Positions 1 through 64,000 of a stretch of 64,000 nucleotides of DNA are shown here, one piece after another. The notes under the pieces were generated by a model, which searched no databases, was not told where the DNA came from, and saw nothing but the letters and a program-made list of their open reading frames with translations. Position 1 is the first letter of the stretch, and every line of letters begins with the position of its first letter. The stretch comes from Burkholderia ubonensis subsp. mesacidophila (lineage in GTDB: Bacteria; Pseudomonadota; Gammaproteobacteria; Burkholderiales; Burkholderiaceae). The stretch is from NCBI RefSeq assembly GCF_002097715.1, contig NZ_CP020737.1:3534001-3598000 (forward strand). The letters are read 5' to 3'. The translations under genes and the position numbers were made by a program.

Positions 1-1293
1 ATGGAAGCCATCACGGCGAAGCGCCGCACGATCGTCGCGCGCGGCGCGCGCCGCCACGCGCAAGACTGGCTCGATGCGCTCGAAGCCCGCCTGTACGTCG
101 CCCTCCCGCAGCCCGTGCTGATCGACCGCACCGATTACGAGCGGCTCGGCGCGGCGGCCCGCGCGTTGTTGTCCGCGCAACTGAAGATCGCCCGGCACCT
201 GGTGAGCACCCAGTCGCGCGAAGCGCTGCTGCGGCGCTTCCGGGTGCCCGACCACATGGCGCGCTTCGTCGACTGGGATAAATTCCAGACGGGCGCGATG
301 ACCGTCGCGCGCATGGACATCGTGCCGACGGCCGACGGCTACCAGTTCTGCGAATTCAACGTGCATTCGGCCGTCGGCGGCGCGGAAAGCCACGGCTGCT
401 ACCTGCACTTTTGCCGCGCGCTCGGCCTGCCCGCCGACAGCCAGGCACGTTCGCCCGACTACCATCTCGCGCAGATGTACACCCGCATCGCGCAGGCGCG
501 CGGCATCGAGCGGATCGTGATCCTCGATTCCGTGCACCATGCGTCGCTCGGCTATCCGCGCCACGACGATCTCGCCGCGCTGCTGCGGCAGATGAATCCC
601 GGCTGCGAGGTCGCGAATCACCGCGAAGACACCTACCCCGAAGCATGGCTCGCCCGCGAGCTGGGCGAGCGCACGCTCGTGCACCGGATGTTCACGTACG
701 ACGAGATCACCGACGGCTGCGCGTTCCTCGCGCGGCTTGCCGACAGCGGCGCGGTGATCACGAACACGTTCGAAGCGGAAATGCGGATGAGCAAGCTATG
801 GCTTGCGCTGCTGTGGGACGACCGGTACGGCGCGCTGCTCGACGATGCCGAGCGGGAAGCGGTCAGGCGCTACGTGCCGCCGACCTACGCGCTGACCGAG
901 GACAACCTGGGCGCGTTCCTCGCCGAGCGTGCGCAATGGGTCTTCAAGTTCAACCACTCGTACGGCGGCGAGGGCGTGCTGATCGGCGCATCCACGTCGG
1001 CGGACGAGCTGGAACGCGCGATTCGCGAGAAAGGGATCGAGAACTGGATCGTGCAGCGCTTCGTCGAGGCGGAAACGCTCACCATGCCCTACGACGACAG
1101 CGACGCCGTCGCGCCGCACCATCTCGTGCTCGGCCTGTACGTGCACGACGGCCATACCTGCGGCTTCTTCGTGCGCGGCAGCGCGTCGTCGCGCGTGGTC
1201 AACCTGTCGAGCGGCGCGGGCAAGATGGCGTGGGGCCTCGTGCTCGACGCGCCGGCGCGTCAGCACTTCATCGATCGGATTCGACAGCTGTAG
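1..1293 (+). CDS. Circularly permuted ATP-grasp family ligase
   Basis: A 430-residue protein with the layout of permuted ATP-grasp ligases, which use ATP to join a carboxylate to an amine or other nucleophile. Visible marks are FCEFNVHSAVGG (116-127), a glycine loop VFKFNHSYGGEGV (314-326) and NWIVQRFVE (348-356). It begins with ATG at the first base of the window, so a longer upstream start cannot be excluded and its promoter is not visible. It faces the large leftward operon and its last 26 bases overlap the 3' end of the first exporter gene. I infer that it belongs to the biosynthetic cluster as an amide- or ester-forming enzyme; substrate unknown. Confidence 0.7.
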   Translation: MEAITAKRRTIVARGARRHAQDWLDALEARLYVALPQPVLIDRTDYERLGAAARALLSAQLKIARHLVSTQSREALLRRFRVPDHMARFVDWDKFQTGAMTVARMDIVPTADGYQFCEFNVHSAVGGAESHGCYLHFCRALGLPADSQARSPDYHLAQMYTRIAQARGIERIVILDSVHHASLGYPRHDDLAALLRQMNPGCEVANHREDTYPEAWLARELGERTLVHRMFTYDEITDGCAFLARLADSGAVITNTFEAEMRMSKLWLALLWDDRYGALLDDAEREAVRRYVPPTYALTEDNLGAFLAERAQWVFKFNHSYGGEGVLIGASTSADELERAIREKGIENWIVQRFVEAETLTMPYDDSDAVAPHHLVLGLYVHDGHTCGFFVRGSASSRVVNLSSGAGKMAWGLVLDAPARQHFIDRIRQL

Positions 1294-2725
1294 CCCGGCC
1301 GGGGCCGCGTGCGGCTTGCCGCGCGCGGGCCGCCTGCCGGACGTGCAGCGCGGCGAACGCCAGCGCCATCGCCGCGAGAAAGCCCGCCATGACCGCGAAA
1401 GTCTGGCCGAACGCCAGCACGAAGCCCGCGCGGTCGTCCGCCGCGCCAGGCGCGCCGCCCAGCCCGTCGAGATAGGCGGCATGGCGGATCCCGACGAGCG
1501 CCGTCAGCAGCGCCACGCCGATCGCCCCGCCGAGGCTGCGCGAGATGTTGAAGAGAATCGACGCGGACGGCGCATCGTGCTTGACCGTCGCCGTCGTCGC
1601 GAGCACGCCGAGCGGCGTCAGCATCAGCGTGAAGCCGAGCCCGCGCAGCAGCTGCGCGACGACCACCGACGCATAGCTGAAATCCGCCGCGGCCATGCTC
1701 CACATCCACGCGCTGACGCACGACAGCAGCGCGCCCACGACGACCAGCACGTGAACGTGCACACGTTTCAGGATGCGCGGGATGAAGCCGAGGATCGACA
1801 GTTGCACCGCACCGCCGTACAGGATCACGAGGCTGATCTGCGCGGGCGTGTAGCGCTGCAGCTCGATCAGGAAATACGGCACGAGAAAGTAGGTGCCGAA
1901 GACCGCGGCGCCCGTCGTCACGTTCGCCGCGCACGCGATCCGCAGTTGCCGGTTCGCGAGCAGGCCGAGCGCGACGAGCGGGTGCGCGCTCGCCCGCTCG
2001 CGCACGACGAACGCCGCCAGCGCGACGAGCGCCATGCCCGTCAGCACCGCGATCTCGCGCGACGCGAACCAGCCGTAGCGGTTGCCTTCCTCGAGCACGT
2101 ATTGCAGGGTGCCGAGCCCGATCACGATCAGCACGAGGCCCGGCCAGTCGACCCGGGTCTTCTCGCGGCCGGCGGCGGGTTCGTCGCGCAGCCCGCTCAT
2201 CATCAGCGCGAGCCCCACGAGCCCGATCGGCAGGTTGAGGTAGAAGATCGACGCCCAGCCGAAATGCGCGGTCAGGAAGCCGCCCATCACCGGCCCGAGC
2301 ATCGGCGCGAGCGTCACCATCGCGCCGAACAACGACATCGCGCGGCCGTGCTCGCCGTCAGGCAGGCGCGTCATGATCAGGCTGTACGCGAGCGGCATCA
2401 GCGCGCCGCCCGCGACGCCCTGCAGCAGCCGGCAGCCGACCAGCATCTCGAAACTCGTCGACTGCGCGCACAGCACCGACGCCGCCATGAACATCAGGCT
2501 GAACACCTGCGCATAGCGCCGGTAGCCGAGCCGCCGCGACAGCAGCCCGGTCAGCGGCAGCGTGACGATCTCGGCGATCAGGTAGGCCGACGAGATCCAC
2601 GACGCATCGGCGAGCGGCGCATGCAGCGCCGCCTGGATGGGCCCGATGGCCGCGTTGGTGATCTGGATGTCCATGATGGTCATCAGGACCGCGACGATGC
2701 TGCCGATCACACTGCGCCACGCCAT
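1268..2725 (-). CDS. MFS exporter of the DHA2 (EmrB/QacA) family, copy 1
   Basis: A 485-residue integral membrane protein of the 14-helix DHA2 drug:H+ antiporter type. It starts MAWRSVIG, followed by MTIMDIQITNAAIG in helix 1, and carries the loop RRLGYRRYA between helices 2 and 3. It has the family's usual length. It is the last gene of the leftward operon, separated by only 2 bases from its paralogue upstream, and its end overlaps the convergent ATP-grasp gene. The C-terminus ends in an Arg/Ala-rich tail. Probable role: efflux of, or self-resistance to, the cluster product. The substrate is not deducible. Confidence 0.85.
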   Translation of the reverse strand: MAWRSVIGSIVAVLMTIMDIQITNAAIGPIQAALHAPLADASWISSAYLIAEIVTLPLTGLLSRRLGYRRYAQVFSLMFMAASVLCAQSTSFEMLVGCRLLQGVAGGALMPLAYSLIMTRLPDGEHGRAMSLFGAMVTLAPMLGPVMGGFLTAHFGWASIFYLNLPIGLVGLALMMSGLRDEPAAGREKTRVDWPGLVLIVIGLGTLQYVLEEGNRYGWFASREIAVLTGMALVALAAFVVRERASAHPLVALGLLANRQLRIACAANVTTGAAVFGTYFLVPYFLIELQRYTPAQISLVILYGGAVQLSILGFIPRILKRVHVHVLVVVGALLSCVSAWMWSMAAADFSYASVVVAQLLRGLGFTLMLTPLGVLATTATVKHDAPSASILFNISRSLGGAIGVALLTALVGIRHAAYLDGLGGAPGAADDRAGFVLAFGQTFAVMAGFLAAMALAFAALHVRQAARARQAARGPGRATAVESDR

Positions 2726-2727
2726 GC

Positions 2728-4182
2728 TCAACGCTCCCCGGAATGCACGTTCGCGCGCCGTGCGAACCATGCGATGCAAAAGGCGGCGCCGATCGCCGCC
2801 ACCACCGCGCCCATCCAGCCGAACGCGTGCGCGAACACCGTCGCGCCGCTGCCCGGCGACACCACGCGCGCCGCCCATGCCGCATCGATCCCGGCCGCCG
2901 CGAGCGTGACGCCGAGCGAGCCGCCGAGGCTGCGCGACATGTTGTACAAAATCGACGCGCTCGCCGCCTGCGCGGGCTCGGCCACCGTCGTCGCCGCCAC
3001 GCACAGCGGCGCGAGCAGCAGCGACAGCCCGACGCCGCGCGCGATCTGCGCCGCCGCCACGCCCGCGCCGGTGTAGTGCTCGACGAGCGCGCTCCAGCCG
3101 AACGTGCCCGCCGCGAACAGGCCCGCGCCGAGCGCGATCGTGATGAACAGCGGCAGCCGCCTGACGATCGCCGGCGTGAACCACAGCACGACGAACTGCG
3201 TCGCGCCGGTCAGCATGATGACCTGCCCGATCTGCTGCGGCCCCGCGCCGCGCACCGAGATCAGGAAATACGGAATCGCGAAGTAGCTGGCGAAGGTCGC
3301 GCCGCAGGCCAGCGCGTTCGCGCCGCACGCCATCACGAACTGCGGGTTGCGCAACAGGCCGCGGTCGACGAGCGCGCGCGTGCTGTGCAGCTCGCTGCCG
3401 ACGAAGCCGACCAGCATCAGCCCGGCGAGCGAGAGCAGCGCGACGATCAGCGGCGAATCGAGCCAGCCGAGGCCGCGCCCTTCCTGCAGCACGAACTGCA
3501 GCGCGCCGAGCGCGACGGCGAGCGTCGCGACGCTGCGCCAGTCGACCGGCTGCGCGCTCGCATCGGCGGCCGGCAGCCGGCGCAGGCCGGCATGCGTCAG
3601 CACGAGCGCGAGCGCGCCGATCGGCACGTTGATGTAGAACAGCGCCCGCCAGTCGAACAGCGCGGCCAGCGCGCCGCCCACGGCCGGCCCGAGCGTCGGC
3701 GCGAGCGCCATCGTCGCGCCGAACACCGCGAACGCGCGCGCATGCTCGTCGCGCGGCAGGCGCTGGATGATCAGCACGTACGCGAACGGAATCAGCGCGC
3801 CGCTCGCGAGCCCTTGCGCGGCACGCAGCACCGCGAGCCCGGTCATGCCGGTGGCGAACGTGCAGAGGATCGACACGGCGACGAACAGCAGGATGAAGCA
3901 GCGCGCATAGCGCGCGCTGCCGAGCCGGGCCAGCAGCATGCCCGACACCGGCAGCATCGCCGCCTCGCCGAGCAGGTAGGCCGACGACAGCCACGCGCCC
4001 GCGCCCAGCGGCGCGTGCACGCCCGCCTGGATCTGCGCCATCGCGGCGTTCATCATCTGCAGGTCCATCACGCTCATCAGGACCGCGACGATCCCCCCCA
4101 GCACCGCCAGCCAGCCTTGCCGCGCGAACGCCGCATCGCGCGGCGCGGCGCCCGGCGCCGCGTCGAGTTCGAGATCGGCCAT
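2728..4182 (-). CDS. MFS exporter of the DHA2 (EmrB/QacA) family, copy 2
   Basis: A 484-residue paralogue of the next gene, with the same helix 1 pattern (MSVMDLQMMNAAMAQ) and the same overall helix spacing. It starts with ATG at 4182, one base from the stop of the ornithine-cyclodeaminase-like gene, so the two are probably translated from one message. Two full DHA2 transporters in tandem are unusual; they may export different intermediates, or one may give resistance. A heterodimer is less likely, since DHA2 proteins normally act alone. Confidence 0.85.
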   Translation of the reverse strand: MADLELDAAPGAAPRDAAFARQGWLAVLGGIVAVLMSVMDLQMMNAAMAQIQAGVHAPLGAGAWLSSAYLLGEAAMLPVSGMLLARLGSARYARCFILLFVAVSILCTFATGMTGLAVLRAAQGLASGALIPFAYVLIIQRLPRDEHARAFAVFGATMALAPTLGPAVGGALAALFDWRALFYINVPIGALALVLTHAGLRRLPAADASAQPVDWRSVATLAVALGALQFVLQEGRGLGWLDSPLIVALLSLAGLMLVGFVGSELHSTRALVDRGLLRNPQFVMACGANALACGATFASYFAIPYFLISVRGAGPQQIGQVIMLTGATQFVVLWFTPAIVRRLPLFITIALGAGLFAAGTFGWSALVEHYTGAGVAAAQIARGVGLSLLLAPLCVAATTVAEPAQAASASILYNMSRSLGGSLGVTLAAAGIDAAWAARVVSPGSGATVFAHAFGWMGAVVAAIGAAFCIAWFARRANVHSGER

Positions 4183-4183
4183 G

Positions 4184-5098
4184 TCAGCCCACCGCTTTCA
4201 GCAGGTAGGCGACCGTCGCCAGGTCGAGAAACGCGTGGCCCGTCGAGCTGAACACGGTGGTGCGACGCCGCAGGTCGGCCACCGGCTGCGCCGCGAGGCG
4301 GCCGAGATCGAGCGCGTCGCGGTGCAGTCCGCCCGCTTCCTCGATCGCGGTCGGCACGTCCTCGACGATCAGCACCGCGTCGCGCAGCAGCGGGTTCGGC
4401 AGCTCGCGCGATTCGGTCGTGTGGCCGCCCATGCAGTTGATGTGCACGCCCGGCCGCAGGTTCGCGAAGCGGCCGATCGGCCGGTCCGACGCGGTGGCCG
4501 TGCCGATCACGTCCGCGCCGTCGATCGCGTCGTCGACGGAACGCGCGCGCACGATCGCGACGCGCGGGCCGCACTGCGCCGCCACGTCGCCCGCGAACGC
4601 GGCGAGCCGCGCCGGATCGCGCGCGTACAGCCGGATCTCGCGGATCGGACGCACCGCGCAGACGGCCGCGACCTGCTGGCGCGCCTGCACCCCCGCGCCG
4701 ATCACGGCGAGCACCTCGGCCTGCTCGGCCGCGCAGTAGCGCGTGACGAGCGCCGAGACCGCCGCGCACTTCAGGTTGGTGACGGCCGCGCCGTCGAACA
4801 GCCCGAGCAGCTCGCCGGTGGTCGCGGAAAACGCCGCGACGAGCGCGTGGATGCGCGGCAGCACGTCGTCCGGCGCGCGTTCGAAGATGGTCGCAACCTT
4901 GTTGATGTAGAGCCCGTGCCGCGCGCTCACCGCCGGCATCGACAGGCACAGGCCCGCGTCGCCCGCCGGCACGATCTCGCGCGGCGGCACCGTGATGTGC
5001 CGGTGCCCGCTGCCGCGCACCAGTTCGTCGAGTTCGTCGATCAGGTCGCCGAGCTTCGCGGCCGCGTACAGCGCATCGTAGGAATAAGGCGGCTTCAA
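4184..5098 (-). CDS. Ornithine cyclodeaminase / mu-crystallin family protein
   Basis: 304 residues with the NAD(P) Rossmann motif GAGVQAR (134-140) and the family pattern INKVAT (65-70) and GAAVTNLKCAA (103-113). The family deaminates ornithine to proline, reduces ketimines, or (SbnB) makes 2,3-diaminopropionate precursors. The segment that normally holds the catalytic Asp (GADxPGK...EL) reads GGHTTESREL here, so true ornithine cyclodeaminase activity is doubtful and a ketimine reductase or dehydrogenase role is more likely. The start is TTG at 5098: GGAG lies 6 bases before it, while the nearby ATG at 5102 is in another frame. Fifth gene from the end of the operon... upstream gene ends 45 bases away. 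Confidence 0.8.
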   Translation of the reverse strand: MKPPYSYDALYAAAKLGDLIDELDELVRGSGHRHITVPPREIVPAGDAGLCLSMPAVSARHGLYINKVATIFERAPDDVLPRIHALVAAFSATTGELLGLFDGAAVTNLKCAAVSALVTRYCAAEQAEVLAVIGAGVQARQQVAAVCAVRPIREIRLYARDPARLAAFAGDVAAQCGPRVAIVRARSVDDAIDGADVIGTATASDRPIGRFANLRPGVHINCMGGHTTESRELPNPLLRDAVLIVEDVPTAIEEAGGLHRDALDLGRLAAQPVADLRRRTTVFSSTGHAFLDLATVAYLLKAVG

Positions 5099-5143
5099 GC
5101 ATGTCTCCGTCAGAAGGGCGGCGCCACGGGCGCCGCCGCAGAA

Positions 5144-6043
5144 TCAGACCGTATCGCGGCCGAACAATGCATCCATCTGTTTGTTGCCGAATTCGACGAG
5201 CATGTCGTCGTTCGTTAACTTGAAGAAAACAATCGACTGCCTGGGCTGGTCGAGCAGGACCACGCGGTGCTCGGTCGACAGATACTCGCGGTTCGACCAG
5301 TGCGACAGCAGGTCGCCGATGTTGACGAGGAAATGATCGACGTCGCCCAGCCCGGGTGAAACCCATTCCCGGCCGCCGATGCGCACCTCGATGCCCTGCG
5401 AGGTCTGGGTCAGCAGCGAAATCAGGCTGCTGTCGGTATGCGCGCCCATGCCCTGATCGTGTTCGATCGGGCCGGTGAAGGCCGGGTAAAGATGCGAGCG
5501 CAACGAATCGGCGGACTGGTCGGTGCGGATCGTGAAGAAATCGCGCGGCAGGCCGAGCGAAATCGTGAAGAGGCGCATCAGCCGGTCCGACAGCGCGTCG
5601 CAGGCACGATAGTACGCCTTGAGCGCGCCGCGCAGTTCATTTCCGACTGCGCCGTCGGGGAACGGCAGCGCCTGCCCGTCGTCGAGCACGAGCTTGCCCG
5701 CGCTGTACTTCTCCACGTAGTCGGACGGCTTGCCCTTCACGCCCATGAACGCGTACGCGTTCTCCTCGAGCAGGCCGCTGTAGCCGTAAGGGGTGTATTC
5801 GTCGCTGCCGAACGTGAAGCCGGTCGGCAGCTTGCAGCGCAGCTTCTCGGCGAGCGGCAGCTCGAAGAAGCGCTTCGACGCGGCCTGCGCGCCGACGATC
5901 ACGTCGCGCGGCACGCCGTGCCCGCAGACGGTGAAGAAGCCGACGCTGCGGCAGGCGTCGTCGATCTGCCGGGCGACGTCGCGCTCGCCGGCCGGGTCGC
6001 CGGAGAGCGACGGCGTCAGGTCGATCAGGGGAATCGCGCTCAT
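5144..6043 (-). CDS. Isopenicillin N synthase-like Fe(II)/2OG oxygenase, copy 1
   Basis: 299 residues of the IPNS / DIOX family. The N-terminal DIOX_N region (IPLIDLTPS, then GFFTVCGHGVP) is followed by the jelly-roll with iron ligands H202 and D204 (AHTDSS), H259 (STEHRV) and the co-substrate motif R268-Q-S270. All metal and 2-oxoglutarate residues are therefore present, so it should be an active hydroxylase, desaturase or ring-forming oxidase. It overlaps the desaturase gene by 4 bases (ATGA). It clearly resembles the second copy at 14526-15494 along its whole length, including the shared segment YTPYGYSGLLEENA. Substrate unknown. Confidence 0.88.
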   Translation of the reverse strand: MSAIPLIDLTPSLSGDPAGERDVARQIDDACRSVGFFTVCGHGVPRDVIVGAQAASKRFFELPLAEKLRCKLPTGFTFGSDEYTPYGYSGLLEENAYAFMGVKGKPSDYVEKYSAGKLVLDDGQALPFPDGAVGNELRGALKAYYRACDALSDRLMRLFTISLGLPRDFFTIRTDQSADSLRSHLYPAFTGPIEHDQGMGAHTDSSLISLLTQTSQGIEVRIGGREWVSPGLGDVDHFLVNIGDLLSHWSNREYLSTEHRVVLLDQPRQSIVFFKLTNDDMLVEFGNKQMDALFGRDTV

Positions 6044-7014
6044 AGCGGTCTCCAATAGGTTCGGTCGATATCGTCGAGAATCTCGCGCAGGATGCTCACG
6101 CGCCCGGCCGGCGCGGACAGCAGCCCGCCCCGCGCGGCGTTGGCCGCCCGGTACGCGTCGTCCTGCAGCAGGATCTCGTGCACCCGGCGCAGGTTCCAGA
6201 ACGGCACGCCGGGAAACAGGTGGTGGGTCAGATGCCAGGTCTCGCCGTGCATGCCGAAGAAGCAGCGCTCCCACCAGCACGGAAAGCGATTGCGGGTGAT
6301 CTCCAGCTCGGAGCGGTCCTCGCCGAACAGCCGGTAGTGCTCGGTGATCTCGAGAAACCACGCGAGCACGTGCGACACGGTGAGAAACGGCACCAGCCAG
6401 AACCAGACATAGCCGAGCGGCCCGGCGAGCCACGACAGCGCGGCCGCGACGACGGCCTGCGCCGCCGCGAGCCGCGCGAGGTCGCCGCGCTTGCCGGCCA
6501 TGTACGCGATGCGGCCCGTCACCAGCTCGCGCACGTTGCCGAGCGCATTGCCGAGCAGCAGCGTCTTGAAGAAGAAGCCGCGCAGGAACGCGCGGCTGCT
6601 CGTCACCGCCAGCAGGCCGCTCTCGCGGAAGCCGACGTAGTCGGGGTCGTGCTGCGGGTCGCCGAGATGGCCGTGATGCGCGGGCACGTGGATCGCCCGG
6701 TAGTACTCGTCGCTCTGGAACATCGCGAATCCCGCCGGCCAGCGCGTCAGGAACCGGTTCAGCCAGCGCGCCCGCGCGAGCGACAGGTGGACGCCGTCAT
6801 GCAGCAGCGTGACGAGCGCCCGCTGGCGCGAGCCGATCACGAGGATCGCGGCCGGCGCGAGCCACGGCCAGCGCGCGCCGCCCGCCGCCGCAAGCCCGAT
6901 CGCCGCGTAGTCTCCGAGCACCGCGAGACCGCCGCGCCAGTTGTTCGACTGATAAAGCGGCCGGACCTGTTCGCGGATCGACGCGGCAAACCGGTGCTTG
7001 CGATAAGCCGACAT
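6040..7014 (-). CDS. Membrane fatty-acid-desaturase-like di-iron enzyme
   Basis: 324 residues with the three histidine clusters of membrane desaturases/hydroxylases: HDGVH (72-76), HVPAHH (109-114) and HLTHH near residue 260, between hydrophobic helices (about 30-65 and 190-225). These ligate a di-iron centre that uses O2 and electrons from a ferredoxin or reductase. No electron donor is encoded in the cluster. Overlaps its neighbours on both sides (4 bases and 1 base), so it is translationally coupled. It may desaturate or hydroxylate a fatty-acyl chain or an amino-acid side chain of the product; the natural substrate cannot be read from the sequence. Confidence 0.82.
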   Translation of the reverse strand: MSAYRKHRFAASIREQVRPLYQSNNWRGGLAVLGDYAAIGLAAAGGARWPWLAPAAILVIGSRQRALVTLLHDGVHLSLARARWLNRFLTRWPAGFAMFQSDEYYRAIHVPAHHGHLGDPQHDPDYVGFRESGLLAVTSSRAFLRGFFFKTLLLGNALGNVRELVTGRIAYMAGKRGDLARLAAAQAVVAAALSWLAGPLGYVWFWLVPFLTVSHVLAWFLEITEHYRLFGEDRSELEITRNRFPCWWERCFFGMHGETWHLTHHLFPGVPFWNLRRVHEILLQDDAYRAANAARGGLLSAPAGRVSILREILDDIDRTYWRPL

Positions 7015-7913
7015 CAGTTGCCCACCTCGATCACGTGGTGGATCCGGTTGCCCTTCTTGTAATAGTCGAGCGACAGGTTCACCGTGCCGTCGTGGTCGCG
7101 GATCTGCGATTGCGCGATGCCGTAGTAGTCGAGCCATTCGGCGTAGTGCTCTTCCGCGTGGTACTGGTACTCGTAATGGCGGATCGGGCGCGCCGACGCC
7201 TCGCCGGGCACGATGCGCCGCGGGTCCGTCGCGCCGTGCGCGACGCCGAACTCCACCTCGTTCGACAGCATCACCATCACCATGTCGGTGTCGAGGTTCA
7301 CCTTCACGCAGAACGAATAGTCGTCGAGCAGCGCCTGGTAGTGCTCCTCGCGGATCGCCACGTTGTAGTTGGCCGGAATGTTGGTCACCATGTCGCGCGG
7401 CGCGACGCCGTGGTCGCGGCAGTACGCGGGCACGTCCGCGATCACCGGGTAGCCGCCCTCGATGTTGCGGTTCGGCCCGTAGACGTTCGCGACGAACGGC
7501 GTCGCCGTATCGAAGTGGATGCACTTCGTCGTCGAGTATTCGCGGCCGTCCACCTTGCCGTCGTGCGAGAAGTTCTTGTTGTTCTGGTAGCCGTCGACGT
7601 CCATGTACGCGAGCGTGAAATCGCGCTTGGTCACGTTGTAGCGCGCGAATTCGACGTGCTGCATCGCCTTGCGGAAGATGTCCTCGTACAGCGCATAGAC
7701 GAGATCGCGGTGTGCGTCGAGCTCGAGCTGGCGGCTCGCGAGCAGCGCGCCCGCGCCGTACACGACGACGAAGCCGTTGTCGCGCTCCATCAGGCGCGCG
7801 GCGGCCTCGGTCAGGCCGGGCGACGGCACGAAGCGGCCGTCTTCGAACGTGACGTCGCCGGTGCTGACGTCGATGAGGGATTGGCGAAGCTTGTCGGATT
7901 GCAGGCGGGTCAT
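7014..7913 (-). CDS. Unrecognised protein with H-x-D...H pattern, copy 1
   Basis: 299 residues; I do not recognise the family. It is clearly homologous to the protein at 12597-13508. Blocks shared by both are KC(I/V)HFD.ATPF.AN.YGP, NI.GGYPVI, NIP.NYNVA and GVAH.AT followed by RPIRH.EYQ. The invariant H133-F-D135, H226 and Arg at 242/245 follow the H-x-D...H...R order of Fe(II)/2-oxoglutarate dioxygenases, so I infer a metal-dependent oxygenase, but no named domain is evident. Start at ATG 7913 just after a gap of 35 bases from the oxoamine synthase gene; its stop overlaps the desaturase start by one base. Confidence 0.72.
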   Translation of the reverse strand: MTRLQSDKLRQSLIDVSTGDVTFEDGRFVPSPGLTEAAARLMERDNGFVVVYGAGALLASRQLELDAHRDLVYALYEDIFRKAMQHVEFARYNVTKRDFTLAYMDVDGYQNNKNFSHDGKVDGREYSTTKCIHFDTATPFVANVYGPNRNIEGGYPVIADVPAYCRDHGVAPRDMVTNIPANYNVAIREEHYQALLDDYSFCVKVNLDTDMVMVMLSNEVEFGVAHGATDPRRIVPGEASARPIRHYEYQYHAEEHYAEWLDYYGIAQSQIRDHDGTVNLSLDYYKKGNRIHHVIEVGN

Positions 7914-7948
7914 GTCGATATCCTTGTCGGTAGCGGCCGCGGCGCGGC

Positions 7949-9175
7949 TCAGTGGAGGTCCAGCGAGGCGACGGCCTCGCACAGGCGCGTCATTTCCGCG
8001 TCGTCGATGCCGGCGCGCACCATCACGCGCAAGCCGGCCTGGTCGCGCGGCACGATCGGGAAAAACACCGGCGAAACATAAAAGCCCTGCCGGTAGAGCT
8101 GCTGGCCGGCCGCGATCACCTTGTCGCCGTGGCCGGCGACCAGCTTGATCGGAAAGCCGTTGCCGCTCTGCTCGGTGGCGACGTGGCGGTCGAATTGCGC
8201 GATGTGCGCCTGCAGCCGGCGCTGGCGCACGCCGAGCTCGGGGCTGTCGTGCAGCTCGGCCACCGCGAGCGACGCGCCGATCGCGGCGGTGTTCATCGGC
8301 TGCGACCACGCGAGCGGGCCGCCGAAGCGCTCGAGCAGCAGCGCCGTGTCCGGCCCCTTCGGGCCGAACATGATCGCCGCGCCGCTCGTGCCGAACGCCT
8401 TGTTCAGCGTCGCGACGATGATGGTCCGCTCGTCGAGCTCGCCGAGATTCGAGCGGATGTAGCCCTCGCCCTTCTCGCCCATGATCGACAGCGAATGCGA
8501 ATCGTCGAAGTACAGGAACAGCCCGTACTTGCGCTGCAGTTCGAGCAGGTCGTGCACGGGCGCGTGGCCGCCCATGCTGTACGTGCCGTCGCACACGTAG
8601 GCCACGTTCGGATACTTGCGGCACACGTCCTCGAGCCAGTTCATGTCGTTGTGCGGCGAGGTCAGCACGAGCGTCTCGTCGCCGCACACCGGCTTGTACA
8701 GGTTCATCGAGAAATGGCACTGCTTGTCGAACACCATCACCGGCTTCGGGCCGCCGCTCAGGTGCCCGGACGCGACCAGCGGCAGCACGCCCGCGGTGGC
8801 GGCGCTCGCCGAGATCGCCGTCACCACTTTCGCGCGGAACAGCGCGGACAGCCGCGCCTCCAGCTCGAGCAGCGCCGGCAGCTGGATCCGAATCCGCGAG
8901 ATGCAGTGATCCAGCACGCCGTAGCGCTGCAGCGCCGCCATCGCGCCCTCGACGACTGCCGGATGCGAATCGAGATCCAGGTACGAGCAGCAGCTCAGGT
9001 TCAGGAAACGATGGCCGTCGTCCGTCTTCAGATAGCCGTCGCCGTCCAGGTTCGCGACGATGCCCGCGAGCCCGGCGTCGCGCGTCGCTTCCCAGAACGC
9101 ATTGCCGATGCCGATCGCCTTGTCGTTGTTGCGGTAGCGGTTGCGCGGCGCGCGCAGTTCCTCGATCTGTCCCAT
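7949..9175 (-). CDS. Alpha-oxoamine synthase (PLP, AONS/CqsA-like), copy 1
   Basis: 408 residues, fold-type I PLP enzyme of the 8-amino-7-oxononanoate / 2-amino-3-ketobutyrate / serine palmitoyl / CqsA family, which condense an amino acid with an acyl thioester, usually with loss of CO2, to an alpha-aminoketone. Seen: stacking H154, CDGTYS (195-200), DDSHS (224-228) and the Schiff-base lysine K259 in TLNKAFG. The bio operon partners are absent and a second copy follows, so a role in biotin synthesis is unlikely. It sits 31 bases after the second copy in the same transcript. Amino acid and acyl donors unknown. Confidence 0.88.
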   Translation of the reverse strand: MGQIEELRAPRNRYRNNDKAIGIGNAFWEATRDAGLAGIVANLDGDGYLKTDDGHRFLNLSCCSYLDLDSHPAVVEGAMAALQRYGVLDHCISRIRIQLPALLELEARLSALFRAKVVTAISASAATAGVLPLVASGHLSGGPKPVMVFDKQCHFSMNLYKPVCGDETLVLTSPHNDMNWLEDVCRKYPNVAYVCDGTYSMGGHAPVHDLLELQRKYGLFLYFDDSHSLSIMGEKGEGYIRSNLGELDERTIIVATLNKAFGTSGAAIMFGPKGPDTALLLERFGGPLAWSQPMNTAAIGASLAVAELHDSPELGVRQRRLQAHIAQFDRHVATEQSGNGFPIKLVAGHGDKVIAAGQQLYRQGFYVSPVFFPIVPRDQAGLRVMVRAGIDDAEMTRLCEAVASLDLH

Positions 9176-9206
9176 GTTTTTCCTCGTTGTGATTGCAGTG
9201 GCCCGG

Positions 9207-10460
9207 TCAGTCGTGCGACGGGGCCTCGTTCAGGTCGTCCAGCAGCGCCGTGAGCACGTCGATGAAGCGCTGCATCGTTTCGGTCGGCAGGTCGCCGCGC
9301 AGCATCACCCGGATGCCGGCCCGGTCGCGCGCGACGATCGGGAAGAACACCGCGGAGCAATAGAAGCCGCGCCGGTACAGCTCGTTCGACAGGAACACGG
9401 CGCGCTCCTGCGTCCCGACTTCGACGACCTTGATGTTCAGTCCGTTGCCGCGCTGCGGCGTGTCGACATGCCGGTCGAACAGCGCGATGTTCTCGCGCAG
9501 CTGCTGCTGGCGCCGCGCGAGCTCGTCGCTCCGGTGCACCTTCAGGCTGCCGAGGCTCGTGCCGATCGCGGCGGTGCGCAGGCTCTGCGACCAGCCGAGC
9601 GGCCCGGACCGGTACAGGAAGTCGAAGTGCCGCGACGACGGCAGCATCGCGATGCCGCCGGTGCTGCCGAACGCCTTCGCGATCGACGCGACGATGATCG
9701 TGCGGTCGTTCAGCTCCGGCAGGCGCGAACGGATGTAGCCCTCGCCGCGCGCGCCTTCCACCGACAGCGAATGCGAATCGTCGATGTAGAGGAACAGCCC
9801 GTAGCGCGCCTGCAGGTCGAGCAGCCGGTCGAGCCGCGCGACGCCGCCGACCGAATAGACGCCGTCGCACACGTAGGCGACCCGCGGGTAGCGCTTGCAG
9901 ATGGCTTCGAGCTCGTCCATGTCGTTGTGCCCGCAGCTCAGCACGAGCGACTCGTCCGCCACCACGGGCTTCATGAACGCCATCGAGAAGTGCGCGAAGC
10001 GGTCGAACACCATCACCATCGGCTCGCCGTCCGTCAGGTGACCGGACGCGAGGAGCGGCAGGATCGCGGCGGTCAGCGCGCTGCACGTCACGGCGGGCAC
10101 GACCGGGCCGCCGAACTGCTGCGCGAGGCCGTGCTCGAGCTCCTCCATCAGGCCGAGCCGGATCCGGAACTCGGCCATCGACAGCCCGGTGATGCCTTCG
10201 TCGCGCAGTGCGTCGATGCCGCCCTGGATCACGTCGGGGTGACTGTTGAGCCCCAGGTACGAGCACGAGCTCAGGTTCACGAACTCGCGCTGCGTGTCGA
10301 GATCGACGAGCCGGTTCTGCGTGCCGCGCGCGGCCACGCGAATGCCGAGCATGTTGTTGCGGCGCGCGACGTCCCATGCGCTCTCGGCCGCGGGCACCAT
10401 CTTCTGGTTGTTCCGCCATACGTGCGGGCCGACGATGCCGTCGTGAACGACGTCGCTCAT
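9207..10460 (-). CDS. Alpha-oxoamine synthase (PLP, AONS/CqsA-like), copy 2
   Basis: 417 residues, paralogous to its downstream neighbour: same NLSSCSYL / NLSCCSYL entry motif, HFSM around the stacking histidine (H157), VCDGVYS (198-204), IDDSHS (227-232) and catalytic K262 in SIAKAFG. The two proteins are similar along their length but far from identical, which suggests different donors, or two condensations. It overlaps the upstream hydrolase gene by 4 bases (ATGA), so synthesis of the two proteins is coupled. An N-terminal extension of about 15 residues is longer than in copy 1. Confidence 0.88.
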
Positions 10461-11374
10461 TGCGCGTCTCCTTGCGGTTCGGTGTGCTGACGGATGAAGT
10501 CGCCGATACGGGCGATCGCGACGCGCGCCGCGCTCAGCACCGGAAACTGCAGGTGCCACACGTGGTAGAGCGCCGGCCATTCCTCGAACGTGACGTCGAG
10601 GCCGCTCGCGCGCGCCTTCGCCGCGAGCCGCTCGGCGTCGCTGAACAGGATCTCGCGTTCGCCCACCTGGATCAGGAACGGCGGGAAGCCGGTCAGGTCG
10701 GCAAAGAGCGGCGATGCGGTCGGCGTGCGCGGGTCGATGCCGTTCAGGTAGAGCTTGCGCACCAGGTCGACCGTCTCGCGCTCGACCATCGGATCGATGT
10801 GCTTGCGGGTTTCGTAGCTCTCCCCCGTCGCTTCGAGATCGACCCACGGCGACAGGCACACGGTCGCGCCCGGCAGCGGCAGGCCCGCGTCGCGCAGCGC
10901 GACGAGCGCGGCGACCACCAGCCCGCCGCCCGCCGAATCGCCGACGAACGCGATCCGGCCCGGCGCGATGCCGTCGGCGAGCAGCAGCCGGTAGGCCGCG
11001 CACGCATCCTCCACCGCGGCCGGATGCGGATGCTCGGGCGCCCGCCGGTAGTCGAGCTGCAGCGTGCGGCAGCGCGCGGCGCGCGCGACTTCCGCCGCGA
11101 GCCCGCCGTGGCTTTTCAGCGAACCGAACACGTAGCCGCCGCCGTGCATGAAGATCACGGCGCGCGCAGGATCGGCGAGCGGCGGCGTCAGGAACTGGCC
11201 GGCCACGTCCGCCGACGCGATCGGCTCGATGCGGATGTCGTCCGCGATCGGCGGCCCGAGGTCGTCGTAATGCACGCGCGCGGCGTCGACGCCCGGCGGC
11301 CACGGCACGCTCAGCAGGTCGTCCAGGACGGCGTCGACTTCGCGCGGGTCGACGAACGATGCAGGTGTAAACAT
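10457..11374 (-). CDS. Alpha/beta hydrolase, hormone-sensitive-lipase family
   Basis: 305 residues with the two family signatures: HGGGYV (77-82) for the oxyanion hole and GDSAGG (145-150) with nucleophile S147. The acid is probably in the stretch [10 protein letters not shown] and the histidine in YHVWHLQFP near the C-terminus. No signal peptide, so it is cytoplasmic. Such carboxylesterases can hydrolyse an ester or thioester intermediate, or release a product. Coupled by a 4-base overlap to the second oxoamine synthase gene, hinting that it acts on that enzyme's substrate or product (inference). Confidence 0.85.
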
Positions 11375-11424
11375 GATGCTGGCCCTCTTCGGAATGAACT
11401 CGGAATGGCGCGACGCGCGGCCGC

Positions 11425-12579
<1,155 letters not shown>

Positions 12580-12596
12580 CTTGGTCTCCTCGCGTG

Positions 12597-13508
12597 TCAG
12601 TGAGCCAGGTCGACGATCCGGCCGTCCGGCACGGTCTCGCCGCGGTGATAGCGCGCCACGTTCGACGCCACCGCGGGCGTGGCCGTGACGGTCTGCAGCC
12701 GGTAGAAGTCGTACCAGCGCGCGAGGCTCGACGTGTCGGCGAACTGGTATTCGATGTGGCGGATCGGACGCTTGCCCGGACGCTGCGCGTCGGTCAGGCT
12801 CGGCGTCGTGGCCGCGTGCGCGACGCCGCCGTTGACTTCGTTGAACAGCACGAGCATCACGATGTCGCGCTGCAGGTCCTGACGCACGACGATCGAATAG
12901 TGCTCGAGGATCGGGTCGACGAATTCCGCCTTGACCGCGACGTTGTAGTTGTTCGGGATGTTCTCGACGAGCTGGGCCGGCGTGATGCCGCGGTCGCGGC
13001 AGAACGCGCGGGTGTCGCAGATCACCGGATAGCCGCCGCTGATGTTCTCGTACGGCCCGTAGAGATTCGCGATGAACGGCGTGGCCGCGTCGAAGTGCAC
13101 GCACTTGGTCGTGACGAATTCGCGCGCGTCGGTGTGGTCGCCGTTCGGCGTGAAGCTGCGGTTCACGTTGTAGCCGTCGGCGTCCATCGCGGCGATGCGG
13201 TCGTAGTCGATCGACGGCATGTCGGCGCGCGCGGCGTCGAACGACGCCGACGCGGCGCGAAACAGCGCTTCGTAATAGCGCCGCGCCATTTCGGCGGCCG
13301 CCGCGTCGTGCACGCTCAGGCCGTGCTGCGCCAGCATCGCCTGCGCGCCGTAGCAGACGGCGAAGCCGGCGCCGCGGTCGACGAGCTCGACGAGGCGCTC
13401 GGCAAGGCGGCCGTCGGCGGGCGTCAGCACGCCGTCCGCGAGGCGGGTCGGATAAGCGCCGATGTCGATGAAGGCGCGGGTCACATCAGTCGTTTCGAGT
13501 GGCTTCAT
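12597..13508 (-). CDS. Unrecognised protein with H-x-D...H pattern, copy 2
   Basis: 303 residues, paralogue of 7014-7913; family not recognised. The same conserved positions are H138-F-D140, H231 (GVAHAAT) and Arg 247/250 in RPIRH. The first 120 residues are much less alike than the rest. The H-x-D...H...R order suggests an Fe(II)/2OG-type oxygenase, but this is inference only. The ATG at 13508 has no strong ribosome site. A 125-base gap with an AT-rich site lies upstream, the largest gap in the operon, so an internal promoter here is possible. Confidence 0.72.
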
Positions 13509-13633
13509 GTTCAGGTACCGGGTGCGGTTGAGTCGAATGCAGGAGACGAGTTCACCCCGCCGGCCCGCTCGCGCGAGCCGGTTCGTCGTCCTAACTTAAA
13601 AATCCGCCTGGCGGCGCGGAATCGGTGCGCGGC

Positions 13634-14476
13634 CTAGCGCGCGGCCTGGCTCGCGTAGAACGCCAGCATGCGGCGCGCCTTGGTGATGAAAGGCGGTGCG
13701 ATCACTTCGCCGTCGCGAATCGCGAAGCCCGTCTCGGCGGCTTCATACGCGGCGATGGACGCCTGGTACTGGTCGATCAGCTCGTCGCGCACCGAGAACA
13801 CGCGGTTGATCGGATCGACCTGGCGCGGATGGATGGCCGCCTTGCCGGTAAAGCCGTAGGCCTTCGCGGCTTCGCATTCCTTCTGGAAGGCATCCATGTC
13901 GACCACGTCGAACGAGTTGGTGTCGATCGCCGGAATCCGGCGGCGGGACGCCGCGATGCACATCCGGGCGCGCGCATAGTCGATGAACGTGGCGTTCGCG
14001 TGGTACATCTCGGCCGCGAGGTCGGCCTGCCCGAAACACAGGCCGTCGCTGACCGCCGCGATCGCGTCGGCGCGGTCCACCGCCTCGACCGTCTCGATGA
14101 ACGCGTAGATCTTCGGCGGCTTCGGCAGCGTCGCGAACAGCGACCGGTACACCTCGACCTCCTTCGGGTGCGTGATCTTCGTCACCAGCACGTACTCGAC
14201 GTAGGTCTTGCCGCTCTCGTACAGCGCCTTGAGGAACTGGATGTCGGCAATCCCGTCGTAGCTCGTCAGCACGTTCACGCGCATGCCGAACCTGAGGCCC
14301 GCCGCCGTCAGGTCGCCGACGTCCTGCTCGGCCAGGTGCCGCCGCGCCTTGTCCTTCGAATGCGCATGCACGGAATCCTCCAGGTCGAGGATGACCCGGC
14401 TGGGCGCAACGAGCCCCGCTTTCTTGCGCAGGTCGTCGATGCGCAGTGCGGGCGTGTACAGAAAGCTGATATCCAT
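13634..14476 (-). CDS. CitE/HpcH-type aldolase/lyase (malyl-CoA or citramalyl-CoA lyase-like)
   Basis: 280 residues, TIM-barrel of the HpcH/HpaI/CitE family. Motifs: VILDLEDSV (28-36) with the metal-binding region, RVNVL (66-70), IETVEAV (127-133), FGQADLAAE (148-156) and GKAAIHPRQV. These enzymes cleave or form malyl-, methylmalyl- or citramalyl-CoA thioesters with Mg2+. The conserved order with a MaoC hydratase in the same operon resembles the citramalyl-CoA lyase plus itaconyl-CoA hydratase pair of itaconate catabolism, but no CoA-transferase is seen. Direction (cleavage or condensation) unknown. Confidence 0.82.
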   Translation of the reverse strand: MDISFLYTPALRIDDLRKKAGLVAPSRVILDLEDSVHAHSKDKARRHLAEQDVGDLTAAGLRFGMRVNVLTSYDGIADIQFLKALYESGKTYVEYVLVTKITHPKEVEVYRSLFATLPKPPKIYAFIETVEAVDRADAIAAVSDGLCFGQADLAAEMYHANATFIDYARARMCIAASRRRIPAIDTNSFDVVDMDAFQKECEAAKAYGFTGKAAIHPRQVDPINRVFSVRDELIDQYQASIAAYEAAETGFAIRDGEVIAPPFITKARRMLAFYASQAAR

Positions 14477-14525
14477 GTCGAACCTCGTCGTGAAATCAAC
14501 CCCGGCGTCCGGGATCGCGAAAGCG

Positions 14526-15494
14526 TTACTGCGGTTGCGGTTCCGGGCTGCGGCCGAACAGCGCGTTCATCTTGTCCAGCGAGAACTGCTTGTAGACCAC
14601 CGGCGCGTAGCGCGCCGCCTCCGTCCTGCAGAACTTCGGGAAGCACTCGATCAGCGCATCGTCGTTCGCGAGCTTGAAGAACACGATCGACTGGCGGGCA
14701 GCCGCCCGCAGCGCGACGCGATGCGGCGTCGACACGTACACGTCGTTCGACCAGCGCGCCATCAGGTCGCCGATGTTGACGATGAAATGATCGAGGCCGC
14801 GCATCGACGGAGTCAGCCATTCGCCCGCGCGGGTGCGCACCTCGATGCCCGGCACCGTATGCGTGAGCAGCGTGATGAGCGTGCCGTCGGTGTGCTCGCC
14901 CATCCCCTGGTCGTTGGCGAATGCGGCGTCGACTTGCGGATAGCGCTGCGAGCGCAGCGAATCGTTCGACCGGTCGGTGCGCACCAGGAAGAAATCGCGC
15001 GGCAGGTCGAGCGCGATCGTGAGGAGCGCGGTCAGGCGCTGCGCCACTTGCTCGCACGCCGCGAAATAGCGCTTGAGCGCACGGCGCAGGTCCGCCCCTT
15101 CGTCGCCCTCGGGAAACGGCAGCGGCGCCGCGTCGTCGAGGATCAACCGCCCCGTGCTGAATTTCTCGACGTAGTCGGCCGGCTTGCTGTCCTGCCCCAT
15201 GTACGCGAACGCGTTTTCCTCGAGCAGGCCGCTGTAGCCGTACGGCGTGTAGTCGTCGAGCCCCGACGTGATGCCGGTCGGCAGGCGGCTCGAACGCTTC
15301 GCCGCGTCGGGCAGCGCGAAGAAGCGCTGCGACGCGCGATAGGCGTCGTCGAACACGGCGCGCTCGATGCCGTGCCCGCACACCGTGAAGAAGCCGACGT
15401 CGCGGCACGCGCGGTCGATCCGCATCGCGACGTCGCGCTCACCGGCGGGCCCCGTCGCGGCCGCGCCCAGGTCGATCAACGGAATGTCCTTCAT
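14526..15494 (-). CDS. Isopenicillin N synthase-like Fe(II)/2OG oxygenase, copy 2
   Basis: 322 residues, paralogue of the oxygenase at 5144-6043 with about half of the residues visibly shared. Ligands H201 and D203 (EHTDGT), H258 (STPHRV) and R267-Q-S269 are intact. It is 23 residues longer at the C-terminus (CRTEAARYAPVVYKQFSLDK inserted before the shared MNALFGR end). Intact active sites in both copies argue for two separate oxidations and not a decayed duplicate. Lies between the M24 and lyase genes with gaps of 71 and 49 bases. Confidence 0.88.
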   Translation of the reverse strand: MKDIPLIDLGAAATGPAGERDVAMRIDRACRDVGFFTVCGHGIERAVFDDAYRASQRFFALPDAAKRSSRLPTGITSGLDDYTPYGYSGLLEENAFAYMGQDSKPADYVEKFSTGRLILDDAAPLPFPEGDEGADLRRALKRYFAACEQVAQRLTALLTIALDLPRDFFLVRTDRSNDSLRSQRYPQVDAAFANDQGMGEHTDGTLITLLTHTVPGIEVRTRAGEWLTPSMRGLDHFIVNIGDLMARWSNDVYVSTPHRVALRAAARQSIVFFKLANDDALIECFPKFCRTEAARYAPVVYKQFSLDKMNALFGRSPEPQPQ

Positions 15495-15565
15495 GCTCTC
15501 CTCGCAAAGAAATCGGGTCCATCCTGATGCCGGCCGCCGCCCGGCGGGGCGGCGGCACGCGCGGC

Positions 15566-16780
15566 TCAGCCGAGCGCGAACGGATCGTCGATGCTCTTCG
15601 CCGGCTGCGTGAACCAGCGCGGGCCGTCCGCCGTGATGTACGCGTGATCCTCGTGGCGAATGCCGAATTCGTTCGGCACGCACAGCATCGGTTCGATGCT
15701 GAAGCACATCCCTTCGTCGAGCACCGTACGGTCGCCGCCGACGAGGTACGGCCCTTCGTGGATGTCGAGACCGATGCCGTGGCCGGTGCGGTGCGGCACG
15801 CCAGGCAGCGCGTAGCCGGGGCCGTAGCCGGCCGTCACCAGGTAGTCGCGCACCGCGCGATCGCCTTCTTCCGCCGCGATGCCCATCCTGACGCGCTCGA
15901 ACGCCACCGCCTGCGCGCGCTTCTCGTGCGCCCAGACGTCGCGCTGCCGCGCGCTCGCTTCGCCGAACACGTAGGTGCGCGTGATGTCGGAGTGATAGTC
16001 GTGAAGCTGGCAGCCGGTGTCGATCAGCACCATGTCGTTGCGCTCGAGCCGCTTCGGCGCCTTGACGCCGTGCGGGAACGCGGTGTCCGGACCGAACAGC
16101 ACGATGCAGAACGTCGAGCCGCGCCGCGCGCCGACCGCGCGATGCGCGGCGTCGATGAAATCCGCCACCTCGTCGGTGCCGATGCCGTCGCGCAGGATCG
16201 CGGCGGCCGCCTGGTGCACCCGCAGCGTCATGTCGTTCGCGCGCTGCATCAGCGCCAGCTCCGCCGCCGACTTGCGCAGCCGGCAGCCGCTCGTGACCGG
16301 CGCGGCGCTCTTGATGCGGATGCCCGGGGCGCGCTCGCGGATGCCTTCGTACATGAAGTACGGCGCCGACTCGTCGAAACCGAGCGTGCCGTTCGCGCAG
16401 CCGGCCTGCTCGATGACGTTCGCCAGCAGCCGGTACACATCGGCGTCCTCGTCCCAGCAATGCATGTCACCGGGAATCTGCAGCATGCCGGTGAACGTGC
16501 CGCGCTCGAACGCGGGCACGATGTAATGCAGCGGCCCCGACGCCGGAATCAGCGCGCCCGCCAGCCGCTCGCTGCGGCGCCACGCGACGCCCGTGAAATA
16601 CAGCAGGTTCGTGCCCGCTTCGATGTAGATCGCGTCCAGCCCGTGCTGCTTCATCAGCGCCTGCGCGCGCGCGACCCGCGCCGCGTGTTCGGCGGGCTGG
16701 ATCGGCTCGACGCCGCCCGTCATGTCCTTGAGTTTCGCCAGTTCCGCTGCGGCGTTCGATCCGCCGATGCCGATTGCCAT
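15566..16780 (-). CDS. M24 (creatinase / Xaa-Pro aminopeptidase fold) enzyme
   Basis: 404 residues: creatinase-type N-domain (about 30-165) and pita-bread domain. Metal ligands can be placed at D254 (VLIDTGCQ), D265 (YHSDITRT), the histidine of HRTGHGIGLDIHEGP, and Glu in SIEPML and HEDHAYI. H237 (FPHGV) fits the substrate histidine. The family includes Xaa-Pro dipeptidases, creatine amidinohydrolase and ectoine hydrolases, so it may release an amino acid from an amide or hydrolyse a C-N bond of an intermediate. No signal peptide. Confidence 0.85.
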   Translation of the reverse strand: MAIGIGGSNAAAELAKLKDMTGGVEPIQPAEHAARVARAQALMKQHGLDAIYIEAGTNLLYFTGVAWRRSERLAGALIPASGPLHYIVPAFERGTFTGMLQIPGDMHCWDEDADVYRLLANVIEQAGCANGTLGFDESAPYFMYEGIRERAPGIRIKSAAPVTSGCRLRKSAAELALMQRANDMTLRVHQAAAAILRDGIGTDEVADFIDAAHRAVGARRGSTFCIVLFGPDTAFPHGVKAPKRLERNDMVLIDTGCQLHDYHSDITRTYVFGEASARQRDVWAHEKRAQAVAFERVRMGIAAEEGDRAVRDYLVTAGYGPGYALPGVPHRTGHGIGLDIHEGPYLVGGDRTVLDEGMCFSIEPMLCVPNEFGIRHEDHAYITADGPRWFTQPAKSIDDPFALG

Positions 16781-16850
16781 GTCTCGTTTCCCTTCTACTT
16801 TTTTGAGATAAAAAATGCGGTCTTCCGCCCGAGGTTCGCGGCGCGCTGCG

Positions 16851-17357
16851 TTACGTCAATGCGGCGCGCTGCGGAATCAGGATAGTACGTTTGAACGTGA
16901 TGACGGGTGCGCCGTCCTGCTTGGCGCCGGTCGTGCGAACCGTCACGATGCCTTGCCCGGCCCGCGACCGGGACAGCCGCTTGTCGAGGATTTCCGTCTC
17001 GGCGTACAGCGTGTCGCCGACGAACACGGGCGCGAGCAGCCGCACCTCGTCCCAGCCGAGATTGGCGATGCCTTTCTGGCTGATCGTGTGCACCGTCATC
17101 CCGTTGACGATGTTGAACGTGACGAGGCTCGACACCAGCAGCTCGCCGAATTCGGTGCGGTTCGCGTATTCGCCCTCGATGTGCAGCGGATGCTGGTTCA
17201 TCGCGATCAGCGATTGCCAGACGTTGTCGGTGGCGGTGATCGTGCGCCCGGGGCGGTGCTCGATCGTCTCGCCGACGACGAAGTCGTCGTAGTGGAACCC
17301 CTTGTCCTCGCGATAGCGGTTCGGCGAGATGCGCGTGTAGCCAGCGTGTCTGTCCAT
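16851..17357 (-). CDS. MaoC-like hot-dog-fold hydratase/dehydratase
   Basis: 168 residues, single hot-dog domain of the MaoC / (R)-enoyl-CoA hydratase superfamily, with FHYDDFVVGE (21-30), TATDNVWQ (41-48), MNQHPLH (53-59) and SLVTFNIVNGMTVH. The usual G-D-x-N-P-L-H motif has Asn in place of Asp, which I recall as common in the mesaconyl/itaconyl-CoA-type subgroup. It should hydrate or dehydrate a C4-C6 acyl-CoA. First gene of the 15-gene leftward operon; a sigma-70-like promoter and three operator-like repeats precede it. Confidence 0.82.
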   Translation of the reverse strand: MDRHAGYTRISPNRYREDKGFHYDDFVVGETIEHRPGRTITATDNVWQSLIAMNQHPLHIEGEYANRTEFGELLVSSLVTFNIVNGMTVHTISQKGIANLGWDEVRLLAPVFVGDTLYAETEILDKRLSRSRAGQGIVTVRTTGAKQDGAPVITFKRTILIPQRAALT

Positions 17358-17380
17358 GTGCGGTAGAGCCTCGGAAATTA

Positions 17381-17475
17381 TTGTCCAACTTAAATTTTTG
17401 ATGCCGCGTTCGAGAATCTAGATCAGGCCGAAATTGAGGTCAAGCTAAAATTTTTACCGGACTGAAATTTATGTC
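17381..17475. promoter_or_regulatory. Leftward operon promoter with three operator-like AT repeats
   Basis: On the minus strand TTGACC (17443-17438), 17 bases, TAGATT (17420-17415) make a good sigma-70 promoter for the MaoC-led operon. Three AT-rich repeats similar to CTAAAATTTAAGTG flank it: AACTTAAATTTTTG at 17387-17400 (inverted copy, 12 of 14), CTAAAATTT at 17445-17453, and CTGAAATTTATGTC at 17462-17475 (11 of 14). One is downstream of the start point and two are upstream of -35, an arrangement that suits repression by a dimeric XRE protein. Operator role is inferred. Confidence 0.6.
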
Positions 17476-17526
17476 CAATGTAAAACGTGTGCGCGGCACG
17501 TGAACCGCCCGGGCGACGCTGCGCGG

Positions 17527-17532
17527 TACAAT
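17527..17532 (+). promoter_or_regulatory. Possible -10 element of the XRE-cupin gene
   Basis: TACAAT lies 115 bases before the ATG of the regulator gene. No convincing -35 is visible at 16-18 bases (TGAACC at 17501 is 20 away), so this is a weak call. It leaves a leader of about 105 bases. Confidence 0.3.
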
Positions 17533-17646
17533 GCGCCGACCTCGTCTTGCGAACGATCGTGCTACGTGCGATTCGCGGAAAGGAACGTCCTGGCGACTGC
17601 ACCGCCTCCTCCGCTCGCCTTCCACTCGTTGCCACGAAGGAAATTC

Positions 17647-18474
17647 ATGGATTCAGACATCATGCATATCGGCCTGCGCATTCGCCGCCTGCGCCGGGAA
17701 TCGAAGAAAACGCTGCTGGAAGTCGCCACCGAAGCCAAGCTGTCGATCGGCTTTCTGTCGCAGGTCGAGCGCAATCTCACGGGCATCTCCATTTCGTCGC
17801 TCGTCAACGTCGCCAAGGCGCTGAACGTGCCGCTCGGCGTGCTGCTCGACCAGCCGCGCCAGGAGCAGCCCGATTCGCACCAGGGCAGCCGCGAGTCGTA
17901 TTCGGTCGGCGAGACGTCGCAGCGCTACGAGCGGCTCTCCACCACCTTCGACGGCAGCCTCATCAACGCCCTCAAGGTCCAGATGACGGAAGGCTACTGC
18001 TCGGAATGGGTCGCGCACGGCGGCGACGAATTCGTCTACATCCTGTCCGGGCAGATCCGCTATACCGTCGGCAAGAAGGACTACCTGCTGTCGCCCGGCG
18101 ATTCGATCCACTTCGACGCGCACAAGCAGCACCGCGTCGCCAACGTGGGCGCCGGGCCCGCGGAACTGATCGTGGTCGGTACGCTGCCGCTGTTCGACGA
18201 CAGCCGCTCCGAATTCGTGTCCGCGTCGGCCGAATTCGCGCCGCCCGGCAGCGATGCCAAACCGCCGGTGGGCGAGCCGCGCGTGAGCCGCCGCGCGCCG
18301 GCGCAAAAGCGCGGCCGCGCCGCGGAGCCGGCGCCGTCGGGCACGGCGCGGCCCGCCGTCAAGAAAGCCAGGGCAGCGGACAAGGCCGCCGCCGCGAAGC
18401 CGCGCGCGTCCGCCGCCAAGCGCTCGGCCGACGCCGCCCCCGCACGCAAGACCGCCGCACGCACGAAGAAATAA
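17647..18474 (+). CDS. XRE-family regulator with cupin domain and Lys/Ala-rich tail
   Basis: 275 residues. Residues 9-65 form an XRE helix-turn-helix (IRRLRRESKKTLLEVA, then LSIGFLSQVER); a C-terminal cupin (about 110-180) includes EWVAHGGDEFVYILSG and LSPGDSIHFDAH, the usual ligand-sensing domain of XRE-cupin regulators. Residues from about 215 on are a low-complexity Ala/Lys/Arg/Pro tail like histone H1 or AlgP, odd for this family. ATG 17647 is chosen because GAAGGA stands 6 bases before it and the HTH begins at once. It diverges from the biosynthetic operon and probably controls it through the nearby repeats. Confidence 0.85.
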   Translation: MDSDIMHIGLRIRRLRRESKKTLLEVATEAKLSIGFLSQVERNLTGISISSLVNVAKALNVPLGVLLDQPRQEQPDSHQGSRESYSVGETSQRYERLSTTFDGSLINALKVQMTEGYCSEWVAHGGDEFVYILSGQIRYTVGKKDYLLSPGDSIHFDAHKQHRVANVGAGPAELIVVGTLPLFDDSRSEFVSASAEFAPPGSDAKPPVGEPRVSRRAPAQKRGRAAEPAPSGTARPAVKKARAADKAAAAKPRASAAKRSADAAPARKTAARTKK

Positions 18475-18481
18475 CCCTCGC

Positions 18482-18504
18482 AGGCCGGCTGCTCCAGCCG
18501 GCCT
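18482..18504 (+). terminator. Hairpin after the XRE-cupin gene
   Basis: A perfect 9-base stem AGGCCGGCT / AGCCGGCCT with loop GCTCC begins 8 bases after the stop codon. It has no T-run, so it is either a Rho-assisted 3' end or only a stabilising structure. Confidence 0.4.
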
Positions 18505-18548
18505 CCGCACCCCGCCCCGCCTCCCTGCCCTCATCTCAAAAATTTTCC

Positions 18549-18580
18549 TTGACTAAAATTTAAGTGACACTTAATTTTAG
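18549..18580 (+). promoter_or_regulatory. Promoter with overlapping inverted-repeat operator
   Basis: TTGACT (18549-18554), 17 bases, TAATTT (18572-18577) form a sigma-70-like promoter for the threonine-dehydratase-like gene. An inverted repeat covers it: CTAAAATTTAAGTG (18553-18566) and CACTTAATTTTAG (18568-18580), identical arms but for one missing A. The same half-site recurs three times in front of the divergent biosynthetic operon. A protein bound here would cover both -35 and -10, so repression is likely. Confidence 0.65.
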
Positions 18581-18709
18581 CCATACTTAAACCCGTTCCT
18601 GACGGACAGACCCGAACCGACACCGGCCCAACACGGCGCGGCGGGCGTCCTTCGCCGCGTGCAACGCGCGGGCGAAGGAAGACGGAACCATATTGAGAGG
18701 CAAGGTCGT

Positions 18710-19759
18710 ATGTCGAGTCGAAACGCAGCCGCCCTCCCTTGCGCATGGCCAACGCTCGGAGACATTCGCCAGGCCGCCGCGCGGCTGCGCGGCAAGGTGC
18801 TGGAAACGCCGGTCTGGCAGTGGCGCACCGGGCCCGCCGTCGCGACGCTCGCGCCGGCCACCGAAGTCTGGCTCAAGCTCGAGCTGTTCCAGATCACCGG
18901 CACGTTCAAGCTGCGCGGCGCGCTCAACTGCATCGAGGCGCTGAGCGCCGCCGAGCGCGCGCGCGGCGTGGTCGCCGCGAGCGCGGGCAATCATGCGGTC
19001 GCGGTCGCCTATGCGGCGCGCGTGTCGGGCACGCAGGCGACGCTGCTGATGTCGCGCCATGCGAGCCCCGCCCGCATCGACGCGTGCCGAAGCTTCGGCG
19101 CAAACGTGATCCTCACCGAGGACATTCACGAAGCCTTCGCGCAAGCCCGCGAAATCGAGCTGCGCGACGGGCGGGCGATGGTGCCCGCGTTCGACGGCCC
19201 GCGCATCGCGGAAGGCACCGGCACGATCGGGCTCGAATTGCTGCGGCAGATCGACGGGCTCGACGCGGTGATCGTCCCCGTCGGCGGCGGCGGCCTGAGC
19301 GGCGGCATCGCCGCGGCCGTCAAGCAGCTGGCGCCGCACTGCGCGGTGTACGGCTCGGAACCGGCGGGCGCCGACACGATGCACCGCAGCTTCGCGTCGG
19401 GCCGCCCCGAGCGCCTGCTCGCGATGACATCGATCGCCGACAGCCTCGGCGCGCCGCACGCGTCCGCGTATACGTATGCGCTGTGCCGGCGCTATCTCGA
19501 CGACGTCGTGCAGATCGACGACGCGCAGCTGGCGCAGGCGGTCTACTGGCTGTTCCGCGACATGAAGCTCGCGCTGGAGCCGGCGGCCGCGGCCGCGACC
19601 GCCGCGCTGTTCGGGCCGCTGCGCGAACGGCTCGCCGGCAAGCGCGTGGCGCTCATCGTCTGCGGCTCGAACCTGACGCCGGACGCGTTCGCGCGCTATG
19701 CGGCGATGGGGATGCCGGCCGCGCGCGCACCGGAGCCGCGCATCGAGGCGGCGGCATAA
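18710..19759 (+). CDS. Threonine dehydratase-like PLP enzyme
   Basis: 349 residues, fold-type II PLP enzyme. PLP lysine K67 is in GTFKLRGALN, the phosphate/carboxylate region is SAGNHA (91-96) and the glycine loop is VGGGGLSGG near 187. There is no ACT regulatory domain, so it is of the catabolic threonine/serine deaminase, serine racemase or 3-hydroxyaspartate dehydratase type. ATG at 18710 is preceded by AAGG; an upstream GTG at 18659 is less likely. It shares the operator repeat with the leftward operon, so it likely supplies a 2-oxo acid (such as 2-oxobutyrate) or an amino acid to the pathway. It converges on cca. Confidence 0.85.
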   Translation: MSSRNAAALPCAWPTLGDIRQAAARLRGKVLETPVWQWRTGPAVATLAPATEVWLKLELFQITGTFKLRGALNCIEALSAAERARGVVAASAGNHAVAVAYAARVSGTQATLLMSRHASPARIDACRSFGANVILTEDIHEAFAQAREIELRDGRAMVPAFDGPRIAEGTGTIGLELLRQIDGLDAVIVPVGGGGLSGGIAAAVKQLAPHCAVYGSEPAGADTMHRSFASGRPERLLAMTSIADSLGAPHASAYTYALCRRYLDDVVQIDDAQLAQAVYWLFRDMKLALEPAAAAATAALFGPLRERLAGKRVALIVCGSNLTPDAFARYAAMGMPAARAPEPRIEAAA

Positions 19760-19813
19760 CGCGCGCGGCGCACGCAGCAGCTACCGCCCGCGCCGCCCCG
19801 CCGTCCACCCACG

Positions 19814-21055
19814 TCACTCGCCGATGTCGAGCGCGTGCGCGACCGCGTCGATCCGCGCGCGATGCACGGCGTCCTTGATCTTCGCGGTATCGGCGCCGAC
19901 ACCGCGCGCGATCGCGCCCGCATCGACGCCGCGCGCCGCCACGAGCGCGACGCGCAGCCGCTCGGCCTGCGGATACGGCTGGGTCTCCAGCCCGAGCCGG
20001 CCGCGCGCATCGGCTTCGCACGCCTGCACGATCTCGGCGAAGCGCGCCGGCTTGCGCAGCGCGTCGGTGCGCTCGAACAGCCGCACCAGCGCCGCCGCGC
20101 CCATCTCCATCACGCGATGCATAGTGCCGTGCTCGCGCGCGACGACGAGCGCGAGGTCGCGGCACTCGTTCGGCACCCGCAGCCGGTCGCACAGCGGCTT
20201 CAGCAAATCGACGCTGCGGCCTTCGTGGCCGATATGGCGCGGCAGCACGTCCTCGGGCGTCGTCGCCTTGCCGAGATCGTGGGTCAGCGCCGCAAAGCGC
20301 ACCGCAAGCGAATAGCCCTGCTTCGCCGCGTGGTCGACCACCATCATCACGTGCACGCCCGTATCGACTTCCGGGTGATAGTCGGCACGCTGCGGCACGC
20401 CCCACAGCGCATCGACCTCGGGCAGGATGCGCGCGAGCGCGCCGCATTCGCGCAGCGCATCGAACATCCGCGCCGGCCGCGCCTCCATCAGCCCGCGCGC
20501 GACCTCCTGCCACACGCGTTCCGCGACGAGCGCATCGACTTCGCCCGCGTCGACCATCCGCTGCATCAGCGCGAGCGTGTCGTCGGCAACGGTGAAGCCG
20601 GAAAAGCGCGCGGCGAAGCGCGCGATGCGCAGGATCCGCACCGGGTCCTCGACGAACGCGTCGCTCACGTGCCGGAACACGCGCGCGCGCAGGTCCGCCT
20701 GCCCGTCGAACGGATCGATCACCGGCCCGGCCAGCGAGCCGTCCGGGCTCACCTCGCGCGCCATCGCGTTGATCGTCAGGTCGCGCCGCGCGAGATCGTC
20801 CTCGAGCGTCACGTCCGGCGCGTAGTAGAACTGGAACCCGTGATAGCCGGCCGCCGTCTTGCGCTCGGTGCGCGCGAGCGCGTACTCCTCGTGCGTCTGC
20901 GGATGCAGGAACACCGGAAAATCCTTGCCCACCGGCTTGAAGCCCTGCGCGACCATCTGCTCCGGCGTCGCGCCGACCACCACGTAGTCGCGGTCCTGCA
21001 CCGGCACGCCGAGCAGTTCGTCGCGGATCGCGCCGCCTACTGCATAGACCCTCAT
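19814..21055 (-). CDS. cca: CCA-adding tRNA nucleotidyltransferase
   Basis: 413 residues, the length of E. coli Cca. It repairs or adds the 3'-CCA of tRNA from CTP and ATP. Seen: GGAIRDELLG (7-16) with the DRDYVVVG acidic pair, the second catalytic region RRDLTINAMA, the RNA-binding stretch EDPVRILRIARFAARF, and an HD domain (HVMMVVDHA ... LTHDLGK) giving phosphatase/phosphodiesterase activity of the long bacterial form. It overlaps the glutathione S-transferase gene by 4 bases and is last of a leftward group. Confidence 0.95.
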   Translation of the reverse strand: MRVYAVGGAIRDELLGVPVQDRDYVVVGATPEQMVAQGFKPVGKDFPVFLHPQTHEEYALARTERKTAAGYHGFQFYYAPDVTLEDDLARRDLTINAMAREVSPDGSLAGPVIDPFDGQADLRARVFRHVSDAFVEDPVRILRIARFAARFSGFTVADDTLALMQRMVDAGEVDALVAERVWQEVARGLMEARPARMFDALRECGALARILPEVDALWGVPQRADYHPEVDTGVHVMMVVDHAAKQGYSLAVRFAALTHDLGKATTPEDVLPRHIGHEGRSVDLLKPLCDRLRVPNECRDLALVVAREHGTMHRVMEMGAAALVRLFERTDALRKPARFAEIVQACEADARGRLGLETQPYPQAERLRVALVAARGVDAGAIARGVGADTAKIKDAVHRARIDAVAHALDIGE

Positions 21056-21699
21056 GGCGTCGGCTCGTAGTCGGCGATCACGTGCGTCTCGCGGCGCGCG
21101 CCGTCGATCCACCGCTGCACCGCGGGCAGCGCGGTCACGCGCTCGACGTAGCCGGCCGCTTCCGGCGACAGGCCCGGCGCATACGTGTTGAAGCGCATCA
21201 CGACCGGCGCGTACATCGCGTCGGCAATGCCGAATTCGCCGAACAGGAACGGTCCGCCCGACGCCTCGAGGCATTCGCTCCACAGCGCGTCGATGCGCGC
21301 GACGTCGGCGAGCGCGTCGGGCGTCGCGCCGCGGCCCGGCATCGACGCACGCACGTTCATCCCCATCTGCTCGCGCATGGCCGCGAAGCCCGCATGCATC
21401 TCCGCCGACACGCAGCGCGCATGCGCGCGCTCCAGCGGATCGGCCGGCCACATCGGGTGCTGCGGATAGCGCTCGGCGAGCGTCTCGGCGATCGCGAGCG
21501 AATCCCAGATCGCGACGCCGTGATCGTCGATCAGGCACGGCACCTTGCCGGACGGCGCGTGCTCGAGAATGCGTGCCTTCGTATCGTCGCGGCGCAGCTC
21601 GATGACGATTTCGTCGAACGGGATGCCGAAATGCGCGAGCAGCACCCAGGGCCGCATCGACCATGACGAGTAGTTCTTGTCTCCAATGACGAGTCTCAT
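21052..21699 (-). CDS. Glutathione S-transferase family protein
   Basis: 215 residues: thioredoxin-like N-domain (1-80) starting MRLVIGDKNYSSWSMRPW, with SGKVPCLIDD (50-59, the cis-Pro loop) and WDSLAIAETLAERYP (65-79), then a helical C-domain. Ser in SSWS is likely the glutathione-activating residue. It resembles the YfcF-like group of cytosolic GSTs. It is joined to cca by an ATGA overlap; an association with tRNA repair is not implied, as this order is common in related genomes as far as I recall. Confidence 0.88.
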   Translation of the reverse strand: MRLVIGDKNYSSWSMRPWVLLAHFGIPFDEIVIELRRDDTKARILEHAPSGKVPCLIDDHGVAIWDSLAIAETLAERYPQHPMWPADPLERAHARCVSAEMHAGFAAMREQMGMNVRASMPGRGATPDALADVARIDALWSECLEASGGPFLFGEFGIADAMYAPVVMRFNTYAPGLSPEAAGYVERVTALPAVQRWIDGARRETHVIADYEPTP

Positions 21700-21734
21700 G
21701 ACGTAATTCCAGGAAAACGCAGGGGAAAAATCGG

Positions 21735-22691
21735 CTATCGGCGCGAGCGGAACCAGTCGAAGCGCGACCGCAGCGCCGCGTCGCCCAGATACGCGGGCAC
21801 GATGCTCTCCAGGCTCACGGGCTGGAGGCCGAGCTCCGGCGCGAGCGGGCCGGACAGCACGTTCGGCACCGACATCGACGCGAGGTTGTCGCGCGTGATC
21901 ACCGGCTCGCCCGGCAGGCATTCGAAGAACGCCGCCTGCAGCCGCGCGATCGCGTCGGGCAGCCGCACGATCCGCGCCTCGCGGCCGGCCAGCGTGCCGC
22001 AATAGCGGACCAGCTCCTCGAGCGTATAGACCTTCGGGCCGCCGAGCTCGTAGGTCTTGCCGTGCGCGGCCGCGAGGTCGAGCGTATTGACGAACGCGCG
22101 CGCGACGTCGCCGACGAACACCGGCTGGAACTGCGCGTCGGGCATCGCGAGCGGAATCGCCGGCAGCGTGCGGTGCAGCCGCGCGAACGTGTTGAGGAAC
22201 GCGTCGCCCGGCCCGAACACGACCGACGGCCGGAAGATCGTCAGCGCGAGCGAATCGGTGGCCGCGACCGCGTGCAGCGCGGCTTCGCCGTCGCCCTTCG
22301 AGCGCTGGTACATGCTCGCGCCGTGCGAATTCGCGCCGAGCGCGCTCATGTGCAGCAGGCGCCGCACGCCGGCCTCGATGCACGCGCTCGCGAGCGCGGC
22401 CGGCAGCGCGACGTGCGCGCGCTCGAAGCCGGCGCCGTACGGCGTGCCGTGCCCGCCGTGCAGCACGCCGACGAGATTCACGGCCGCGTGTGCGCCGGCG
22501 ACGAAGCGGGCCAGGCGGCGCTCGTCGAAGCTTTCGAGCTCGACGATCTCGACCGGCAGCATCATCAGGTGGCGCGCATGCTCGCGGCGGCGGGTGCCGA
22601 TCCGCACGTGCTTGCCGGCATCGATCAGCGCACTCACGAGCCGGCTGCCGATGAAGCCGGTCCCTCCCAACAGCGCGACGGTCTGATCCAT
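21735..22691 (-). CDS. NAD(P)-binding SDR-type epimerase-like protein (NDUFA9-like)
   Basis: 318 residues, atypical extended SDR. The Rossmann motif is LLGGTGFIGSRL (7-18), with VNLVGVLHGG and YQRSKGDGE (a YxxxK-like element) in the middle and FVGDVARAFVNTL in the C-half. It resembles the complex I NDUFA9 subunit-like proteins of bacteria, whose function is not settled. ATG 22691 was chosen because GGGAG precedes it by 8-9 bases; an in-frame ATG at 22706 is possible. Follows slt after a terminator. Confidence 0.82.
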   Translation of the reverse strand: MDQTVALLGGTGFIGSRLVSALIDAGKHVRIGTRRREHARHLMMLPVEIVELESFDERRLARFVAGAHAAVNLVGVLHGGHGTPYGAGFERAHVALPAALASACIEAGVRRLLHMSALGANSHGASMYQRSKGDGEAALHAVAATDSLALTIFRPSVVFGPGDAFLNTFARLHRTLPAIPLAMPDAQFQPVFVGDVARAFVNTLDLAAAHGKTYELGGPKVYTLEELVRYCGTLAGREARIVRLPDAIARLQAAFFECLPGEPVITRDNLASMSVPNVLSGPLAPELGLQPVSLESIVPAYLGDAALRSRFDWFRSRR

Positions 22692-22741
22692 GTTCGGGGC
22701 TCCCATCAGGCCCGCCCGCGCGCACGCGGATTGCAGGCCCC

Positions 22742-22776
22742 AAAAGCACACTGCCGCGTCTCGCGCGGCAGTGTGC
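22742..22776 (-). terminator. Rho-independent terminator after slt
   Basis: A perfect 13-base stem (GCACACTGCCGCG with its complement, 22746-22758 and 22764-22776, loop of 5) followed on the minus strand by TTTT. It lies 10 bases after the slt stop. Confidence 0.8.
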
Positions 22777-22786
22777 AGGTTGCAGA

Positions 22787-24739
22787 TCAGGGCGAGATCA
22801 TGCCTAGCCGCTTCTTCAGCGACTGCGGCTTCCCTTCGAAGAGCGCCGCGTAATACGTCGTGTTCGACAGCACGTTCTTCACGTAGTCGCGTGTCTCGTT
22901 GAACGGGATCGTCTCCGCGAAGATCGCGCCTTCGACCGGCTGCGTCAACACCTGCCGCCACTGGCGCGGCCGGCCCGGACCCGCGTTGTAGCCGGCGGTC
23001 GCGAGCACCGGCGAGCTGTCGAAGTTGTTGTAGATGTCCGCCAGATACCAGGTGCCGAGCTGGATGTTCGTGTCGATGTCGTGCATCTGCGCGCGCGAGA
23101 TCGTGCCGAGGCCGAGCTTCTTCGCGACGAGCTGCGCGGTCGCCGGCATCAGCTGCATCAGGCCGCCCGCGCCGGCCGACGAACGCGCGCCCGTGATGAA
23201 GCGCGATTCCTGGCGGATCAGCCCGTACGCCCATTCGACGTCGAGGCCCGTCGACTGCGCGTAGCGCTCGACGATGTTGCGGTACGGCGACGGGTAGCGC
23301 AGCGTGAAATCGTGCTCGGCCTTCGTGCGGTCGGCGGTATTCACCGCGCGGTCGAGCAGGTCGACGCGCTTGCCGTACTCGGCGGCCGCGAGCAGCTGGC
23401 GGTCGGTCATCCCGCGCAGCGGCCAGCTCCATTCGCGATTGCCTTCGAGGCGCAGGTTCAGCGCGTAGAAGCGCTGCGCGAGCGCGAAGCCCGGCACCTT
23501 GCCCATCTCGCTGATCTCGGCGTCGGAGACGGTCGTGCGCGGCGGGATCTTCGTGCGCTGGCCGAGCTCCTCGCCGGCGAGCTGGCCGTAGAAGTTGAAC
23601 TGCCCGGCGATCTGCTCGAATTCCTGGTTCGCCTGCAGCGTGTCGCCGCTCTGCTTGAGCGCGCGCGCATGCCAGTAGACCCACGCCGGATCGTCGCGCA
23701 GCGACGGCGGCATCTGTTCGATCGACCAGCGCACCATCGGCCAGTTGCCGACGAGCAGCGCGCTGCGCGTGCGCCATTCGTACGCGGAGTTCGACAGCGG
23801 CGCGTTCGCCGATTTCGCATACCAGACCGACGCGAGCGCCGAGCGCTTCACCGCGCCCTGGTAGCCGACCGCGCCCCACGCGATCGCCTGTTCCTGCTTC
23901 GTCAGCGACGACGCGAGCGACGTGACCACGCCGGCCGCCTGGTCCGGATCGTTGCGCGCGATGCGGCCGATCGCGATCAGCGCGAGCTGGTGCGACACCG
24001 CGTCGGGGCCGACGCCGCGCGCGAGGAACAGCGGCGGCGCGCTCGTCGCCTGGTCGAACGCGACCGGGCGCGGGCCGAGCGCATCGACGATCTTGCCGCC
24101 GAGCGTCGTGTAGTTCTGCTCGAACGCGAGCCGCGCCTGCTGCCACACGTCGTCGCTCGCGAACTGCTGGTTGACCGCGAGCGCGGTGATCAGGTCGACG
24201 CACGCGTCGCCGTAGTTCTTCGGCTCGACGAGCAGCGCGCGCGCCGCGTCGGCGACGTTCTCGCCGCGCGCGGCCCGCGATTCGAGCGCATAGCACTTGA
24301 CCTGCGTGTCGTCGTCGAGCACGAAGCGCTTGTACTGCTCGTCGAAATTGCGCCAGTCGTGGCGCGCGCCGAGCACGAGCAGGTAGTCGTTGCGCATGCG
24401 GTCGGCGATCGCCTGGCCGTCGTAGCGCTGCAGGAACGACAGCACGGGCGCATCCGGCGCGTCGACGCGCGCGCGGCCCGTGGCATCGAACAGCTGCGGC
24501 TTGATCTGGAAATACTCGAGGTACGACGGAGCCGGATAGTTCGGGATCATCGCGGCAAGCTGCGCGGCCTTCGCGGCGTCGTTGCGACGCGCGGCTTCGC
24601 GCAGCTGGATGAAGGTCTGGTCGTCCCCGGAGAGCGTATCGCCGGACGGCGCGGCGCACGCGGCCGTGCCCGCGACGACCGCGGCCGCCGAAAGCGTCAG
24701 CGCGACCGCGCGATATACTCGAAAAAGGCTGTTCGACAT
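22787..24739 (-). CDS. slt: Soluble lytic murein transglycosylase
   Basis: 650 residues. Signal peptide (1-28, VALTLSAAAVVAGTAACAA, possibly with a lipobox-like Cys), a long superhelical U/L domain (about 40-470) and a C-terminal lysozyme-like domain with catalytic Glu in LIRQESRFITGARSSAGA, followed by GLMQLMPATA and ATAGYNAGPGR. It cleaves peptidoglycan with 1,6-anhydro product formation in the periplasm. Length agrees with E. coli Slt70. Transcribed leftward, divergent from the folate cyclo-ligase gene, and ends in a terminator. Confidence 0.92.
   Translation of the reverse strand: MSNSLFRVYRAVALTLSAAAVVAGTAACAAPSGDTLSGDDQTFIQLREAARRNDAAKAAQLAAMIPNYPAPSYLEYFQIKPQLFDATGRARVDAPDAPVLSFLQRYDGQAIADRMRNDYLLVLGARHDWRNFDEQYKRFVLDDDTQVKCYALESRAARGENVADAARALLVEPKNYGDACVDLITALAVNQQFASDDVWQQARLAFEQNYTTLGGKIVDALGPRPVAFDQATSAPPLFLARGVGPDAVSHQLALIAIGRIARNDPDQAAGVVTSLASSLTKQEQAIAWGAVGYQGAVKRSALASVWYAKSANAPLSNSAYEWRTRSALLVGNWPMVRWSIEQMPPSLRDDPAWVYWHARALKQSGDTLQANQEFEQIAGQFNFYGQLAGEELGQRTKIPPRTTVSDAEISEMGKVPGFALAQRFYALNLRLEGNREWSWPLRGMTDRQLLAAAEYGKRVDLLDRAVNTADRTKAEHDFTLRYPSPYRNIVERYAQSTGLDVEWAYGLIRQESRFITGARSSAGAGGLMQLMPATAQLVAKKLGLGTISRAQMHDIDTNIQLGTWYLADIYNNFDSSPVLATAGYNAGPGRPRQWRQVLTQPVEGAIFAETIPFNETRDYVKNVLSNTTYYAALFEGKPQSLKKRLGMISP
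24714..24719 (+). promoter_or_regulatory. Possible -10 of the cyclo-ligase gene
   Basis: TATACT stands 28 bases before the ATG at 24748, inside the first codons of the divergent slt gene. No clear -35 is seen. Confidence 0.35.
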
Positions 24740-24747
24740 CGTTTTGA

Positions 24748-25356
24748 ATGGAGCACGGAGTGAGCGAAAGCATAGCACGCAACCATCTGGCCGAACGGAA
24801 GCAGGCATTGCGCCGGGCGCTGTCCGAGGCCCGCCGCGACGCCGCGTCGCGCCCCGCGGCGAACGACGCGCTCGATGCGCGGCTGCGTGCGTTGCTCGAA
24901 CGGCTCGCGCCGCGCACGGTGGGGTTCTACTGGCCGCTGCCGGGGGAGTTCGACGCGCGCGCGGCGGTGCTCGCGTGGCGCGCGGCGCAGGCCGGCCGGC
25001 AGGTGGCGCTGCCGGTGATCCGCGAGCAGCGCACGCCGCTCGAGTTTCATGCGTGGGACGACGCGACGCCGATGCGCGAGGGGCATCACCGGATTCCGGA
25101 GCCGGCCTCCGGCGTGGTCGTGGTGCCGGACCTGCTGCTGATTCCGTGCGTGGGATTCGATACGTGGCTGTACCGGCTCGGGTATGGCGGCGGATATTAC
25201 GACCGCACGCTCGCCGCGTGGCCGGGCGGGTCGCTGCCGGTAACGGTGGGCATCGCGTACGAGGCGTGCAAGGTCGACGCGCTGCCGGCCGAGGATCACG
25301 ATCTCGCGATGCACTGGGTCGTGACGGACGAGGAAACCTACGTCGCCGACGCGTGA
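24748..25356 (+). CDS. ygfA: 5-formyltetrahydrofolate cyclo-ligase
   Basis: 202 residues; ATP-dependent conversion of 5-formyl-THF to 5,10-methenyl-THF. Seen: the N-terminal basic helix RKQALRRAL, GFYWPLPGEFD, ALPVIREQRTPLEF, and the ATP/Mg motif LPCVGFD-type (LIPCVGFD) followed by RLGYGGGYYDR. A GTG at 24760, in frame, has GGAG 6 bases before it and may be the true start; ATG 24748 has no clear ribosome site. Single gene, divergent from slt. Confidence 0.92.
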   Translation: MEHGVSESIARNHLAERKQALRRALSEARRDAASRPAANDALDARLRALLERLAPRTVGFYWPLPGEFDARAAVLAWRAAQAGRQVALPVIREQRTPLEFHAWDDATPMREGHHRIPEPASGVVVVPDLLLIPCVGFDTWLYRLGYGGGYYDRTLAAWPGGSLPVTVGIAYEACKVDALPAEDHDLAMHWVVTDEETYVADA

Positions 25357-25475
25357 GCGCGCCGCCGCGCGTCGAAAGATCCCCGAAAGCCGTCCGGCAT
25401 CGTCATCGTCCGTCAATAAACCGTCGCAATCGGCAGCCTACACTGCCGGGTCACCACGGGCCGCCGTGCGCCCGG

Positions 25476-25988
25476 CTACAGCGACGCCGCCGCCCGCGCG
25501 GCCGTGTCGTACAGCCCGGACGCGTGGCGCAGCAGCTGCGCCGCGTCGCCGATCTGTTCGTTGGTGAGGCCGCTGTCCCTGAGCGTCTCGATCAGGCAGT
25601 GTTCGCGCACCTCGCGGTACTTCAGGCACAGGTCGCGCCCGGCCTGGGTCGCGAAGAAGAACACTTCCTTGCCGCTTTTCTCGCTCTTGACGTAGCCTCG
25701 GGCGATCAGTTTTTTCAGCGCGTAGGTCGCGACGTGCGTATCCTCGATATTGAGCACGAAGCAGATGTCGGCGAGCTTCTTCTGGCGTTCGCGATGGCTG
25801 ACGTGATGCAGCAGCGACACCTCGACCGCCGTCATGTCCTTCGCGCCCGCGGCCGACATGCACCGCACCATCCAGCGGTTGAACGCATTGCCCGCCATGA
25901 TGAGCCCGTATTCGAGCTCGGACAGTTCCGCGCTCGAATCGGAAACCAGGTGTTCGGAAGAGACGATCTTGGTCGGATGACGCTTCAT
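25476..25988 (-). CDS. MarR-type winged-helix regulator
   Basis: 170 residues with a winged-helix core (about 50-125): DMTAVEVSLLHHVSH, LADICFVLNIEDTHVATYALKKLIARGYV and the wing KSEKSGKEVFFFATQ. Helices at both ends would form the dimer. It diverges from pxpBCA with 149 bases between them that contain two copies of TGTACGTYA, so it probably controls those genes and itself. Such regulators often respond to small aromatic or carboxylic ligands; ligand unknown here. Confidence 0.8.
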   Translation of the reverse strand: MKRHPTKIVSSEHLVSDSSAELSELEYGLIMAGNAFNRWMVRCMSAAGAKDMTAVEVSLLHHVSHRERQKKLADICFVLNIEDTHVATYALKKLIARGYVKSEKSGKEVFFFATQAGRDLCLKYREVREHCLIETLRDSGLTNEQIGDAAQLLRHASGLYDTAARAAASL

Positions 25989-26027
25989 GGGACAGTCGGC
26001 GCACGCAGGATGTCAGGGTGTGCCGAG

Positions 26028-26115
26028 TGTACGTCAGAAGCCTGTGCGCGCCAGCTAGGCAAAAACGCGCACTGGCAAGATGTCGATATCTTCTTGACAA
26101 TGTACGTTAATATTG
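26028..26115. promoter_or_regulatory. Repeat pair in the MarR / pxpB divergent region
   Basis: TGTACGTCA at 26028-26036 and TGTACGTTA at 26101-26109, in the same orientation, lie 40 bases before the regulator's start and 29 bases before pxpB. The second is inside a CAAT...ATTG imperfect palindrome (26098-26115). Position and symmetry suggest the MarR-type operator; not proven. Confidence 0.45.
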
Positions 26116-26137
26116 CCGCCCGAACCGTGCCAGACCG

Positions 26138-26794
26138 ATGACGCATCCACGCATCTATCCGCTCGGCGACGCCGCGCTTGTCTGCGAGGTGCCGCCCCCC
26201 GCCACGCTCGATTGCCAGCGGCGCGTCTGGGCCGTTGCCGAGGCCGCGCGCGCGTGGCCGCACGTCGTCGACGTCGTGCCGGGCATGAACAACCTGACGA
26301 TCGTGTTCGACGCGCTCGCCGCGTCTGCCGACACGCTGACGGACATGCTGCGCGACGCGTGGGAAACCGCCGACGTCGAGCATGCGCCCGGCCGCGAGAT
26401 CGAGATTCCGGTCGAATACGGCGGCGCGGCCGGCCCCGACCTGCAGGCGGTCGCCGCGCACACCGGCCTGACGGCCGACGAAGTGGTCGCGCGCCATGCG
26501 GCGGCCGAATACGTGGTGTTCTTCCTCGGCTTCCAGCCGGGTTTCGCGTATCTCGGCGGCCTCGACGCCGCGCTGCACACGCCGCGCCGCGCGGCCCCGC
26601 GCCTCGAGGTGCCGGCCGGATCGGTCGGCATCGGCGGCGCGCAGACCGGCATCTACCCCGCCACGTCGCCCGGCGGCTGGCAACTGATCGGCCGCACCGC
26701 GCACGTGCTGTTCGATCCGTCCCGGCAGCCGCCGACGCTGCTCCTGCCCGGCGACCGGGTGCGCTTCACCATTGCGGGAGTCCACGCGACATGA
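26138..26794 (+). CDS. pxpB: 5-oxoprolinase subunit PxpB (KipI-like)
   Basis: 218 residues of the KipI/allophanate hydrolase subunit 1 family: YPLGDAALVCE (6-16), VPGMNNLTI, EIPVEYGG, FFLGFQPGFAYLGGL (127-141) and VGIGGAQTGIYP. With PxpA and PxpC it hydrolyses the spontaneous metabolite 5-oxoproline (pyroglutamate) to glutamate using ATP. First gene of pxpBCA; overlaps pxpC by 4 bases. Confidence 0.92.
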   Translation: MTHPRIYPLGDAALVCEVPPPATLDCQRRVWAVAEAARAWPHVVDVVPGMNNLTIVFDALAASADTLTDMLRDAWETADVEHAPGREIEIPVEYGGAAGPDLQAVAAHTGLTADEVVARHAAAEYVVFFLGFQPGFAYLGGLDAALHTPRRAAPRLEVPAGSVGIGGAQTGIYPATSPGGWQLIGRTAHVLFDPSRQPPTLLLPGDRVRFTIAGVHAT

Positions 26795-27864
26795 GTCAGA
26801 GCAAAGCGCCGGGCGGCATCGAGGTGTTGCGGGCCGGCCCGCTGTCGACCGTGCAGGATCTCGGCCGCCAGGGCGCGCGCCATCTCGGCGTCGCGCAGGG
26901 CGGCGCGCTCGACAGCCTCGCGCTCGAGGTCGGCAACCGGCTCGTCGGCAACCGCCCGGACGCGGCCGCCGTCGAGATCACGATCGGCCCGGCCGCCTTC
27001 CGCTTCCCGCGCGCGACGCGCATCGCGATCACCGGCACCGAATTCGGCGCGGCGCTCGATGGCATGCCGGTCCACTCGTGGTGGAGCCTGCCCGTCGAGG
27101 CCGGCCAGACGCTGACGATGCCGGCCGCGAAGCGCGGGATGCGCGGCTATCTGTGCATCGCGGGCGGCATCGACGTGCTGCCGATGCTCGGCTCGCGCAG
27201 CACCGATCTCGCGTCGCGCTTCGGCGGCCTCGGCGGCCGCGTGCTGCGCGACGGCGACCGGCTGCCGGTCGGCGTGCCGCCGGCGACGCTCGGCTGCCTC
27301 GCGGCCGATGCGCCCGAGTTCGGCGTCAAGGCGCCGGCCTGGTGCGGTTTCGCGCGCGTCGACGAGCCGCCGCGCCGCCACCGGCCCGCCCACGCGCACG
27401 CGCCGTGGGCGATGCCGGTGCGCGTGCTGCCCGGCCCCGACTACGCGTCGTTCGGCGCGGAGTCGCAGCAGGCGTTCTGGGATGAAGAATGGCTCGTCAC
27501 GGCCAACAGCAACCGGATGGGCTACCGCCTCGCCGGCGTCGAGCTGACCCGCGAACGGCCGGTGGAACTGCTGTCGCACGCGGTGCTTCCCGGCACGATC
27601 CAGGTGCCGCCGAACGGCCAGCCGATCGTGCTGATGCACGACGCGCAGACGACCGGGGGATATCCTAAGATCGGAACGGTGATTCGCGCGGACCTGTGGA
27701 AGCTCGCACAGGCGCGCCTGAACCTGCCGATCCGTTTCGTGCGCACGACGCCGAACGCGGCGCGCGACGCACTGGCCGCGGAGCGGGCCTACCTGCGGCA
27801 GATCGACGTCGCGATCGCGATGCGCGAGGAAGCGCGCCAGCGCGCGCAGTCGCGCGCGGCGTGA
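26791..27864 (+). CDS. pxpC: 5-oxoprolinase subunit PxpC (KipA-like)
   Basis: 357 residues of the biotin-dependent-carboxyltransferase-like / allophanate hydrolase subunit 2 family: [16 protein letters not shown] (18-33), [37 protein letters not shown] and a [12 protein letters not shown] element near the C-terminus. It ends with an Ala/Arg-rich stretch. ATGA overlap with pxpB and a gap of 61 bases to pxpA indicate one transcript. Confidence 0.92.
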
Positions 27865-27925
27865 CGATGCAGAACAAGCGCCGCATCCAGGCGGCGCGCC
27901 ACGCAATTGGTGGACGAGGAACATC

Positions 27926-28690
27926 ATGGAAATCGATCTGAACGCCGACCTGGGCGAAGGATACGGATCGGACGAGGCGCTGCTCGACCTCGTTACGTCG
28001 GCAAACATCGCATGCGGCTGGCACGCGGGCGGCGCGAACGCGATGCGCGACTGCGTGCGCTGGGCCGTGCAGAAGGGCGTGTCGATCGGCGCGCATCCGA
28101 GTTTTCTCGATCCCGAGAATTTCGGCCGCAAGGAAATGCAGCTGCCGGCGAACGACATCTATGCAGGCGTGCTTTATCAGCTCGGCGCGCTATCTGCGAT
28201 CGCACAGGCCGAAGGCGGCCGCATCGCGCACGTGAAACCGCACGGCGCGCTGTACAACCAGGCCGCGCGCGATCCGATGATCGCCGACGCGGTGGTGTCC
28301 GCAATTCACGACTTTGATCCGTCGCTCGCGGTGTTCGGCCTCGCCAACAGCGTGTTCGTCGCGGCCGCGCGGCACGCGGGGCTCGCGGCGATCGAGGAAG
28401 TGTTCGCCGATCGCGGCTACCGCGCGGACGGCGCGCTCGTGCCGCGCAGCGAGCCGGGTGCGCTCGTCGACGACGAGGACGAGGTGATCGCCCGCACGCT
28501 CGACATGGTGCGCGACCGGCGGGTGCGCGCGGTCAGCGGGGAGTGGGTGCCGCTCAATGCGCAGACGGTCTGTCTGCATGGCGACGGGCCGCATGCGCTG
28601 GCGTTTGCGCGAAGGATTCGCGCGGCGCTCGAACAGGCGGGGATCGACGTTGTCGCGCCGGGGGCGCTGCATGCGGACGAAGGCGCGTGA
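27926..28690 (+). CDS. pxpA: 5-oxoprolinase subunit PxpA (LamB/YcsF family)
   Basis: 254 residues: [25 protein letters not shown] (28-38), IGAHPSFLD (53-61), [10 protein letters not shown] (98-107) and [12 protein letters not shown]. It acts with PxpBC in ATP-driven ring opening of 5-oxoproline. The length and motifs are standard. Good ATG with GAGGAAC upstream. Confidence 0.93.
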
Positions 28691-28762
28691 CGGGCGCCGT
28701 CGCAGCGGCGGCTGACTGGAAACCCGACAGAACCGCAGCGCGGCCATAGCGAATCCGGAAAA

Positions 28763-28790
28763 GAAAAAAGCGCCCTGGAGGCGCTTTTCC
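28763..28790. terminator. Bidirectional terminator downstream of pxpA
   Basis: Stem AAAAGCGCC (28766-28774) / GGCGCTTTT (28780-28788), loop CTGGA. Rightward it ends in TTTT after pxpA; leftward the stem is followed by TTTTTTCTTTT, which makes it stronger for transcripts coming from the right. Confidence 0.85.
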
Positions 28791-29101
28791 GTTGACCGGA
28801 CCGCATCGATGGATGCCGGTTCGCCCAGCTGAAGCCGTCTGTCGACGGCGACCGGAAAGACCTGCTCCGGATCAAAATACGTCCGCCGCCGCCCGCTGTT
28901 GCATCCCCCGGTCGGACGACGGAACGTTGCTTATCCGCAAGTCGGCCCGCATGCAGTTGATGTCGGACGATGGTTGGCCCCGCCGTGCATGCAGACACTC
29001 CGCGGCCGGCACGCGATACACGTGCCGGCAACGCTCACCCCGCGCTTTATATTTGCTACCCCGTAGAACTTTTTCTGTTCTTTTCAATTTTTCAACTTGT
29101 G
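28763..29101 (-). ncRNA. Candidate small RNA
   Basis: Inferred leftward unit of about 340 bases from the promoter at 29137-29108 to the strong leftward terminator at 28790-28763. The only open frame inside (from TTG 29087) has no coding look. A hairpin AGAAC / GTTCT is near the 5' end. No homology to a known RNA is claimed. Confidence 0.4.
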
Positions 29102-29107
29102 GGATGA

Positions 29108-29149
29108 AGAATAGAGATTGCCCGAACGAGATGTCAATCGTTTGAAACG
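29108..29149 (-). promoter_or_regulatory. Leftward sigma-70 promoter with palindrome
   Basis: TTGACA (29137-29132), 18 bases, TATTCT (29113-29108) on the minus strand. Just upstream of -35 is the palindrome CGTTT-G-AAACG (29139-29149). It does not precede any recognised gene. Confidence 0.6.
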
Positions 29150-29247
29150 CTATTTTCTGACGAATCGAGGGTTTTCCTTACGCCGCTCACGCGGTCCGCA
29201 GATCGCCCGTCAAACGGGGAATGATCGGCACGCGGACATCGGCGCGA

Positions 29248-30388
29248 TCAGTTCGCGTCGACCCGGTAACCTTGCTGGCGCAACAATTCGAGCACGCCGC
29301 GCGGGCCGCCCAGGTGCAGCGCGCCGATCGCGACGAACAGCGGCCGGTTCGGCGCGGCGATTGCCGTCATCCGCGTAACGAAGCGCCGGTTGCGCTCGTA
29401 CAGGATCTTGTTGTCCAACGAGGCGGACAGCGCCTTCGAACGCGTCAGGCGCTCGCTCTTCGCGACGGCCCACGCGGCGAGCGCATCGGCGTCGCCGATC
29501 CGCCACAGCCGGTGCAGCGCCTTGATGTCGGCGGCGTTCTGCGCGGGCGTCTGCACCATGTCCTGCGCGAGCATCTCGCGCTGCTCGGCGAGCGTGAGGC
29601 CGGTGAACGCGCGCATCTGCTCGGCGAGCGTCTCGAGCCCGACCACCCGGCCGCCCTTCTTCTTCAGGTACACGTTCTGCAATTGCGCCTCGGTGCCGTA
29701 CTCGGTCTGCAGGCCGGCCGACAGCGAGTCGTAGGTCTCGACGACGAGCGCGGCAAGCCACGGCCGCATCTTGCGGATCTCGGCGAGCGCGGCCGCATTG
29801 CCGCGCAGCCGGCCGGCCAGCTGCTGCCACAGCGGCTCGGGCAACAGGCGCGGCAGGCACGCGTAGTTGCAGATGCCGTACTTCGATACATCGTCCTGCG
29901 ATTCGAGCAGGTCGTCCGGCGACAGCTCGAGCGCGAGCGTCGGCGATGCGGCGAGCGCCGCGAGGACGCGCGGCCGGAACGGCTGCGCGGGCGGATAGTC
30001 GGACGGATCGCCGACGTGCAGCGTGCCGAGCACGTAGATCGTGACCTTGCCCTTGGTCGCGACGTAAAACGGCATCCGCGCCGGCTGCGCGCGCACCGCG
30101 CCGCTCGCGACCGAGCCGTTCGACACCGGCGGCGGGTGGAAGCCCGGCAGGGTCAGGCCGGGCGGCGGCACCTGCGAAGGATGGAGCGGCGCCGTCGCCG
30201 GCGCGCGAGCCTCGGCCCGCGCGAGCTCGACGGGCACGGCGAGGCCTGCCGCCATCGCGCACGCACCGGCCAGCGCCGCGCCGGTCACGGTGCGCACGCT
30301 CCAGCGGCGTGCGTTGCGGTACGCGCGACGCACGCGCGTACCGCCGATGCGCACACGGCGCGCGGTGGCTCCGCGCGCCGCCAGGCCT

Positions 30389-30396
<8 letters not shown>
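29248..30396 (-). CDS. TraB/GumN-family protein, exported
   Basis: 382 residues. A basic N-terminus followed by a hydrophobic stretch (about 33-52, [18 protein letters not shown]) suggests a signal peptide. The TraB/GumN core has [31 protein letters not shown] and [12 protein letters not shown], with GTLHVG and GALHLGG as the paired GxxH motifs thought to bind metal. Family members are putative proteases with unclear substrates. ATG 30396 overlaps the dppF stop by 8 bases and has GGGGGAGG before it, so it is the last gene of the dpp operon; a role in peptide processing is inferred. Confidence 0.82.
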
Positions 30397-31401
<1,005 letters not shown>

Positions 31402-31405
<4 letters not shown>

Positions 31406-32400
31406 CGTGCGCCTCCCGTCAGGTCGAGGTTGGTCAGATTGAGCGGCTTGATGCAGCGCGCGCGCATCGCGTCGTTGCCCGCCACCAGCGTATCGAGCGA
31501 CGGACGCGCCTTGCGGCAATCGTCGACGACGTACTTGCAGCGCGGCGCGAACAGGCACCCGGACGGGCGATCATCGCGGCCCGGCACCATCCCCGGCAAT
31601 GCGGCAAGCCGCCGCGCCCCCTTGTTGTGCTCGGGAATCGCCGCGAGCAATGCTTCGGTGTACGGATGGTGCGGCTGCGCGAAGATGTCCGGCACGCGGT
31701 TGGTCTCGATGACCTCGCCCGCGTACATCACCGCGACGCGCTGCGCGACTTCGGACACCACGGCGAGATCGTGCGAGATCAGCACGAGCGCCATGCCGCG
31801 CTCTTTCTGCAGCTTCACGAGCAGATCCATGATCTGCGCCTGGATCGTCACGTCGAGCGCGGTGGTCGGCTCGTCGGCGATCAGCAGCTTCGGGTTGCAC
31901 GCGACGGCCATCGCGATCATCACGCGCTGGTTCATCCCGCCCGACATCTGGTGCGGGAACGAATCGATGCGGCTCTTCGGGTCGGGGATGCCGACCTGGT
32001 CGAGCAGCTCGAGCGCGCGGCGGTTCAGCGCATCGCCGCGCAGCCCCTCGTGCAGCTTCAGCACTTCCTTGATCTGGTAGCCGACCGTGTAGCTCGGGTT
32101 CAGGCTCGTCAGCGCGTCCTGGAACACCATCGCGATGTCCTTGCCGATGATCCGACGGCGCGCCTTCGGCGACGCCTTCAGCAGGTCCACGCCATTGAAC
32201 GTGACTTCGTCGGCCGTCACCTTGCCCGGCGCGTCGATCAGGCCCATCAGCGCCATCATCGTCACGCTCTTGCCCGAGCCCGATTCGCCGACGACGCCCA
32301 CCACCTCGCCCGGCGCGATCGACAGGTTGATCCGGTCGACGGCGGGCAGGCCGTTGAAATTCACCGCGAGATTGCGGATGGTCAGAAGGTTCTCGCTCAT
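31402..32400 (-). CDS. dppD: Dipeptide ABC transporter ATPase DppD
   Basis: 332 residues: Walker [23 protein letters not shown], signature [14 protein letters not shown], Walker [25 protein letters not shown] and the C-terminal Cys cluster [17 protein letters not shown]. Length is typical. It starts one base from the dppC stop and overlaps dppF by 4 bases. Confidence 0.93.
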
Positions 32401-32401
32401 G

Positions 32402-33319
32402 TCAGGCCATCCGTTTCAGTTTGGGATCGAGCGCATCGCGCAGCCCGTCGCCGAGCAGGTTGATCGCGAGCACCGAGATCAGGATCGACAGGCCCGGCAT
32501 CGTCACGATCCACCATGCGTTGTCGATGTAGTCGCGCGCGGAGGCCAGCATCGCGCCCCATTCGGCGGTCGGCGGCTGCACGCCGAGGCCGAGGAAGCCG
32601 AGCGCGGCCGCGTCGAGGATCGCCGACGAGAAGCCGAGCGTCGCCTGCACGATCAGCGGCGCCGTGCAGTTCGGCAGCACTTGCGAGAACATCAGGCGCA
32701 GCGTGCCGGCGCCCGCCACGCGCGACGCCGTCACGTACTCCTTCTGCAGCTCGCCGAGCGCCGACGCGCGCGTCAGGCGCACGTACGCGGGCAGCGCGAC
32801 GATCGCGATCGCGAACATCGTGTTGGTGAGGCCCGGGCCGATGATCGCGACGACCGCGACCGCGAGCAGCAGCGACGGCAGCGCGAGCAGCACGTCCATC
32901 ACGCGCATCACGGCCGTGTCCGCCCACTTCTGGAAGAACGCGGCGACGAGCCCGAGCACGATGCCCGGGATCAGCGCGAGCACGACCGACACGAAGCCGA
33001 TCCAGAACGACATCCGCGCGCCGTACATCAGCCGGGACAGGATGTCGCGGCCGGCTTCGTCGGTGCCGAGGACGAACTTCCAGTTGCCGCCGTCGAGCCA
33101 CGCGGGCGGGATCTTCACGTAGTCGCGGTATTGCTCGACCGGGCTGTGCGGCGCGAGCAGCGGCGCGAACACGGCGGCCACGATCAGCACGAGCACGACG
33201 ATGCCCGCGCCGACCGCGCCGCGGTTGCGCGAGAAGTTGCTCCAGAACTCGCGCAGCGCGAGCATGCGTCCGCCGACCGGCGCGGTTTCGCGCGGCAGGG
33301 TGTTTTGCAGGTTGCTCAT
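32402..33319 (-). CDS. dppC: Dipeptide ABC transporter permease DppC
   Basis: 305 residues with an N-terminal OppC domain ([18 protein letters not shown], first helix near 38-58) and the binding-protein-dependent permease core, including the EAA-like loop [19 protein letters not shown]. Six membrane helices are expected. Forms the channel with DppB in the inner membrane; three bases separate the two genes. Confidence 0.93.
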
Positions 33320-33322
33320 GGA

Positions 33323-34333
33323 TTACCTCGTATGGCGGATGCGCGGGTTCAGCACGCCGTACAGCAGGTCGACGACCAGGTTCACGACGATCACGAGGGT
33401 CGCGATCAGCAGGATGCCGCCTTGCACGACCGGATAGTCGCGGCGGCCGATCGCGTCGATCAGCCACTTGCCGACGCCCGGCCACGAAAACAGCGTCTCG
33501 GTCAGCACCGCGCCGGCGAGCAGCGTGCCGATCTGCAGGCCGATCACGGTGACGACCGGGATCAGCGCGTTGCGCAGCGCATGCACGACGACGACGCGCG
33601 CCGGCGACAGCCCCTTCGCGCGCGCGGTGCGGATGTAGTCCTCGCGCAGCACTTCGAGCATCGACGAACGGGTCATCCGCGCGATCACCGCGAGCGGAAT
33701 CGTGCCGAGCACGATCGCCGGCAGGATCAGGTGGCTGACCGCCGACTTGAACGAGCCTTCGTCCGGCGCGAGCAGCGCGTCGATCAGCATGAAGCCCGTC
33801 ACGTGCGGAATTTCATATTCGACCGCGATGCGGCCGGACACGGGCGTCCAGCCCAGGTACGACGAAAACACCATGATGAGGATCAGCCCCCACCAGAAGA
33901 TCGGCATCGAATAGCCGGTGAGCGCGGTGCCCATCACGCCGTGGTCGACGATCGAGCCGCGCCGCAGCGCCGCGACGACGCCGGCCGGCAGGCCGACGGC
34001 GAGCGCGAAGACGAGCGCGCACAGCGACAGCTCGACGGTCGCCGGGAAGCGCGCGAAGAATTCGCCCGCGACGCTCGTGTTGGTGATGATCGACGTGCCG
34101 AGGTCGCCCGACAGCGCGCGGCCGATGTAGTGGACATACTGCACGGGCAGCGGCTGGTCGAGCCCGAGGCGTTTCATCGCCTCTGCGTGCATCGCGGGAT
34201 CGACGCCGCGCTCGCCCATCATCACTTCGATGGGGTCGCCCGGTATCAGGTGAATCAGCGCGAACGCGAGGATGGTGATGCCGATGAAGGTCGGGATCAC
34301 CATGCCCACGCGGCGCAATACGAATCGGAGCAT
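33323..34333 (-). CDS. dppB: Dipeptide ABC transporter permease DppB
   Basis: 336 residues, starting MLRFVLRRVGMVIPTFIGI as in DppB proteins, with LIPGDPIEVMMGERG in the periplasmic loop and EAA loop LEVLREDYIRTARAKGLSP. Six helices. It begins 118 bases after the dppA stop; no terminator is evident there, so dppA probably reads through. Confidence 0.93.
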   Translation of the reverse strand: MLRFVLRRVGMVIPTFIGITILAFALIHLIPGDPIEVMMGERGVDPAMHAEAMKRLGLDQPLPVQYVHYIGRALSGDLGTSIITNTSVAGEFFARFPATVELSLCALVFALAVGLPAGVVAALRRGSIVDHGVMGTALTGYSMPIFWWGLILIMVFSSYLGWTPVSGRIAVEYEIPHVTGFMLIDALLAPDEGSFKSAVSHLILPAIVLGTIPLAVIARMTRSSMLEVLREDYIRTARAKGLSPARVVVVHALRNALIPVVTVIGLQIGTLLAGAVLTETLFSWPGVGKWLIDAIGRRDYPVVQGGILLIATLVIVVNLVVDLLYGVLNPRIRHTR

Positions 34334-34451
34334 GATGCGTCTCGTATTTTCTTGTGGGAAATGTGCGACCGGCGACGAGGAGCTCGTGGCCCCACGCCGC
34401 CGGATGAGTTCAAGCCGGTCTCGGTCTTCGTGACAGCTTACGCCCGTCGCG

Positions 34452-36080
34452 TTACTTCACGCTCACGCCGTCGAAACGTGCGTAGCCGAGCGGCTCGATG
34501 CGCATGTCGACGATGTTCTTGCGCACCGGCTGGTAGACGGTCGAGTTCGCGATCGGCGAGAACGGCACCTGCTGCGCGAAGACCTGCTGCGCCTGCGTGT
34601 AGATCTTCGTGCGCGCATCCTGGCCCGTCGTCGAGCGGCCCTTCTGCACGAGGTCGTCGAACGGCTTGTAGCACCACTTCGAGAAGTTGTTGCCCTTCAC
34701 CGCCTCGCAGCCGAGCAGCGTGCCGAGCCAGTTGTCGGGGTCGCCGTTGTCGCCTGTCCAGCCGATCAGCATCGTGTCCTGCTCGCCGGCGTGCGCGCGC
34801 TTCATGTACTCGCCCCACTCGTACGTGACGATCTTCGCCTTCACGCCGATCTTCGCCCAGTCGGCCTGGATCATCTCCGCCATCAGGCGTGCGTTCGGGT
34901 TGTACGCGCGCTGCACCGGCATCGCCCACAGCGTGATCTCGAAGCCGTTCGGGAAGCCGGCCTTCGACAGCAGCGCCTTCGCCTTCGCGGTGTCGTACGC
35001 GGGCATCTTCAGGCTCTTGTCATAGGACCATTGCGTCGGCGGCATCGGCGCGCTCGCGGCCTGGCCCGCGCCCTGGTACACCGATTCGAGGATCGCCTTC
35101 TTGTTGATCGCCATGTCGAGCGCTTCGCGCACCTCGAGCTTGTCCATCGGCTTGTGCTCGACGTTGTACGCGAGGTAGCCGAGGTTGAAGCCCGCCTGCG
35201 ACGGCATGTCGACGCCCGCGTCGGCCTTCAGCGTCGCGATGTCGGCCGGACGCGGATAGGTCATCACCTGGCACTCGTTGCGCTTGATCTTCTGCACGCG
35301 CACGCCCGGATCGGGCGTGATCGAGAAGATCAGCTTCGAGATCTTCACTTCGCCCTTCTTCCAGTAGTCAGGATTGCCGTCGAAGCGGATCGTCGCGTCC
35401 TTCGTATAGCTGCGGAAGATGAACGGGCCCGTGCCGATCGGCTTCTGGTTGATGTCGGCGGCCTTGCCGGCCTTCATCAGCTGGTCCGCGTATTCGGACG
35501 ACAGGATCGACGCGAATTCCATCGCCATGTTCTGGATGAACGGCGCGTTCGGTTCCGACAGCGTGAACTTCACCGTGTACGGATCGACCTTCTCGACCTT
35601 CGTGATCAGCTTGTCGAGGCCCATGTCGGTGAAGTACGGGAACGACACCGGGTAGGCCTTGCGGAACGGCTGGTTCGGATCGAGCATGCGCTGGAACGAG
35701 AACACGACGTCGTCCGCGTTGAATTCGCGGGTCGGCTTGAAGAAGTCGGTCGTGTGGAACTTGATGCCGTGGCGCAGGTGGAACGTGTAGACCTTGCCAT
35801 CCGGCGACACGTCCCACTTCTCGGCGAGGCCGGGCTCGACCTTGGTGCCGCCGCGCTCGAATTCGACGAGGCGGTTGTAGACGGTGAACGTGGACGCCGT
35901 GAAATCGACGCCGGTCGTGTATTGCGCGGAATCGAAGCCCGCCGGGCTGCCTTCTGAGCAGTAGACGAGCGTTTTGTTCGGGATCTGTGCGAATGCAGAG
36001 CCCGCGACGCCGAACGATGCCGCTGCCACGCCTGCAATGGCGGTAACACGCAGGGTGTGCAACAGACGGTTATATTCCAT
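34452..36080 (-). CDS. dppA: Dipeptide-binding periplasmic protein DppA
   Basis: 542 residues, SBP family 5. Signal peptide (1-31, IAGVAAASFGVAGSAFA), then KTLVYCSEGSPAGFDSAQYTTG and the lobe I/II pattern of DppA with LAEKWDVSPDGKVYTFHLRHGIKFH. The close match of the N-terminal CSEGSP to E. coli DppA supports dipeptide (and perhaps haem precursor) uptake. Preceded by GGAGGAAAC and a good promoter; first gene of dppABCDF plus the TraB/GumN-like gene. Confidence 0.93.
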   Translation of the reverse strand: MEYNRLLHTLRVTAIAGVAAASFGVAGSAFAQIPNKTLVYCSEGSPAGFDSAQYTTGVDFTASTFTVYNRLVEFERGGTKVEPGLAEKWDVSPDGKVYTFHLRHGIKFHTTDFFKPTREFNADDVVFSFQRMLDPNQPFRKAYPVSFPYFTDMGLDKLITKVEKVDPYTVKFTLSEPNAPFIQNMAMEFASILSSEYADQLMKAGKAADINQKPIGTGPFIFRSYTKDATIRFDGNPDYWKKGEVKISKLIFSITPDPGVRVQKIKRNECQVMTYPRPADIATLKADAGVDMPSQAGFNLGYLAYNVEHKPMDKLEVREALDMAINKKAILESVYQGAGQAASAPMPPTQWSYDKSLKMPAYDTAKAKALLSKAGFPNGFEITLWAMPVQRAYNPNARLMAEMIQADWAKIGVKAKIVTYEWGEYMKRAHAGEQDTMLIGWTGDNGDPDNWLGTLLGCEAVKGNNFSKWCYKPFDDLVQKGRSTTGQDARTKIYTQAQQVFAQQVPFSPIANSTVYQPVRKNIVDMRIEPLGYARFDGVSVK

Positions 36081-36137
36081 GTTTCCTCCAGGTCTCCAGA
36101 TCGGAACCGACCCTCCAGTAGGGGCCGGCGTACGCGG

Positions 36138-36167
36138 ATATTACTTGAGCTAGCGATTCTGCAACAA
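36138..36167 (-). promoter_or_regulatory. Putative dppA promoter
   Basis: TTGTTG (36167-36162), 18 bases, TAATAT (36143-36138) on the minus strand, about 58 bases before the dppA ATG. It is the best sigma-70 match in the dppA upstream region. Confidence 0.5.
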
Positions 36168-36324
36168 GCTGGAGAAAAAACTCGTCCGGCCGCGCCGGTG
36201 CGGGTTTTCATGGATGTTTCCGGCGTGTGACAACGGCACGGGCACGCGCGAGCGGCGGTTCCGGCGATGCAGCGCGTGTTTCCTTCGGCAACTAAACAGC
36301 ATCCGCGCTGCGGCGGACGGCGGC

Positions 36325-37632
36325 TCAGCGGCGCGCGTCCAGATCCGCGCTGCGCGCCGGCACGAACGCGACCGCGACGATCGACAGCGCGAGCCCTGCC
36401 ATCACGTACCAGGTCGGCGCGAGCGGCGAGCCGGTGGCCTTGATGAGCCACGTGACGATGAACTGCCCGAAGCCGCCGAACAGCATCACCGCGATGTTGT
36501 AGGCGATCGACAGCCCGGTCGAGCGCACGTTGGCCGGAAACAACTCGGCGATCATCGCACCGAACGGGCCGTAGTAGCCCGCAAGCGCTACCGACAGCAC
36601 GGCCTGCACGGCGATCAGCCGCGCGATGCTCGGCGCGGCGTCGAGCCATGCGAACAGCGGATACATCAGCGCGAACGTGATCACGAGCGACCACAGCGAC
36701 AGCCCCTTGCGGCCGATGCGGTCCGACCACGCGCCCGCGAGCGGCGACAGCACGGTAAGCAGCAGGTTGCCGACGATCACCGCGTAGAACGACTGCGCAT
36801 ACGGCAGCTTCAGCTGCTTCACCGCGAAGGTCGGCAGATAGATGATCAGCACGTAGATCGTCACCGTCAGCGCGATCACCGCACCGAGCCCGCACAGCAC
36901 TTCGCGCGAATGGCGCGTGAACACCTCGCCGAGCGTCGCGCGCCGCGCGCTCTGCTGCGCATGCAGGAACGCTTCCGAATCGGCGAGATGGCGGCGGATG
37001 TAGAAGCCGATCGGGCCGATCACGAGCCCGATGATGAACGGCACGCGCCAGCCCCACGCGCGCAGCGCGTCCGGCGTCAGGCCGCGCGTGACGGCCGCGC
37101 CGACGAGCGCGCCGATCAGGAGCGCCGCGGCCTGGCTCGACATCTGCCAGCTGCCGTAGAAGCCGCGCTTCGAGAACGGCGCCGCCTCGATCAGCAGCGC
37201 GGTCGCGCTGCCGAACTCGCCGCCGGCGGAAAAGCCCTGCAGCAGGCGGCCGAACACGATCAGCAGCGGGCCGCCGACGCCGATCGCCGCATACGGCGGC
37301 GCGACCGCGAGCAGGAAGATGCCGGCCGTCATCAGCAGAATCACGAGCGACAGCGCGGCCTTGCGGCCGGCGCGGTCGGCATACAGCCCGAGCACCACGC
37401 CGCCGATCGGCCGCATGAAGAACGCGACGCCGAACGTCGCGGTGGCCAGCAGCAGCGACGAATATTCGCTGGTCGTCGGAAAGAACAGGTCGGCGATCAC
37501 GACCACCATGAAGCTGAAGACCGTGAAGTCGTACCACTCGAGCGCGTTGCCGATGACCGCCGCCGCCACCGCGCGCCGGTTCAGCGCACGCTCGGGCCCG
37601 ACCGTTTTCGTTGAACCCGCAATCGTCGCCAT
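36325..37632 (-). CDS. MFS transporter, metabolite:H+ symporter (MHS) type
   Basis: 435 residues, twelve predicted helices. The start RRAVAAAVIGNALEWYDFTVFSF and GLYADRAGRKAAL, GFSAGGEFGSATAL are hallmarks of the MHS subfamily (citrate, alpha-ketoglutarate, proline/betaine, shikimate carriers). The substrate cannot be assigned. Single gene; its coding region ends 244 bases before dppA begins. Confidence 0.88.
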   Translation of the reverse strand: MATIAGSTKTVGPERALNRRAVAAAVIGNALEWYDFTVFSFMVVVIADLFFPTTSEYSSLLLATATFGVAFFMRPIGGVVLGLYADRAGRKAALSLVILLMTAGIFLLAVAPPYAAIGVGGPLLIVFGRLLQGFSAGGEFGSATALLIEAAPFSKRGFYGSWQMSSQAAALLIGALVGAAVTRGLTPDALRAWGWRVPFIIGLVIGPIGFYIRRHLADSEAFLHAQQSARRATLGEVFTRHSREVLCGLGAVIALTVTIYVLIIYLPTFAVKQLKLPYAQSFYAVIVGNLLLTVLSPLAGAWSDRIGRKGLSLWSLVITFALMYPLFAWLDAAPSIARLIAVQAVLSVALAGYYGPFGAMIAELFPANVRSTGLSIAYNIAVMLFGGFGQFIVTWLIKATGSPLAPTWYVMAGLALSIVAVAFVPARSADLDARR

Positions 37633-37740
37633 GCGTGTCTCGCCCTCGTGAAATGGTTCTGTGCGGATGTGCGACGCGGGGTGCCGCTGCGACGCGCCGG
37701 TTTGCAGCGAGTGTAGAAAGGCGCGGAACCGATTTCAAGC

Positions 37741-37776
37741 AATAAAAAACGCCCGCCATCGAACGATGGCGGGCGT
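37741..37776 (-). terminator. Terminator after the HiPIP gene
   Basis: A 12-base perfect stem (37749-37760 with 37765-37776, loop GAAC) followed on the minus strand by TTTTTTATT. Serves the leftward HiPIP gene, 48 bases downstream of its stop. Confidence 0.88.
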
Positions 37777-37823
37777 GTCCCGGATCGCGCGGAATTGCGG
37801 CACCGCACGATGCCGCGCGGGCG

Positions 37824-38138
37824 TTATGCCATCTTCGTGAACGCGCTGCACCAGCCCTTGGCCACCACCTGCTTGCCGGGGAATGCGCCGCACGGGCCGG
37901 ATGCCGAGCCCTTCTTGCCCTGGTACAGCATGCAGGCCGCGCAGTCCTGGCCCGCTGCGTATTTCGGATACTTCGCCTTGTCGACCTTCGTGGCGTCCGT
38001 CTTGTAGCCGAGCGCCTGCGCGGTCGGGTCGCTCTCGGACAGCATCGGCAGATCGGCAGCCAGCGCTTCGCGCGACAGCGCCATGGCCGAGACGACGCCG
38101 ACGCTCGTGATCAGGAAACTCCGACGGGAAGTTTTCAT
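37824..38138 (-). CDS. High-potential iron-sulfur protein
   Basis: 104 residues. Tat-type signal SRRSFLITSVGVVSAMALSREALA (3-27), then a mature domain with four cysteines in the HiPIP spacing: QDCAACMLYQG, SGPCGAF and GWCSAF. It would bind a 4Fe-4S cluster of high potential and carry electrons in the periplasm. Start MKTSRRS was preferred over an upstream frame extension (38153) because the twin-Arg motif then sits near the N-terminus. Single gene with its own terminator. Confidence 0.92.
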   Translation of the reverse strand: MKTSRRSFLITSVGVVSAMALSREALAADLPMLSESDPTAQALGYKTDATKVDKAKYPKYAAGQDCAACMLYQGKKGSASGPCGAFPGKQVVAKGWCSAFTKMA

Positions 38139-38301
38139 GGGGACTCGCTCCAATGTTATCGATTTGAAAGCTGCTCTAGCGACAGCCGTTCAACAGCATA
38201 ACGCTCGCGCACACGAATGTGCGGCCCGAAATGCCGGAGATAAGAAATTTCGCAAAGTCGCTCCACACGGCCGCCACACCGCCGCCATCAGCCGCGCGAA
38301 A

Positions 38302-39411
38302 TCATCCGCGCGCCGTCATCTCGCCAACCCGCTGCGCGAGCGCGAGCGCCGCGGTCAGCCCCGGCGACTCGATGCCGAACAGGTTCACGAGGCCGCGCAC
38401 GCCATGCTGCGCCACGCCCTGCACGATGAAGTCGGCGGGCGCTTCGCCCGGCCCTGCGATCTTCGGGCGGACGCCCGCATAGGCCGGCTGCAGCGCATCG
38501 TCGGGCAACGCCGGCCAGTACGCGCGAATCGGTGCGTAGAACGCCTCCGCGCGCGCCGGATCGACGTCGTAGCGCAGCGTGTCGATCCACTCGACGTCCG
38601 GCCCGAAGCGCGCCTGCCCGGCGAGGTCCAGCGTCAGGTGGATGCCGAGCCCGGCGCGGTCGGGCACCGGGTAGATCAAATGCGAGAACGGCGCGCGCCC
38701 GGACAGGCTGAAGTAGTTGCCGCGCGCGAGATAGAGCGGCGGCACCCAGCGCGGATCGAGTCCGCGCGTGCGGCGCGCGAGCGCCTGCGCGCCGAGCCCC
38801 GCGCTGTTGATCACGCACGCCGCCTCGATCTCGGCCGGCGTGTCGCCGCCGGTGCGCACGACGAAGCGCGCGCCGCGCAGCACGTCGATCGATTCGACCG
38901 GCGACTTCAGCGCGCACACGGCGCCGTTGCGTTCGGCGTCGCCGAGCAGCGCAAGCATCAGCTGATGGCTGTCGACGATGCCCGTGCTCGGCGAGAACAG
39001 CGCCTCGACGCATTCGAGCGCGGGCTCGAGCGTCTGCGCCTCGCTGCGCGTGAGCGGCATCAGGTCGAGCACGCCGTTCTCCTCGGCGCGCGCGGCGATC
39101 GCCTTCAGCTGTTTCACCTGCGCGGCGGACGTCGCGACGAGCAGCTTGCCGACGCGGCGATGCGAGACGTGATGGGTTTCGCAGAATTCGTACAGCAGGT
39201 CGCGGCCGTGCACGCACGCCATCGCCTTCAGCGAGCCGCGCGGATAGTAGAGGCCCGCGTGAATCACCTCGCTGTTGCGCGCGCTCGTGCCGGTGCCGAT
39301 CGCATCGGCCGCCTCGAGCACCAGCGTCTCGCGGCCGCGCGCGGCGAGCTCGCGGGCGATCGCGAGCCCGACGACGCCCGCGCCGATCACCACACAGTCC
39401 GTCTGCTCCAT
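38302..39411 (-). CDS. FAD-dependent oxidoreductase (DAO / L-2-hydroxyglutarate oxidase-like)
   Basis: 369 residues. FAD-binding [17 protein letters not shown] (10-26), then [15 protein letters not shown] (43-57) and the C-terminal [16 protein letters not shown]. This combination is typical of the LhgO/YgaF-like branch of the D-amino-acid-oxidase superfamily, which oxidises 2-hydroxy acids such as L-2-hydroxyglutarate. The exact substrate is not fixed by sequence. Single leftward gene. Confidence 0.87.
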
Positions 39412-39553
39412 GGCTTTTCGCGTCGTTATCGCGTCGAGGGAGAGAAGACGATTGTACGTCCCGGCCCGTACGCATGCAGGACACATGTGTAGCCGGATGT
39501 ATCTCGCCGATCCCGCGTCGCCGACAACAACGTCTCTCCCTGTATCCCGATTG

Positions 39554-40534
39554 TCAGAACCCGATCGGGCGGCGCTTCGTCGCGCCTTCGTCCGCGCGGA
39601 TGTCGCGCGCCTCGATCGCATCGCGCCCGTCGAGGCGCGCGGCGCCGAACGCGTGCAGCAACGCACGCCGCATCGTGCGCGGCGGCGTCGCGGCGAGCAC
39701 GTCGAGCGCGTCGTCTCCGAGCGTGTCCGGAAACCGCCGGCCCCATGCGTGCGACGAGCGGATCTCGTCGTAAATCGTCTGCGCGATGCGGCGCGCGCCG
39801 GCCGCGTCGGGCGGCGCGATCTCGTACACGTTCATCCGGTTCAACAGCGGCTCCGGAATCGCCTGCGCATCGTTCGCGGTCGCGACCCAGATCACGTTGC
39901 CCGCATCGATCGGCACCTCGGCGAATTCGTCGACGAACGCGCGCGCGGTGTCATGCTCGAGCAGCGCATACAGCGCGCCGAGCGGATCGTATTGCGCGTC
40001 GCTGCCCGCCTTGTCGATCTCGTCGACCGCGATCACCGGGTTCGCGTAGCTGCCGTTGACGAGCGCATCGAACACCCTGCCCGGCTTCGCGTTCTTCCAC
40101 TGCGACGACGCGCCCGACAGGATCCAGCCCGCCGTCAGCGAACTCATCGGCACGTAGTGATACGACGTGCCGAGCAACTGCGCGAGCGCCTTCGCGAAAT
40201 ACGTCTTGCCGATGCCCGGCGGGCCGAGCAGCAGGATCGGCATCAGTTCGAGCCGGTCGTCCGTTTCGAGGCACAGCGCGACCTGCTTGCGAACGTCGCC
40301 GAGCGGCTCCGTGAAATTGGGCAGCGCCTCGCCCAGCGCGTCGAACGACGGCATGCGGTTCGGCTTCACGCAAAAGCGCAGGTTGCCGGTCTTGAGCATC
40401 CTCTCGTAGGTGGCGCGCAGTGCGTCGCTCGCGCCGTCGTTCAGGTCGTTCAGCGCCGTCTCGACCTGCTCGAGGTCGTACACCGTGCTGAAGGACGCCA
40501 CCGCCAGTTCCTGTTTCACCATCGCCGTCGTCAT
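39554..40534 (-). CDS. AAA+ ATPase (Lon/ClpX-like core)
   Basis: 326 residues. Walker A GPPGIGKT (104-111), Walker [10 protein letters not shown], sensor 1 ATAND and arginine-finger region NRMNVYEI; a helical lid in the C-terminal 90 residues. No protease, zinc-finger or membrane domain, so it is a stand-alone remodeller. N-terminal 80 residues have no recognised domain. ATG 40534 preceded by GAGG with 6-base spacing. Partners unknown. Confidence 0.83.
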
Positions 40535-40859
40535 ACCAACCTCGCACCCGCTTGCTTGCCGCCCCATCAGACCCCTTCGATTTCAGTGTAGCGGTCCAGC
40601 ATCCCGGTGCAAGCAAGCAGCCGCGCGCGTGTGCTGCTAACAGCGGGCGGGCGCGCAACTTCCGCTTCTTCGGTGCGCGCGCCGGTCGCGAACTCCACGC
40701 GTTTTTTGCTTGAAAACGCGCAATGCGCACTTACCTTTCAAGCAGGACCGCATCGCACGACACACGCGTCGCGCCACATCCGGTCGCATCGCCGTCGATG
40801 CCGATCGGGCGTAAGATGTGCGTCCGTTTCCCGCTACACCGCGATTCCGGAGAGGCTTC
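40535..40859. other. Divergent gap with inverted repeats
   Basis: No gene in these 325 bases. GCTTGCTTGC (40550-40559) and GCAAGCAAGC (40609-40618) face each other across 49 bases near the AAA+ gene start. A second repeat, TGCTTGAAA (40707-40715) and TTTCAAGCA (40736-40744), encloses GCGCA-A-TGCGC (40718-40728). They may be operator sites or a structured leader. Confidence 0.5.
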
Positions 40860-41342
40860 ATGCTGAAACACGGCCTGGCCGTCCTGCTGGCGAGCGCCGC
40901 GCTCGCCGCCCATGCGCAGAGCCCCGCGCCCGCCGTCGTCGCATGGGAGATCCAGGTGGTGCGCGACGGTCAGACGATCGACACGTTCCAGCAGAAGACC
41001 ACCGTGGGTCAGACCCGCACCGACACCCATCGTTATCCGTCCGCCGTGCCCGTCGGCTGCGGCGACAAGGCGCGCGTCGTGCCGACCGAGCGCTCGCGCT
41101 CCGTCACCGTCGCGCCGCTCGCGCTCGACACGAATGCGATCTCGCTCGCGCTCGACGTGCAGGAAACGCTCGACGACCCGGGCGCAAAGCCGAGCGACCC
41201 ATGCCTGCCGAGCTCGCCGCGGCAAATCGTCGCGAGCCATCCGGGGCTGTCGGTCGGCGGCGACAACTGGACCGACTGGACGCTCGTCGAGCAGCGTCCG
41301 CAGCTCGTGTACCGCGTGCGCGCGCACGTCAGCAAGGACTGA
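40860..41342 (+). CDS. Small secreted protein of unknown function
   Basis: 160 residues; not recognised. A clear signal peptide (MLKHGLAVLLASAALAAHAQS, cleavage after HAQ or AHA) precedes a beta-rich mature part with two cysteines (CGDKAR and DPCLPS) that could pair. Mature domain begins WEIQVVRDGQTIDTFQ. GGAGAGG before the ATG is a good ribosome site. It lies 6 bases before the phosphodiesterase-family gene, so the two are co-transcribed. Confidence 0.75.
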   Translation: MLKHGLAVLLASAALAAHAQSPAPAVVAWEIQVVRDGQTIDTFQQKTTVGQTRTDTHRYPSAVPVGCGDKARVVPTERSRSVTVAPLALDTNAISLALDVQETLDDPGAKPSDPCLPSSPRQIVASHPGLSVGGDNWTDWTLVEQRPQLVYRVRAHVSKD

Positions 41343-41348
41343 GCCGAC

Positions 41349-42173
41349 ATGCACGCGCCCGATGCCCTGTCCGTCCCGTTCGCCGAGCCGCACGCCGCAC
41401 CCGACGAACTCACCGCGGTGAGCTGGAACCTGCACAAGGGCCGCTCGCCGCTCGGCTTCACCGCGTGGAATGCGATGCGCGACTGGATGCAGTCGACGCA
41501 CGCCGACGTGTATTTCCTGCAGGAAGCCATGGCGCGGCGGCTGCCGCGGCCCGTGCTCGCGCCCGGCTTCGGCGCGCCGATGAACGATGCGTACGACGAC
41601 GTCTGGCATTGCCAGGCCACCGAGATCGCGCATGCGCTCGACTGGCAGATCGCGCTCGGCCCGAACGTGTTCAAGCCGTCGTGGCGGCACGGCAACGCGA
41701 TCCTGTCGCCGCATCCGCTCGACCTCGGCGGACGCTGGGACATCTCCGCGCACCGCTTCGAGCGGCGCGGCCTGCTGGTCGCGCGCGCGACGCTCGCCGG
41801 CGCGCGCCCCGTCACGCTGCTGTGCGCGCATCTCGCGCTCACGCGCGCCGCGCGGCTGCGCCAGATGCACTGGATCGCGCACTGGATCATGCGCCACGCG
41901 AAGGACGGCCCGCTCGTGCTGGCGGGGGACTTCAACGACTGGCGCAACGATTCGATCCCGCTGTTCGGCGAGATCGGCCTGACCGAGGTCGCGACGCTGC
42001 TCGGCGAGTCGGGACGCACGTTCCCGGCGTTTTCGCCGGCGCTCGCGCTCGACAAGATGTTCGTGCGCGGGATGACGCCGCTCGAATGGAACGCGCCGTC
42101 CGGCGAGACCGCGTGGCTGTCCGACCACCTGCCGTACATCGCCCGCCTGCGCCTCGATCCGCCGCAGACCTGA
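41349..42173 (+). CDS. Endonuclease/exonuclease/phosphatase family protein
   Basis: 274 residues with the EEP fold: SWNLHKG (24-30), YFLQEAM for the metal Glu, HGNAILS, LLCAHLALT, VLAGDFNDWR and the terminal SDHLPY with the catalytic His. Family members are Mg2+-dependent nucleases or phospho-diesterases; many cytoplasmic or envelope homologues are uncharacterised. No signal peptide seen. Six bases downstream of the secreted protein gene. Confidence 0.87.
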   Translation: MHAPDALSVPFAEPHAAPDELTAVSWNLHKGRSPLGFTAWNAMRDWMQSTHADVYFLQEAMARRLPRPVLAPGFGAPMNDAYDDVWHCQATEIAHALDWQIALGPNVFKPSWRHGNAILSPHPLDLGGRWDISAHRFERRGLLVARATLAGARPVTLLCAHLALTRAARLRQMHWIAHWIMRHAKDGPLVLAGDFNDWRNDSIPLFGEIGLTEVATLLGESGRTFPAFSPALALDKMFVRGMTPLEWNAPSGETAWLSDHLPYIARLRLDPPQT

Positions 42174-42234
42174 CCGACGCGGCGGCGCCCGCGCTACAGT
42201 AGCGGCTCGTCTCCGTGCCCAAGCCCGCGCCGCC

Positions 42235-42882
42235 ATGACCTACCTGCCGATCCTGCTGCAAATCGCCGCCGTCTACCTCGTCGCGCTCGTCACGCCGGGC
42301 CCGAACATCTTCATGATCTCGCAGCTGTCGATGTCGGGCCGGCGCAGTCTCGGCGCCGTGTCGGCGCTCGGCGTCGGCACCGCGTCGGTGACCTGGGCGA
42401 CGCTCGCGATGCTCGGCCTCGCGGCCGTGCTGCACCAGGTCGAGTGGCTGTACGACACGATCCGGATCGGCGGCGCCGTGTACCTCGTCTATTTCGGCTT
42501 CAAGCTGCTGCGCGCGAGCACGCGGCGCGATCCGGCCCCGGACGCTGCGACAGCCGCCTCCGCGACGCTGCCGCCGCCGGATGCGCGCGCCCATCTGCGT
42601 GCATATCGCACCGGCCTCGTCACGTGCCTGACGAACCCGAAGTCGTGCGCGTTCTGGACCAGCGTGTTCGCGGCGATGCTGCCCGCGCACGTGCCGCTGT
42701 GGTTCGACGGCGCGGCGCTGCTGACGATCGGCACGATGTCGGTCGGCTGGTACTGCAGCGTCGCGTACCTGTTCGCGAGCCCCCGCGCGCAGCGCGGCTA
42801 CCGGCGCGTGCGCCGCCCGCTCGACGCGCTGTGCGGCGCCGCGCTCGTCGGCCTCGGCGCGAAGCTCGCCGCCGAGCGATGA
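42235..42882 (+). CDS. LysE/RhtB-family amino-acid exporter
   Basis: 215 residues, about six helices, with VTPGPNIFMISQLSMSGRRS (19-38), the family signature, and YRTGLVTCLTNPKSCAFW in the second half. These export amino acids or their analogues (threonine, homoserine, lysine). The substrate is unknown. Not obviously part of an operon with the ferredoxin reductase gene, which has 214 bases before it. Confidence 0.88.
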   Translation: MTYLPILLQIAAVYLVALVTPGPNIFMISQLSMSGRRSLGAVSALGVGTASVTWATLAMLGLAAVLHQVEWLYDTIRIGGAVYLVYFGFKLLRASTRRDPAPDAATAASATLPPPDARAHLRAYRTGLVTCLTNPKSCAFWTSVFAAMLPAHVPLWFDGAALLTIGTMSVGWYCSVAYLFASPRAQRGYRRVRRPLDALCGAALVGLGAKLAAER

Positions 42883-42957
42883 AAGCATATCGAAAGGCAA
42901 CGTTGCGCCAAATCCGCGCATCCGCCGGGGGCAAGCGCGCGATTGGCGCAGTCAAGG

Positions 42958-42963
42958 TAAAAT
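42958..42963 (+). promoter_or_regulatory. Possible -10 of fpr
   Basis: TAAAAT about 134 bases before the fpr start, in an AT-rich patch; no good -35. It would give an unusually long leader that contains a GC-rich inverted repeat (CCGATCC / GGATCGG near 43020-43036). Confidence 0.35.
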
Positions 42964-43096
42964 AAATAGTTCTTCAAACGTCTGTCATCGAGAAGGCGCG
43001 TGTTCGGCGCGCCGGCCGGCCGATCCCCGGATCGGGTCGACGCCCTCGTTTTTCGCCCATTGCACGCGTTAGCTACGCGCGTCAGTTTTTACAGTC

Positions 43097-43867
43097 ATGA
43101 GCAAATACGACACCGCCACCGTCCAATCCGTCCACCACTGGACCGATACGCTTTTCAGCTTCACCTGCACCCGTGAGGCGAGCCTGCGCTTCAACAACGG
43201 CGAATTCACGATGGTCGGCCTCGAGGTCGACGGCAAGCCGCTCGCGCGCGCCTACAGCATCGTCAGCCCGAACTACGAGGAGCACCTCGAGTTCTTCAGC
43301 ATCAAGGTCCAGAACGGCCCGCTGACGTCGCGCCTGCAGCACCTGAAGGTGGGCGACACGGTGCTGATCGGCAAGAAGCCGACCGGCACGCTCGTCGCCG
43401 ACAACCTGCTGCCCGGCAAGACGCTGTGGATGCTGTCGACCGGCACGGGCCTCGCGCCGTTCATGTCGATCATCCGCGATCCGGACATCTACGAACGCTT
43501 CGACAAGGTCATCCTGACGCACACGTGCCGCCTGAAGGGCGAGCTCGCGTACATGGACTACATCAAGCACGACCTGCCGGGCCACGAGTACCTGGGCGAC
43601 ATCATCAAGGAAAAGCTCGTCTACTACCCGACGGTCACCCGCGAGGAATTCGAGAACGAAGGCCGGATCACCGACCTGATCTCGACGGGCAAGCTGTTCA
43701 CCGACCTCGACGTCCCGCCGTTCTCGCCGGAACACGACCGCGTGATGCTGTGCGGCAGCACCGCGATGCTGAAGGACACGACCGACCTGCTGAAGCAGGC
43801 CGGCCTCGTCGAAGGCAAGAACAGCGCGCCGGGCCACTACGTGATCGAGCGCGCGTTCGTCGACTGA
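43097..43867 (+). CDS. fpr: Ferredoxin-NADP reductase
   Basis: 256 residues. FAD domain with RAYSIVSPNYEEHLEFFSI (53-71) and NGPLTSRL; NADP domain with LSTGTGLAPFMSII and CGSTAML; C-terminal HYVIERAFVD typical of the bacterial subclass I Fpr. Transfers electrons between NADPH and ferredoxin or flavodoxin; usually induced by oxidative stress. It could serve the desaturase of the left cluster, though no link is shown. Ends at a strong terminator. Confidence 0.94.
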   Translation: MSKYDTATVQSVHHWTDTLFSFTCTREASLRFNNGEFTMVGLEVDGKPLARAYSIVSPNYEEHLEFFSIKVQNGPLTSRLQHLKVGDTVLIGKKPTGTLVADNLLPGKTLWMLSTGTGLAPFMSIIRDPDIYERFDKVILTHTCRLKGELAYMDYIKHDLPGHEYLGDIIKEKLVYYPTVTREEFENEGRITDLISTGKLFTDLDVPPFSPEHDRVMLCGSTAMLKDTTDLLKQAGLVEGKNSAPGHYVIERAFVD

Positions 43868-43897
43868 TCTACCCCCGAAACTTGCGCACCATCAAAG

Positions 43898-43924
43898 ACC
43901 GGAGCTTTCGCTCCGGTTTTTTTT
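43898..43924 (+). terminator. Terminator after fpr
   Basis: Stem ACCGGAGC / GCTCCGGT (43898-43905, 43910-43917), loop TTTC, then a run of T to 43924. Confidence 0.93.
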
Positions 43925-44283
43925 CGTCCGCGCTTGGCGAATTCGTAACAATCGACGACCATCTATCTCAAATAGTTACATTTGGACGCGGCGCTTGCGG
44001 CGGATCGTGTGTCAGTGTTTTTCCTACAACAGTTTCATCAGGTTTGTTCACATTTACCCTGAAATGTCCCGTCCGTCATGCCTTCCGACGAAGTTTTGAG
44101 ATACTATGCGCGGCGCGCGGTTGCAATTCGGATGCGCATTGAAGGGTCGGATCAAGGTGTTACAAGATGTAAATTTTGTTACCCTGACAGGCGACATTTT
44201 CCGTCCGGCAGCTGCCTTTTCGGCGGCTTCCGGCACACGCCGCCGACCGGTGTCTGAATCGCCTTCTGACAGCAGGGAGAGTC
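43925..44283 (+). promoter_or_regulatory. Leader region of the two-component genes with TGTTAC repeats
   Basis: No gene in these bases, which are less GC-rich than the surroundings. TGTTAC occurs at 44158-44163 and 44177-44182 (19 bases apart), its complement GTAACA at 43945-43950, and AGTTAC at 43974-43979. Repeats of this kind may be binding sites for the NarL-type regulator encoded next. Confidence 0.4.
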
Positions 44284-45060
44284 ATGGATACGTCGCTTAA
44301 CGCGCCCGAGAGCGCCCACGCCCCGTCGCCCTACACGACCGCCGCCAGCCGCGATGCGCTCGCTGCGCGGATCACCGAACTGTCCGCCGCATTGTTCGCC
44401 GCCGACGAAGCGGCCCGCCGCCATCTGGCCGGCGAGCTGCACGACGGGCTCGGCGCCGAACTCACCGCCGCGCGCTTCGCGCTCGCGAACATCGACACCT
44501 GGCTGCCCGCCGACGCGCCCGAAGGCTGCCGTCGCGCGCTCGAGCTCGCGCAGCGTGCGCTCGACGCCGCGACGGACGCAAATCGCCGGCTGATCGACGC
44601 ACAGGACACGCCGGCGCTCGACGGGGGGCTCGTGCGCGCGCTGTCGGCCTGGATCGACGGCCATGCGGAACACACCGGCCTGCGCACGAGCTTCGTGTGC
44701 GCCGCCGACGCGCGCCTGCCGCAGCTCGCCGGCCCGGGCGCGCTGGCAATCTTCCGCGTCGCGCAGGAAGCGCTGTCGAACGTCACGAAGCATGCGCGCG
44801 CGACGTCGGTCGACGTGCGAGTCGAAGCGGACGGCACGCACCTGTCGCTGATCGTCGCCGACGATGGGACCGGTTTCTCGCGTGCGCACCGCCACGGCTA
44901 CGGCCTCGCCGGCATGCGCGCCCGCTGCGAGGCATTTGGCGGCGGCTTCGAGCTGGCCTCGCCGGCCGCCGGCCGCGGCACCCGGCTCGCCGCGCGGTTC
45001 GCGTGGGACGCGCTGCTCGCGGCGCCGGCAACGGCGCGCCGCGCTGCCTCGATTTCGTGA
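44284..45060 (+). CDS. Cytoplasmic sensor histidine kinase, HisKA_3 (NarL-partner) type
   Basis: 258 residues, with no membrane segment or recognisable sensor domain. The DHp helix has the phosphorylated H53 in LAGELHDGLGAEL; HATPase has NVTKHARA, DDGTGF and GYGLAGMRAR. Its short size leaves only about 45 residues before the DHp domain, so the signal must come from the cytosol or a partner protein. Followed after 7 bases by its response regulator. Confidence 0.9.
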   Translation: MDTSLNAPESAHAPSPYTTAASRDALAARITELSAALFAADEAARRHLAGELHDGLGAELTAARFALANIDTWLPADAPEGCRRALELAQRALDAATDANRRLIDAQDTPALDGGLVRALSAWIDGHAEHTGLRTSFVCAADARLPQLAGPGALAIFRVAQEALSNVTKHARATSVDVRVEADGTHLSLIVADDGTGFSRAHRHGYGLAGMRARCEAFGGGFELASPAAGRGTRLAARFAWDALLAAPATARRAASIS

Positions 45061-45067
45061 GGGCGCC

Positions 45068-45724
45068 ATGAGTCTGAACATCCTGCTCGTCGACGACCAC
45101 GCGATCGTCCGGCAAGGCATCCGGCACCTGCTGGTCGACCGCGGCGTGGCCCGCGAAGTCACCGAGGCGGAAACCGGCGGCGAAGCGATGGCGGCCGTCG
45201 ACAAGCGCGAATTCGACGTGATCCTGCTCGACATCTCGCTCACCGACATGAACGGCATCGAGGTGCTCAAGCGCGTGAAGCGCAAGCTGCCGCGCACGCC
45301 GGTGCTGATGTTCTCGATGTACCGCGAGGACCAGTACGCGGTGCGCGCGCTGAAGGCCGGCGCGGCCGGCTACCTGTCGAAGACGGTCAACGCCGCGCAG
45401 ATGATCTCCGCGATCCAGCAGGTCGCCGCGGGCCGCAAGTACGTGAGCCCGGCGATGGCCGAGGCGCTCGCCGAATACGTGTCGTTCGAGAACGAGCCGC
45501 TGCCGCACGAGAAGCTGTCGGACCGCGAGTACCAGACGCTGTGCATGCTCGCGTCCGGCAAACGGCTCACCGACATCGCCCACACGCTGTCGCTGTCGGT
45601 GAAGACGGTGAGCGTCTACCGCACGCGGCTGCTCGAGAAGATGCGGCTGTCGAACAACGCGGAACTGACCTTCTACGTGATGAGCAACCAGCTCGTCGAC
45701 ATGGCGCCCGCCTCCGGCGCCTGA
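45068..45724 (+). CDS. LuxR/NarL-family response regulator
   Basis: 218 residues. Receiver: acidic DD 9-10, phospho-acceptor D55 (LLDISL), K105 (YLSKTV). C-terminal LuxR-type helix-turn-helix (about 150-210): LSDREYQTLCMLASGKRLTDIAHTL, SVKTVSVYRTRLLEKM. Pairs with the upstream kinase. Its target genes are unknown, but the repeated hexamers upstream of the kinase fit autoregulation. Confidence 0.93.
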   Translation: MSLNILLVDDHAIVRQGIRHLLVDRGVAREVTEAETGGEAMAAVDKREFDVILLDISLTDMNGIEVLKRVKRKLPRTPVLMFSMYREDQYAVRALKAGAAGYLSKTVNAAQMISAIQQVAAGRKYVSPAMAEALAEYVSFENEPLPHEKLSDREYQTLCMLASGKRLTDIAHTLSLSVKTVSVYRTRLLEKMRLSNNAELTFYVMSNQLVDMAPASGA

Positions 45725-45815
45725 CGCCCGCGCGCCCCGCGTGCAAGCGCTTGTTTTAGCGGGCGATTCCGCCGCGCGATGCTGCGCTGCGGCGGGTCGT
45801 CCCGGCCAAATCGGC

Positions 45816-45821
45816 TAAAAT
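45816..45821 (+). promoter_or_regulatory. -10-like element of the permease gene
   Basis: GGCTAAAATACCC holds TAAAAT, 61 bases before the permease ATG. The -35 is poor. Confidence 0.4.
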
Positions 45822-45881
45822 ACCCGGTTTTTCACTCACTCAGCGCCCCCGCGTTTGCGCGGGCCGGCGATCTCATCCGCA

Positions 45882-47285
45882 ATGTCTCTCTTCCGCAAGA
45901 AAAACGTCGATCGCATGATCGCCGGCGCGCACGCCGCCGGGCTCAAGAAAGCGCTCGGCGCGATCGACCTCACCTTCCTCGGCATCGGCGCGATCATCGG
46001 CACCGGCATCTTCGTGCTGACCGGCACCGGCGCCGTGCAGGCCGGCCCCGCGCTGATGCTGTCGTTCGTGATCGCCGCGATCGCGTGCGGCCTCGCGGCG
46101 CTGTCGTACGCCGAGTTCGCGTCGACGATTCCGGTCGCCGGCTCGATCTACACGTATTCGTATGCGACGCTCGGCGAGCTGGTCGCGTGGATCATCGGCT
46201 GGGACCTGATGCTCGAATACGGGCTCGCCGCGTCCGCCGTGTCGGTCGGCTGGTCCGGCTACCTGCAGTCGCTGCTGCAGGGCTTCGGCGTCACGCTGCC
46301 GACCGTCCTGACCGCCGCGCCCGGCGCGGTGCCCGGCGTGGCCACGTGGTTCAACCTGCCGGCGTTCCTCGTGATGCTCGTGATCACGACGCTGCTGTCG
46401 ATCGGCATCCGCGAATCGACCCGCATCAACAACGTCATGGTGTTCATCAAGGTGTCGGTGGTGCTGCTCGTGATCGCGGTCGGCATCTTCCACGTGACGC
46501 CGGCGAACTGGCAGCCGTTCATGCCGCACGGCTGGAACGGCGTGTTCGGCGCGGCTGCCGTGATGTTCTTCGCGTTCATCGGCTTCGACGCGGTGTCGTC
46601 GGCGGCCGAGGAAGTGAAGAACCCGAAGCGCGACCTGCCGATCGGCATCATCGCGTCGCTCGCCGTCTGCGCGATCCTGTATGTTTCGGTCGCGGCGGTC
46701 GCCACCGGCATCGTGCCGTCCGCGCAGTACGCGAGCATCTCGCACCCGATCTCGTACGCGCTGCAGGTCGCCGGCCAGAAGTGGGTCGCGGGCTTCATCG
46801 ATCTCGGCGCCGTGCTCGGCATGCTGACCGTGATCCTTGTGATGAGCTACGGCCAGACCCGCATCATCTTCGCGATGTCGCGCGACGGCCTGCTGCCGGC
46901 GATGCTGTCGCGCGTGCATCCGCGCTTCGCGACGCCGTTCCTGACGACCTGGCTCGTCGGCCTGTTCTTCGGGCTGATCGCCGCGCTGGTGCCGCTCAAC
47001 GTGCTCGCCGAGCTGATCAACATCGGCACGCTCGCCGCGTTCTCGATGGTGTCGGTCGCGGTGCTGGTGCTGCGCCGCACCCATCCGGAGCTGCCGCGCG
47101 CGTTCCGCTGCCCCGGCGTGCCGGTCGTGCCGATCCTCGCGGTCGCGTCGTGCCTGTTCCTGATGCTGAACCTGGAGCCTGTCACGTGGATCGCGTTCGG
47201 CGTGTGGCTCGTGATCGGCCTCGTGATCTACTTCGCGTATTCGCGCCGTCATTCGAAGCTCGGACACGGTCACGAAGTGCACTGA
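45882..47285 (+). CDS. Amino-acid permease, APC family (cationic amino-acid transporter type)
   Basis: 467 residues, twelve helices. It has LGAIDLTFLGIGAIIGTGIFVLTG (25-48), the APC helix I, with PALMLSFVIAAI, LGWDLMLEYGLA and FIGFDAVSSAAEEVKNP, the YhdG/CAT-like pattern. The C-terminal tail is short and His-rich (HSKLGHGHEVH). Single gene. Confidence 0.9.
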   Translation: MSLFRKKNVDRMIAGAHAAGLKKALGAIDLTFLGIGAIIGTGIFVLTGTGAVQAGPALMLSFVIAAIACGLAALSYAEFASTIPVAGSIYTYSYATLGELVAWIIGWDLMLEYGLAASAVSVGWSGYLQSLLQGFGVTLPTVLTAAPGAVPGVATWFNLPAFLVMLVITTLLSIGIRESTRINNVMVFIKVSVVLLVIAVGIFHVTPANWQPFMPHGWNGVFGAAAVMFFAFIGFDAVSSAAEEVKNPKRDLPIGIIASLAVCAILYVSVAAVATGIVPSAQYASISHPISYALQVAGQKWVAGFIDLGAVLGMLTVILVMSYGQTRIIFAMSRDGLLPAMLSRVHPRFATPFLTTWLVGLFFGLIAALVPLNVLAELINIGTLAAFSMVSVAVLVLRRTHPELPRAFRCPGVPVVPILAVASCLFLMLNLEPVTWIAFGVWLVIGLVIYFAYSRRHSKLGHGHEVH

Positions 47286-47583
47286 ACGCCGCCGATGCGC
47301 GCGCCCGCCGCGCGCATCGGTGCGACGCCCCCCAGAGCCGGATGCCGGCCCTGCGCGCGGCTCTCCCTTCCCCGCCGCAATCCGCTGCCGCGCCCGCGGC
47401 ACATCACACCCCGCCGCGTCGTTCCCGCGCTCGATTTCTATCCGATCGTCGTGAAGTTTTGCCCATTCCTCCGGATTCGCCCGGCCGAGCCGCGTGGCGC
47501 CTGCACGCGCTCGCCGCGCGGTTCATAATCCCGCCATCGAACGGCGGCCCGCACCGGCGGGACCGTCCAGCAACAGGAAACGG

Positions 47584-48612
47584 ATGATGGAAAGCGTCGA
47601 TCTCGATGTATTGAAAACCAGCGCGCGCTGGATCGAAGAAGGCCGCCGCGTGCTGCTCGTGACGGTCGTGAAGACGTGGGGCTCGTCGCCGCGCCCCGAA
47701 GGCGCGATGCTCGCGGTGCGCGACGACGGGCTCGTCGTCGGCTCGGTGTCGGGCGGCTGCATCGAGGACGACCTGATCGCCCGCGTGCATGCGAGCGGCA
47801 TCGCGGCCGACGCGCGGCCGGAAGCGGTGAAGTACGGCGTGACGGCCGAGGAGGCGCACCGCTTCGGGCTGCCGTGCGGCGGCACGATCCAGCTCGTGCT
47901 GGAGCCGCTGACGCGCGACAGCGGGATTGCCGCGCTGTGCGCGGCGGTCGAGGCGGGCCGCCTCGTCACCCGCACGATGACGCTCGCGACGGGCCGCGCG
48001 TCGCTGTCGCCCGCGCAGGCGACCGACGGCGTCGCGTTCGACGGCGAACGGCTCGTGACGATCCACGGCCCGCGCTACCGGATGCTCGTGATCGGCGCAG
48101 GACAGCTGTCGCGTTATCTGTGCCAGATCGCGGTCGGGCTCGACTACCAGGTGACGGTGTGCGATCCGCGCGACGAATACACGGACGCCTGGGACGTGCC
48201 GGGCACCCGCGTCGTGCACACGATGCCCGACGACACCGTGCTCGAGATGCAGCTCGACGCGCGCTCGGCGGTGATCGCGCTCACGCACGATCCGAAGCTC
48301 GACGATCTCGCGCTGATGGAGGCGCTGAAGACGCCCGCGTTCTACGTCGGCGCGCTCGGCTCGCGGCGCAACAACGCGGCGCGGCGCGAGCGGCTGCGCG
48401 AATTCGACCTGAGCGATACGGAACTGGCGCGGCTGCACGGGCCGGCCGGCATCTACATCGGCAGCCGGACGCCGCCGGAAATCGCGATCTCGATCCTCGC
48501 CGAGATCACGGCCGCGAAGAACCATGTGTCGCTGCCGACGATCCTGCAGGTCGAAGGCGCGAAGGCCGCGCGCGAGATCGCGGCGCGCGGCGGCGAGGCC
48601 TGCGGCATCTGA
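47584..48612 (+). CDS. XdhC-family protein
   Basis: 342 residues: XdhC_C-type N-domain with TWGSSPRPEGAML, SVSGGCIEDDL and LPCGGTIQL, and a Rossmann C-domain (MLVIGAGQLSRYLCQIA; GALGSRRNNAAR). XdhC and CoxI-like proteins load sulfurated molybdenum cofactor into xanthine-dehydrogenase-type enzymes, but no such enzyme is nearby. The start may be the first (47584) or second (47587) of two adjacent ATGs; AGGA is nearest the first. Confidence 0.87.
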   Translation: MMESVDLDVLKTSARWIEEGRRVLLVTVVKTWGSSPRPEGAMLAVRDDGLVVGSVSGGCIEDDLIARVHASGIAADARPEAVKYGVTAEEAHRFGLPCGGTIQLVLEPLTRDSGIAALCAAVEAGRLVTRTMTLATGRASLSPAQATDGVAFDGERLVTIHGPRYRMLVIGAGQLSRYLCQIAVGLDYQVTVCDPRDEYTDAWDVPGTRVVHTMPDDTVLEMQLDARSAVIALTHDPKLDDLALMEALKTPAFYVGALGSRRNNAARRERLREFDLSDTELARLHGPAGIYIGSRTPPEIAISILAEITAAKNHVSLPTILQVEGAKAAREIAARGGEACGI

Positions 48613-48633
48613 GCCGCGGCCCTGCGGCGGCCG

Positions 48634-49374
48634 CTAGACGAGCCCCGCGGCGAGCGCCGCCGCGACCGAGCCGGCCACCAGCACGACGCCGACCGTGCGG
48701 CGTTTGTTCAGCTCGGTCCACAGCAGCACGCCGGTCAGCGACAGCAGGATCAGCGAGCCCGCGATCGTATCCATCAGCAGCACCCAGCCGAGGTTCATCC
48801 CGACGCCGCGATGCAGGTTGTTCAGCGTCGTCAGGAACGAGTTGCCCGTGCGCTTCACCGAGACGTAGCCGTTGCCGACCCAGTATTCGGCCTGCAGGTT
48901 CTGGTGCGGCCCGAACAGCCCGAACTGCCAGTGCTCGGGCTGCATCACGCGCCGGTCGCCCCATGCGACGGGCTGCGCCGGGTCCTTGCGCACCCGGCCC
49001 GGGCGGCCGTCGAAGCGCAGCTCGCGCGCCAGCCACTTCGTCATCGCGGCGGGCGTCGCGGGCGCCGGGTTCGGCAGCGCGAGCTGCATCTCCTCGACCT
49101 GCGGCTCGCCGGTCGGGATCTTCAGCGGCGGCGCGCGGTGATTGAGCACGATGCCCGTCACGCCGAACAGCAGCCCCAGCACCGCGCCCCACAGGCCGAC
49201 CCAGCCGTGCACCTTGCGCAGCCACTTGATGAAGGTCGCGCGGCGCGAACGCTGGCGGCGCGCGGCGAGCTCGTCGCCGGTCAGCGGGCGCGCCGCCGCA
49301 GGATGGGGCAGCACGTTGACGCCCGCTCGGGGCATACCCGCCTGGGGCGTATCGATCGTTTCGGGCGCGTTCAC
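48634..49374 (-). CDS. PepSY-associated membrane protein
   Basis: 246 residues. One helix at about 58-78 (LRKVHGWVGLWGAVLGLLFG, then TGIVLNHR), a soluble loop with PepSY-like features, and two helices near 205-245. Starts with GTG at 49374 (no in-frame ATG upstream). PepSY membrane proteins are often found with siderophore uptake and iron reduction. A Fur-box-like site 72 bases upstream supports iron regulation. Confidence 0.8.
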   Translation of the reverse strand: MNAPETIDTPQAGMPRAGVNVLPHPAAARPLTGDELAARRQRSRRATFIKWLRKVHGWVGLWGAVLGLLFGVTGIVLNHRAPPLKIPTGEPQVEEMQLALPNPAPATPAAMTKWLARELRFDGRPGRVRKDPAQPVAWGDRRVMQPEHWQFGLFGPHQNLQAEYWVGNGYVSVKRTGNSFLTTLNNLHRGVGMNLGWVLLMDTIAGSLILLSLTGVLLWTELNKRRTVGVVLVAGSVAAALAAGLV

Positions 49375-49445
49375 GCAGGGAATTCCATTCGTTCAAAACG
49401 ACGGGCGGCGCGCCGGTCAAGCGCGCCGCCCGCGAGGCATGAAAA

Positions 49446-49460
49446 TGAGAATGGATATCA
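49446..49460 (-). promoter_or_regulatory. Fur-box-like site
   Basis: TGAGAAT-G-GATATCA matches the 7-1-7 Fur inverted repeat TGATAAT-N-ATTATCA at 11 of 14 positions, in an otherwise GC-rich gap between the PepSY gene and the flagellar genes. Confidence 0.55.
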
Positions 49461-49513
49461 TTACATAAATTGCAGCCGGGCTCAATCGGCGGGCCCGCGC
49501 AGGTCCGGCCGCG

Positions 49514-49831
49514 TCAGCGCAGCCGCGGCAGCGGAAAGTCCGGCGGCGTGCCGCCTTCCGCTGCGTCGGCGCGCTCGAGCGCGTACAGCCACGCGAGCAG
49601 GTCAGCGACCGCCTGATACAGCTGCGGCGGGATCCGGTCGTCGAGATCGACCTGCATCAGCAGCGACACCATCTCCGGCGCGGTGTGCACGTAGAGCCCC
49701 GCATCGCGGGCGCGGGCGACGATCATCTCGGCGACCGCCCCGTAGCCCTTCGCGATCACGCGCGGCGCGGCGTCGCCGCCCTTCGCGTCGTAGACGAGCG
49801 CGGCCGCGCGCTTGCGGGACGACCCGCTCAT
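49514..49831 (-). CDS. FlhB C-terminal-like protein (stand-alone export-switch domain)
   Basis: 105 residues matching only the FlhB/YscU cytoplasmic C-domain: AAALVYDAKGGDAAPRVIAKGYGAVAEMIVARA and IPPQLYQAVADLLAWLYALE. The NPTH self-cleavage motif of true FlhB and the four membrane helices are absent. Similar FlhB-like small proteins exist in other bacteria and can stand in for the FlhB C-domain. Overlaps the second FliK-like gene by 4 bases; last of the fliE-side operon. Confidence 0.85.
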   Translation of the reverse strand: MSGSSRKRAAALVYDAKGGDAAPRVIAKGYGAVAEMIVARARDAGLYVHTAPEMVSLLMQVDLDDRIPPQLYQAVADLLAWLYALERADAAEGGTPPDFPLPRLR

Positions 49832-51165
49832 CGCGCGCCTCCGTCGTCGCCGCTGCCGCCGCCGCGCGCATAGGCCGCCGCGGCCGCCTTCGCGGCGATC
49901 GCGTCGAAGCCGTCCGGTGCGCCGTCGACCGCGCGGATCGACAGCCCGCCGACCTGCAGCCCCGACGCCTCCAGCCGCTGCCGCAGCGCGCCCTCGTGCC
50001 GCGCGAGCCGGCCGGCGCCGGCCTCGTTCGCGCGCAGCCGTGCGACGAGCTGCTCGCCGTTCAGCACCAGTTCCGCATCGACCATGCCGAGCGACGGCAG
50101 CGTGAGCGTGAGCCGCGTGCGCCACGCGATGCCGTCGCCGGCGTCGTCGCCGCGCGCCGCGTGCCCGCCCGAGTCGTCGGGCTCGATCGTCCAGTCGAGC
50201 CGCGCGCCCGGCCACGCTTCGCCGATCCAGCGGAACTGGTCGGTCGCAAGCACGTCGAGCTGCTGGCGCACGAGCGGCACGGCGGCCGGATGCACGGTCG
50301 CGGGCGCCGCGCCCTGCGCGTCGGACGATGCCGCGTCGGCCAGCGCGGCGCGCGCGGGGGGCCAGCGGGACTCGGCGGCTTCGGGGCGCGCGTCGGCGGC
50401 GAGGCGAGCCTGCGCCGTGTCGGGCCCGAGGAAGTCATGCGCGGTTGGGCGCGGCGGCACCCCGGCCGGCGCGCCCTGCCCCGGCGCCTGCTGGGCCGCC
50501 GCGCGAGGCGCGGGCGACGGCAGCGGCAGGCGCGCGTCGAGCAGGTCGTCGAGCGCCCTGTCGGCCGCCGGCGGATGCGCGTCGGCGGGCGCGAGCAGGC
50601 GCGCCTGCGGCTCGCGCGCGAGCGCCGCGAGCGGCCGCTGTCCGGCCAGCCATTGTGCGAGATGGGATTCGTAGAACAGGCCGCTTTCGCTCACGGCCTG
50701 CGCGAGCGCGGCGCGCAGCGCCACGACCGGCGGCGTGGCCGACGCGTCGTGCGCCGCCTGCGCGGCCGATGCGGCCTGGCCGGACGGGAACGCCGCCTGG
50801 CGCGCCGCGTCCTGCGGCGCGGCCGCGCGCGCGCCGCCCGGCGCCTGCGCGGCCGGATCGGCCAGCAGCATGGTCGGATCGGCCAGCAGCGGCGCCTGGC
50901 CGACGACTGCCGGCGTCGCGTCGCCGCCGAAACGGGAGATCGCGTCGAGCACGAGCCCGACTTCGGACAGCGCCGTCTGCGCAGACGCTGGCGGGATCGA
51001 CGCCGCGGGCGGCGCCGGCACCTGAGCCGCCAGGGAAGCGCCGGCGGCCTGCGCGCCGACCTGCGCGGCCGCCCCGCCGCCGGACGGCGGCGACACGACG
51101 CCGGTCAGCAGGCTGTCGAGGCGACTGGCCAGCAACGCGGCGGCTACGGTGTCGATACCGGTCAT
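49828..51165 (-). CDS. FliK-like hook-length control protein, second copy
   Basis: 445 residues: a long Ala/Pro-rich, low-complexity N-part (about 1-320) and a compact C-domain like the FliK switch domain (LTLPSLGMVDAELVLNGEQLVARLRA, about 375-400, LEASGLQVGGLSIR). It differs from the FliK at 58235-59593. It lies with the FlhB-C-like gene, and the two could interact as FliK and FlhB do to switch export specificity. Start at ATG 51165. Confidence 0.8.
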   Translation of the reverse strand: MTGIDTVAAALLASRLDSLLTGVVSPPSGGGAAAQVGAQAAGASLAAQVPAPPAASIPPASAQTALSEVGLVLDAISRFGGDATPAVVGQAPLLADPTMLLADPAAQAPGGARAAAPQDAARQAAFPSGQAASAAQAAHDASATPPVVALRAALAQAVSESGLFYESHLAQWLAGQRPLAALAREPQARLLAPADAHPPAADRALDDLLDARLPLPSPAPRAAAQQAPGQGAPAGVPPRPTAHDFLGPDTAQARLAADARPEAAESRWPPARAALADAASSDAQGAAPATVHPAAVPLVRQQLDVLATDQFRWIGEAWPGARLDWTIEPDDSGGHAARGDDAGDGIAWRTRLTLTLPSLGMVDAELVLNGEQLVARLRANEAGAGRLARHEGALRQRLEASGLQVGGLSIRAVDGAPDGFDAIAAKAAAAAYARGGGSGDDGGAR

Positions 51166-51251
51166 GATCGGAACCTGCTCACCTATGCAACATCGATGCG
51201 AATGCGGAAAACGCGCAAACCGGCGGCGCCGGGCGCGCGCGATCCGCGCCG

Positions 51252-51584
51252 TCAGCCCCGCGCGCGGTACAGGTCGGTCAGCACTTTGGTCGAGCGCTGC
51301 GTCTCGAACAGCGCGGACAGCCGTGCGATCTCCGGGCTCGCGAGATCGCGGATCGCGGCGTCGTCGGCCAGAATGCGGCGAATCAGGTCGAGCTTGCGGG
51401 CGAGTTCGTCCTCGCCGAGCGCGATGCCCTGCCCGGCCTCCTTCAGCCCGTCGACGAGCCGCAGGTATTCCTCCTGCAGCCCCGACAGCGCGTTCCAGTC
51501 GGCGTCGCGCGCAGCGTGCAGCATCCGGCCGGACACGGCCGCGATCGCCTCGTAGCGCGCGAAGTACTCGTCCTTCCGGTTCAT
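51252..51584 (-). CDS. fliT: Flagellar chaperone FliT
   Basis: 110 residues, mostly helical: MNRKDEYFARYEAIAAVSGRML, QEEYLRLVDGL and a C-terminal helix ALFETQRSTKVLTDLYRARG. By position after fliS and by size it is FliT, the export chaperone of FliD that can also act on FlhDC. Overlaps fliS by 4 bases; sequence conservation of this family is low. Confidence 0.75.
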   Translation of the reverse strand: MNRKDEYFARYEAIAAVSGRMLHAARDADWNALSGLQEEYLRLVDGLKEAGQGIALGEDELARKLDLIRRILADDAAIRDLASPEIARLSALFETQRSTKVLTDLYRARG

Positions 51585-52015
51585 CTTTGCTGGTCCGCGG
51601 CCTGTTGTGCGGCCATCCGCGCGACTTCCGGGCCGATGCCGATCCACGCTTCCTCGAGCGTCGCGAGCAGCCCGTCGACCTCGACCAGCATGGCCTCGCT
51701 GCCCTGCGCGTTCGCCTGGAGCAGGCGCTTGCCGATGTAGGTGTACAGCGCATCGAGGCGCGCCGCGATCTCGCCGCCCGCTTCGCGGTTCAGCGACGTC
51801 TGCAGGCCGCTCTCGACGATGCTGATCGCCTTGCCGATCGCCTCGCCGCGCGCCGGGATGTTGCCCTGCTGCAGATGCATGCGCGCGAGCGCGATGGCCT
51901 TCCGCGCGCCCTGGTAGAGCATCGCGATCAGGCGATGCGGGGACGCGCCCATCACCCCCGTCTCGACGCCGACGCGCGCGTACGCATTGGCTCCAGCGTG
52001 TCCTGGGGAAAACAT
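51581..52015 (-). CDS. fliS: Flagellin export chaperone FliS
   Basis: 144 residues with the FliS pattern: AYARVGVETGVMGASPHRLIAMLYQGARKAI (10-40), KAISIVESGLQTSLNREAGGEIAARLDALYTYIGKRLLQAN. It binds the C-terminus of flagellin and prevents early polymerisation. Precedes fliT on the leftward operon. Confidence 0.92.
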   Translation of the reverse strand: MFSPGHAGANAYARVGVETGVMGASPHRLIAMLYQGARKAIALARMHLQQGNIPARGEAIGKAISIVESGLQTSLNREAGGEIAARLDALYTYIGKRLLQANAQGSEAMLVEVDGLLATLEEAWIGIGPEVARMAAQQAADQQR

Positions 52016-52120
52016 GCGCTTCTCCTTGTTGATGCGTTGGATCTGGATAGCCTGCGCCCGCAGCGCGGCTGACTCCCGGAGTTATCGGAAAGGAAGTTAA
52101 AAGCTTTAGGCAGAACCGAG

Positions 52121-52175
52121 GGCCGCCGGATGGCCGCCCTCCGGGATCGCCGGCCGCCGGAGCGCCGGCCGCCGG
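52121..52175. repeat. Short GC-rich tandem repeat between fliE and fliS
   Basis: GCCGGCCGCCGG is present at 52149-52160 and again at 52164-52175 (period 15), with a partial copy at 52121-52129. It can form hairpins, so it may slow or stop some transcription after fliE. Confidence 0.6.
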
Positions 52176-52187
52176 GTGGCCGGCCCG

Positions 52188-52532
52188 TCAGACCGGCATC
52201 TGCATGACTTCGTTGTACGCGGTCACGAGCTTGTTGCGGACCTGCAGCCCGAACTGGAAGCCGATGTTCGCCTTCTGCATGTCGACCATCACGTCGTTCA
52301 GCGAGATGTTCGGCGCGCCGACCTCGAACGCGTGCGCCTCGCCGAGCGCGTGCTGCTGATCGCCGCTGATCTTGTCGAGCGACGCCTTCATCGCGCTCGC
52401 GAAGGTTCCGGCGGTCGCCGCGCCGGACCCGGCGACCGCCGCGGTCGGGCTGGCCGTGCCGTTCGCCGCCTGCGCCGCCATCGCCTGCATCTGTTGCAAT
52501 ACCGAACCGATTCCGCCGACGTTCGCCGTCAT
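52188..52532 (-). CDS. fliE: Flagellar MS-ring/rod adaptor FliE
   Basis: 114 residues: [29 protein letters not shown] and the C-terminal [38 protein letters not shown] that joins the MS-ring to the rod. N-part is Ala/Thr-rich. Leftward, 255 bases from divergent fliF. Confidence 0.94.
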
Positions 52533-52546
52533 GCTGTCTCACCATC

Positions 52547-52569
52547 AAAAAAGAGGGCCCGTTCGGGCC
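52547..52569 (-). terminator. Terminator-like hairpin in the fliE leader
   Basis: On the minus strand, GGCCC GAAC GGGCC (52569-52556) followed after CTC by TTTTTT, ends only 15 bases before the fliE ATG. Either an attenuator or a stop for transcripts entering from the fliF side. Confidence 0.45.
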
Positions 52570-52787
52570 GGGCCGGGCGGGCCGTCGGCGCGACCCGCGC
52601 GCGCCCGCCATACCGGATCGCGAAAAAGCATAGCAGCGCACCGTCCGGCAAAGCCGCGAAAGTACGGGGGAAACCCGGCTCTTTTCGGGCGATCGGATCG
52701 GGGCCGGCATCACGATAATCGCATCGTGTCATTGTCCGCCCGCTCGTCCGAGCGGCTCAGTCGTCCCGCTCCGGAGAACCTCGACGC

Positions 52788-54560
52788 ATGGATTCGCAGG
52801 CCAATTCGCTGATCAATCCCGACGCCCGCACTGGCCTTGCCAGCCCGGCGCCCGGCGCCGCCGCGGCCGCGGCGCTGCCGGGGGCTGGCGGCGCAGGCGT
52901 GGACTTCGGGCTCGGCGGCTTCGCTGAACGGATTCCGGGCATCGCGCGGATGCGCGGCAACCCGAAGCTGCCGTTCATCATCGCCGCCGCCTTCGCGGTC
53001 GCCGTGCTCGTCGCCCTCGTGCTGTGGAGCCGCGCGCCCGACTACCGCGTGCTGTACAGCAACCTGTCGGACCGCGACGGCGGTGCGATCATTGCTGCGC
53101 TCCAGCAGGCAAACGTTCCATACAAGTTCGCCGACGCCGGCGGCGCGATCCTCGTGCCGGCCAACCAGGTCCACGAAACGCGCCTGAAGCTCGCGGCGCT
53201 CGGGCTGCCGAAGGGCGGCTCGGTCGGCTTCGAGCTGATGGACAACCAGAAATTCGGCATCAGCCAGTTCGCCGAGCAGATCAACTACCAGCGTGCGCTT
53301 GAAGGCGAGCTGCAGCGCACGATCGAATCGATCAACGCGGTGCGCGCCGCGCGCGTGCATCTCGCGATCCCGAAGCCGTCGGTGTTCGTGCGCGACAAGG
53401 AGGCGCCGAGCGCGTCCGTGTTCGTCGACCTCTATCCGGGCCGCGTGCTCGACGAGGGCCAGGTGCTGGCGATCACGCGGATGGTGTCGTCGGGCGTGCC
53501 CGACATGCCCGCGAAGAACGTCACGATCGTCGACCAGGACGGCAACCTGCTGACGCAGCCGGCGTCGGCGAGCGGCCTCGACGCGAGCCAGCTCAAGTAC
53601 GTGCAGCAGGTCGAGCGCAACACGCAGAAGCGCATCGACGCGATCCTCGCGCCGATCTTCGGCACCGGCAACGCGCGTTCGCAGGTGAGCGCCGACATCG
53701 ACTTCTCGCGGCTCGAGCAGACCTCGGAAAGCTACGGCCCGAACGGCTCGCCGCAGCAGAGCGCGATCCGCAGCCAGCAGACCAGCACCGCGACCGAGCT
53801 CGCGCAGAGCGGCGCGTCGGGCGTGCCGGGCGCGCTGTCGAACACGCCGCCGCAGCCGGCCTCCGCGCCGATCGTCGCGGGCAACGGCCAGAACGGCCCG
53901 CAGACGACGCCGGTGAGCGACCGCAAGGATTCGACGACCAACTACGAGCTCGACAAGACGATCCGCCACGTCGAGCAGCCGATGGGCAACGTGAAGCGGC
54001 TGTCGGTCGCGGTCGTCGTCAACTACCAGCCGGTCGCCGATTCGAAGGGCCACGTGACGATGCAGCCGCTGCCGCCCGCGAAGCTCGCGCAGGTCGAGCA
54101 GCTCGTGAAGGACGCGATGGGCTACGACGCGAAGCGCGGCGACTCGGTGAACGTCGTCAACAGCACGTTCTCGACCGCCGGCGACCCGTACGCCGACCTG
54201 CCGTGGTACCGCCAGCCGGACATGATCGACATGGCGAAGGAAGCCGCGAAGTGGCTCGGCATCGCGGCGGTCGCGGCGGCGCTGTACTTCGCGGTGGTGC
54301 GCCCGGCGATGCGCCGCGCGTTCCCGCCGCCCGAGCCGGCCGCGCCCGCGCTGCCGGCGCCGGAAGACGCGGTCGCGCTGGACGGCCTGCCCGCGCCGGA
54401 GAAGGCCGCCGCGAACGACGACGCCGACGCGCTGCTGCTCGGTTTCGAAAACGAGAAACACCGCTACGAGCGCAACCTCGACTACGCACGCACGATCGCC
54501 CGTCAGGATCCGAAGATCGTCGCAACCGTCGTGAAGAGCTGGGTGAACGATGAACGCTGA
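52788..54560 (+). CDS. fliF: Flagellar MS-ring protein FliF
   Basis: 590 residues. First membrane helix about 61-80 (LPFIIAAAFAVAVLVALVLW), periplasmic ring-building domains RBM1-3, second helix near 487-505 (WLGIAAVAAALYFAVVRPAM) and a C-terminal tail that binds FliG. An Ala/Gly-rich cytoplasmic N-terminus precedes the first helix. First gene of the rightward operon fliF-fliK; overlaps fliG. Confidence 0.96.
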   Translation: MDSQANSLINPDARTGLASPAPGAAAAAALPGAGGAGVDFGLGGFAERIPGIARMRGNPKLPFIIAAAFAVAVLVALVLWSRAPDYRVLYSNLSDRDGGAIIAALQQANVPYKFADAGGAILVPANQVHETRLKLAALGLPKGGSVGFELMDNQKFGISQFAEQINYQRALEGELQRTIESINAVRAARVHLAIPKPSVFVRDKEAPSASVFVDLYPGRVLDEGQVLAITRMVSSGVPDMPAKNVTIVDQDGNLLTQPASASGLDASQLKYVQQVERNTQKRIDAILAPIFGTGNARSQVSADIDFSRLEQTSESYGPNGSPQQSAIRSQQTSTATELAQSGASGVPGALSNTPPQPASAPIVAGNGQNGPQTTPVSDRKDSTTNYELDKTIRHVEQPMGNVKRLSVAVVVNYQPVADSKGHVTMQPLPPAKLAQVEQLVKDAMGYDAKRGDSVNVVNSTFSTAGDPYADLPWYRQPDMIDMAKEAAKWLGIAAVAAALYFAVVRPAMRRAFPPPEPAAPALPAPEDAVALDGLPAPEKAAANDDADALLLGFENEKHRYERNLDYARTIARQDPKIVATVVKSWVNDER

Positions 54561-55545
54561 AGGCTTGACCAAGAGCGCGCTCCTGCTGATGTCGATCGGC
54601 GAGGAAGAGGCCGCGCAGGTATTCAAATTCCTCGCGCCGCGCGAGGTGCAGAAGATCGGCGCCACGATGGCCGCGCTGCGCAACGTCACGCGCGAGCAGG
54701 TCGAGAACGTGCTGAACGAGTTCGCGAAGGAAGCCGAACAGCACACCGCGCTGTCGCTCGATTCGAACGACTACATCCGCTCGGTGCTGACGAAGGCGCT
54801 CGGCGAGGACAAGGCCGGCGTGCTGATCGACCGCATCCTGCAGGGCAGCGACACGAGCGGCATCGAAGGCCTGAAGTGGATGGATTCGAGCGCGGTGGCC
54901 GAGCTGATCAAGAACGAGCATCCGCAAATCGTCGCGACGATCCTCGTGCATCTCGACCGCGACCAGGCGTCCGAGATCGCGTCGTGCTTCACCGAGCGGC
55001 TGCGCAATGACGTGCTGCTGCGGATCGCGACGCTCGACGGCATCCAGCCGGCCGCGCTGCGCGAGCTCGACGACGTGCTGTCGGGCCTCCTGTCCGGCAG
55101 CGACAACCTGAAGCGCAGCCCGATGGGCGGCATCGGCACCGCGGCCGAGATCCTGAACTTCATGACGTCGGTGCACGAGGAAGGCGTGCTCGAGAACGTC
55201 CGCCAGTACGATCCGGACCTCGCGCAGAAGATCATCGACCAGATGTTCGTGTTCGAGAACCTGCTCGACCTCGAGGACCGCGCGATCCAGCTGCTGCTGA
55301 AGGAAGTCGAGTCGGAAACGCTGATCATCGCGCTGAAGGGCGCGCCGCCCGCGCTGCGCCAGAAGTTCCTGGCGAACATGTCGCAGCGCGCGGCCGAACT
55401 GCTCGCCGAGGATCTCGACGCACGCGGCCCGGTGCGCGTGTCCGAAGTCGAGACGCAGCAGCGCCGCATCCTGCAGATCGTGCGCAACCTCGCCGAGGGC
55501 GGCCAGATCGTGATCGGCGGCAAGGCGGAAGACGCATATGTCTGA
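54550..55545 (+). CDS. fliG: Flagellar motor switch protein FliG
   Basis: 331 residues, typical for FliG. N-domain KSALLLMSIGEEEAAQVFKFL, armadillo middle and C-domain with charged torque helix (LLKEVESETLIIALKGA, NMSQRAAELLAEDLDARGPVRVSEVE). It binds FliF, FliM and the stator. Starts 11 bases within the fliF coding end. Confidence 0.96.
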   Translation: MNAEGLTKSALLLMSIGEEEAAQVFKFLAPREVQKIGATMAALRNVTREQVENVLNEFAKEAEQHTALSLDSNDYIRSVLTKALGEDKAGVLIDRILQGSDTSGIEGLKWMDSSAVAELIKNEHPQIVATILVHLDRDQASEIASCFTERLRNDVLLRIATLDGIQPAALRELDDVLSGLLSGSDNLKRSPMGGIGTAAEILNFMTSVHEEGVLENVRQYDPDLAQKIIDQMFVFENLLDLEDRAIQLLLKEVESETLIIALKGAPPALRQKFLANMSQRAAELLAEDLDARGPVRVSEVETQQRRILQIVRNLAEGGQIVIGGKAEDAYV

Positions 55546-56221
55546 TCCGGCGAGCGACCGCGTGGGCGACGTCAGCGCCTACCAGCGCTGGGAGATGGCG
55601 TCGTTCGACCCGCCGCCTCCCCCGCCGCCGCCCGACACCGCAGCCGCGGCGGCGGCCGCGCTCGCCGAGGAATTGCAGCGCGTGCGCGACGCCGCGCACG
55701 CGGAAGGCCTGTCGACCGGTCACGTCGAGGGCCAGGCGCACGGCTACCAGGCCGGCTACGAGCAGGGCCACCAGCAGGGTTTCGAGGCCGGCCAGGCCGA
55801 GGCGCGCGAGCAGGCCGCGCAGCTTGCGGCGCTCGCCGCGTCGTTCCGGGAAGCACTGGCCACCGCCGAGCACGATCTCGCGTCCGATGTCGCGCAACTC
55901 GCGCTCGACATCGCGCAGCAGGTCGTGCGCCAGCACGTGAAGCATGACCCGGCCGCCCTCGTCGCCGCGGTGCGCGACGTGCTCGCGGCCGAGCCGGCGC
56001 TGGCGGGCGCGCCGCACCTCGCGGTGCATCCCGCCGACCTGCCGGTTGTCGAGGCATACCTGCAGGAAGAACTCGACGCGCTCGGCTGGAGCGTGCGCAC
56101 CGATGCGACGATCGAGCGCGGCGGCTGTCGCGCGCACGCCGCGACGGGCGAAGTCGACGCGACGCTGCCGACCCGCTGGCAGCGCGTCGCCGCCGCGATC
56201 GGCAAGGTCAGCGCATGGTGA
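55538..56221 (+). CDS. fliH: Flagellar export ATPase regulator FliH
   Basis: 227 residues. A Pro-rich run near residue 25-32, the GxxxG-type repeats of FliH ([24 protein letters not shown], about 57-80, read in steps of four), then the stator-stalk C-domain. It inhibits and positions FliI. Overlaps both fliG (8 bases) and fliI (7 bases). Confidence 0.93.
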
Positions 56222-57738
56222 CGCCCACGCCCGAATCGTTCGCGCATGACGGCATGACGCCGCTCGAGCGCGAACTCGCGCTCGCGTCGTTCGGCCCGGA
56301 CACGCCGCGCGACCCCGCGCCGGCCTCGGCGGCCGCCGACGCCGCACCGCGCGCGCCGCACAACCCGCACCTCGCGCACTGGCGCACCCACCTGAACGGC
56401 CTGGCGGCGCGCAGCCACCACGCGCTGCCGCTGCGCCCGTGCGGCCGCCTCACCCGCGCGGCCGGCCTCGTGCTCGAGGCGATCGGGCTGCGCCTGTCGG
56501 TCGGCGCCGAATGCACGATCGAATTGCCGCCCGGCAGCACGCTGCCGTTGGCGGAGGCGGAAGTGGTCGGCTTCGCCGGCGACCGCCTGTTCCTGATGCC
56601 GACCACCGACGTCGCGGGCGTGCTGCCCGGCGCGCGCGTGTGGCCGCTCGAACGCGCGCCGGTCGCCGATCCGCTCGCGGGCGCCAAGCGCCTGCCGGTC
56701 GGCTGGGAAATGCTCGGGCGCGTCGTCGACGCGTCGGGCCGCCCGCTCGACAACCTCGGCCCGCTCACGTCGAAGGTCGACGCACCGCTCACCGCGGCGT
56801 CGATCAACCCGCTCGACCGCGAGCCGATCCACCACGTGCTCGACGTCGGCGTGCGCGCGATCAACGCGCTGCTCACCGTCGGGCGCGGCCAGCGGATGGG
56901 CTTGTTCGCCGGCTCCGGCGTCGGCAAGTCGGTGCTGCTCGGCACGATGGCGCGCTACACGAGCGCCGAGGTGATCGTGATCGGCCTGATCGGCGAACGG
57001 GGCCGCGAAGTGAAGGAATTCATCGAGCAGATCCTCGGCGAGGACGGGCTCGCGCGCTCGGTCGTGGTCGCGGCGCCCGCCGACGTGTCGCCGCTGTTGC
57101 GGATGCAGGGCGCCGCGTACGCGACGGCGCTCGCCGAATGGTTCCGCGACCAGGGCAAGCACGTGCTGCTGCTGATGGATTCGCTGACCCGCTACGCGAT
57201 GGCGCAGCGCGAGATCGCGCTCGCGATCGGCGAGCCGCCCGCGACCAAGGGCTATCCGCCGTCGGTATTCGCGAAGCTGCCCGCGCTCGTCGAGCGCACC
57301 GGCAACGGGCCCGAAGGCGGCGGCTCGATCACCGCGTTCTACACGGTGCTGACGGAAGGCGACGACCAGCAGGACCCGATCGCCGATTCGGCGCGCGCGA
57401 TCCTCGACGGCCACATCGTGCTGTCGCGCGCACTCGCCGAGGCCGGCCACTATCCGGCGATCGACATCGAGGCGTCGATCAGCCGCGCGATGACCGCGCT
57501 GATCGACGAGTCGCACCTCGACCACGTGCGCCAGTTCAAGCAGATGCTGTCGCGCTACCAGCGCAACCGCGACCTGATCGCGGTGGGCGCCTACGCGCCC
57601 GGCCGCGACGCGCAGCTCGACCATGCGATCGCGCTTTACCCGCACATCGAAGCGTTCCTGCAGCAGGGCTTCCGCGAATGCGCGCCGTACGACGCGAGCC
57701 TGGCCGGACTCGATGCGCTGTTCAACCACGGAGGCTGA
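56215..57738 (+). CDS. fliI: Flagellar export ATPase FliI
   Basis: 507 residues. Walker A GSGVGKS near 233-239, catalytic [13 protein letters not shown], Walker [20 protein letters not shown] and a C-terminal domain. Its N-terminus is longer than in E. coli, with an extra Ala/Pro-rich stretch (about 25-50). It powers type III export with FliH and FliJ. Confidence 0.96.
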
Positions 57739-57744
57739 CGCTAA

Positions 57745-58203
57745 ATGGCACAAAGCTTTCCCCTGCAGATCCTGCTCGATCGCGCCAACGAGGATCTCGA
57801 CGCGGCGACCCGCCAGCTCGGCGTCGCGCAGCGCGAACGCACCGACGCGGCCAACCAGCTCGACTCGCTGCTGCGCTACCGCGACGAATATCACGCGCGC
57901 TTCTCGCAATCCGCGCAACACGGGATGCCCGCCGGCAACTGGCGGAATTTCCAGGCCTTCCTCGACACGCTCGACACGGCGATCGCCCAGCAGCGCAACG
58001 TGCTGGCCGCCGCCGACGCGCGCATCGACGAAGCCCGCCCCCACTGGCAGCTGAAGAAACGCACCGTCGGCTCGTACGAAATCCTGCAGGCGCGCGGCGT
58101 CGCGCAGGAAGCGGTCCGCACCGCGAAGCGCGAGCAGCGCGAGGCCGACGAGCATGCCGCGAAGATCCTGCGGATGCGGGCCGACGCGGCAAAGTCGACG
58201 TAA
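57745..58203 (+). CDS. fliJ: Flagellar export protein FliJ
   Basis: 152 residues, coiled-coil: MAQSFPLQILLDRANEDLDAATRQLG and a C-terminal basic helix KREQREADEHAAKILRM. It is the central stalk in FliI and escorts chaperones. Starts 6 bases after the fliI stop. Confidence 0.93.
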   Translation: MAQSFPLQILLDRANEDLDAATRQLGVAQRERTDAANQLDSLLRYRDEYHARFSQSAQHGMPAGNWRNFQAFLDTLDTAIAQQRNVLAAADARIDEARPHWQLKKRTVGSYEILQARGVAQEAVRTAKREQREADEHAAKILRMRADAAKST

Positions 58204-58234
58204 CCGTCCAACGCAATCGAACGAGAGATACGCC

Positions 58235-59593
58235 ATGCCCTCCCTGTCCCTGCTCGGCGCACTGATCGATACTGCCGGCTCCGCCCTCAAGGCCGGCCGC
58301 AAGGCCGCCGCGGACGCGTCCGCGGCCGGCAATTCGGCCGATGCAACCCCGTCGGCGCTGCCGTTCGCGCAGACGCTGCAGCAAAGCGTCGCATCGCAGC
58401 GCACGTCGTCGGCGCAGGCCGACGCGTCGTCGACGCCGAGTTCGCCGTCGACGTCATCGACCTCGCCGTCGACCGTCACCGGTAACGCGAAGCCGTCCGG
58501 CTCGTCCGACGACAAGACCCACGACGACGCCACCGCGGCCGTCAACCCGGATGCGGCCGCACTCGCCGCCGCGGCCGCCGTGCAGGCGCAATTGCAGGCG
58601 CGTCCCGACAGCGCGCCTGCCGCGACCGACGCGCCGTCCGCCGACCCGCTGTCGCGCGCCGGCGACGCGGCATCGGCGGCCCTCGCGGCAGCCGCGAACG
58701 CGACGAAGGGCAGCGCGCAACCGGCAGCCGCGACCGACGAACCGGCGACGAGTCGCGACGCGCTGCATGCCGCGCTCGCGAAGCTCACCGGCGACGCGAA
58801 CGCCGCCGCTGCAACGGCCACGGCCACAGGCGCGGCCGCGGGCGCGGCGCAGCCGGCGACGGCAACCGCGGCCGCCGTGCCGCTGGCGCCGAAAGCACCG
58901 ACGTTCGACAAGACGCTGACCGACGCGAAGGGCGCGGTCGCCGCGCAGCAGGCACCGGCCCAGCCGTCGCCCACGCAGTCGGCCCAGGCCGATGCGGCCA
59001 AGCCCGATGCGGCACATGCGCTCGCGGCGACGCAGGACGCCTCCGCTCCGGCCGGTGCGGCGCTGGCCGCCGCGACGGCCGCCGCGCAAGCGAACGCGCC
59101 GGTGGCGGCGGCCGCGAACGGCATCGCCGCCGCGAACACGCACGTGCTCGCGCCGCACGTCGGCACTGCCGACTGGACGGAAGCGCTGAGCCAGAAGGTC
59201 GTGTTCCTGTCGAACGCGCACCAGCAGAGCGCCGAGCTGACGCTCAATCCGCCGGATCTCGGCCCGCTACAGGTCGTGCTGCGGGTCGCGGACAATCATG
59301 CGCACGCGCTGTTCGTGTCGGAGCACGCGCAGGTGCGCGACGCGGTCGAAGCCGCGCTGCCGAAGCTGCGCGACGCGATGGAAGCCGGCGGCCTCGGCCT
59401 GGGCAGCACGACCGTCAGCGACGGCGGCTTCGCTTCGCAGCAGCAGAACCCGCAGCAGTCGTTCGCCGGCGGGCAAGCGGCGCGGCGCGGCGGCGGCGCA
59501 CCGTCAGGCGCCGATGCGACGCTCGACGCCGCGCAACCCGCGGCGACGGTCGCGACCGCAAGCCGCGCCAGCCTCGTCGATACGTTTGCCTGA
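58235..59593 (+). CDS. fliK: Flagellar hook-length control protein FliK
   Basis: 452 residues. Low-complexity Ala/Ser/Pro/Thr N-part (about 20-320) acting as a ruler, then the compact C-domain with SQKVVFLSNAHQQSAELTLNPPDLGPLQVVLRV (about 330-362) and a Gly/Gln tail. Controls the switch from rod/hook to filament export. ATG 58235 with GAGAGAT upstream; last gene of fliFGHIJK. Confidence 0.92.
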   Translation: MPSLSLLGALIDTAGSALKAGRKAAADASAAGNSADATPSALPFAQTLQQSVASQRTSSAQADASSTPSSPSTSSTSPSTVTGNAKPSGSSDDKTHDDATAAVNPDAAALAAAAAVQAQLQARPDSAPAATDAPSADPLSRAGDAASAALAAAANATKGSAQPAAATDEPATSRDALHAALAKLTGDANAAAATATATGAAAGAAQPATATAAAVPLAPKAPTFDKTLTDAKGAVAAQQAPAQPSPTQSAQADAAKPDAAHALAATQDASAPAGAALAAATAAAQANAPVAAAANGIAAANTHVLAPHVGTADWTEALSQKVVFLSNAHQQSAELTLNPPDLGPLQVVLRVADNHAHALFVSEHAQVRDAVEAALPKLRDAMEAGGLGLGSTTVSDGGFASQQQNPQQSFAGGQAARRGGGAPSGADATLDAAQPAATVATASRASLVDTFA

Positions 59594-59610
59594 GCATCCG
59601 CGCGCGCCGC

Positions 59611-61248
59611 TCAGCGGCCGTGCAGCGCCGCCGCAGCCGCGCGTGGCGCACCCGCCCGGCGCGCGGCGACGATGAAGTCCACCGCGCGCTCGCCGATCAT
59701 CACCGACGGCGCATTCGTATTCCCGCCGATCAGCGTCGGCATCACCGACGCATCCACCACCCGCAGCCCCTCGACGCCGCGCACGCGCAGCTCCGTATCG
59801 ACGACCGCGCGCGCGTCCGTGCCCATCCGGCAGGTGCCGACCGGGTGATAGATCGTGTCGGCATGCTGAACGATCGTCGCGCGCAGCTCGGCTTCCGTCT
59901 GGTCCGCCCGCGTGTACAGCTCTCGCCCGCCCTGCGACGCGAGCGGCGCCTGCGACAGGATCCGCCGCATCGCCTGCGCGCCGCGCACCAGCAGGTCGAG
60001 ATCGCGCGCATCGCTGAAGAAGCGCGGATCGATCAGCGGCGCGTCGCGCGCGTCGCCGCTCGCGAGCGTCACCGTGCCGCGGCTCTTCGGCCGCAGCGCG
60101 CACACGTGCAGCGAATAGCCGAAACCCCAGTGCATCTTGCGATTGTGATCGTCGACGAGCGCTGTGCAGAAATGCAGCTGCAGGTCGGGCCGCTCGAGCG
60201 ATGGATCGCTCTTGATGAAGCCGCCCGCCTCCGCGACGTTGCTCGTCATCATCCCGGTGCGGCTCGAGAAGTAGCGCGCGAGCGCGGGCGTCATCTTCGC
60301 GAGCCCGCGCACGCACACGCCGACCAGCTCCGACGAATTCACGCGCGTGTTGATGATGAAGTCGATGTGGTCGATCAGGTTCGCGCCGACATCCGGCGCA
60401 TCCTGCACGACCTCGATGCCGTGCCGGCGCAACTGGTCGGCCGGGCCGATGCCCGAGCACATCAGGAGCTGCGGCGAGTTGAACGCGCCGGCCGACAGGA
60501 TCACTTCCGCGCGCGCGCCGAGCGTTTCCACGCGCCCGTTGCGCGCGATCGTGACGCCGACCGCGCGCTTGCCGTCGAAGCCGACGCGCAGCACCGTCGC
60601 ATCGGTGATCACATGCAGGTTCGGACGGTTGCGGCCGTAGATATATGCACGCGCGACGCTGCAGCGCGAGCCGTCGCGATGCGTGACTTGGTAGAAGCCG
60701 ACGCCTTCCTGCGTCGCCCCGTTGAAATCGTCGTTGAGCGGATAGCCGGCCGCGTGCGCGGCCTGGATGAATCGTTCGGAGAACGGATTGCGAAAGCGCA
60801 GGTCGGACACCGTGAGCGGGCCGTCCGCGCCGTGCCATGCGTTCGCGCCGCGCTGGTTGCCTTCCGCGCGCCGGAAGTACGGCAGCACGTCCTGCCAGCC
60901 CCAGCCCGTCGCGCCGAGCTGCGCCCATTCGTCGTAGTCGAGCGGATGGCCGCGCGTATAGATCATCGCGTTGATCGCGCTCGAGCCGCCCATCCCGCGC
61001 CCGCGCGGCTGGTAGCCGCGGCGCCCGCCGAGGCCCGGCTGCGGCACGGTCTCGTAGCCGTAGTTGGTGCCGAGCTTGAACGGCACGAGCGCCGCGATGC
61101 CGACCGGCATGTTCACGAGCAGGTTGCGCTCGGTGTGCGCGCCCGCTTCGATCAGCGCGATCGTCGCGTCGGGGCAGGCGTCTGCGAGCCGGCCCGCGAG
61201 GCTCGCGCCGCCGGAACCCGCCCCGACGATGAGGTAGTCGTATTGCAT
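59611..61248 (-). CDS. GMC-family FAD oxidoreductase (choline/alcohol dehydrogenase type)
   Basis: 545 residues. FAD motif YLIVGAGSGGASLAGRL (5-21), RGRGMGGSSAINAMIYTRG, GAFNSPQLLMCSGIGP and C-terminal HPVGTCRMG with the catalytic His. Oxidises primary alcohols to aldehydes. It diverges from an aldehyde dehydrogenase gene, so the two probably convert an alcohol to its acid. Substrate unknown. Starts at ATG 61248, preceded by AGGAGACGTGC. Confidence 0.9.
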   Translation of the reverse strand: MQYDYLIVGAGSGGASLAGRLADACPDATIALIEAGAHTERNLLVNMPVGIAALVPFKLGTNYGYETVPQPGLGGRRGYQPRGRGMGGSSAINAMIYTRGHPLDYDEWAQLGATGWGWQDVLPYFRRAEGNQRGANAWHGADGPLTVSDLRFRNPFSERFIQAAHAAGYPLNDDFNGATQEGVGFYQVTHRDGSRCSVARAYIYGRNRPNLHVITDATVLRVGFDGKRAVGVTIARNGRVETLGARAEVILSAGAFNSPQLLMCSGIGPADQLRRHGIEVVQDAPDVGANLIDHIDFIINTRVNSSELVGVCVRGLAKMTPALARYFSSRTGMMTSNVAEAGGFIKSDPSLERPDLQLHFCTALVDDHNRKMHWGFGYSLHVCALRPKSRGTVTLASGDARDAPLIDPRFFSDARDLDLLVRGAQAMRRILSQAPLASQGGRELYTRADQTEAELRATIVQHADTIYHPVGTCRMGTDARAVVDTELRVRGVEGLRVVDASVMPTLIGGNTNAPSVMIGERAVDFIVAARRAGAPRAAAAALHGR

Positions 61249-61933
61249 GCACGTCTCCTTCGTGTCACGAATGGCGCCCGGCGCGGCCGCGCGGTCCTGA
61301 TCTTGTAGTGTTCGGGCATTGTAGGAATCGCCGCCGCGCACGCGACGCGCGGATTCAAGAGCGATTCCTCTAAACGCGTGCGTGAACTAAATTTAAGATT
61401 AGTGGATTCGCTTGGCGCGACGCCCCCGGCCTCCAGAAGCCGATCTGTCGCGAAATGGGAGTGACCGTCATGCAGCGACACGTTCTGCAGGCCGTGCGCC
61501 GACCGGGTGGTCCGGCCGCGCCGCCCCTGCCCGGCATTTCAATTCAAACGGCGCCCGGTGCGCGCGCATGCGCCGCGATGCGGACGACGCGCGACGATCG
61601 AACGGAACGGGTCGCGCCGGCGTGTTTGGAACGCGGATCGGCGGCGCCGCCCGGCAAGCGCTTGAAGCTGCCGGCAACGATCTCGCGATGCATCGCGCCG
61701 GTGCATGCGGCGACGCCGCACGCAGTGTTTTGCAGGTCCGTTTCGCGCGCTGCAACGCAGCGCAAACAGGCGGCACGCGTCGCCGCCAACCGCCTGTCGA
61801 TGCCCGCCGAGCGTCGCGCGGATGCGACGCTCGCAGCCGCGCCCCCACCCCGATCCGCCACGCCGCACGCGTCGAGCGAGCGCCTGCGGTCCGACTGCCG
61901 GCCGACGCGCCACGCCCCACCGGAGGAGACGAC
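61249..61933. other. Long divergent gap between GMC and aldehyde dehydrogenase genes
   Basis: 685 bases with no confident gene. The motif CTAAATTTAAGATT (61387-61400) resembles the operator half-site of the left cluster. A 160-residue open frame from 61455 overlaps the aldehyde dehydrogenase start by 4 bases but its Arg/Ala/Cys-rich content and mixed third-base use argue against a protein. Confidence 0.5.
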
Positions 61934-63352
61934 ATGAAGAACGACCTGCCCGAATTCGCCGCACTGACGTCGCTGCTGCACGACCAGCGCGCCGCCTACC
62001 TGCGTGCGCCGTATCCCGACTGGGAGACCCGTGCGAAGCATCTGCGCGCGCTGCGCACGCTGCTGATCGACCATGCCGACGCGCTTGCCGACGCGATCAG
62101 CGCGGACTTCGGCCATCGCGCGAAGCAGGAGGTGCTGCTGTCGGAAATCTGGATGGCGAAGGAAGAGATCGACGAGGCATTGAAGCACGGCAAGCGCTGG
62201 ATGAAGCCGCTGCGCAAGCCGATGAACAAATGGCTGCGGCCCGCGCGCGCGAAGGTGATTCCGCAGCCGCTCGGCGTGGTCGGCATCGTCGTGCCGTGGA
62301 ACTACCCGGTGCTGCTCGCGGCCGGCCCGCTGATCTGCGCGCTCGCGGCCGGCAACCGCGCGATCGTCAAGATGTCCGAACTGACGCCGCGCACGTCCGC
62401 GCTGTTCGAGCAGCTGATCGCGAAGACCTTCTCGCGCGACCACGTCGCGGTCGTGAACGGCGACGCGGAAATCGGCGCCGCGTTCAGCGCGCTGCCGTTC
62501 GACCACCTGCTGTTCACCGGCTCGACGCAGGTCGGCCGGCACGTGATGCGCGCGGCGGCCGAAAACCTCACGCCCGTCACGCTCGAGCTCGGCGGCAAGT
62601 CGCCGGCGATCGTCGGGCCGAACGCGCGCTTCGACGCGGCGGTCGACGCGATCGTCGCGGGCAAGACGCTGAACGCCGGCCAGACCTGCATCGCGCCCGA
62701 CTACGTGCTGCTGCCGCGCGGGATGGAAGCCGCGTTCATCGAGCGCGCGCGCACGCGGCTCGCGAAGATGTATCCGGATTTCTCCCGCAACGCCGATTAC
62801 ACGACGATCGTGTCGGACCGCCATTTCGCGCGGCTGCAGCAGCTCGCGAGCGACGCGCAGGCGGCCGGCGCGCAGTTGCACCCGCTCGCGGACGCGTCGT
62901 CCGATTCCGCGTCGCGCCGCTTCGTGCCGTGCGCGGTCACGCAGGTGCCGGCCGCATCGCAGCTGATGCAGGAAGAGATCTTCGGCCCGCTGCTGCCGCT
63001 CGTGCCGTACGAGCGGCTCGACGAGGCGATCGCCTACGTGAACGCGCGGCCGCGGCCGCTCGCGCTGTACCTGTTCGACGACGACGCCGGCACGGTCGAG
63101 CGCGTGATGCGAGAAACGATCTCGGGCGGCGTCTCGGTCAACGAAACGCTGATGCACATCGCGTGCGGCAGCCTGCCGTTCGGCGGCGTCGGTGCAAGCG
63201 GGATGGGCGCGTATCACGGCTACGACGGCTTCGTGACGTTCTCGAAGATGAAGCCGGTGCTGACGCAGGCGCGCCTGAACGCGCGCAGCCTGCTCGCGCC
63301 GCCGTACGGCACGCGCTTCGCCGCGCTGATCAAGCTGATGCTGAGGTTCTGA
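61934..63352 (+). CDS. Coniferyl-type aldehyde dehydrogenase
   Basis: 472 residues of the ALDH superfamily: VPWNYPVLLAAGPL, FTGSTQVGRHV, E218 in TLELGGKSP and catalytic C252 in NAGQTCIAPDYV. The C-terminus lacks the oligomer extension of long ALDHs and resembles coniferyl aldehyde / fatty aldehyde dehydrogenases (calB-like). NAD(P)+-dependent acid formation. Probably works on the aldehyde made by the divergent GMC enzyme. GGAGGAGAC before the ATG. Confidence 0.9.
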   Translation: MKNDLPEFAALTSLLHDQRAAYLRAPYPDWETRAKHLRALRTLLIDHADALADAISADFGHRAKQEVLLSEIWMAKEEIDEALKHGKRWMKPLRKPMNKWLRPARAKVIPQPLGVVGIVVPWNYPVLLAAGPLICALAAGNRAIVKMSELTPRTSALFEQLIAKTFSRDHVAVVNGDAEIGAAFSALPFDHLLFTGSTQVGRHVMRAAAENLTPVTLELGGKSPAIVGPNARFDAAVDAIVAGKTLNAGQTCIAPDYVLLPRGMEAAFIERARTRLAKMYPDFSRNADYTTIVSDRHFARLQQLASDAQAAGAQLHPLADASSDSASRRFVPCAVTQVPAASQLMQEEIFGPLLPLVPYERLDEAIAYVNARPRPLALYLFDDDAGTVERVMRETISGGVSVNETLMHIACGSLPFGGVGASGMGAYHGYDGFVTFSKMKPVLTQARLNARSLLAPPYGTRFAALIKLMLRF

Positions 63353-63388
63353 GCGACGCGGGCCGCGCGAGCGCGTCGGGGACGTCCG

Positions 63389-64000
63389 TCACACGGGCCA
63401 GAGCGGCCCTTCCTGCATCGCGCCGATCTGCTCGCGCAGTTCGAGCACGCGCGCTTCCCAGTAACGATGCGTGTTGAACCACGGGAACGCGGCCGGAAAC
63501 GCCGGATCGTCCCAGCGCCGCGCGAGCCACGCGGCGTAGTGGATCAGGCGCAGCGTACGCAGCGCCTCGACCAGATGCAGCTCGCGCGGCTCGAATTCGC
63601 AGAAGTCCTCGTAGCCGGCGAGCAGGTCGGCGAGCGCGCGCGACGCGCCCGCGCGGTCGCCGGGCAGCAGCAGCCACAGATCCTGGATCGCGGGTGCCAT
63701 CCGGCTGTCGTCGAAGTCGACGAAGTGCGGCCCCGCGTCGGTCCACAGCACGTTGCTCGGATGGCAATCGCCGTGCGTGCGCAGCAGGCGGAGCTCGCCC
63801 GCGCGCTCGAACGCGGCCTCGACGCCCTCGAGCGCGAGCGTGACCGCCGTCTCGTAGGCCGGCCGCACGTCATCCGGAATGAAATCGTGCGCGAGCAGAT
63901 AGTCGCGCGGTTCGTAGCCGAACGTGCGGATGTCGAGCGTGGGACGCGCGACGTACGGCTGGGTCGCGCCGACCGCGTGGATGCGGCCGATGAAGCGGCC
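63389..64000 (-). CDS. srkA: SrkA/RdoA-like stress response kinase, N-terminus cut by window edge
   Basis: The visible 203 residues are the C-terminal part of a choline-kinase-fold Ser/Thr kinase: IGRIHAVG, TLDIRTFGYEPRDYLLAHDFIP, the catalytic loop HGDCHPSNVLW and metal motif HFVDFDDSRMAP. The reading frame runs open to the right edge. SrkA acts in stress response and limits death under oxidative or antibiotic stress in E. coli. A GTG at 63868 is internal, not the start. Confidence 0.88.
   Translation of the reverse strand, partial: GRFIGRIHAVGATQPYVARPTLDIRTFGYEPRDYLLAHDFIPDDVRPAYETAVTLALEGVEAAFERAGELRLLRTHGDCHPSNVLWTDAGPHFVDFDDSRMAPAIQDLWLLLPGDRAGASRALADLLAGYEDFCEFEPRELHLVEALRTLRLIHYAAWLARRWDDPAFPAAFPWFNTHRYWEARVLELREQIGAMQEGPLWPV

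Follow-up and report, generated by a model that had tools for sequence, protein, structure and literature searches.

What kind of molecule is made by a dense block of enzyme and exporter genes that lacks NRPS and PKS genes, and where does such a locus end? Both questions are raised by the left end of the window, the 64,000-nucleotide stretch of Burkholderia ubonensis subsp. mesacidophila DNA analysed here. NRPS/PKS-free clusters can escape cluster-finding programs, dynaplanin being an example in the available portion of its report (PMC9239090).

Gene content and extent of the locus

ORF reading and family scans placed 15 genes, all leftward and spaced by -4 to 125 bp, at positions 1268-17357 (Table 1). 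The block encodes MaoC, M24, IPNS2, CitE, X2, LeuA, an alpha/beta-hydrolase (ABH), AOS2, AOS1, X1, a GntB-like membrane desaturase, IPNS1, an OCD/mu-crystallin protein and two DHA2-type MFS exporters. It is flanked by rightward genes for a converging ATP-grasp protein, an XRE-cupin regulator and a threonine-dehydratase-like enzyme. The layout given by the first-pass annotation was borne out, including its view of an NRPS/PKS-free locus with exporters, which is apparently co-regulated and centred on alpha-oxoamine synthases. Every protein that it listed was real (the pairs of oxoamine synthases, IPNS-like oxygenases and exporters, and the di-iron, LeuA-type, CitE-type and M24 enzymes), but the list lacked MaoC, OCD, ABH and the paralogues X1 and X2. 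The gene set is not a chance assembly, since B. ubonensis LMG 20358 carries the same genes, likewise ordered, with 93-98% protein identity.

The ATP-grasp gene ends at 1293 and starts at base 1 or -26, and to its left lies a divergently oriented porin/peptide-ABC operon (tblastn and visual inspection were the sole basis for naming the importer's second permease). On the left, the boundary is the divergent ATP-grasp/porin promoter. A common operator motif suggests that the locus extends leftward to pepP at -9291, making about 29 kb in all (-9291 to 19759). The earlier statement that the window starts inside the cluster was therefore right by at most 26 bp of the ATP-grasp gene, and the motif would put the locus edge at pepP.

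Table 1 Features of the locus, in window coordinates.
Feature	Position	Strand	Evidence
ATP-grasp carboxylate-amine ligase candidate	1..1293 (start base 1 or -26)	+	weak PF03738 GSP_synth, 24.9 bits vs cut-off 29.3
MFS2, DHA2-family exporter	1268..2725	-	TIGR00711 285 bits, above cut-off 230
MFS1, second DHA2-type exporter	2728..4182	-	PF07690; TIGR00711 218 bits, slightly below cut-off 230
OCD/mu-crystallin NAD(P)-dependent reductase	4184..5143 (frame; start inexact)	-	PF02423 151.6 bits
IPNS1, IPNS/EFE-type Fe(II)/2OG oxygenase	5144..6043	-	PF14226+PF03171; best PDB match 9ovh
GntB-related membrane di-iron hydroxylase	6040..7014	-	PF00487; NF041365 311 bits vs cut-off 380
X1, undescribed family	7014..7913	-	without Pfam/NCBIfam match
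AOS1, alpha-oxoamine synthase, type 1	7949..9175	-	NF005697 504 bits, cut-off 342; 330 bits to 8xha (Alb29)
AOS2, alpha-oxoamine synthase, type 2	9207..10400	-	NF005697 465 bits; 72-77% identity to Corallococcus
ABH, HSL-type alpha/beta-hydrolase	10457..11374	-	PF07859 191 bits
LeuA, 2-isopropylmalate-synthase-type, 384 aa	11425..12579	-	NF002086 600.5 bits, cut-off 532; 462 bits to 3rmj
X2, paralogue of X1, type 2	12597..13508	-	42% to X1; no family
CitE/RipC-like aldolase or lyase	13634..14476	-	PF03328; NF038242 140 bits vs cut-off 375
IPNS2, paralogous Fe(II)/2OG oxygenase	14526..15494	-	PF14226+PF03171; 60% to IPNS1
M24 prolidase-like protein, possible self-protection	15566..16780	-	392 bits to PDB Proline dipeptidase
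MaoC dehydratase/hydratase (RipB-like), operon's first gene	16851..17357	-	PF01575; NF038241 202 bits vs cut-off 340
Divergent promoter region	17358..17646	.	operator-like sites 17385-17398 and 17441-17454
XRE-cupin regulator	17500..18474 (probable start 17647)	+	PF01381+PF07883
Operator-like sites before dehydratase-like gene	18549..18568	.	1 and 2 mismatches to pattern
Threonine-dehydratase-like PLP enzyme	18659..19759	+	PF00291 243.7 bits

Both IPNS-like proteins contain DIOX_N and 2OG-FeII_Oxy domains with the HxD...H and RxS signatures, and belong to the Fe(II)/2OG oxygenases. In IPNS1 these signature residues (H202xD204, H259, R268xS270) were invariant in 11 rows, and its best PDB match is titled ancestral ethylene-forming enzyme. 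The GntB-like enzyme fell short of the GntB equivalog score (at least 380 bits) and, among six genomes searched, had a close relative only in the type-1 ones; the RipB (MaoC) and RipC (CitE) equivalog cut-offs were likewise not reached. The LeuA-type protein was recognised as an IPMS equivalog, with the catalytic part, by NF002086. Other IPMS models stayed below their cut-offs (TIGR00973, 566.5 vs 598.7, profile covered to 376 of 494), and the C-terminal leucine-regulatory domain is absent. PF00557 (183 bits) and the creatinase-N domain PF01321 identified the M24 protein as a prolidase relative, scoring below the NF040821 cut-off. The GSP_synth match of the ATP-grasp protein lay below the gathering score and appeared in 2 of 10 rows, and the protein had no PDB match.

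Operator-like motif and insertion beside pepP

An operator-like motif with the core GACTAAAATTTTAGTC occurred in four intergenic regions within 84 kb and nowhere else in those 84 kb (mean of 0 matches in shuffled controls). Its pattern was derived from the cluster promoter region and from G413, a genome of another family. The restriction to four intergenic regions suggests one regulon, with pepP, the importer, the ATP-grasp gene, the 15-gene operon and the dehydratase gene as candidate members, and we infer that the XRE-cupin protein reads the motif. Strand folding of the promoter region gave no signal (z 0.06).

The regulator had been called dedicated to the cluster. This did not hold, because 48 of the 49 other Burkholderia pepP stretches surveyed have its gene next to pepP and lack the cluster. 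The motif upstream of pepP is conserved in other Burkholderia, and the site there is empty of the cluster, marking an insertion site; the presumed XRE-cupin operator now fronts the cluster. The threonine-dehydratase-like gene was found in none of the 49 stretches, 47 of which reach cca, and is also present in the LMG 20358 locus. The survey comprised 48 upstream stretches of 2,500 bp and one of 606 bp, including G063 with pepP in two pieces, and additionally three larger stretches (G017, G035, G021). It omitted G020 and G057, where pepP lies close to a contig end, and genomes with only a distant or partial pepP match except G063 and G021.

A motif common to PepP, the importer and the prolidase-bearing operon would also fit a catabolic locus, in which the porin, peptide ABC importer, PepP, prolidase, dehydratase, OCD protein and lyase import and break down peptides or amino-acid derivatives under a PuuR-like regulator. 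EutB/EutC/EutD-like scores, all below cut-off, and the catabolic nature of the RipB and RipC model families point the same way. However, two oxoamine synthases, three oxygenases (five counting X1 and X2) and two DHA2 exporters fit poorly with breakdown, and oxoamine synthase condensations are described as irreversible in the accessible part of PMC11906848, which makes catabolism improbable.

Oxoamine synthases, the X family and related loci

AOS1 and AOS2 belong to a PLP-acyltransferase family and have CqsA and 5-aminolevulinate synthase among their relatives; the nearest solved relative of both is Alb29 (8XHA; 293 bits for AOS2). The AOS and X trees each split into two lineages with 100/100 support, and this cluster brings together members of both of these deep AOS/X lineages; the IPNS tree gave no support for IPNS2 as type 2. 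Five of seven Corallococcus loci entered the AOS, X and IPNS trees and three of seven the OCD and ABH trees, and in the OCD tree the G413 sequence was cut at a locus border.

X matched neither a Pfam nor an NCBIfam family and gave no credible PDB hit, and HxD...H and R were invariant in its 13-row alignment. A TAL-repeat assignment for X1, its best PDB sequence match, vanished with the 13-row profile, and weak Pfam matches (NusA_N in 7 of 13 rows, best E 0.011; others in fewer) were taken as chance. Foldseek with both X models returned no match at E <= 0.001, its weak VIA rows being a hint only, and hhalign found no relation between X and IPNS. X is an undescribed family travelling with oxoamine synthases in two phyla, as counted in the related-locus search and genome samples; the plasmid collection held no X, and no match was found in viral contigs.

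The cluster is rare, occurring in 2 of 65 Burkholderia genomes with the present one included. Scattering of the genes among relatives would have counted against the first-pass reading, but the relatives found hold them together. G413 carries a single-set version, and seven Corallococcus loci share the core X-ABH-AOS-OCD-IPNS-ATP-grasp, the ATP-grasp protein being conserved in G413 (36%) and in all seven (44-46%). A further ATP-grasp gene follows the core in 7 of 7, and its copy in locus L023 has an L-amino-acid-ligase domain, which points to a peptide-like product. No match to this ligase gene was found in the window or in the 20 kb to its left, and no LeuA, CitE or MaoC was seen within roughly 10 kb on each side of the Corallococcus loci. 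CitE and MaoC accompany AOS in a Burkholderiales MAG, whose locus had no ATP-grasp match, and Rhizobium lusitanum has AOS-CitE-MaoC-OCD-SDR with an ATP-grasp gene about 13 kb off. A LeuA-like DNA match in Rhizobium was rejected as a related locus because no cluster neighbours are annotated in CCGE531.

These linkages bear on whether the oxoamine synthase product is a simple oxidised aminoketone (a signal, or a pyrrole, pyrazine or cyclic imine precursor), not a ketomethylene pseudopeptide, with OCD reducing an aminoketone-derived cyclic imine. Each of the ten other X-bearing loci read has OCD alongside AOS, as does R. lusitanum; these loci include those of Corallococcus, where CitE and MaoC were not found nearby. 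CqsA and 5-aminolevulinate synthase among the AOS relatives, and solo relatives near TraR/tra genes on the two rhizobial plasmids read, also favour an aminoketone. The presence of CitE, MaoC and ATP-grasp with AOS in Burkholderia and R. lusitanum, of CitE and MaoC in the MAG, and of the ligase-type gene after the Corallococcus core argues against it, and we regard it as possible but rather unlikely.

Three other Burkholderia carry relic loci that kept the M24 prolidase-like gene and lost nearly all else. The gene is intact in two of the three (dN/dS 0.13-0.16), and its retention hints at self-protection.

Proposed product and known systems

We tentatively read the whole, with slightly less than even confidence, as a locus for a specialised metabolite, about 29 kb long and governed by one XRE-cupin operator, that would make a small NRPS/PKS-free pseudopeptide or aminoketone. 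With a CitE aldolase, MaoC, an oxoamine synthase and an ATP-grasp protein, the cluster resembles the ketomemicin pathway, and our unproven best guess is therefore a pseudopeptide made without NRPS, perhaps of ketomethylene type.

In the substrates and step order that we infer from the enzyme classes, the LeuA-type enzyme, free of its regulatory domain, would supply more branched 2-oxo acid, and the CitE-type aldolase would join a 2-oxo acid to an acyl-CoA. MaoC would dehydrate the aldolase product, giving a 2-alkyl-succinyl-type CoA after reduction; no clear enoyl reductase was found at the locus, which counts against this proposal, as do the absence of an amidinotransferase from the listed family matches, the gene content of the Corallococcus and MAG loci, the IPNS tree and the unreached GntB, RipB and RipC cut-offs. 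Decarboxylative condensation of the CoA ester with an amino acid by AOS1 and AOS2 would yield a 5-amino-4-oxo acid, which is a ketomethylene dipeptide isostere. Oxidation could follow through the GntB-like enzyme and IPNS1/2, perhaps also X1/X2, the ATP-grasp enzyme could add an amino acid via an amide bond, and the two MFS pumps would export the product, from which the M24 protein may shield the producer.

A bolder version, which we consider unlikely, is a product class new to science that occurs in both proteobacteria and myxobacteria. In it, two oxoamine synthase/X/oxygenase sets working in parallel, X being a new non-haem-iron family, would make two different aminoketone halves, and one ATP-grasp enzyme would join them into a hybrid pseudopeptide targeting Xaa-Pro peptidases. 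M24 (and pepP) under the common operator would then confer self-resistance, which would account for relic loci keeping M24 after pathway loss.

The possible tie to Xaa-Pro peptidases offers a target class open to direct testing. The cluster also comes with a candidate operator and regulator, and deleting a single gene might be enough to turn on production of the compound.

Among known systems, guanitoxin GntB shares a desaturase-like family with the membrane enzyme, which scores below the equivalog cut-off, and no other guanitoxin families were among the NCBIfam matches listed for the cluster proteins. Dynaplanin DynZ/DynY perform a carrier-free PLP condensation with arginine, and their cluster was missed by antiSMASH; it differs in having five genes and an N-acyltransferase, and the available portion of that report (PMC9239090) mentions neither an aldolase nor an oxygenase. 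Alb29 of albogrisin, the closest solved AOS relative, is actinobacterial and, according to the accessible text of PMC11906848, uses L-glutamate.

The first-pass annotation had found no nameable cluster that matched. Ketomemicin offers a partial precedent, the available part of PMC11943689 listing an aldolase, a PLP amino-acid C-acyltransferase, a dehydratase and an ATP-grasp ligase in NRPS-free ktm clusters. The C-acyltransferase corresponds at family level to the two AOS proteins, and the aldolase and dehydratase may correspond, at domain level only, to the HpcH/HpaI and MaoC domains; no amidinotransferase was among the Pfam/NCBIfam matches listed for the 18 proteins. A known arphamenine/ketomemicin-class compound, with proteobacterial genes merely unreported, would agree with the domain-level counterparts seen for four of the six ktm genes, of which the ATP-grasp match is weak, and with the origin of arphamenines in Gram-negative Chromobacterium violaceum, given in the same part of PMC11943689. 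We consider this very improbable, as the amidinotransferase is missing, the product implied by the added X, IPNS, GntB-like and LeuA genes is more oxidised, and none of the listed literature titles and abstract openings tied arphamenine to genes. For the preferred pseudopeptide reading, the comparison, made by domain only, suggests a common NRPS-free set of aldolase, PLP acyltransferase, dehydratase and ATP-grasp, to which the present cluster adds X1/X2, IPNS1/2, the GntB-like and LeuA-type enzymes, OCD, M24, MFS and a doubled AOS set. The ktm clusters belong to Actinomycetota, whereas the present cluster and its relatives belong to other phyla.

Gene content and chromosomal setting

The genome around the window comprises 7,840,830 bases in four contigs, with the window at 3534001-3598000. 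Open frames, GC content by codon position and family scans confirmed the gene set reported in the first-pass annotation, namely 15 leftward genes separated by -4 to 125 bp, an ATP-grasp gene, an XRE-cupin gene and a threonine-dehydratase-like gene. The paralogous proteins X1 and X2 are 42% identical and matched no family in Pfam or NCBIfam. The LeuA-type protein scored above one 2-isopropylmalate synthase cut-off and carries no regulatory domain. In the open-access literature, no title or abstract start describing this cluster was found. A short LeuA-type gene on two Rhizobium plasmids (L009:11869-13017 and L010), apart from any cluster gene found, is 79% like the window's gene in DNA and, in L009, 81% in protein, which is unusually high for such distant hosts.

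Features of the locus and its left flank (negative positions lie left of window base 1)
Feature	Position	Context	Match
Operator-like site	-7343	ahead of pepP	<=1 mismatch
Operator-like sites	-271, -265, -254	porin/ATP-grasp interval	<=1 mismatch
ATP-grasp gene	start 1 or -26, end 1293		
15 leftward genes	1268-17357		
Operator-like sites	17385, 17441	MaoC/XRE-cupin interval	<=1 mismatch
Operator-like site	18555	ahead of dehydratase gene	<=1 mismatch
BTH_s1 Burkholderia sRNA	28870-29073		139.8 bits

The locus is rare. X1 occurred in two of 65 Burkholderia genomes (the window's own and B. ubonensis LMG 20358), and X profiles of two and 13 rows matched 2/398 genomes of a phylum sample and 3/399 of an order sample, respectively, the own genome being counted in each. 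The 20 kb flanking the window on its left contain a GDSL lipase, a PepP-type M24 protein, a peptide-type ABC importer, a porin and flagellar genes, the last named by eye. Some M24 match to pepP was present in all 65 Burkholderia genomes, and a full-length match of at least 68% identity in 54, own included, as counted from the listed matches. DNA comparison of three genomes gave the order pepP, directly the XRE-cupin gene, then cca. Among 49 other Burkholderia pepP upstream stretches, the XRE-cupin gene was found in 48 (the remaining stretch is only 606 bp long), cca in 47, and MaoC and the dehydratase gene in none. Therefore, about 24.7 kb separates pepP from its usual neighbour gene here, and the dehydratase gene marks a second event, either an insertion or a loss. 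The XRE-cupin protein had been described as a regulator dedicated to the cluster, which these counts show to be wrong; the first interpretation was otherwise right in outline, and a regulon, a composite origin, a ketomemicin-like logic and M24 relics are added to it.

In G413, a genome of another family, the cluster likewise lies beside PepP, peptide-ABC and XRE-cupin genes. Its own PepP and XRE-cupin were matched only in G413 among three same-family genomes of one genus, at strict thresholds (E 1e-150 and 1e-40), so the complete set there resembles a single island.

Operator-like sites shared with pepP

The operator-like pattern comes from the promoter ahead of MaoC and was built after viewing words common to this promoter, the other pepP upstream stretches and the G413 promoter. 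Across 84 kb, all seven matches with at most one mismatch fell within four intergenic regions, as did all ten with at most two, and the means of five simulated controls were 0.0 and 0.2 matches, respectively. An exact match was found a single time in the 64 kb of the window and never in 100 shuffles. The porin/ATP-grasp site, which took no part in deriving the pattern, includes GACTAAAATTTTAGTC, an exact palindrome. B. ubonensis has sites at the same four places, and G413 has them ahead of its PepP gene and in its AOS (alpha-oxoamine synthase)/XRE-cupin interval, where two matches have no more than one mismatch (control mean 0.0) and five have no more than two (control mean 1.4). The other pepP upstream stretches carried the pattern exactly in 23/49, with at most one mismatch in 42/49 and with at most two in 49/49, compared with 17/384 fragments of 2.5 kb that were drawn at random from the 84 kb and may include the pepP and dehydratase sites. 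Because the sites and the XRE-cupin gene keep conserved company, we infer that the XRE-cupin protein would bind these sites.

Relatives, two lineages and probable M24 relics

A scan of genome contigs recovered nine loci, one in B. ubonensis, seven in Corallococcus and one in a Burkholderiales MAG. All seven Corallococcus loci keep the order X-ABH-AOS-OCD-IPNS-ATP-grasp (ABH, alpha/beta-hydrolase), followed by a second ATP-grasp gene that has no match in the window or the 20 kb to its left; the copy in L023 has the L-amino-acid-ligase domain PF18603. Beside this core (L023:3244-9716) lie an acyl-CoA dehydrogenase gene and, on the opposite strand, ketosynthase, YiiD-type thioesterase, aldo/keto reductase and zinc-dehydrogenase genes, the ketosynthase gene being in the same position in 7/7 loci. 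The MAG locus reads IPNS-CitE-MaoC-X-AOS-ABH-OCD-MFS, with no ATP-grasp match. G413 has single AOS, X and IPNS genes together with GntB-like, ATP-grasp, MaoC, M24, CitE, LeuA, ABH, OCD and MFS genes. Its cluster also includes another gene of HpcH/HpaI type and a MATE exporter (L018:6841-7800; L017:5994-7523).

Maximum-likelihood trees, in which some rows have long branches, divided AOS and X each into two types with support of 100/100. Type 1 comprises copy 1 of the window and of B. ubonensis with G413, and type 2 comprises copy 2 of both with Corallococcus and the MAG. IPNS1 grouped with G413 (95/95). IPNS2 joined IPNS1 and G413 (87/90), away from Corallococcus, and its assignment as a type-2 gene is therefore unsupported. 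The window ABH grouped with G413, and the OCD tree had no well supported branch. From these groupings, the Burkholderia locus looks like a composite of a G413-like operon and type-2 X and AOS genes. Among six genomes searched, close GntB-like relatives (54-100% identity) were confined to type-1 genomes; the two Corallococcus gave only 25-33% matches and the MAG none.

The PepP search revealed a second M24 gene near pepP in three Burkholderia genomes (G017, G035 and G021), of the cluster type at 82-89% identity. A decayed MFS2 piece adjoins it in two of the three loci, and at E 1e-3 the 20 kb yielded no further cluster gene. We read these loci, from a non-exhaustive search, as probable relics. 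M24 is truncated in G017 and intact in G035 and G021, and in G021 it adjoins a pepP reduced to a C-terminal fragment (L096:62-415). Its dN/dS, obtained by dividing the listed dN by dS, was 0.156 (G035) and 0.145 (G021) against the window copy and 0.130 between the two. These values include time before the loss, and therefore suggest a benefit of M24 independent of the pathway but do not prove it.

Predicted chemistry and known pathways

For one model of a PLP-enzyme subfamily, NF005697 (labelled only 'hypothetical protein'), both AOS proteins exceeded the cut-off; on the BioF, Kbl, SPT and ALAS models they stayed below it. The closest solved relative of both is 8XHA, which is Alb29 in the available part of PMC11906848. 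AOS1 relatives occur in 126 PLSDB records, mostly from rhizobia, 93 of them typed conjugative. In three rhizobial plasmids, they lie near tra/TraR genes (L042, L043) or a response regulator (L043, L044), and they could make aminoketone signals.

A third arrangement, AOS-CitE-MaoC-OCD-SDR, is found on a Rhizobium lusitanum plasmid (L040:7277-18488); an ATP-grasp gene lies some 13 kb from the AOS set, near 29 kb, and the stretch gave no matches to X, IPNS or the GntB-like protein. This linkage supports CitE and MaoC as putative suppliers of acyl-CoA for AOS. A DmpG-like aldolase and a carbamoyltransferase lie upstream of this set, which also has an MFS-like gene (by eye) and represents an unannotated relative pathway.

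Compared with the ketomemicin genes listed in the accessible text of PMC11943689, the window's locus has no counterpart of the amidinotransferase, whereas the aldolase, PLP amino-acid C-acyltransferase, dehydratase and ATP-grasp ligase have domain-level counterparts, the ATP-grasp match being weak. Arginine is a possible type 1 substrate because of the GntB-like enzyme, the EFE-type oxygenase and the involvement of arginine in ketomemicin and dynaplanin (available part of PMC9239090).
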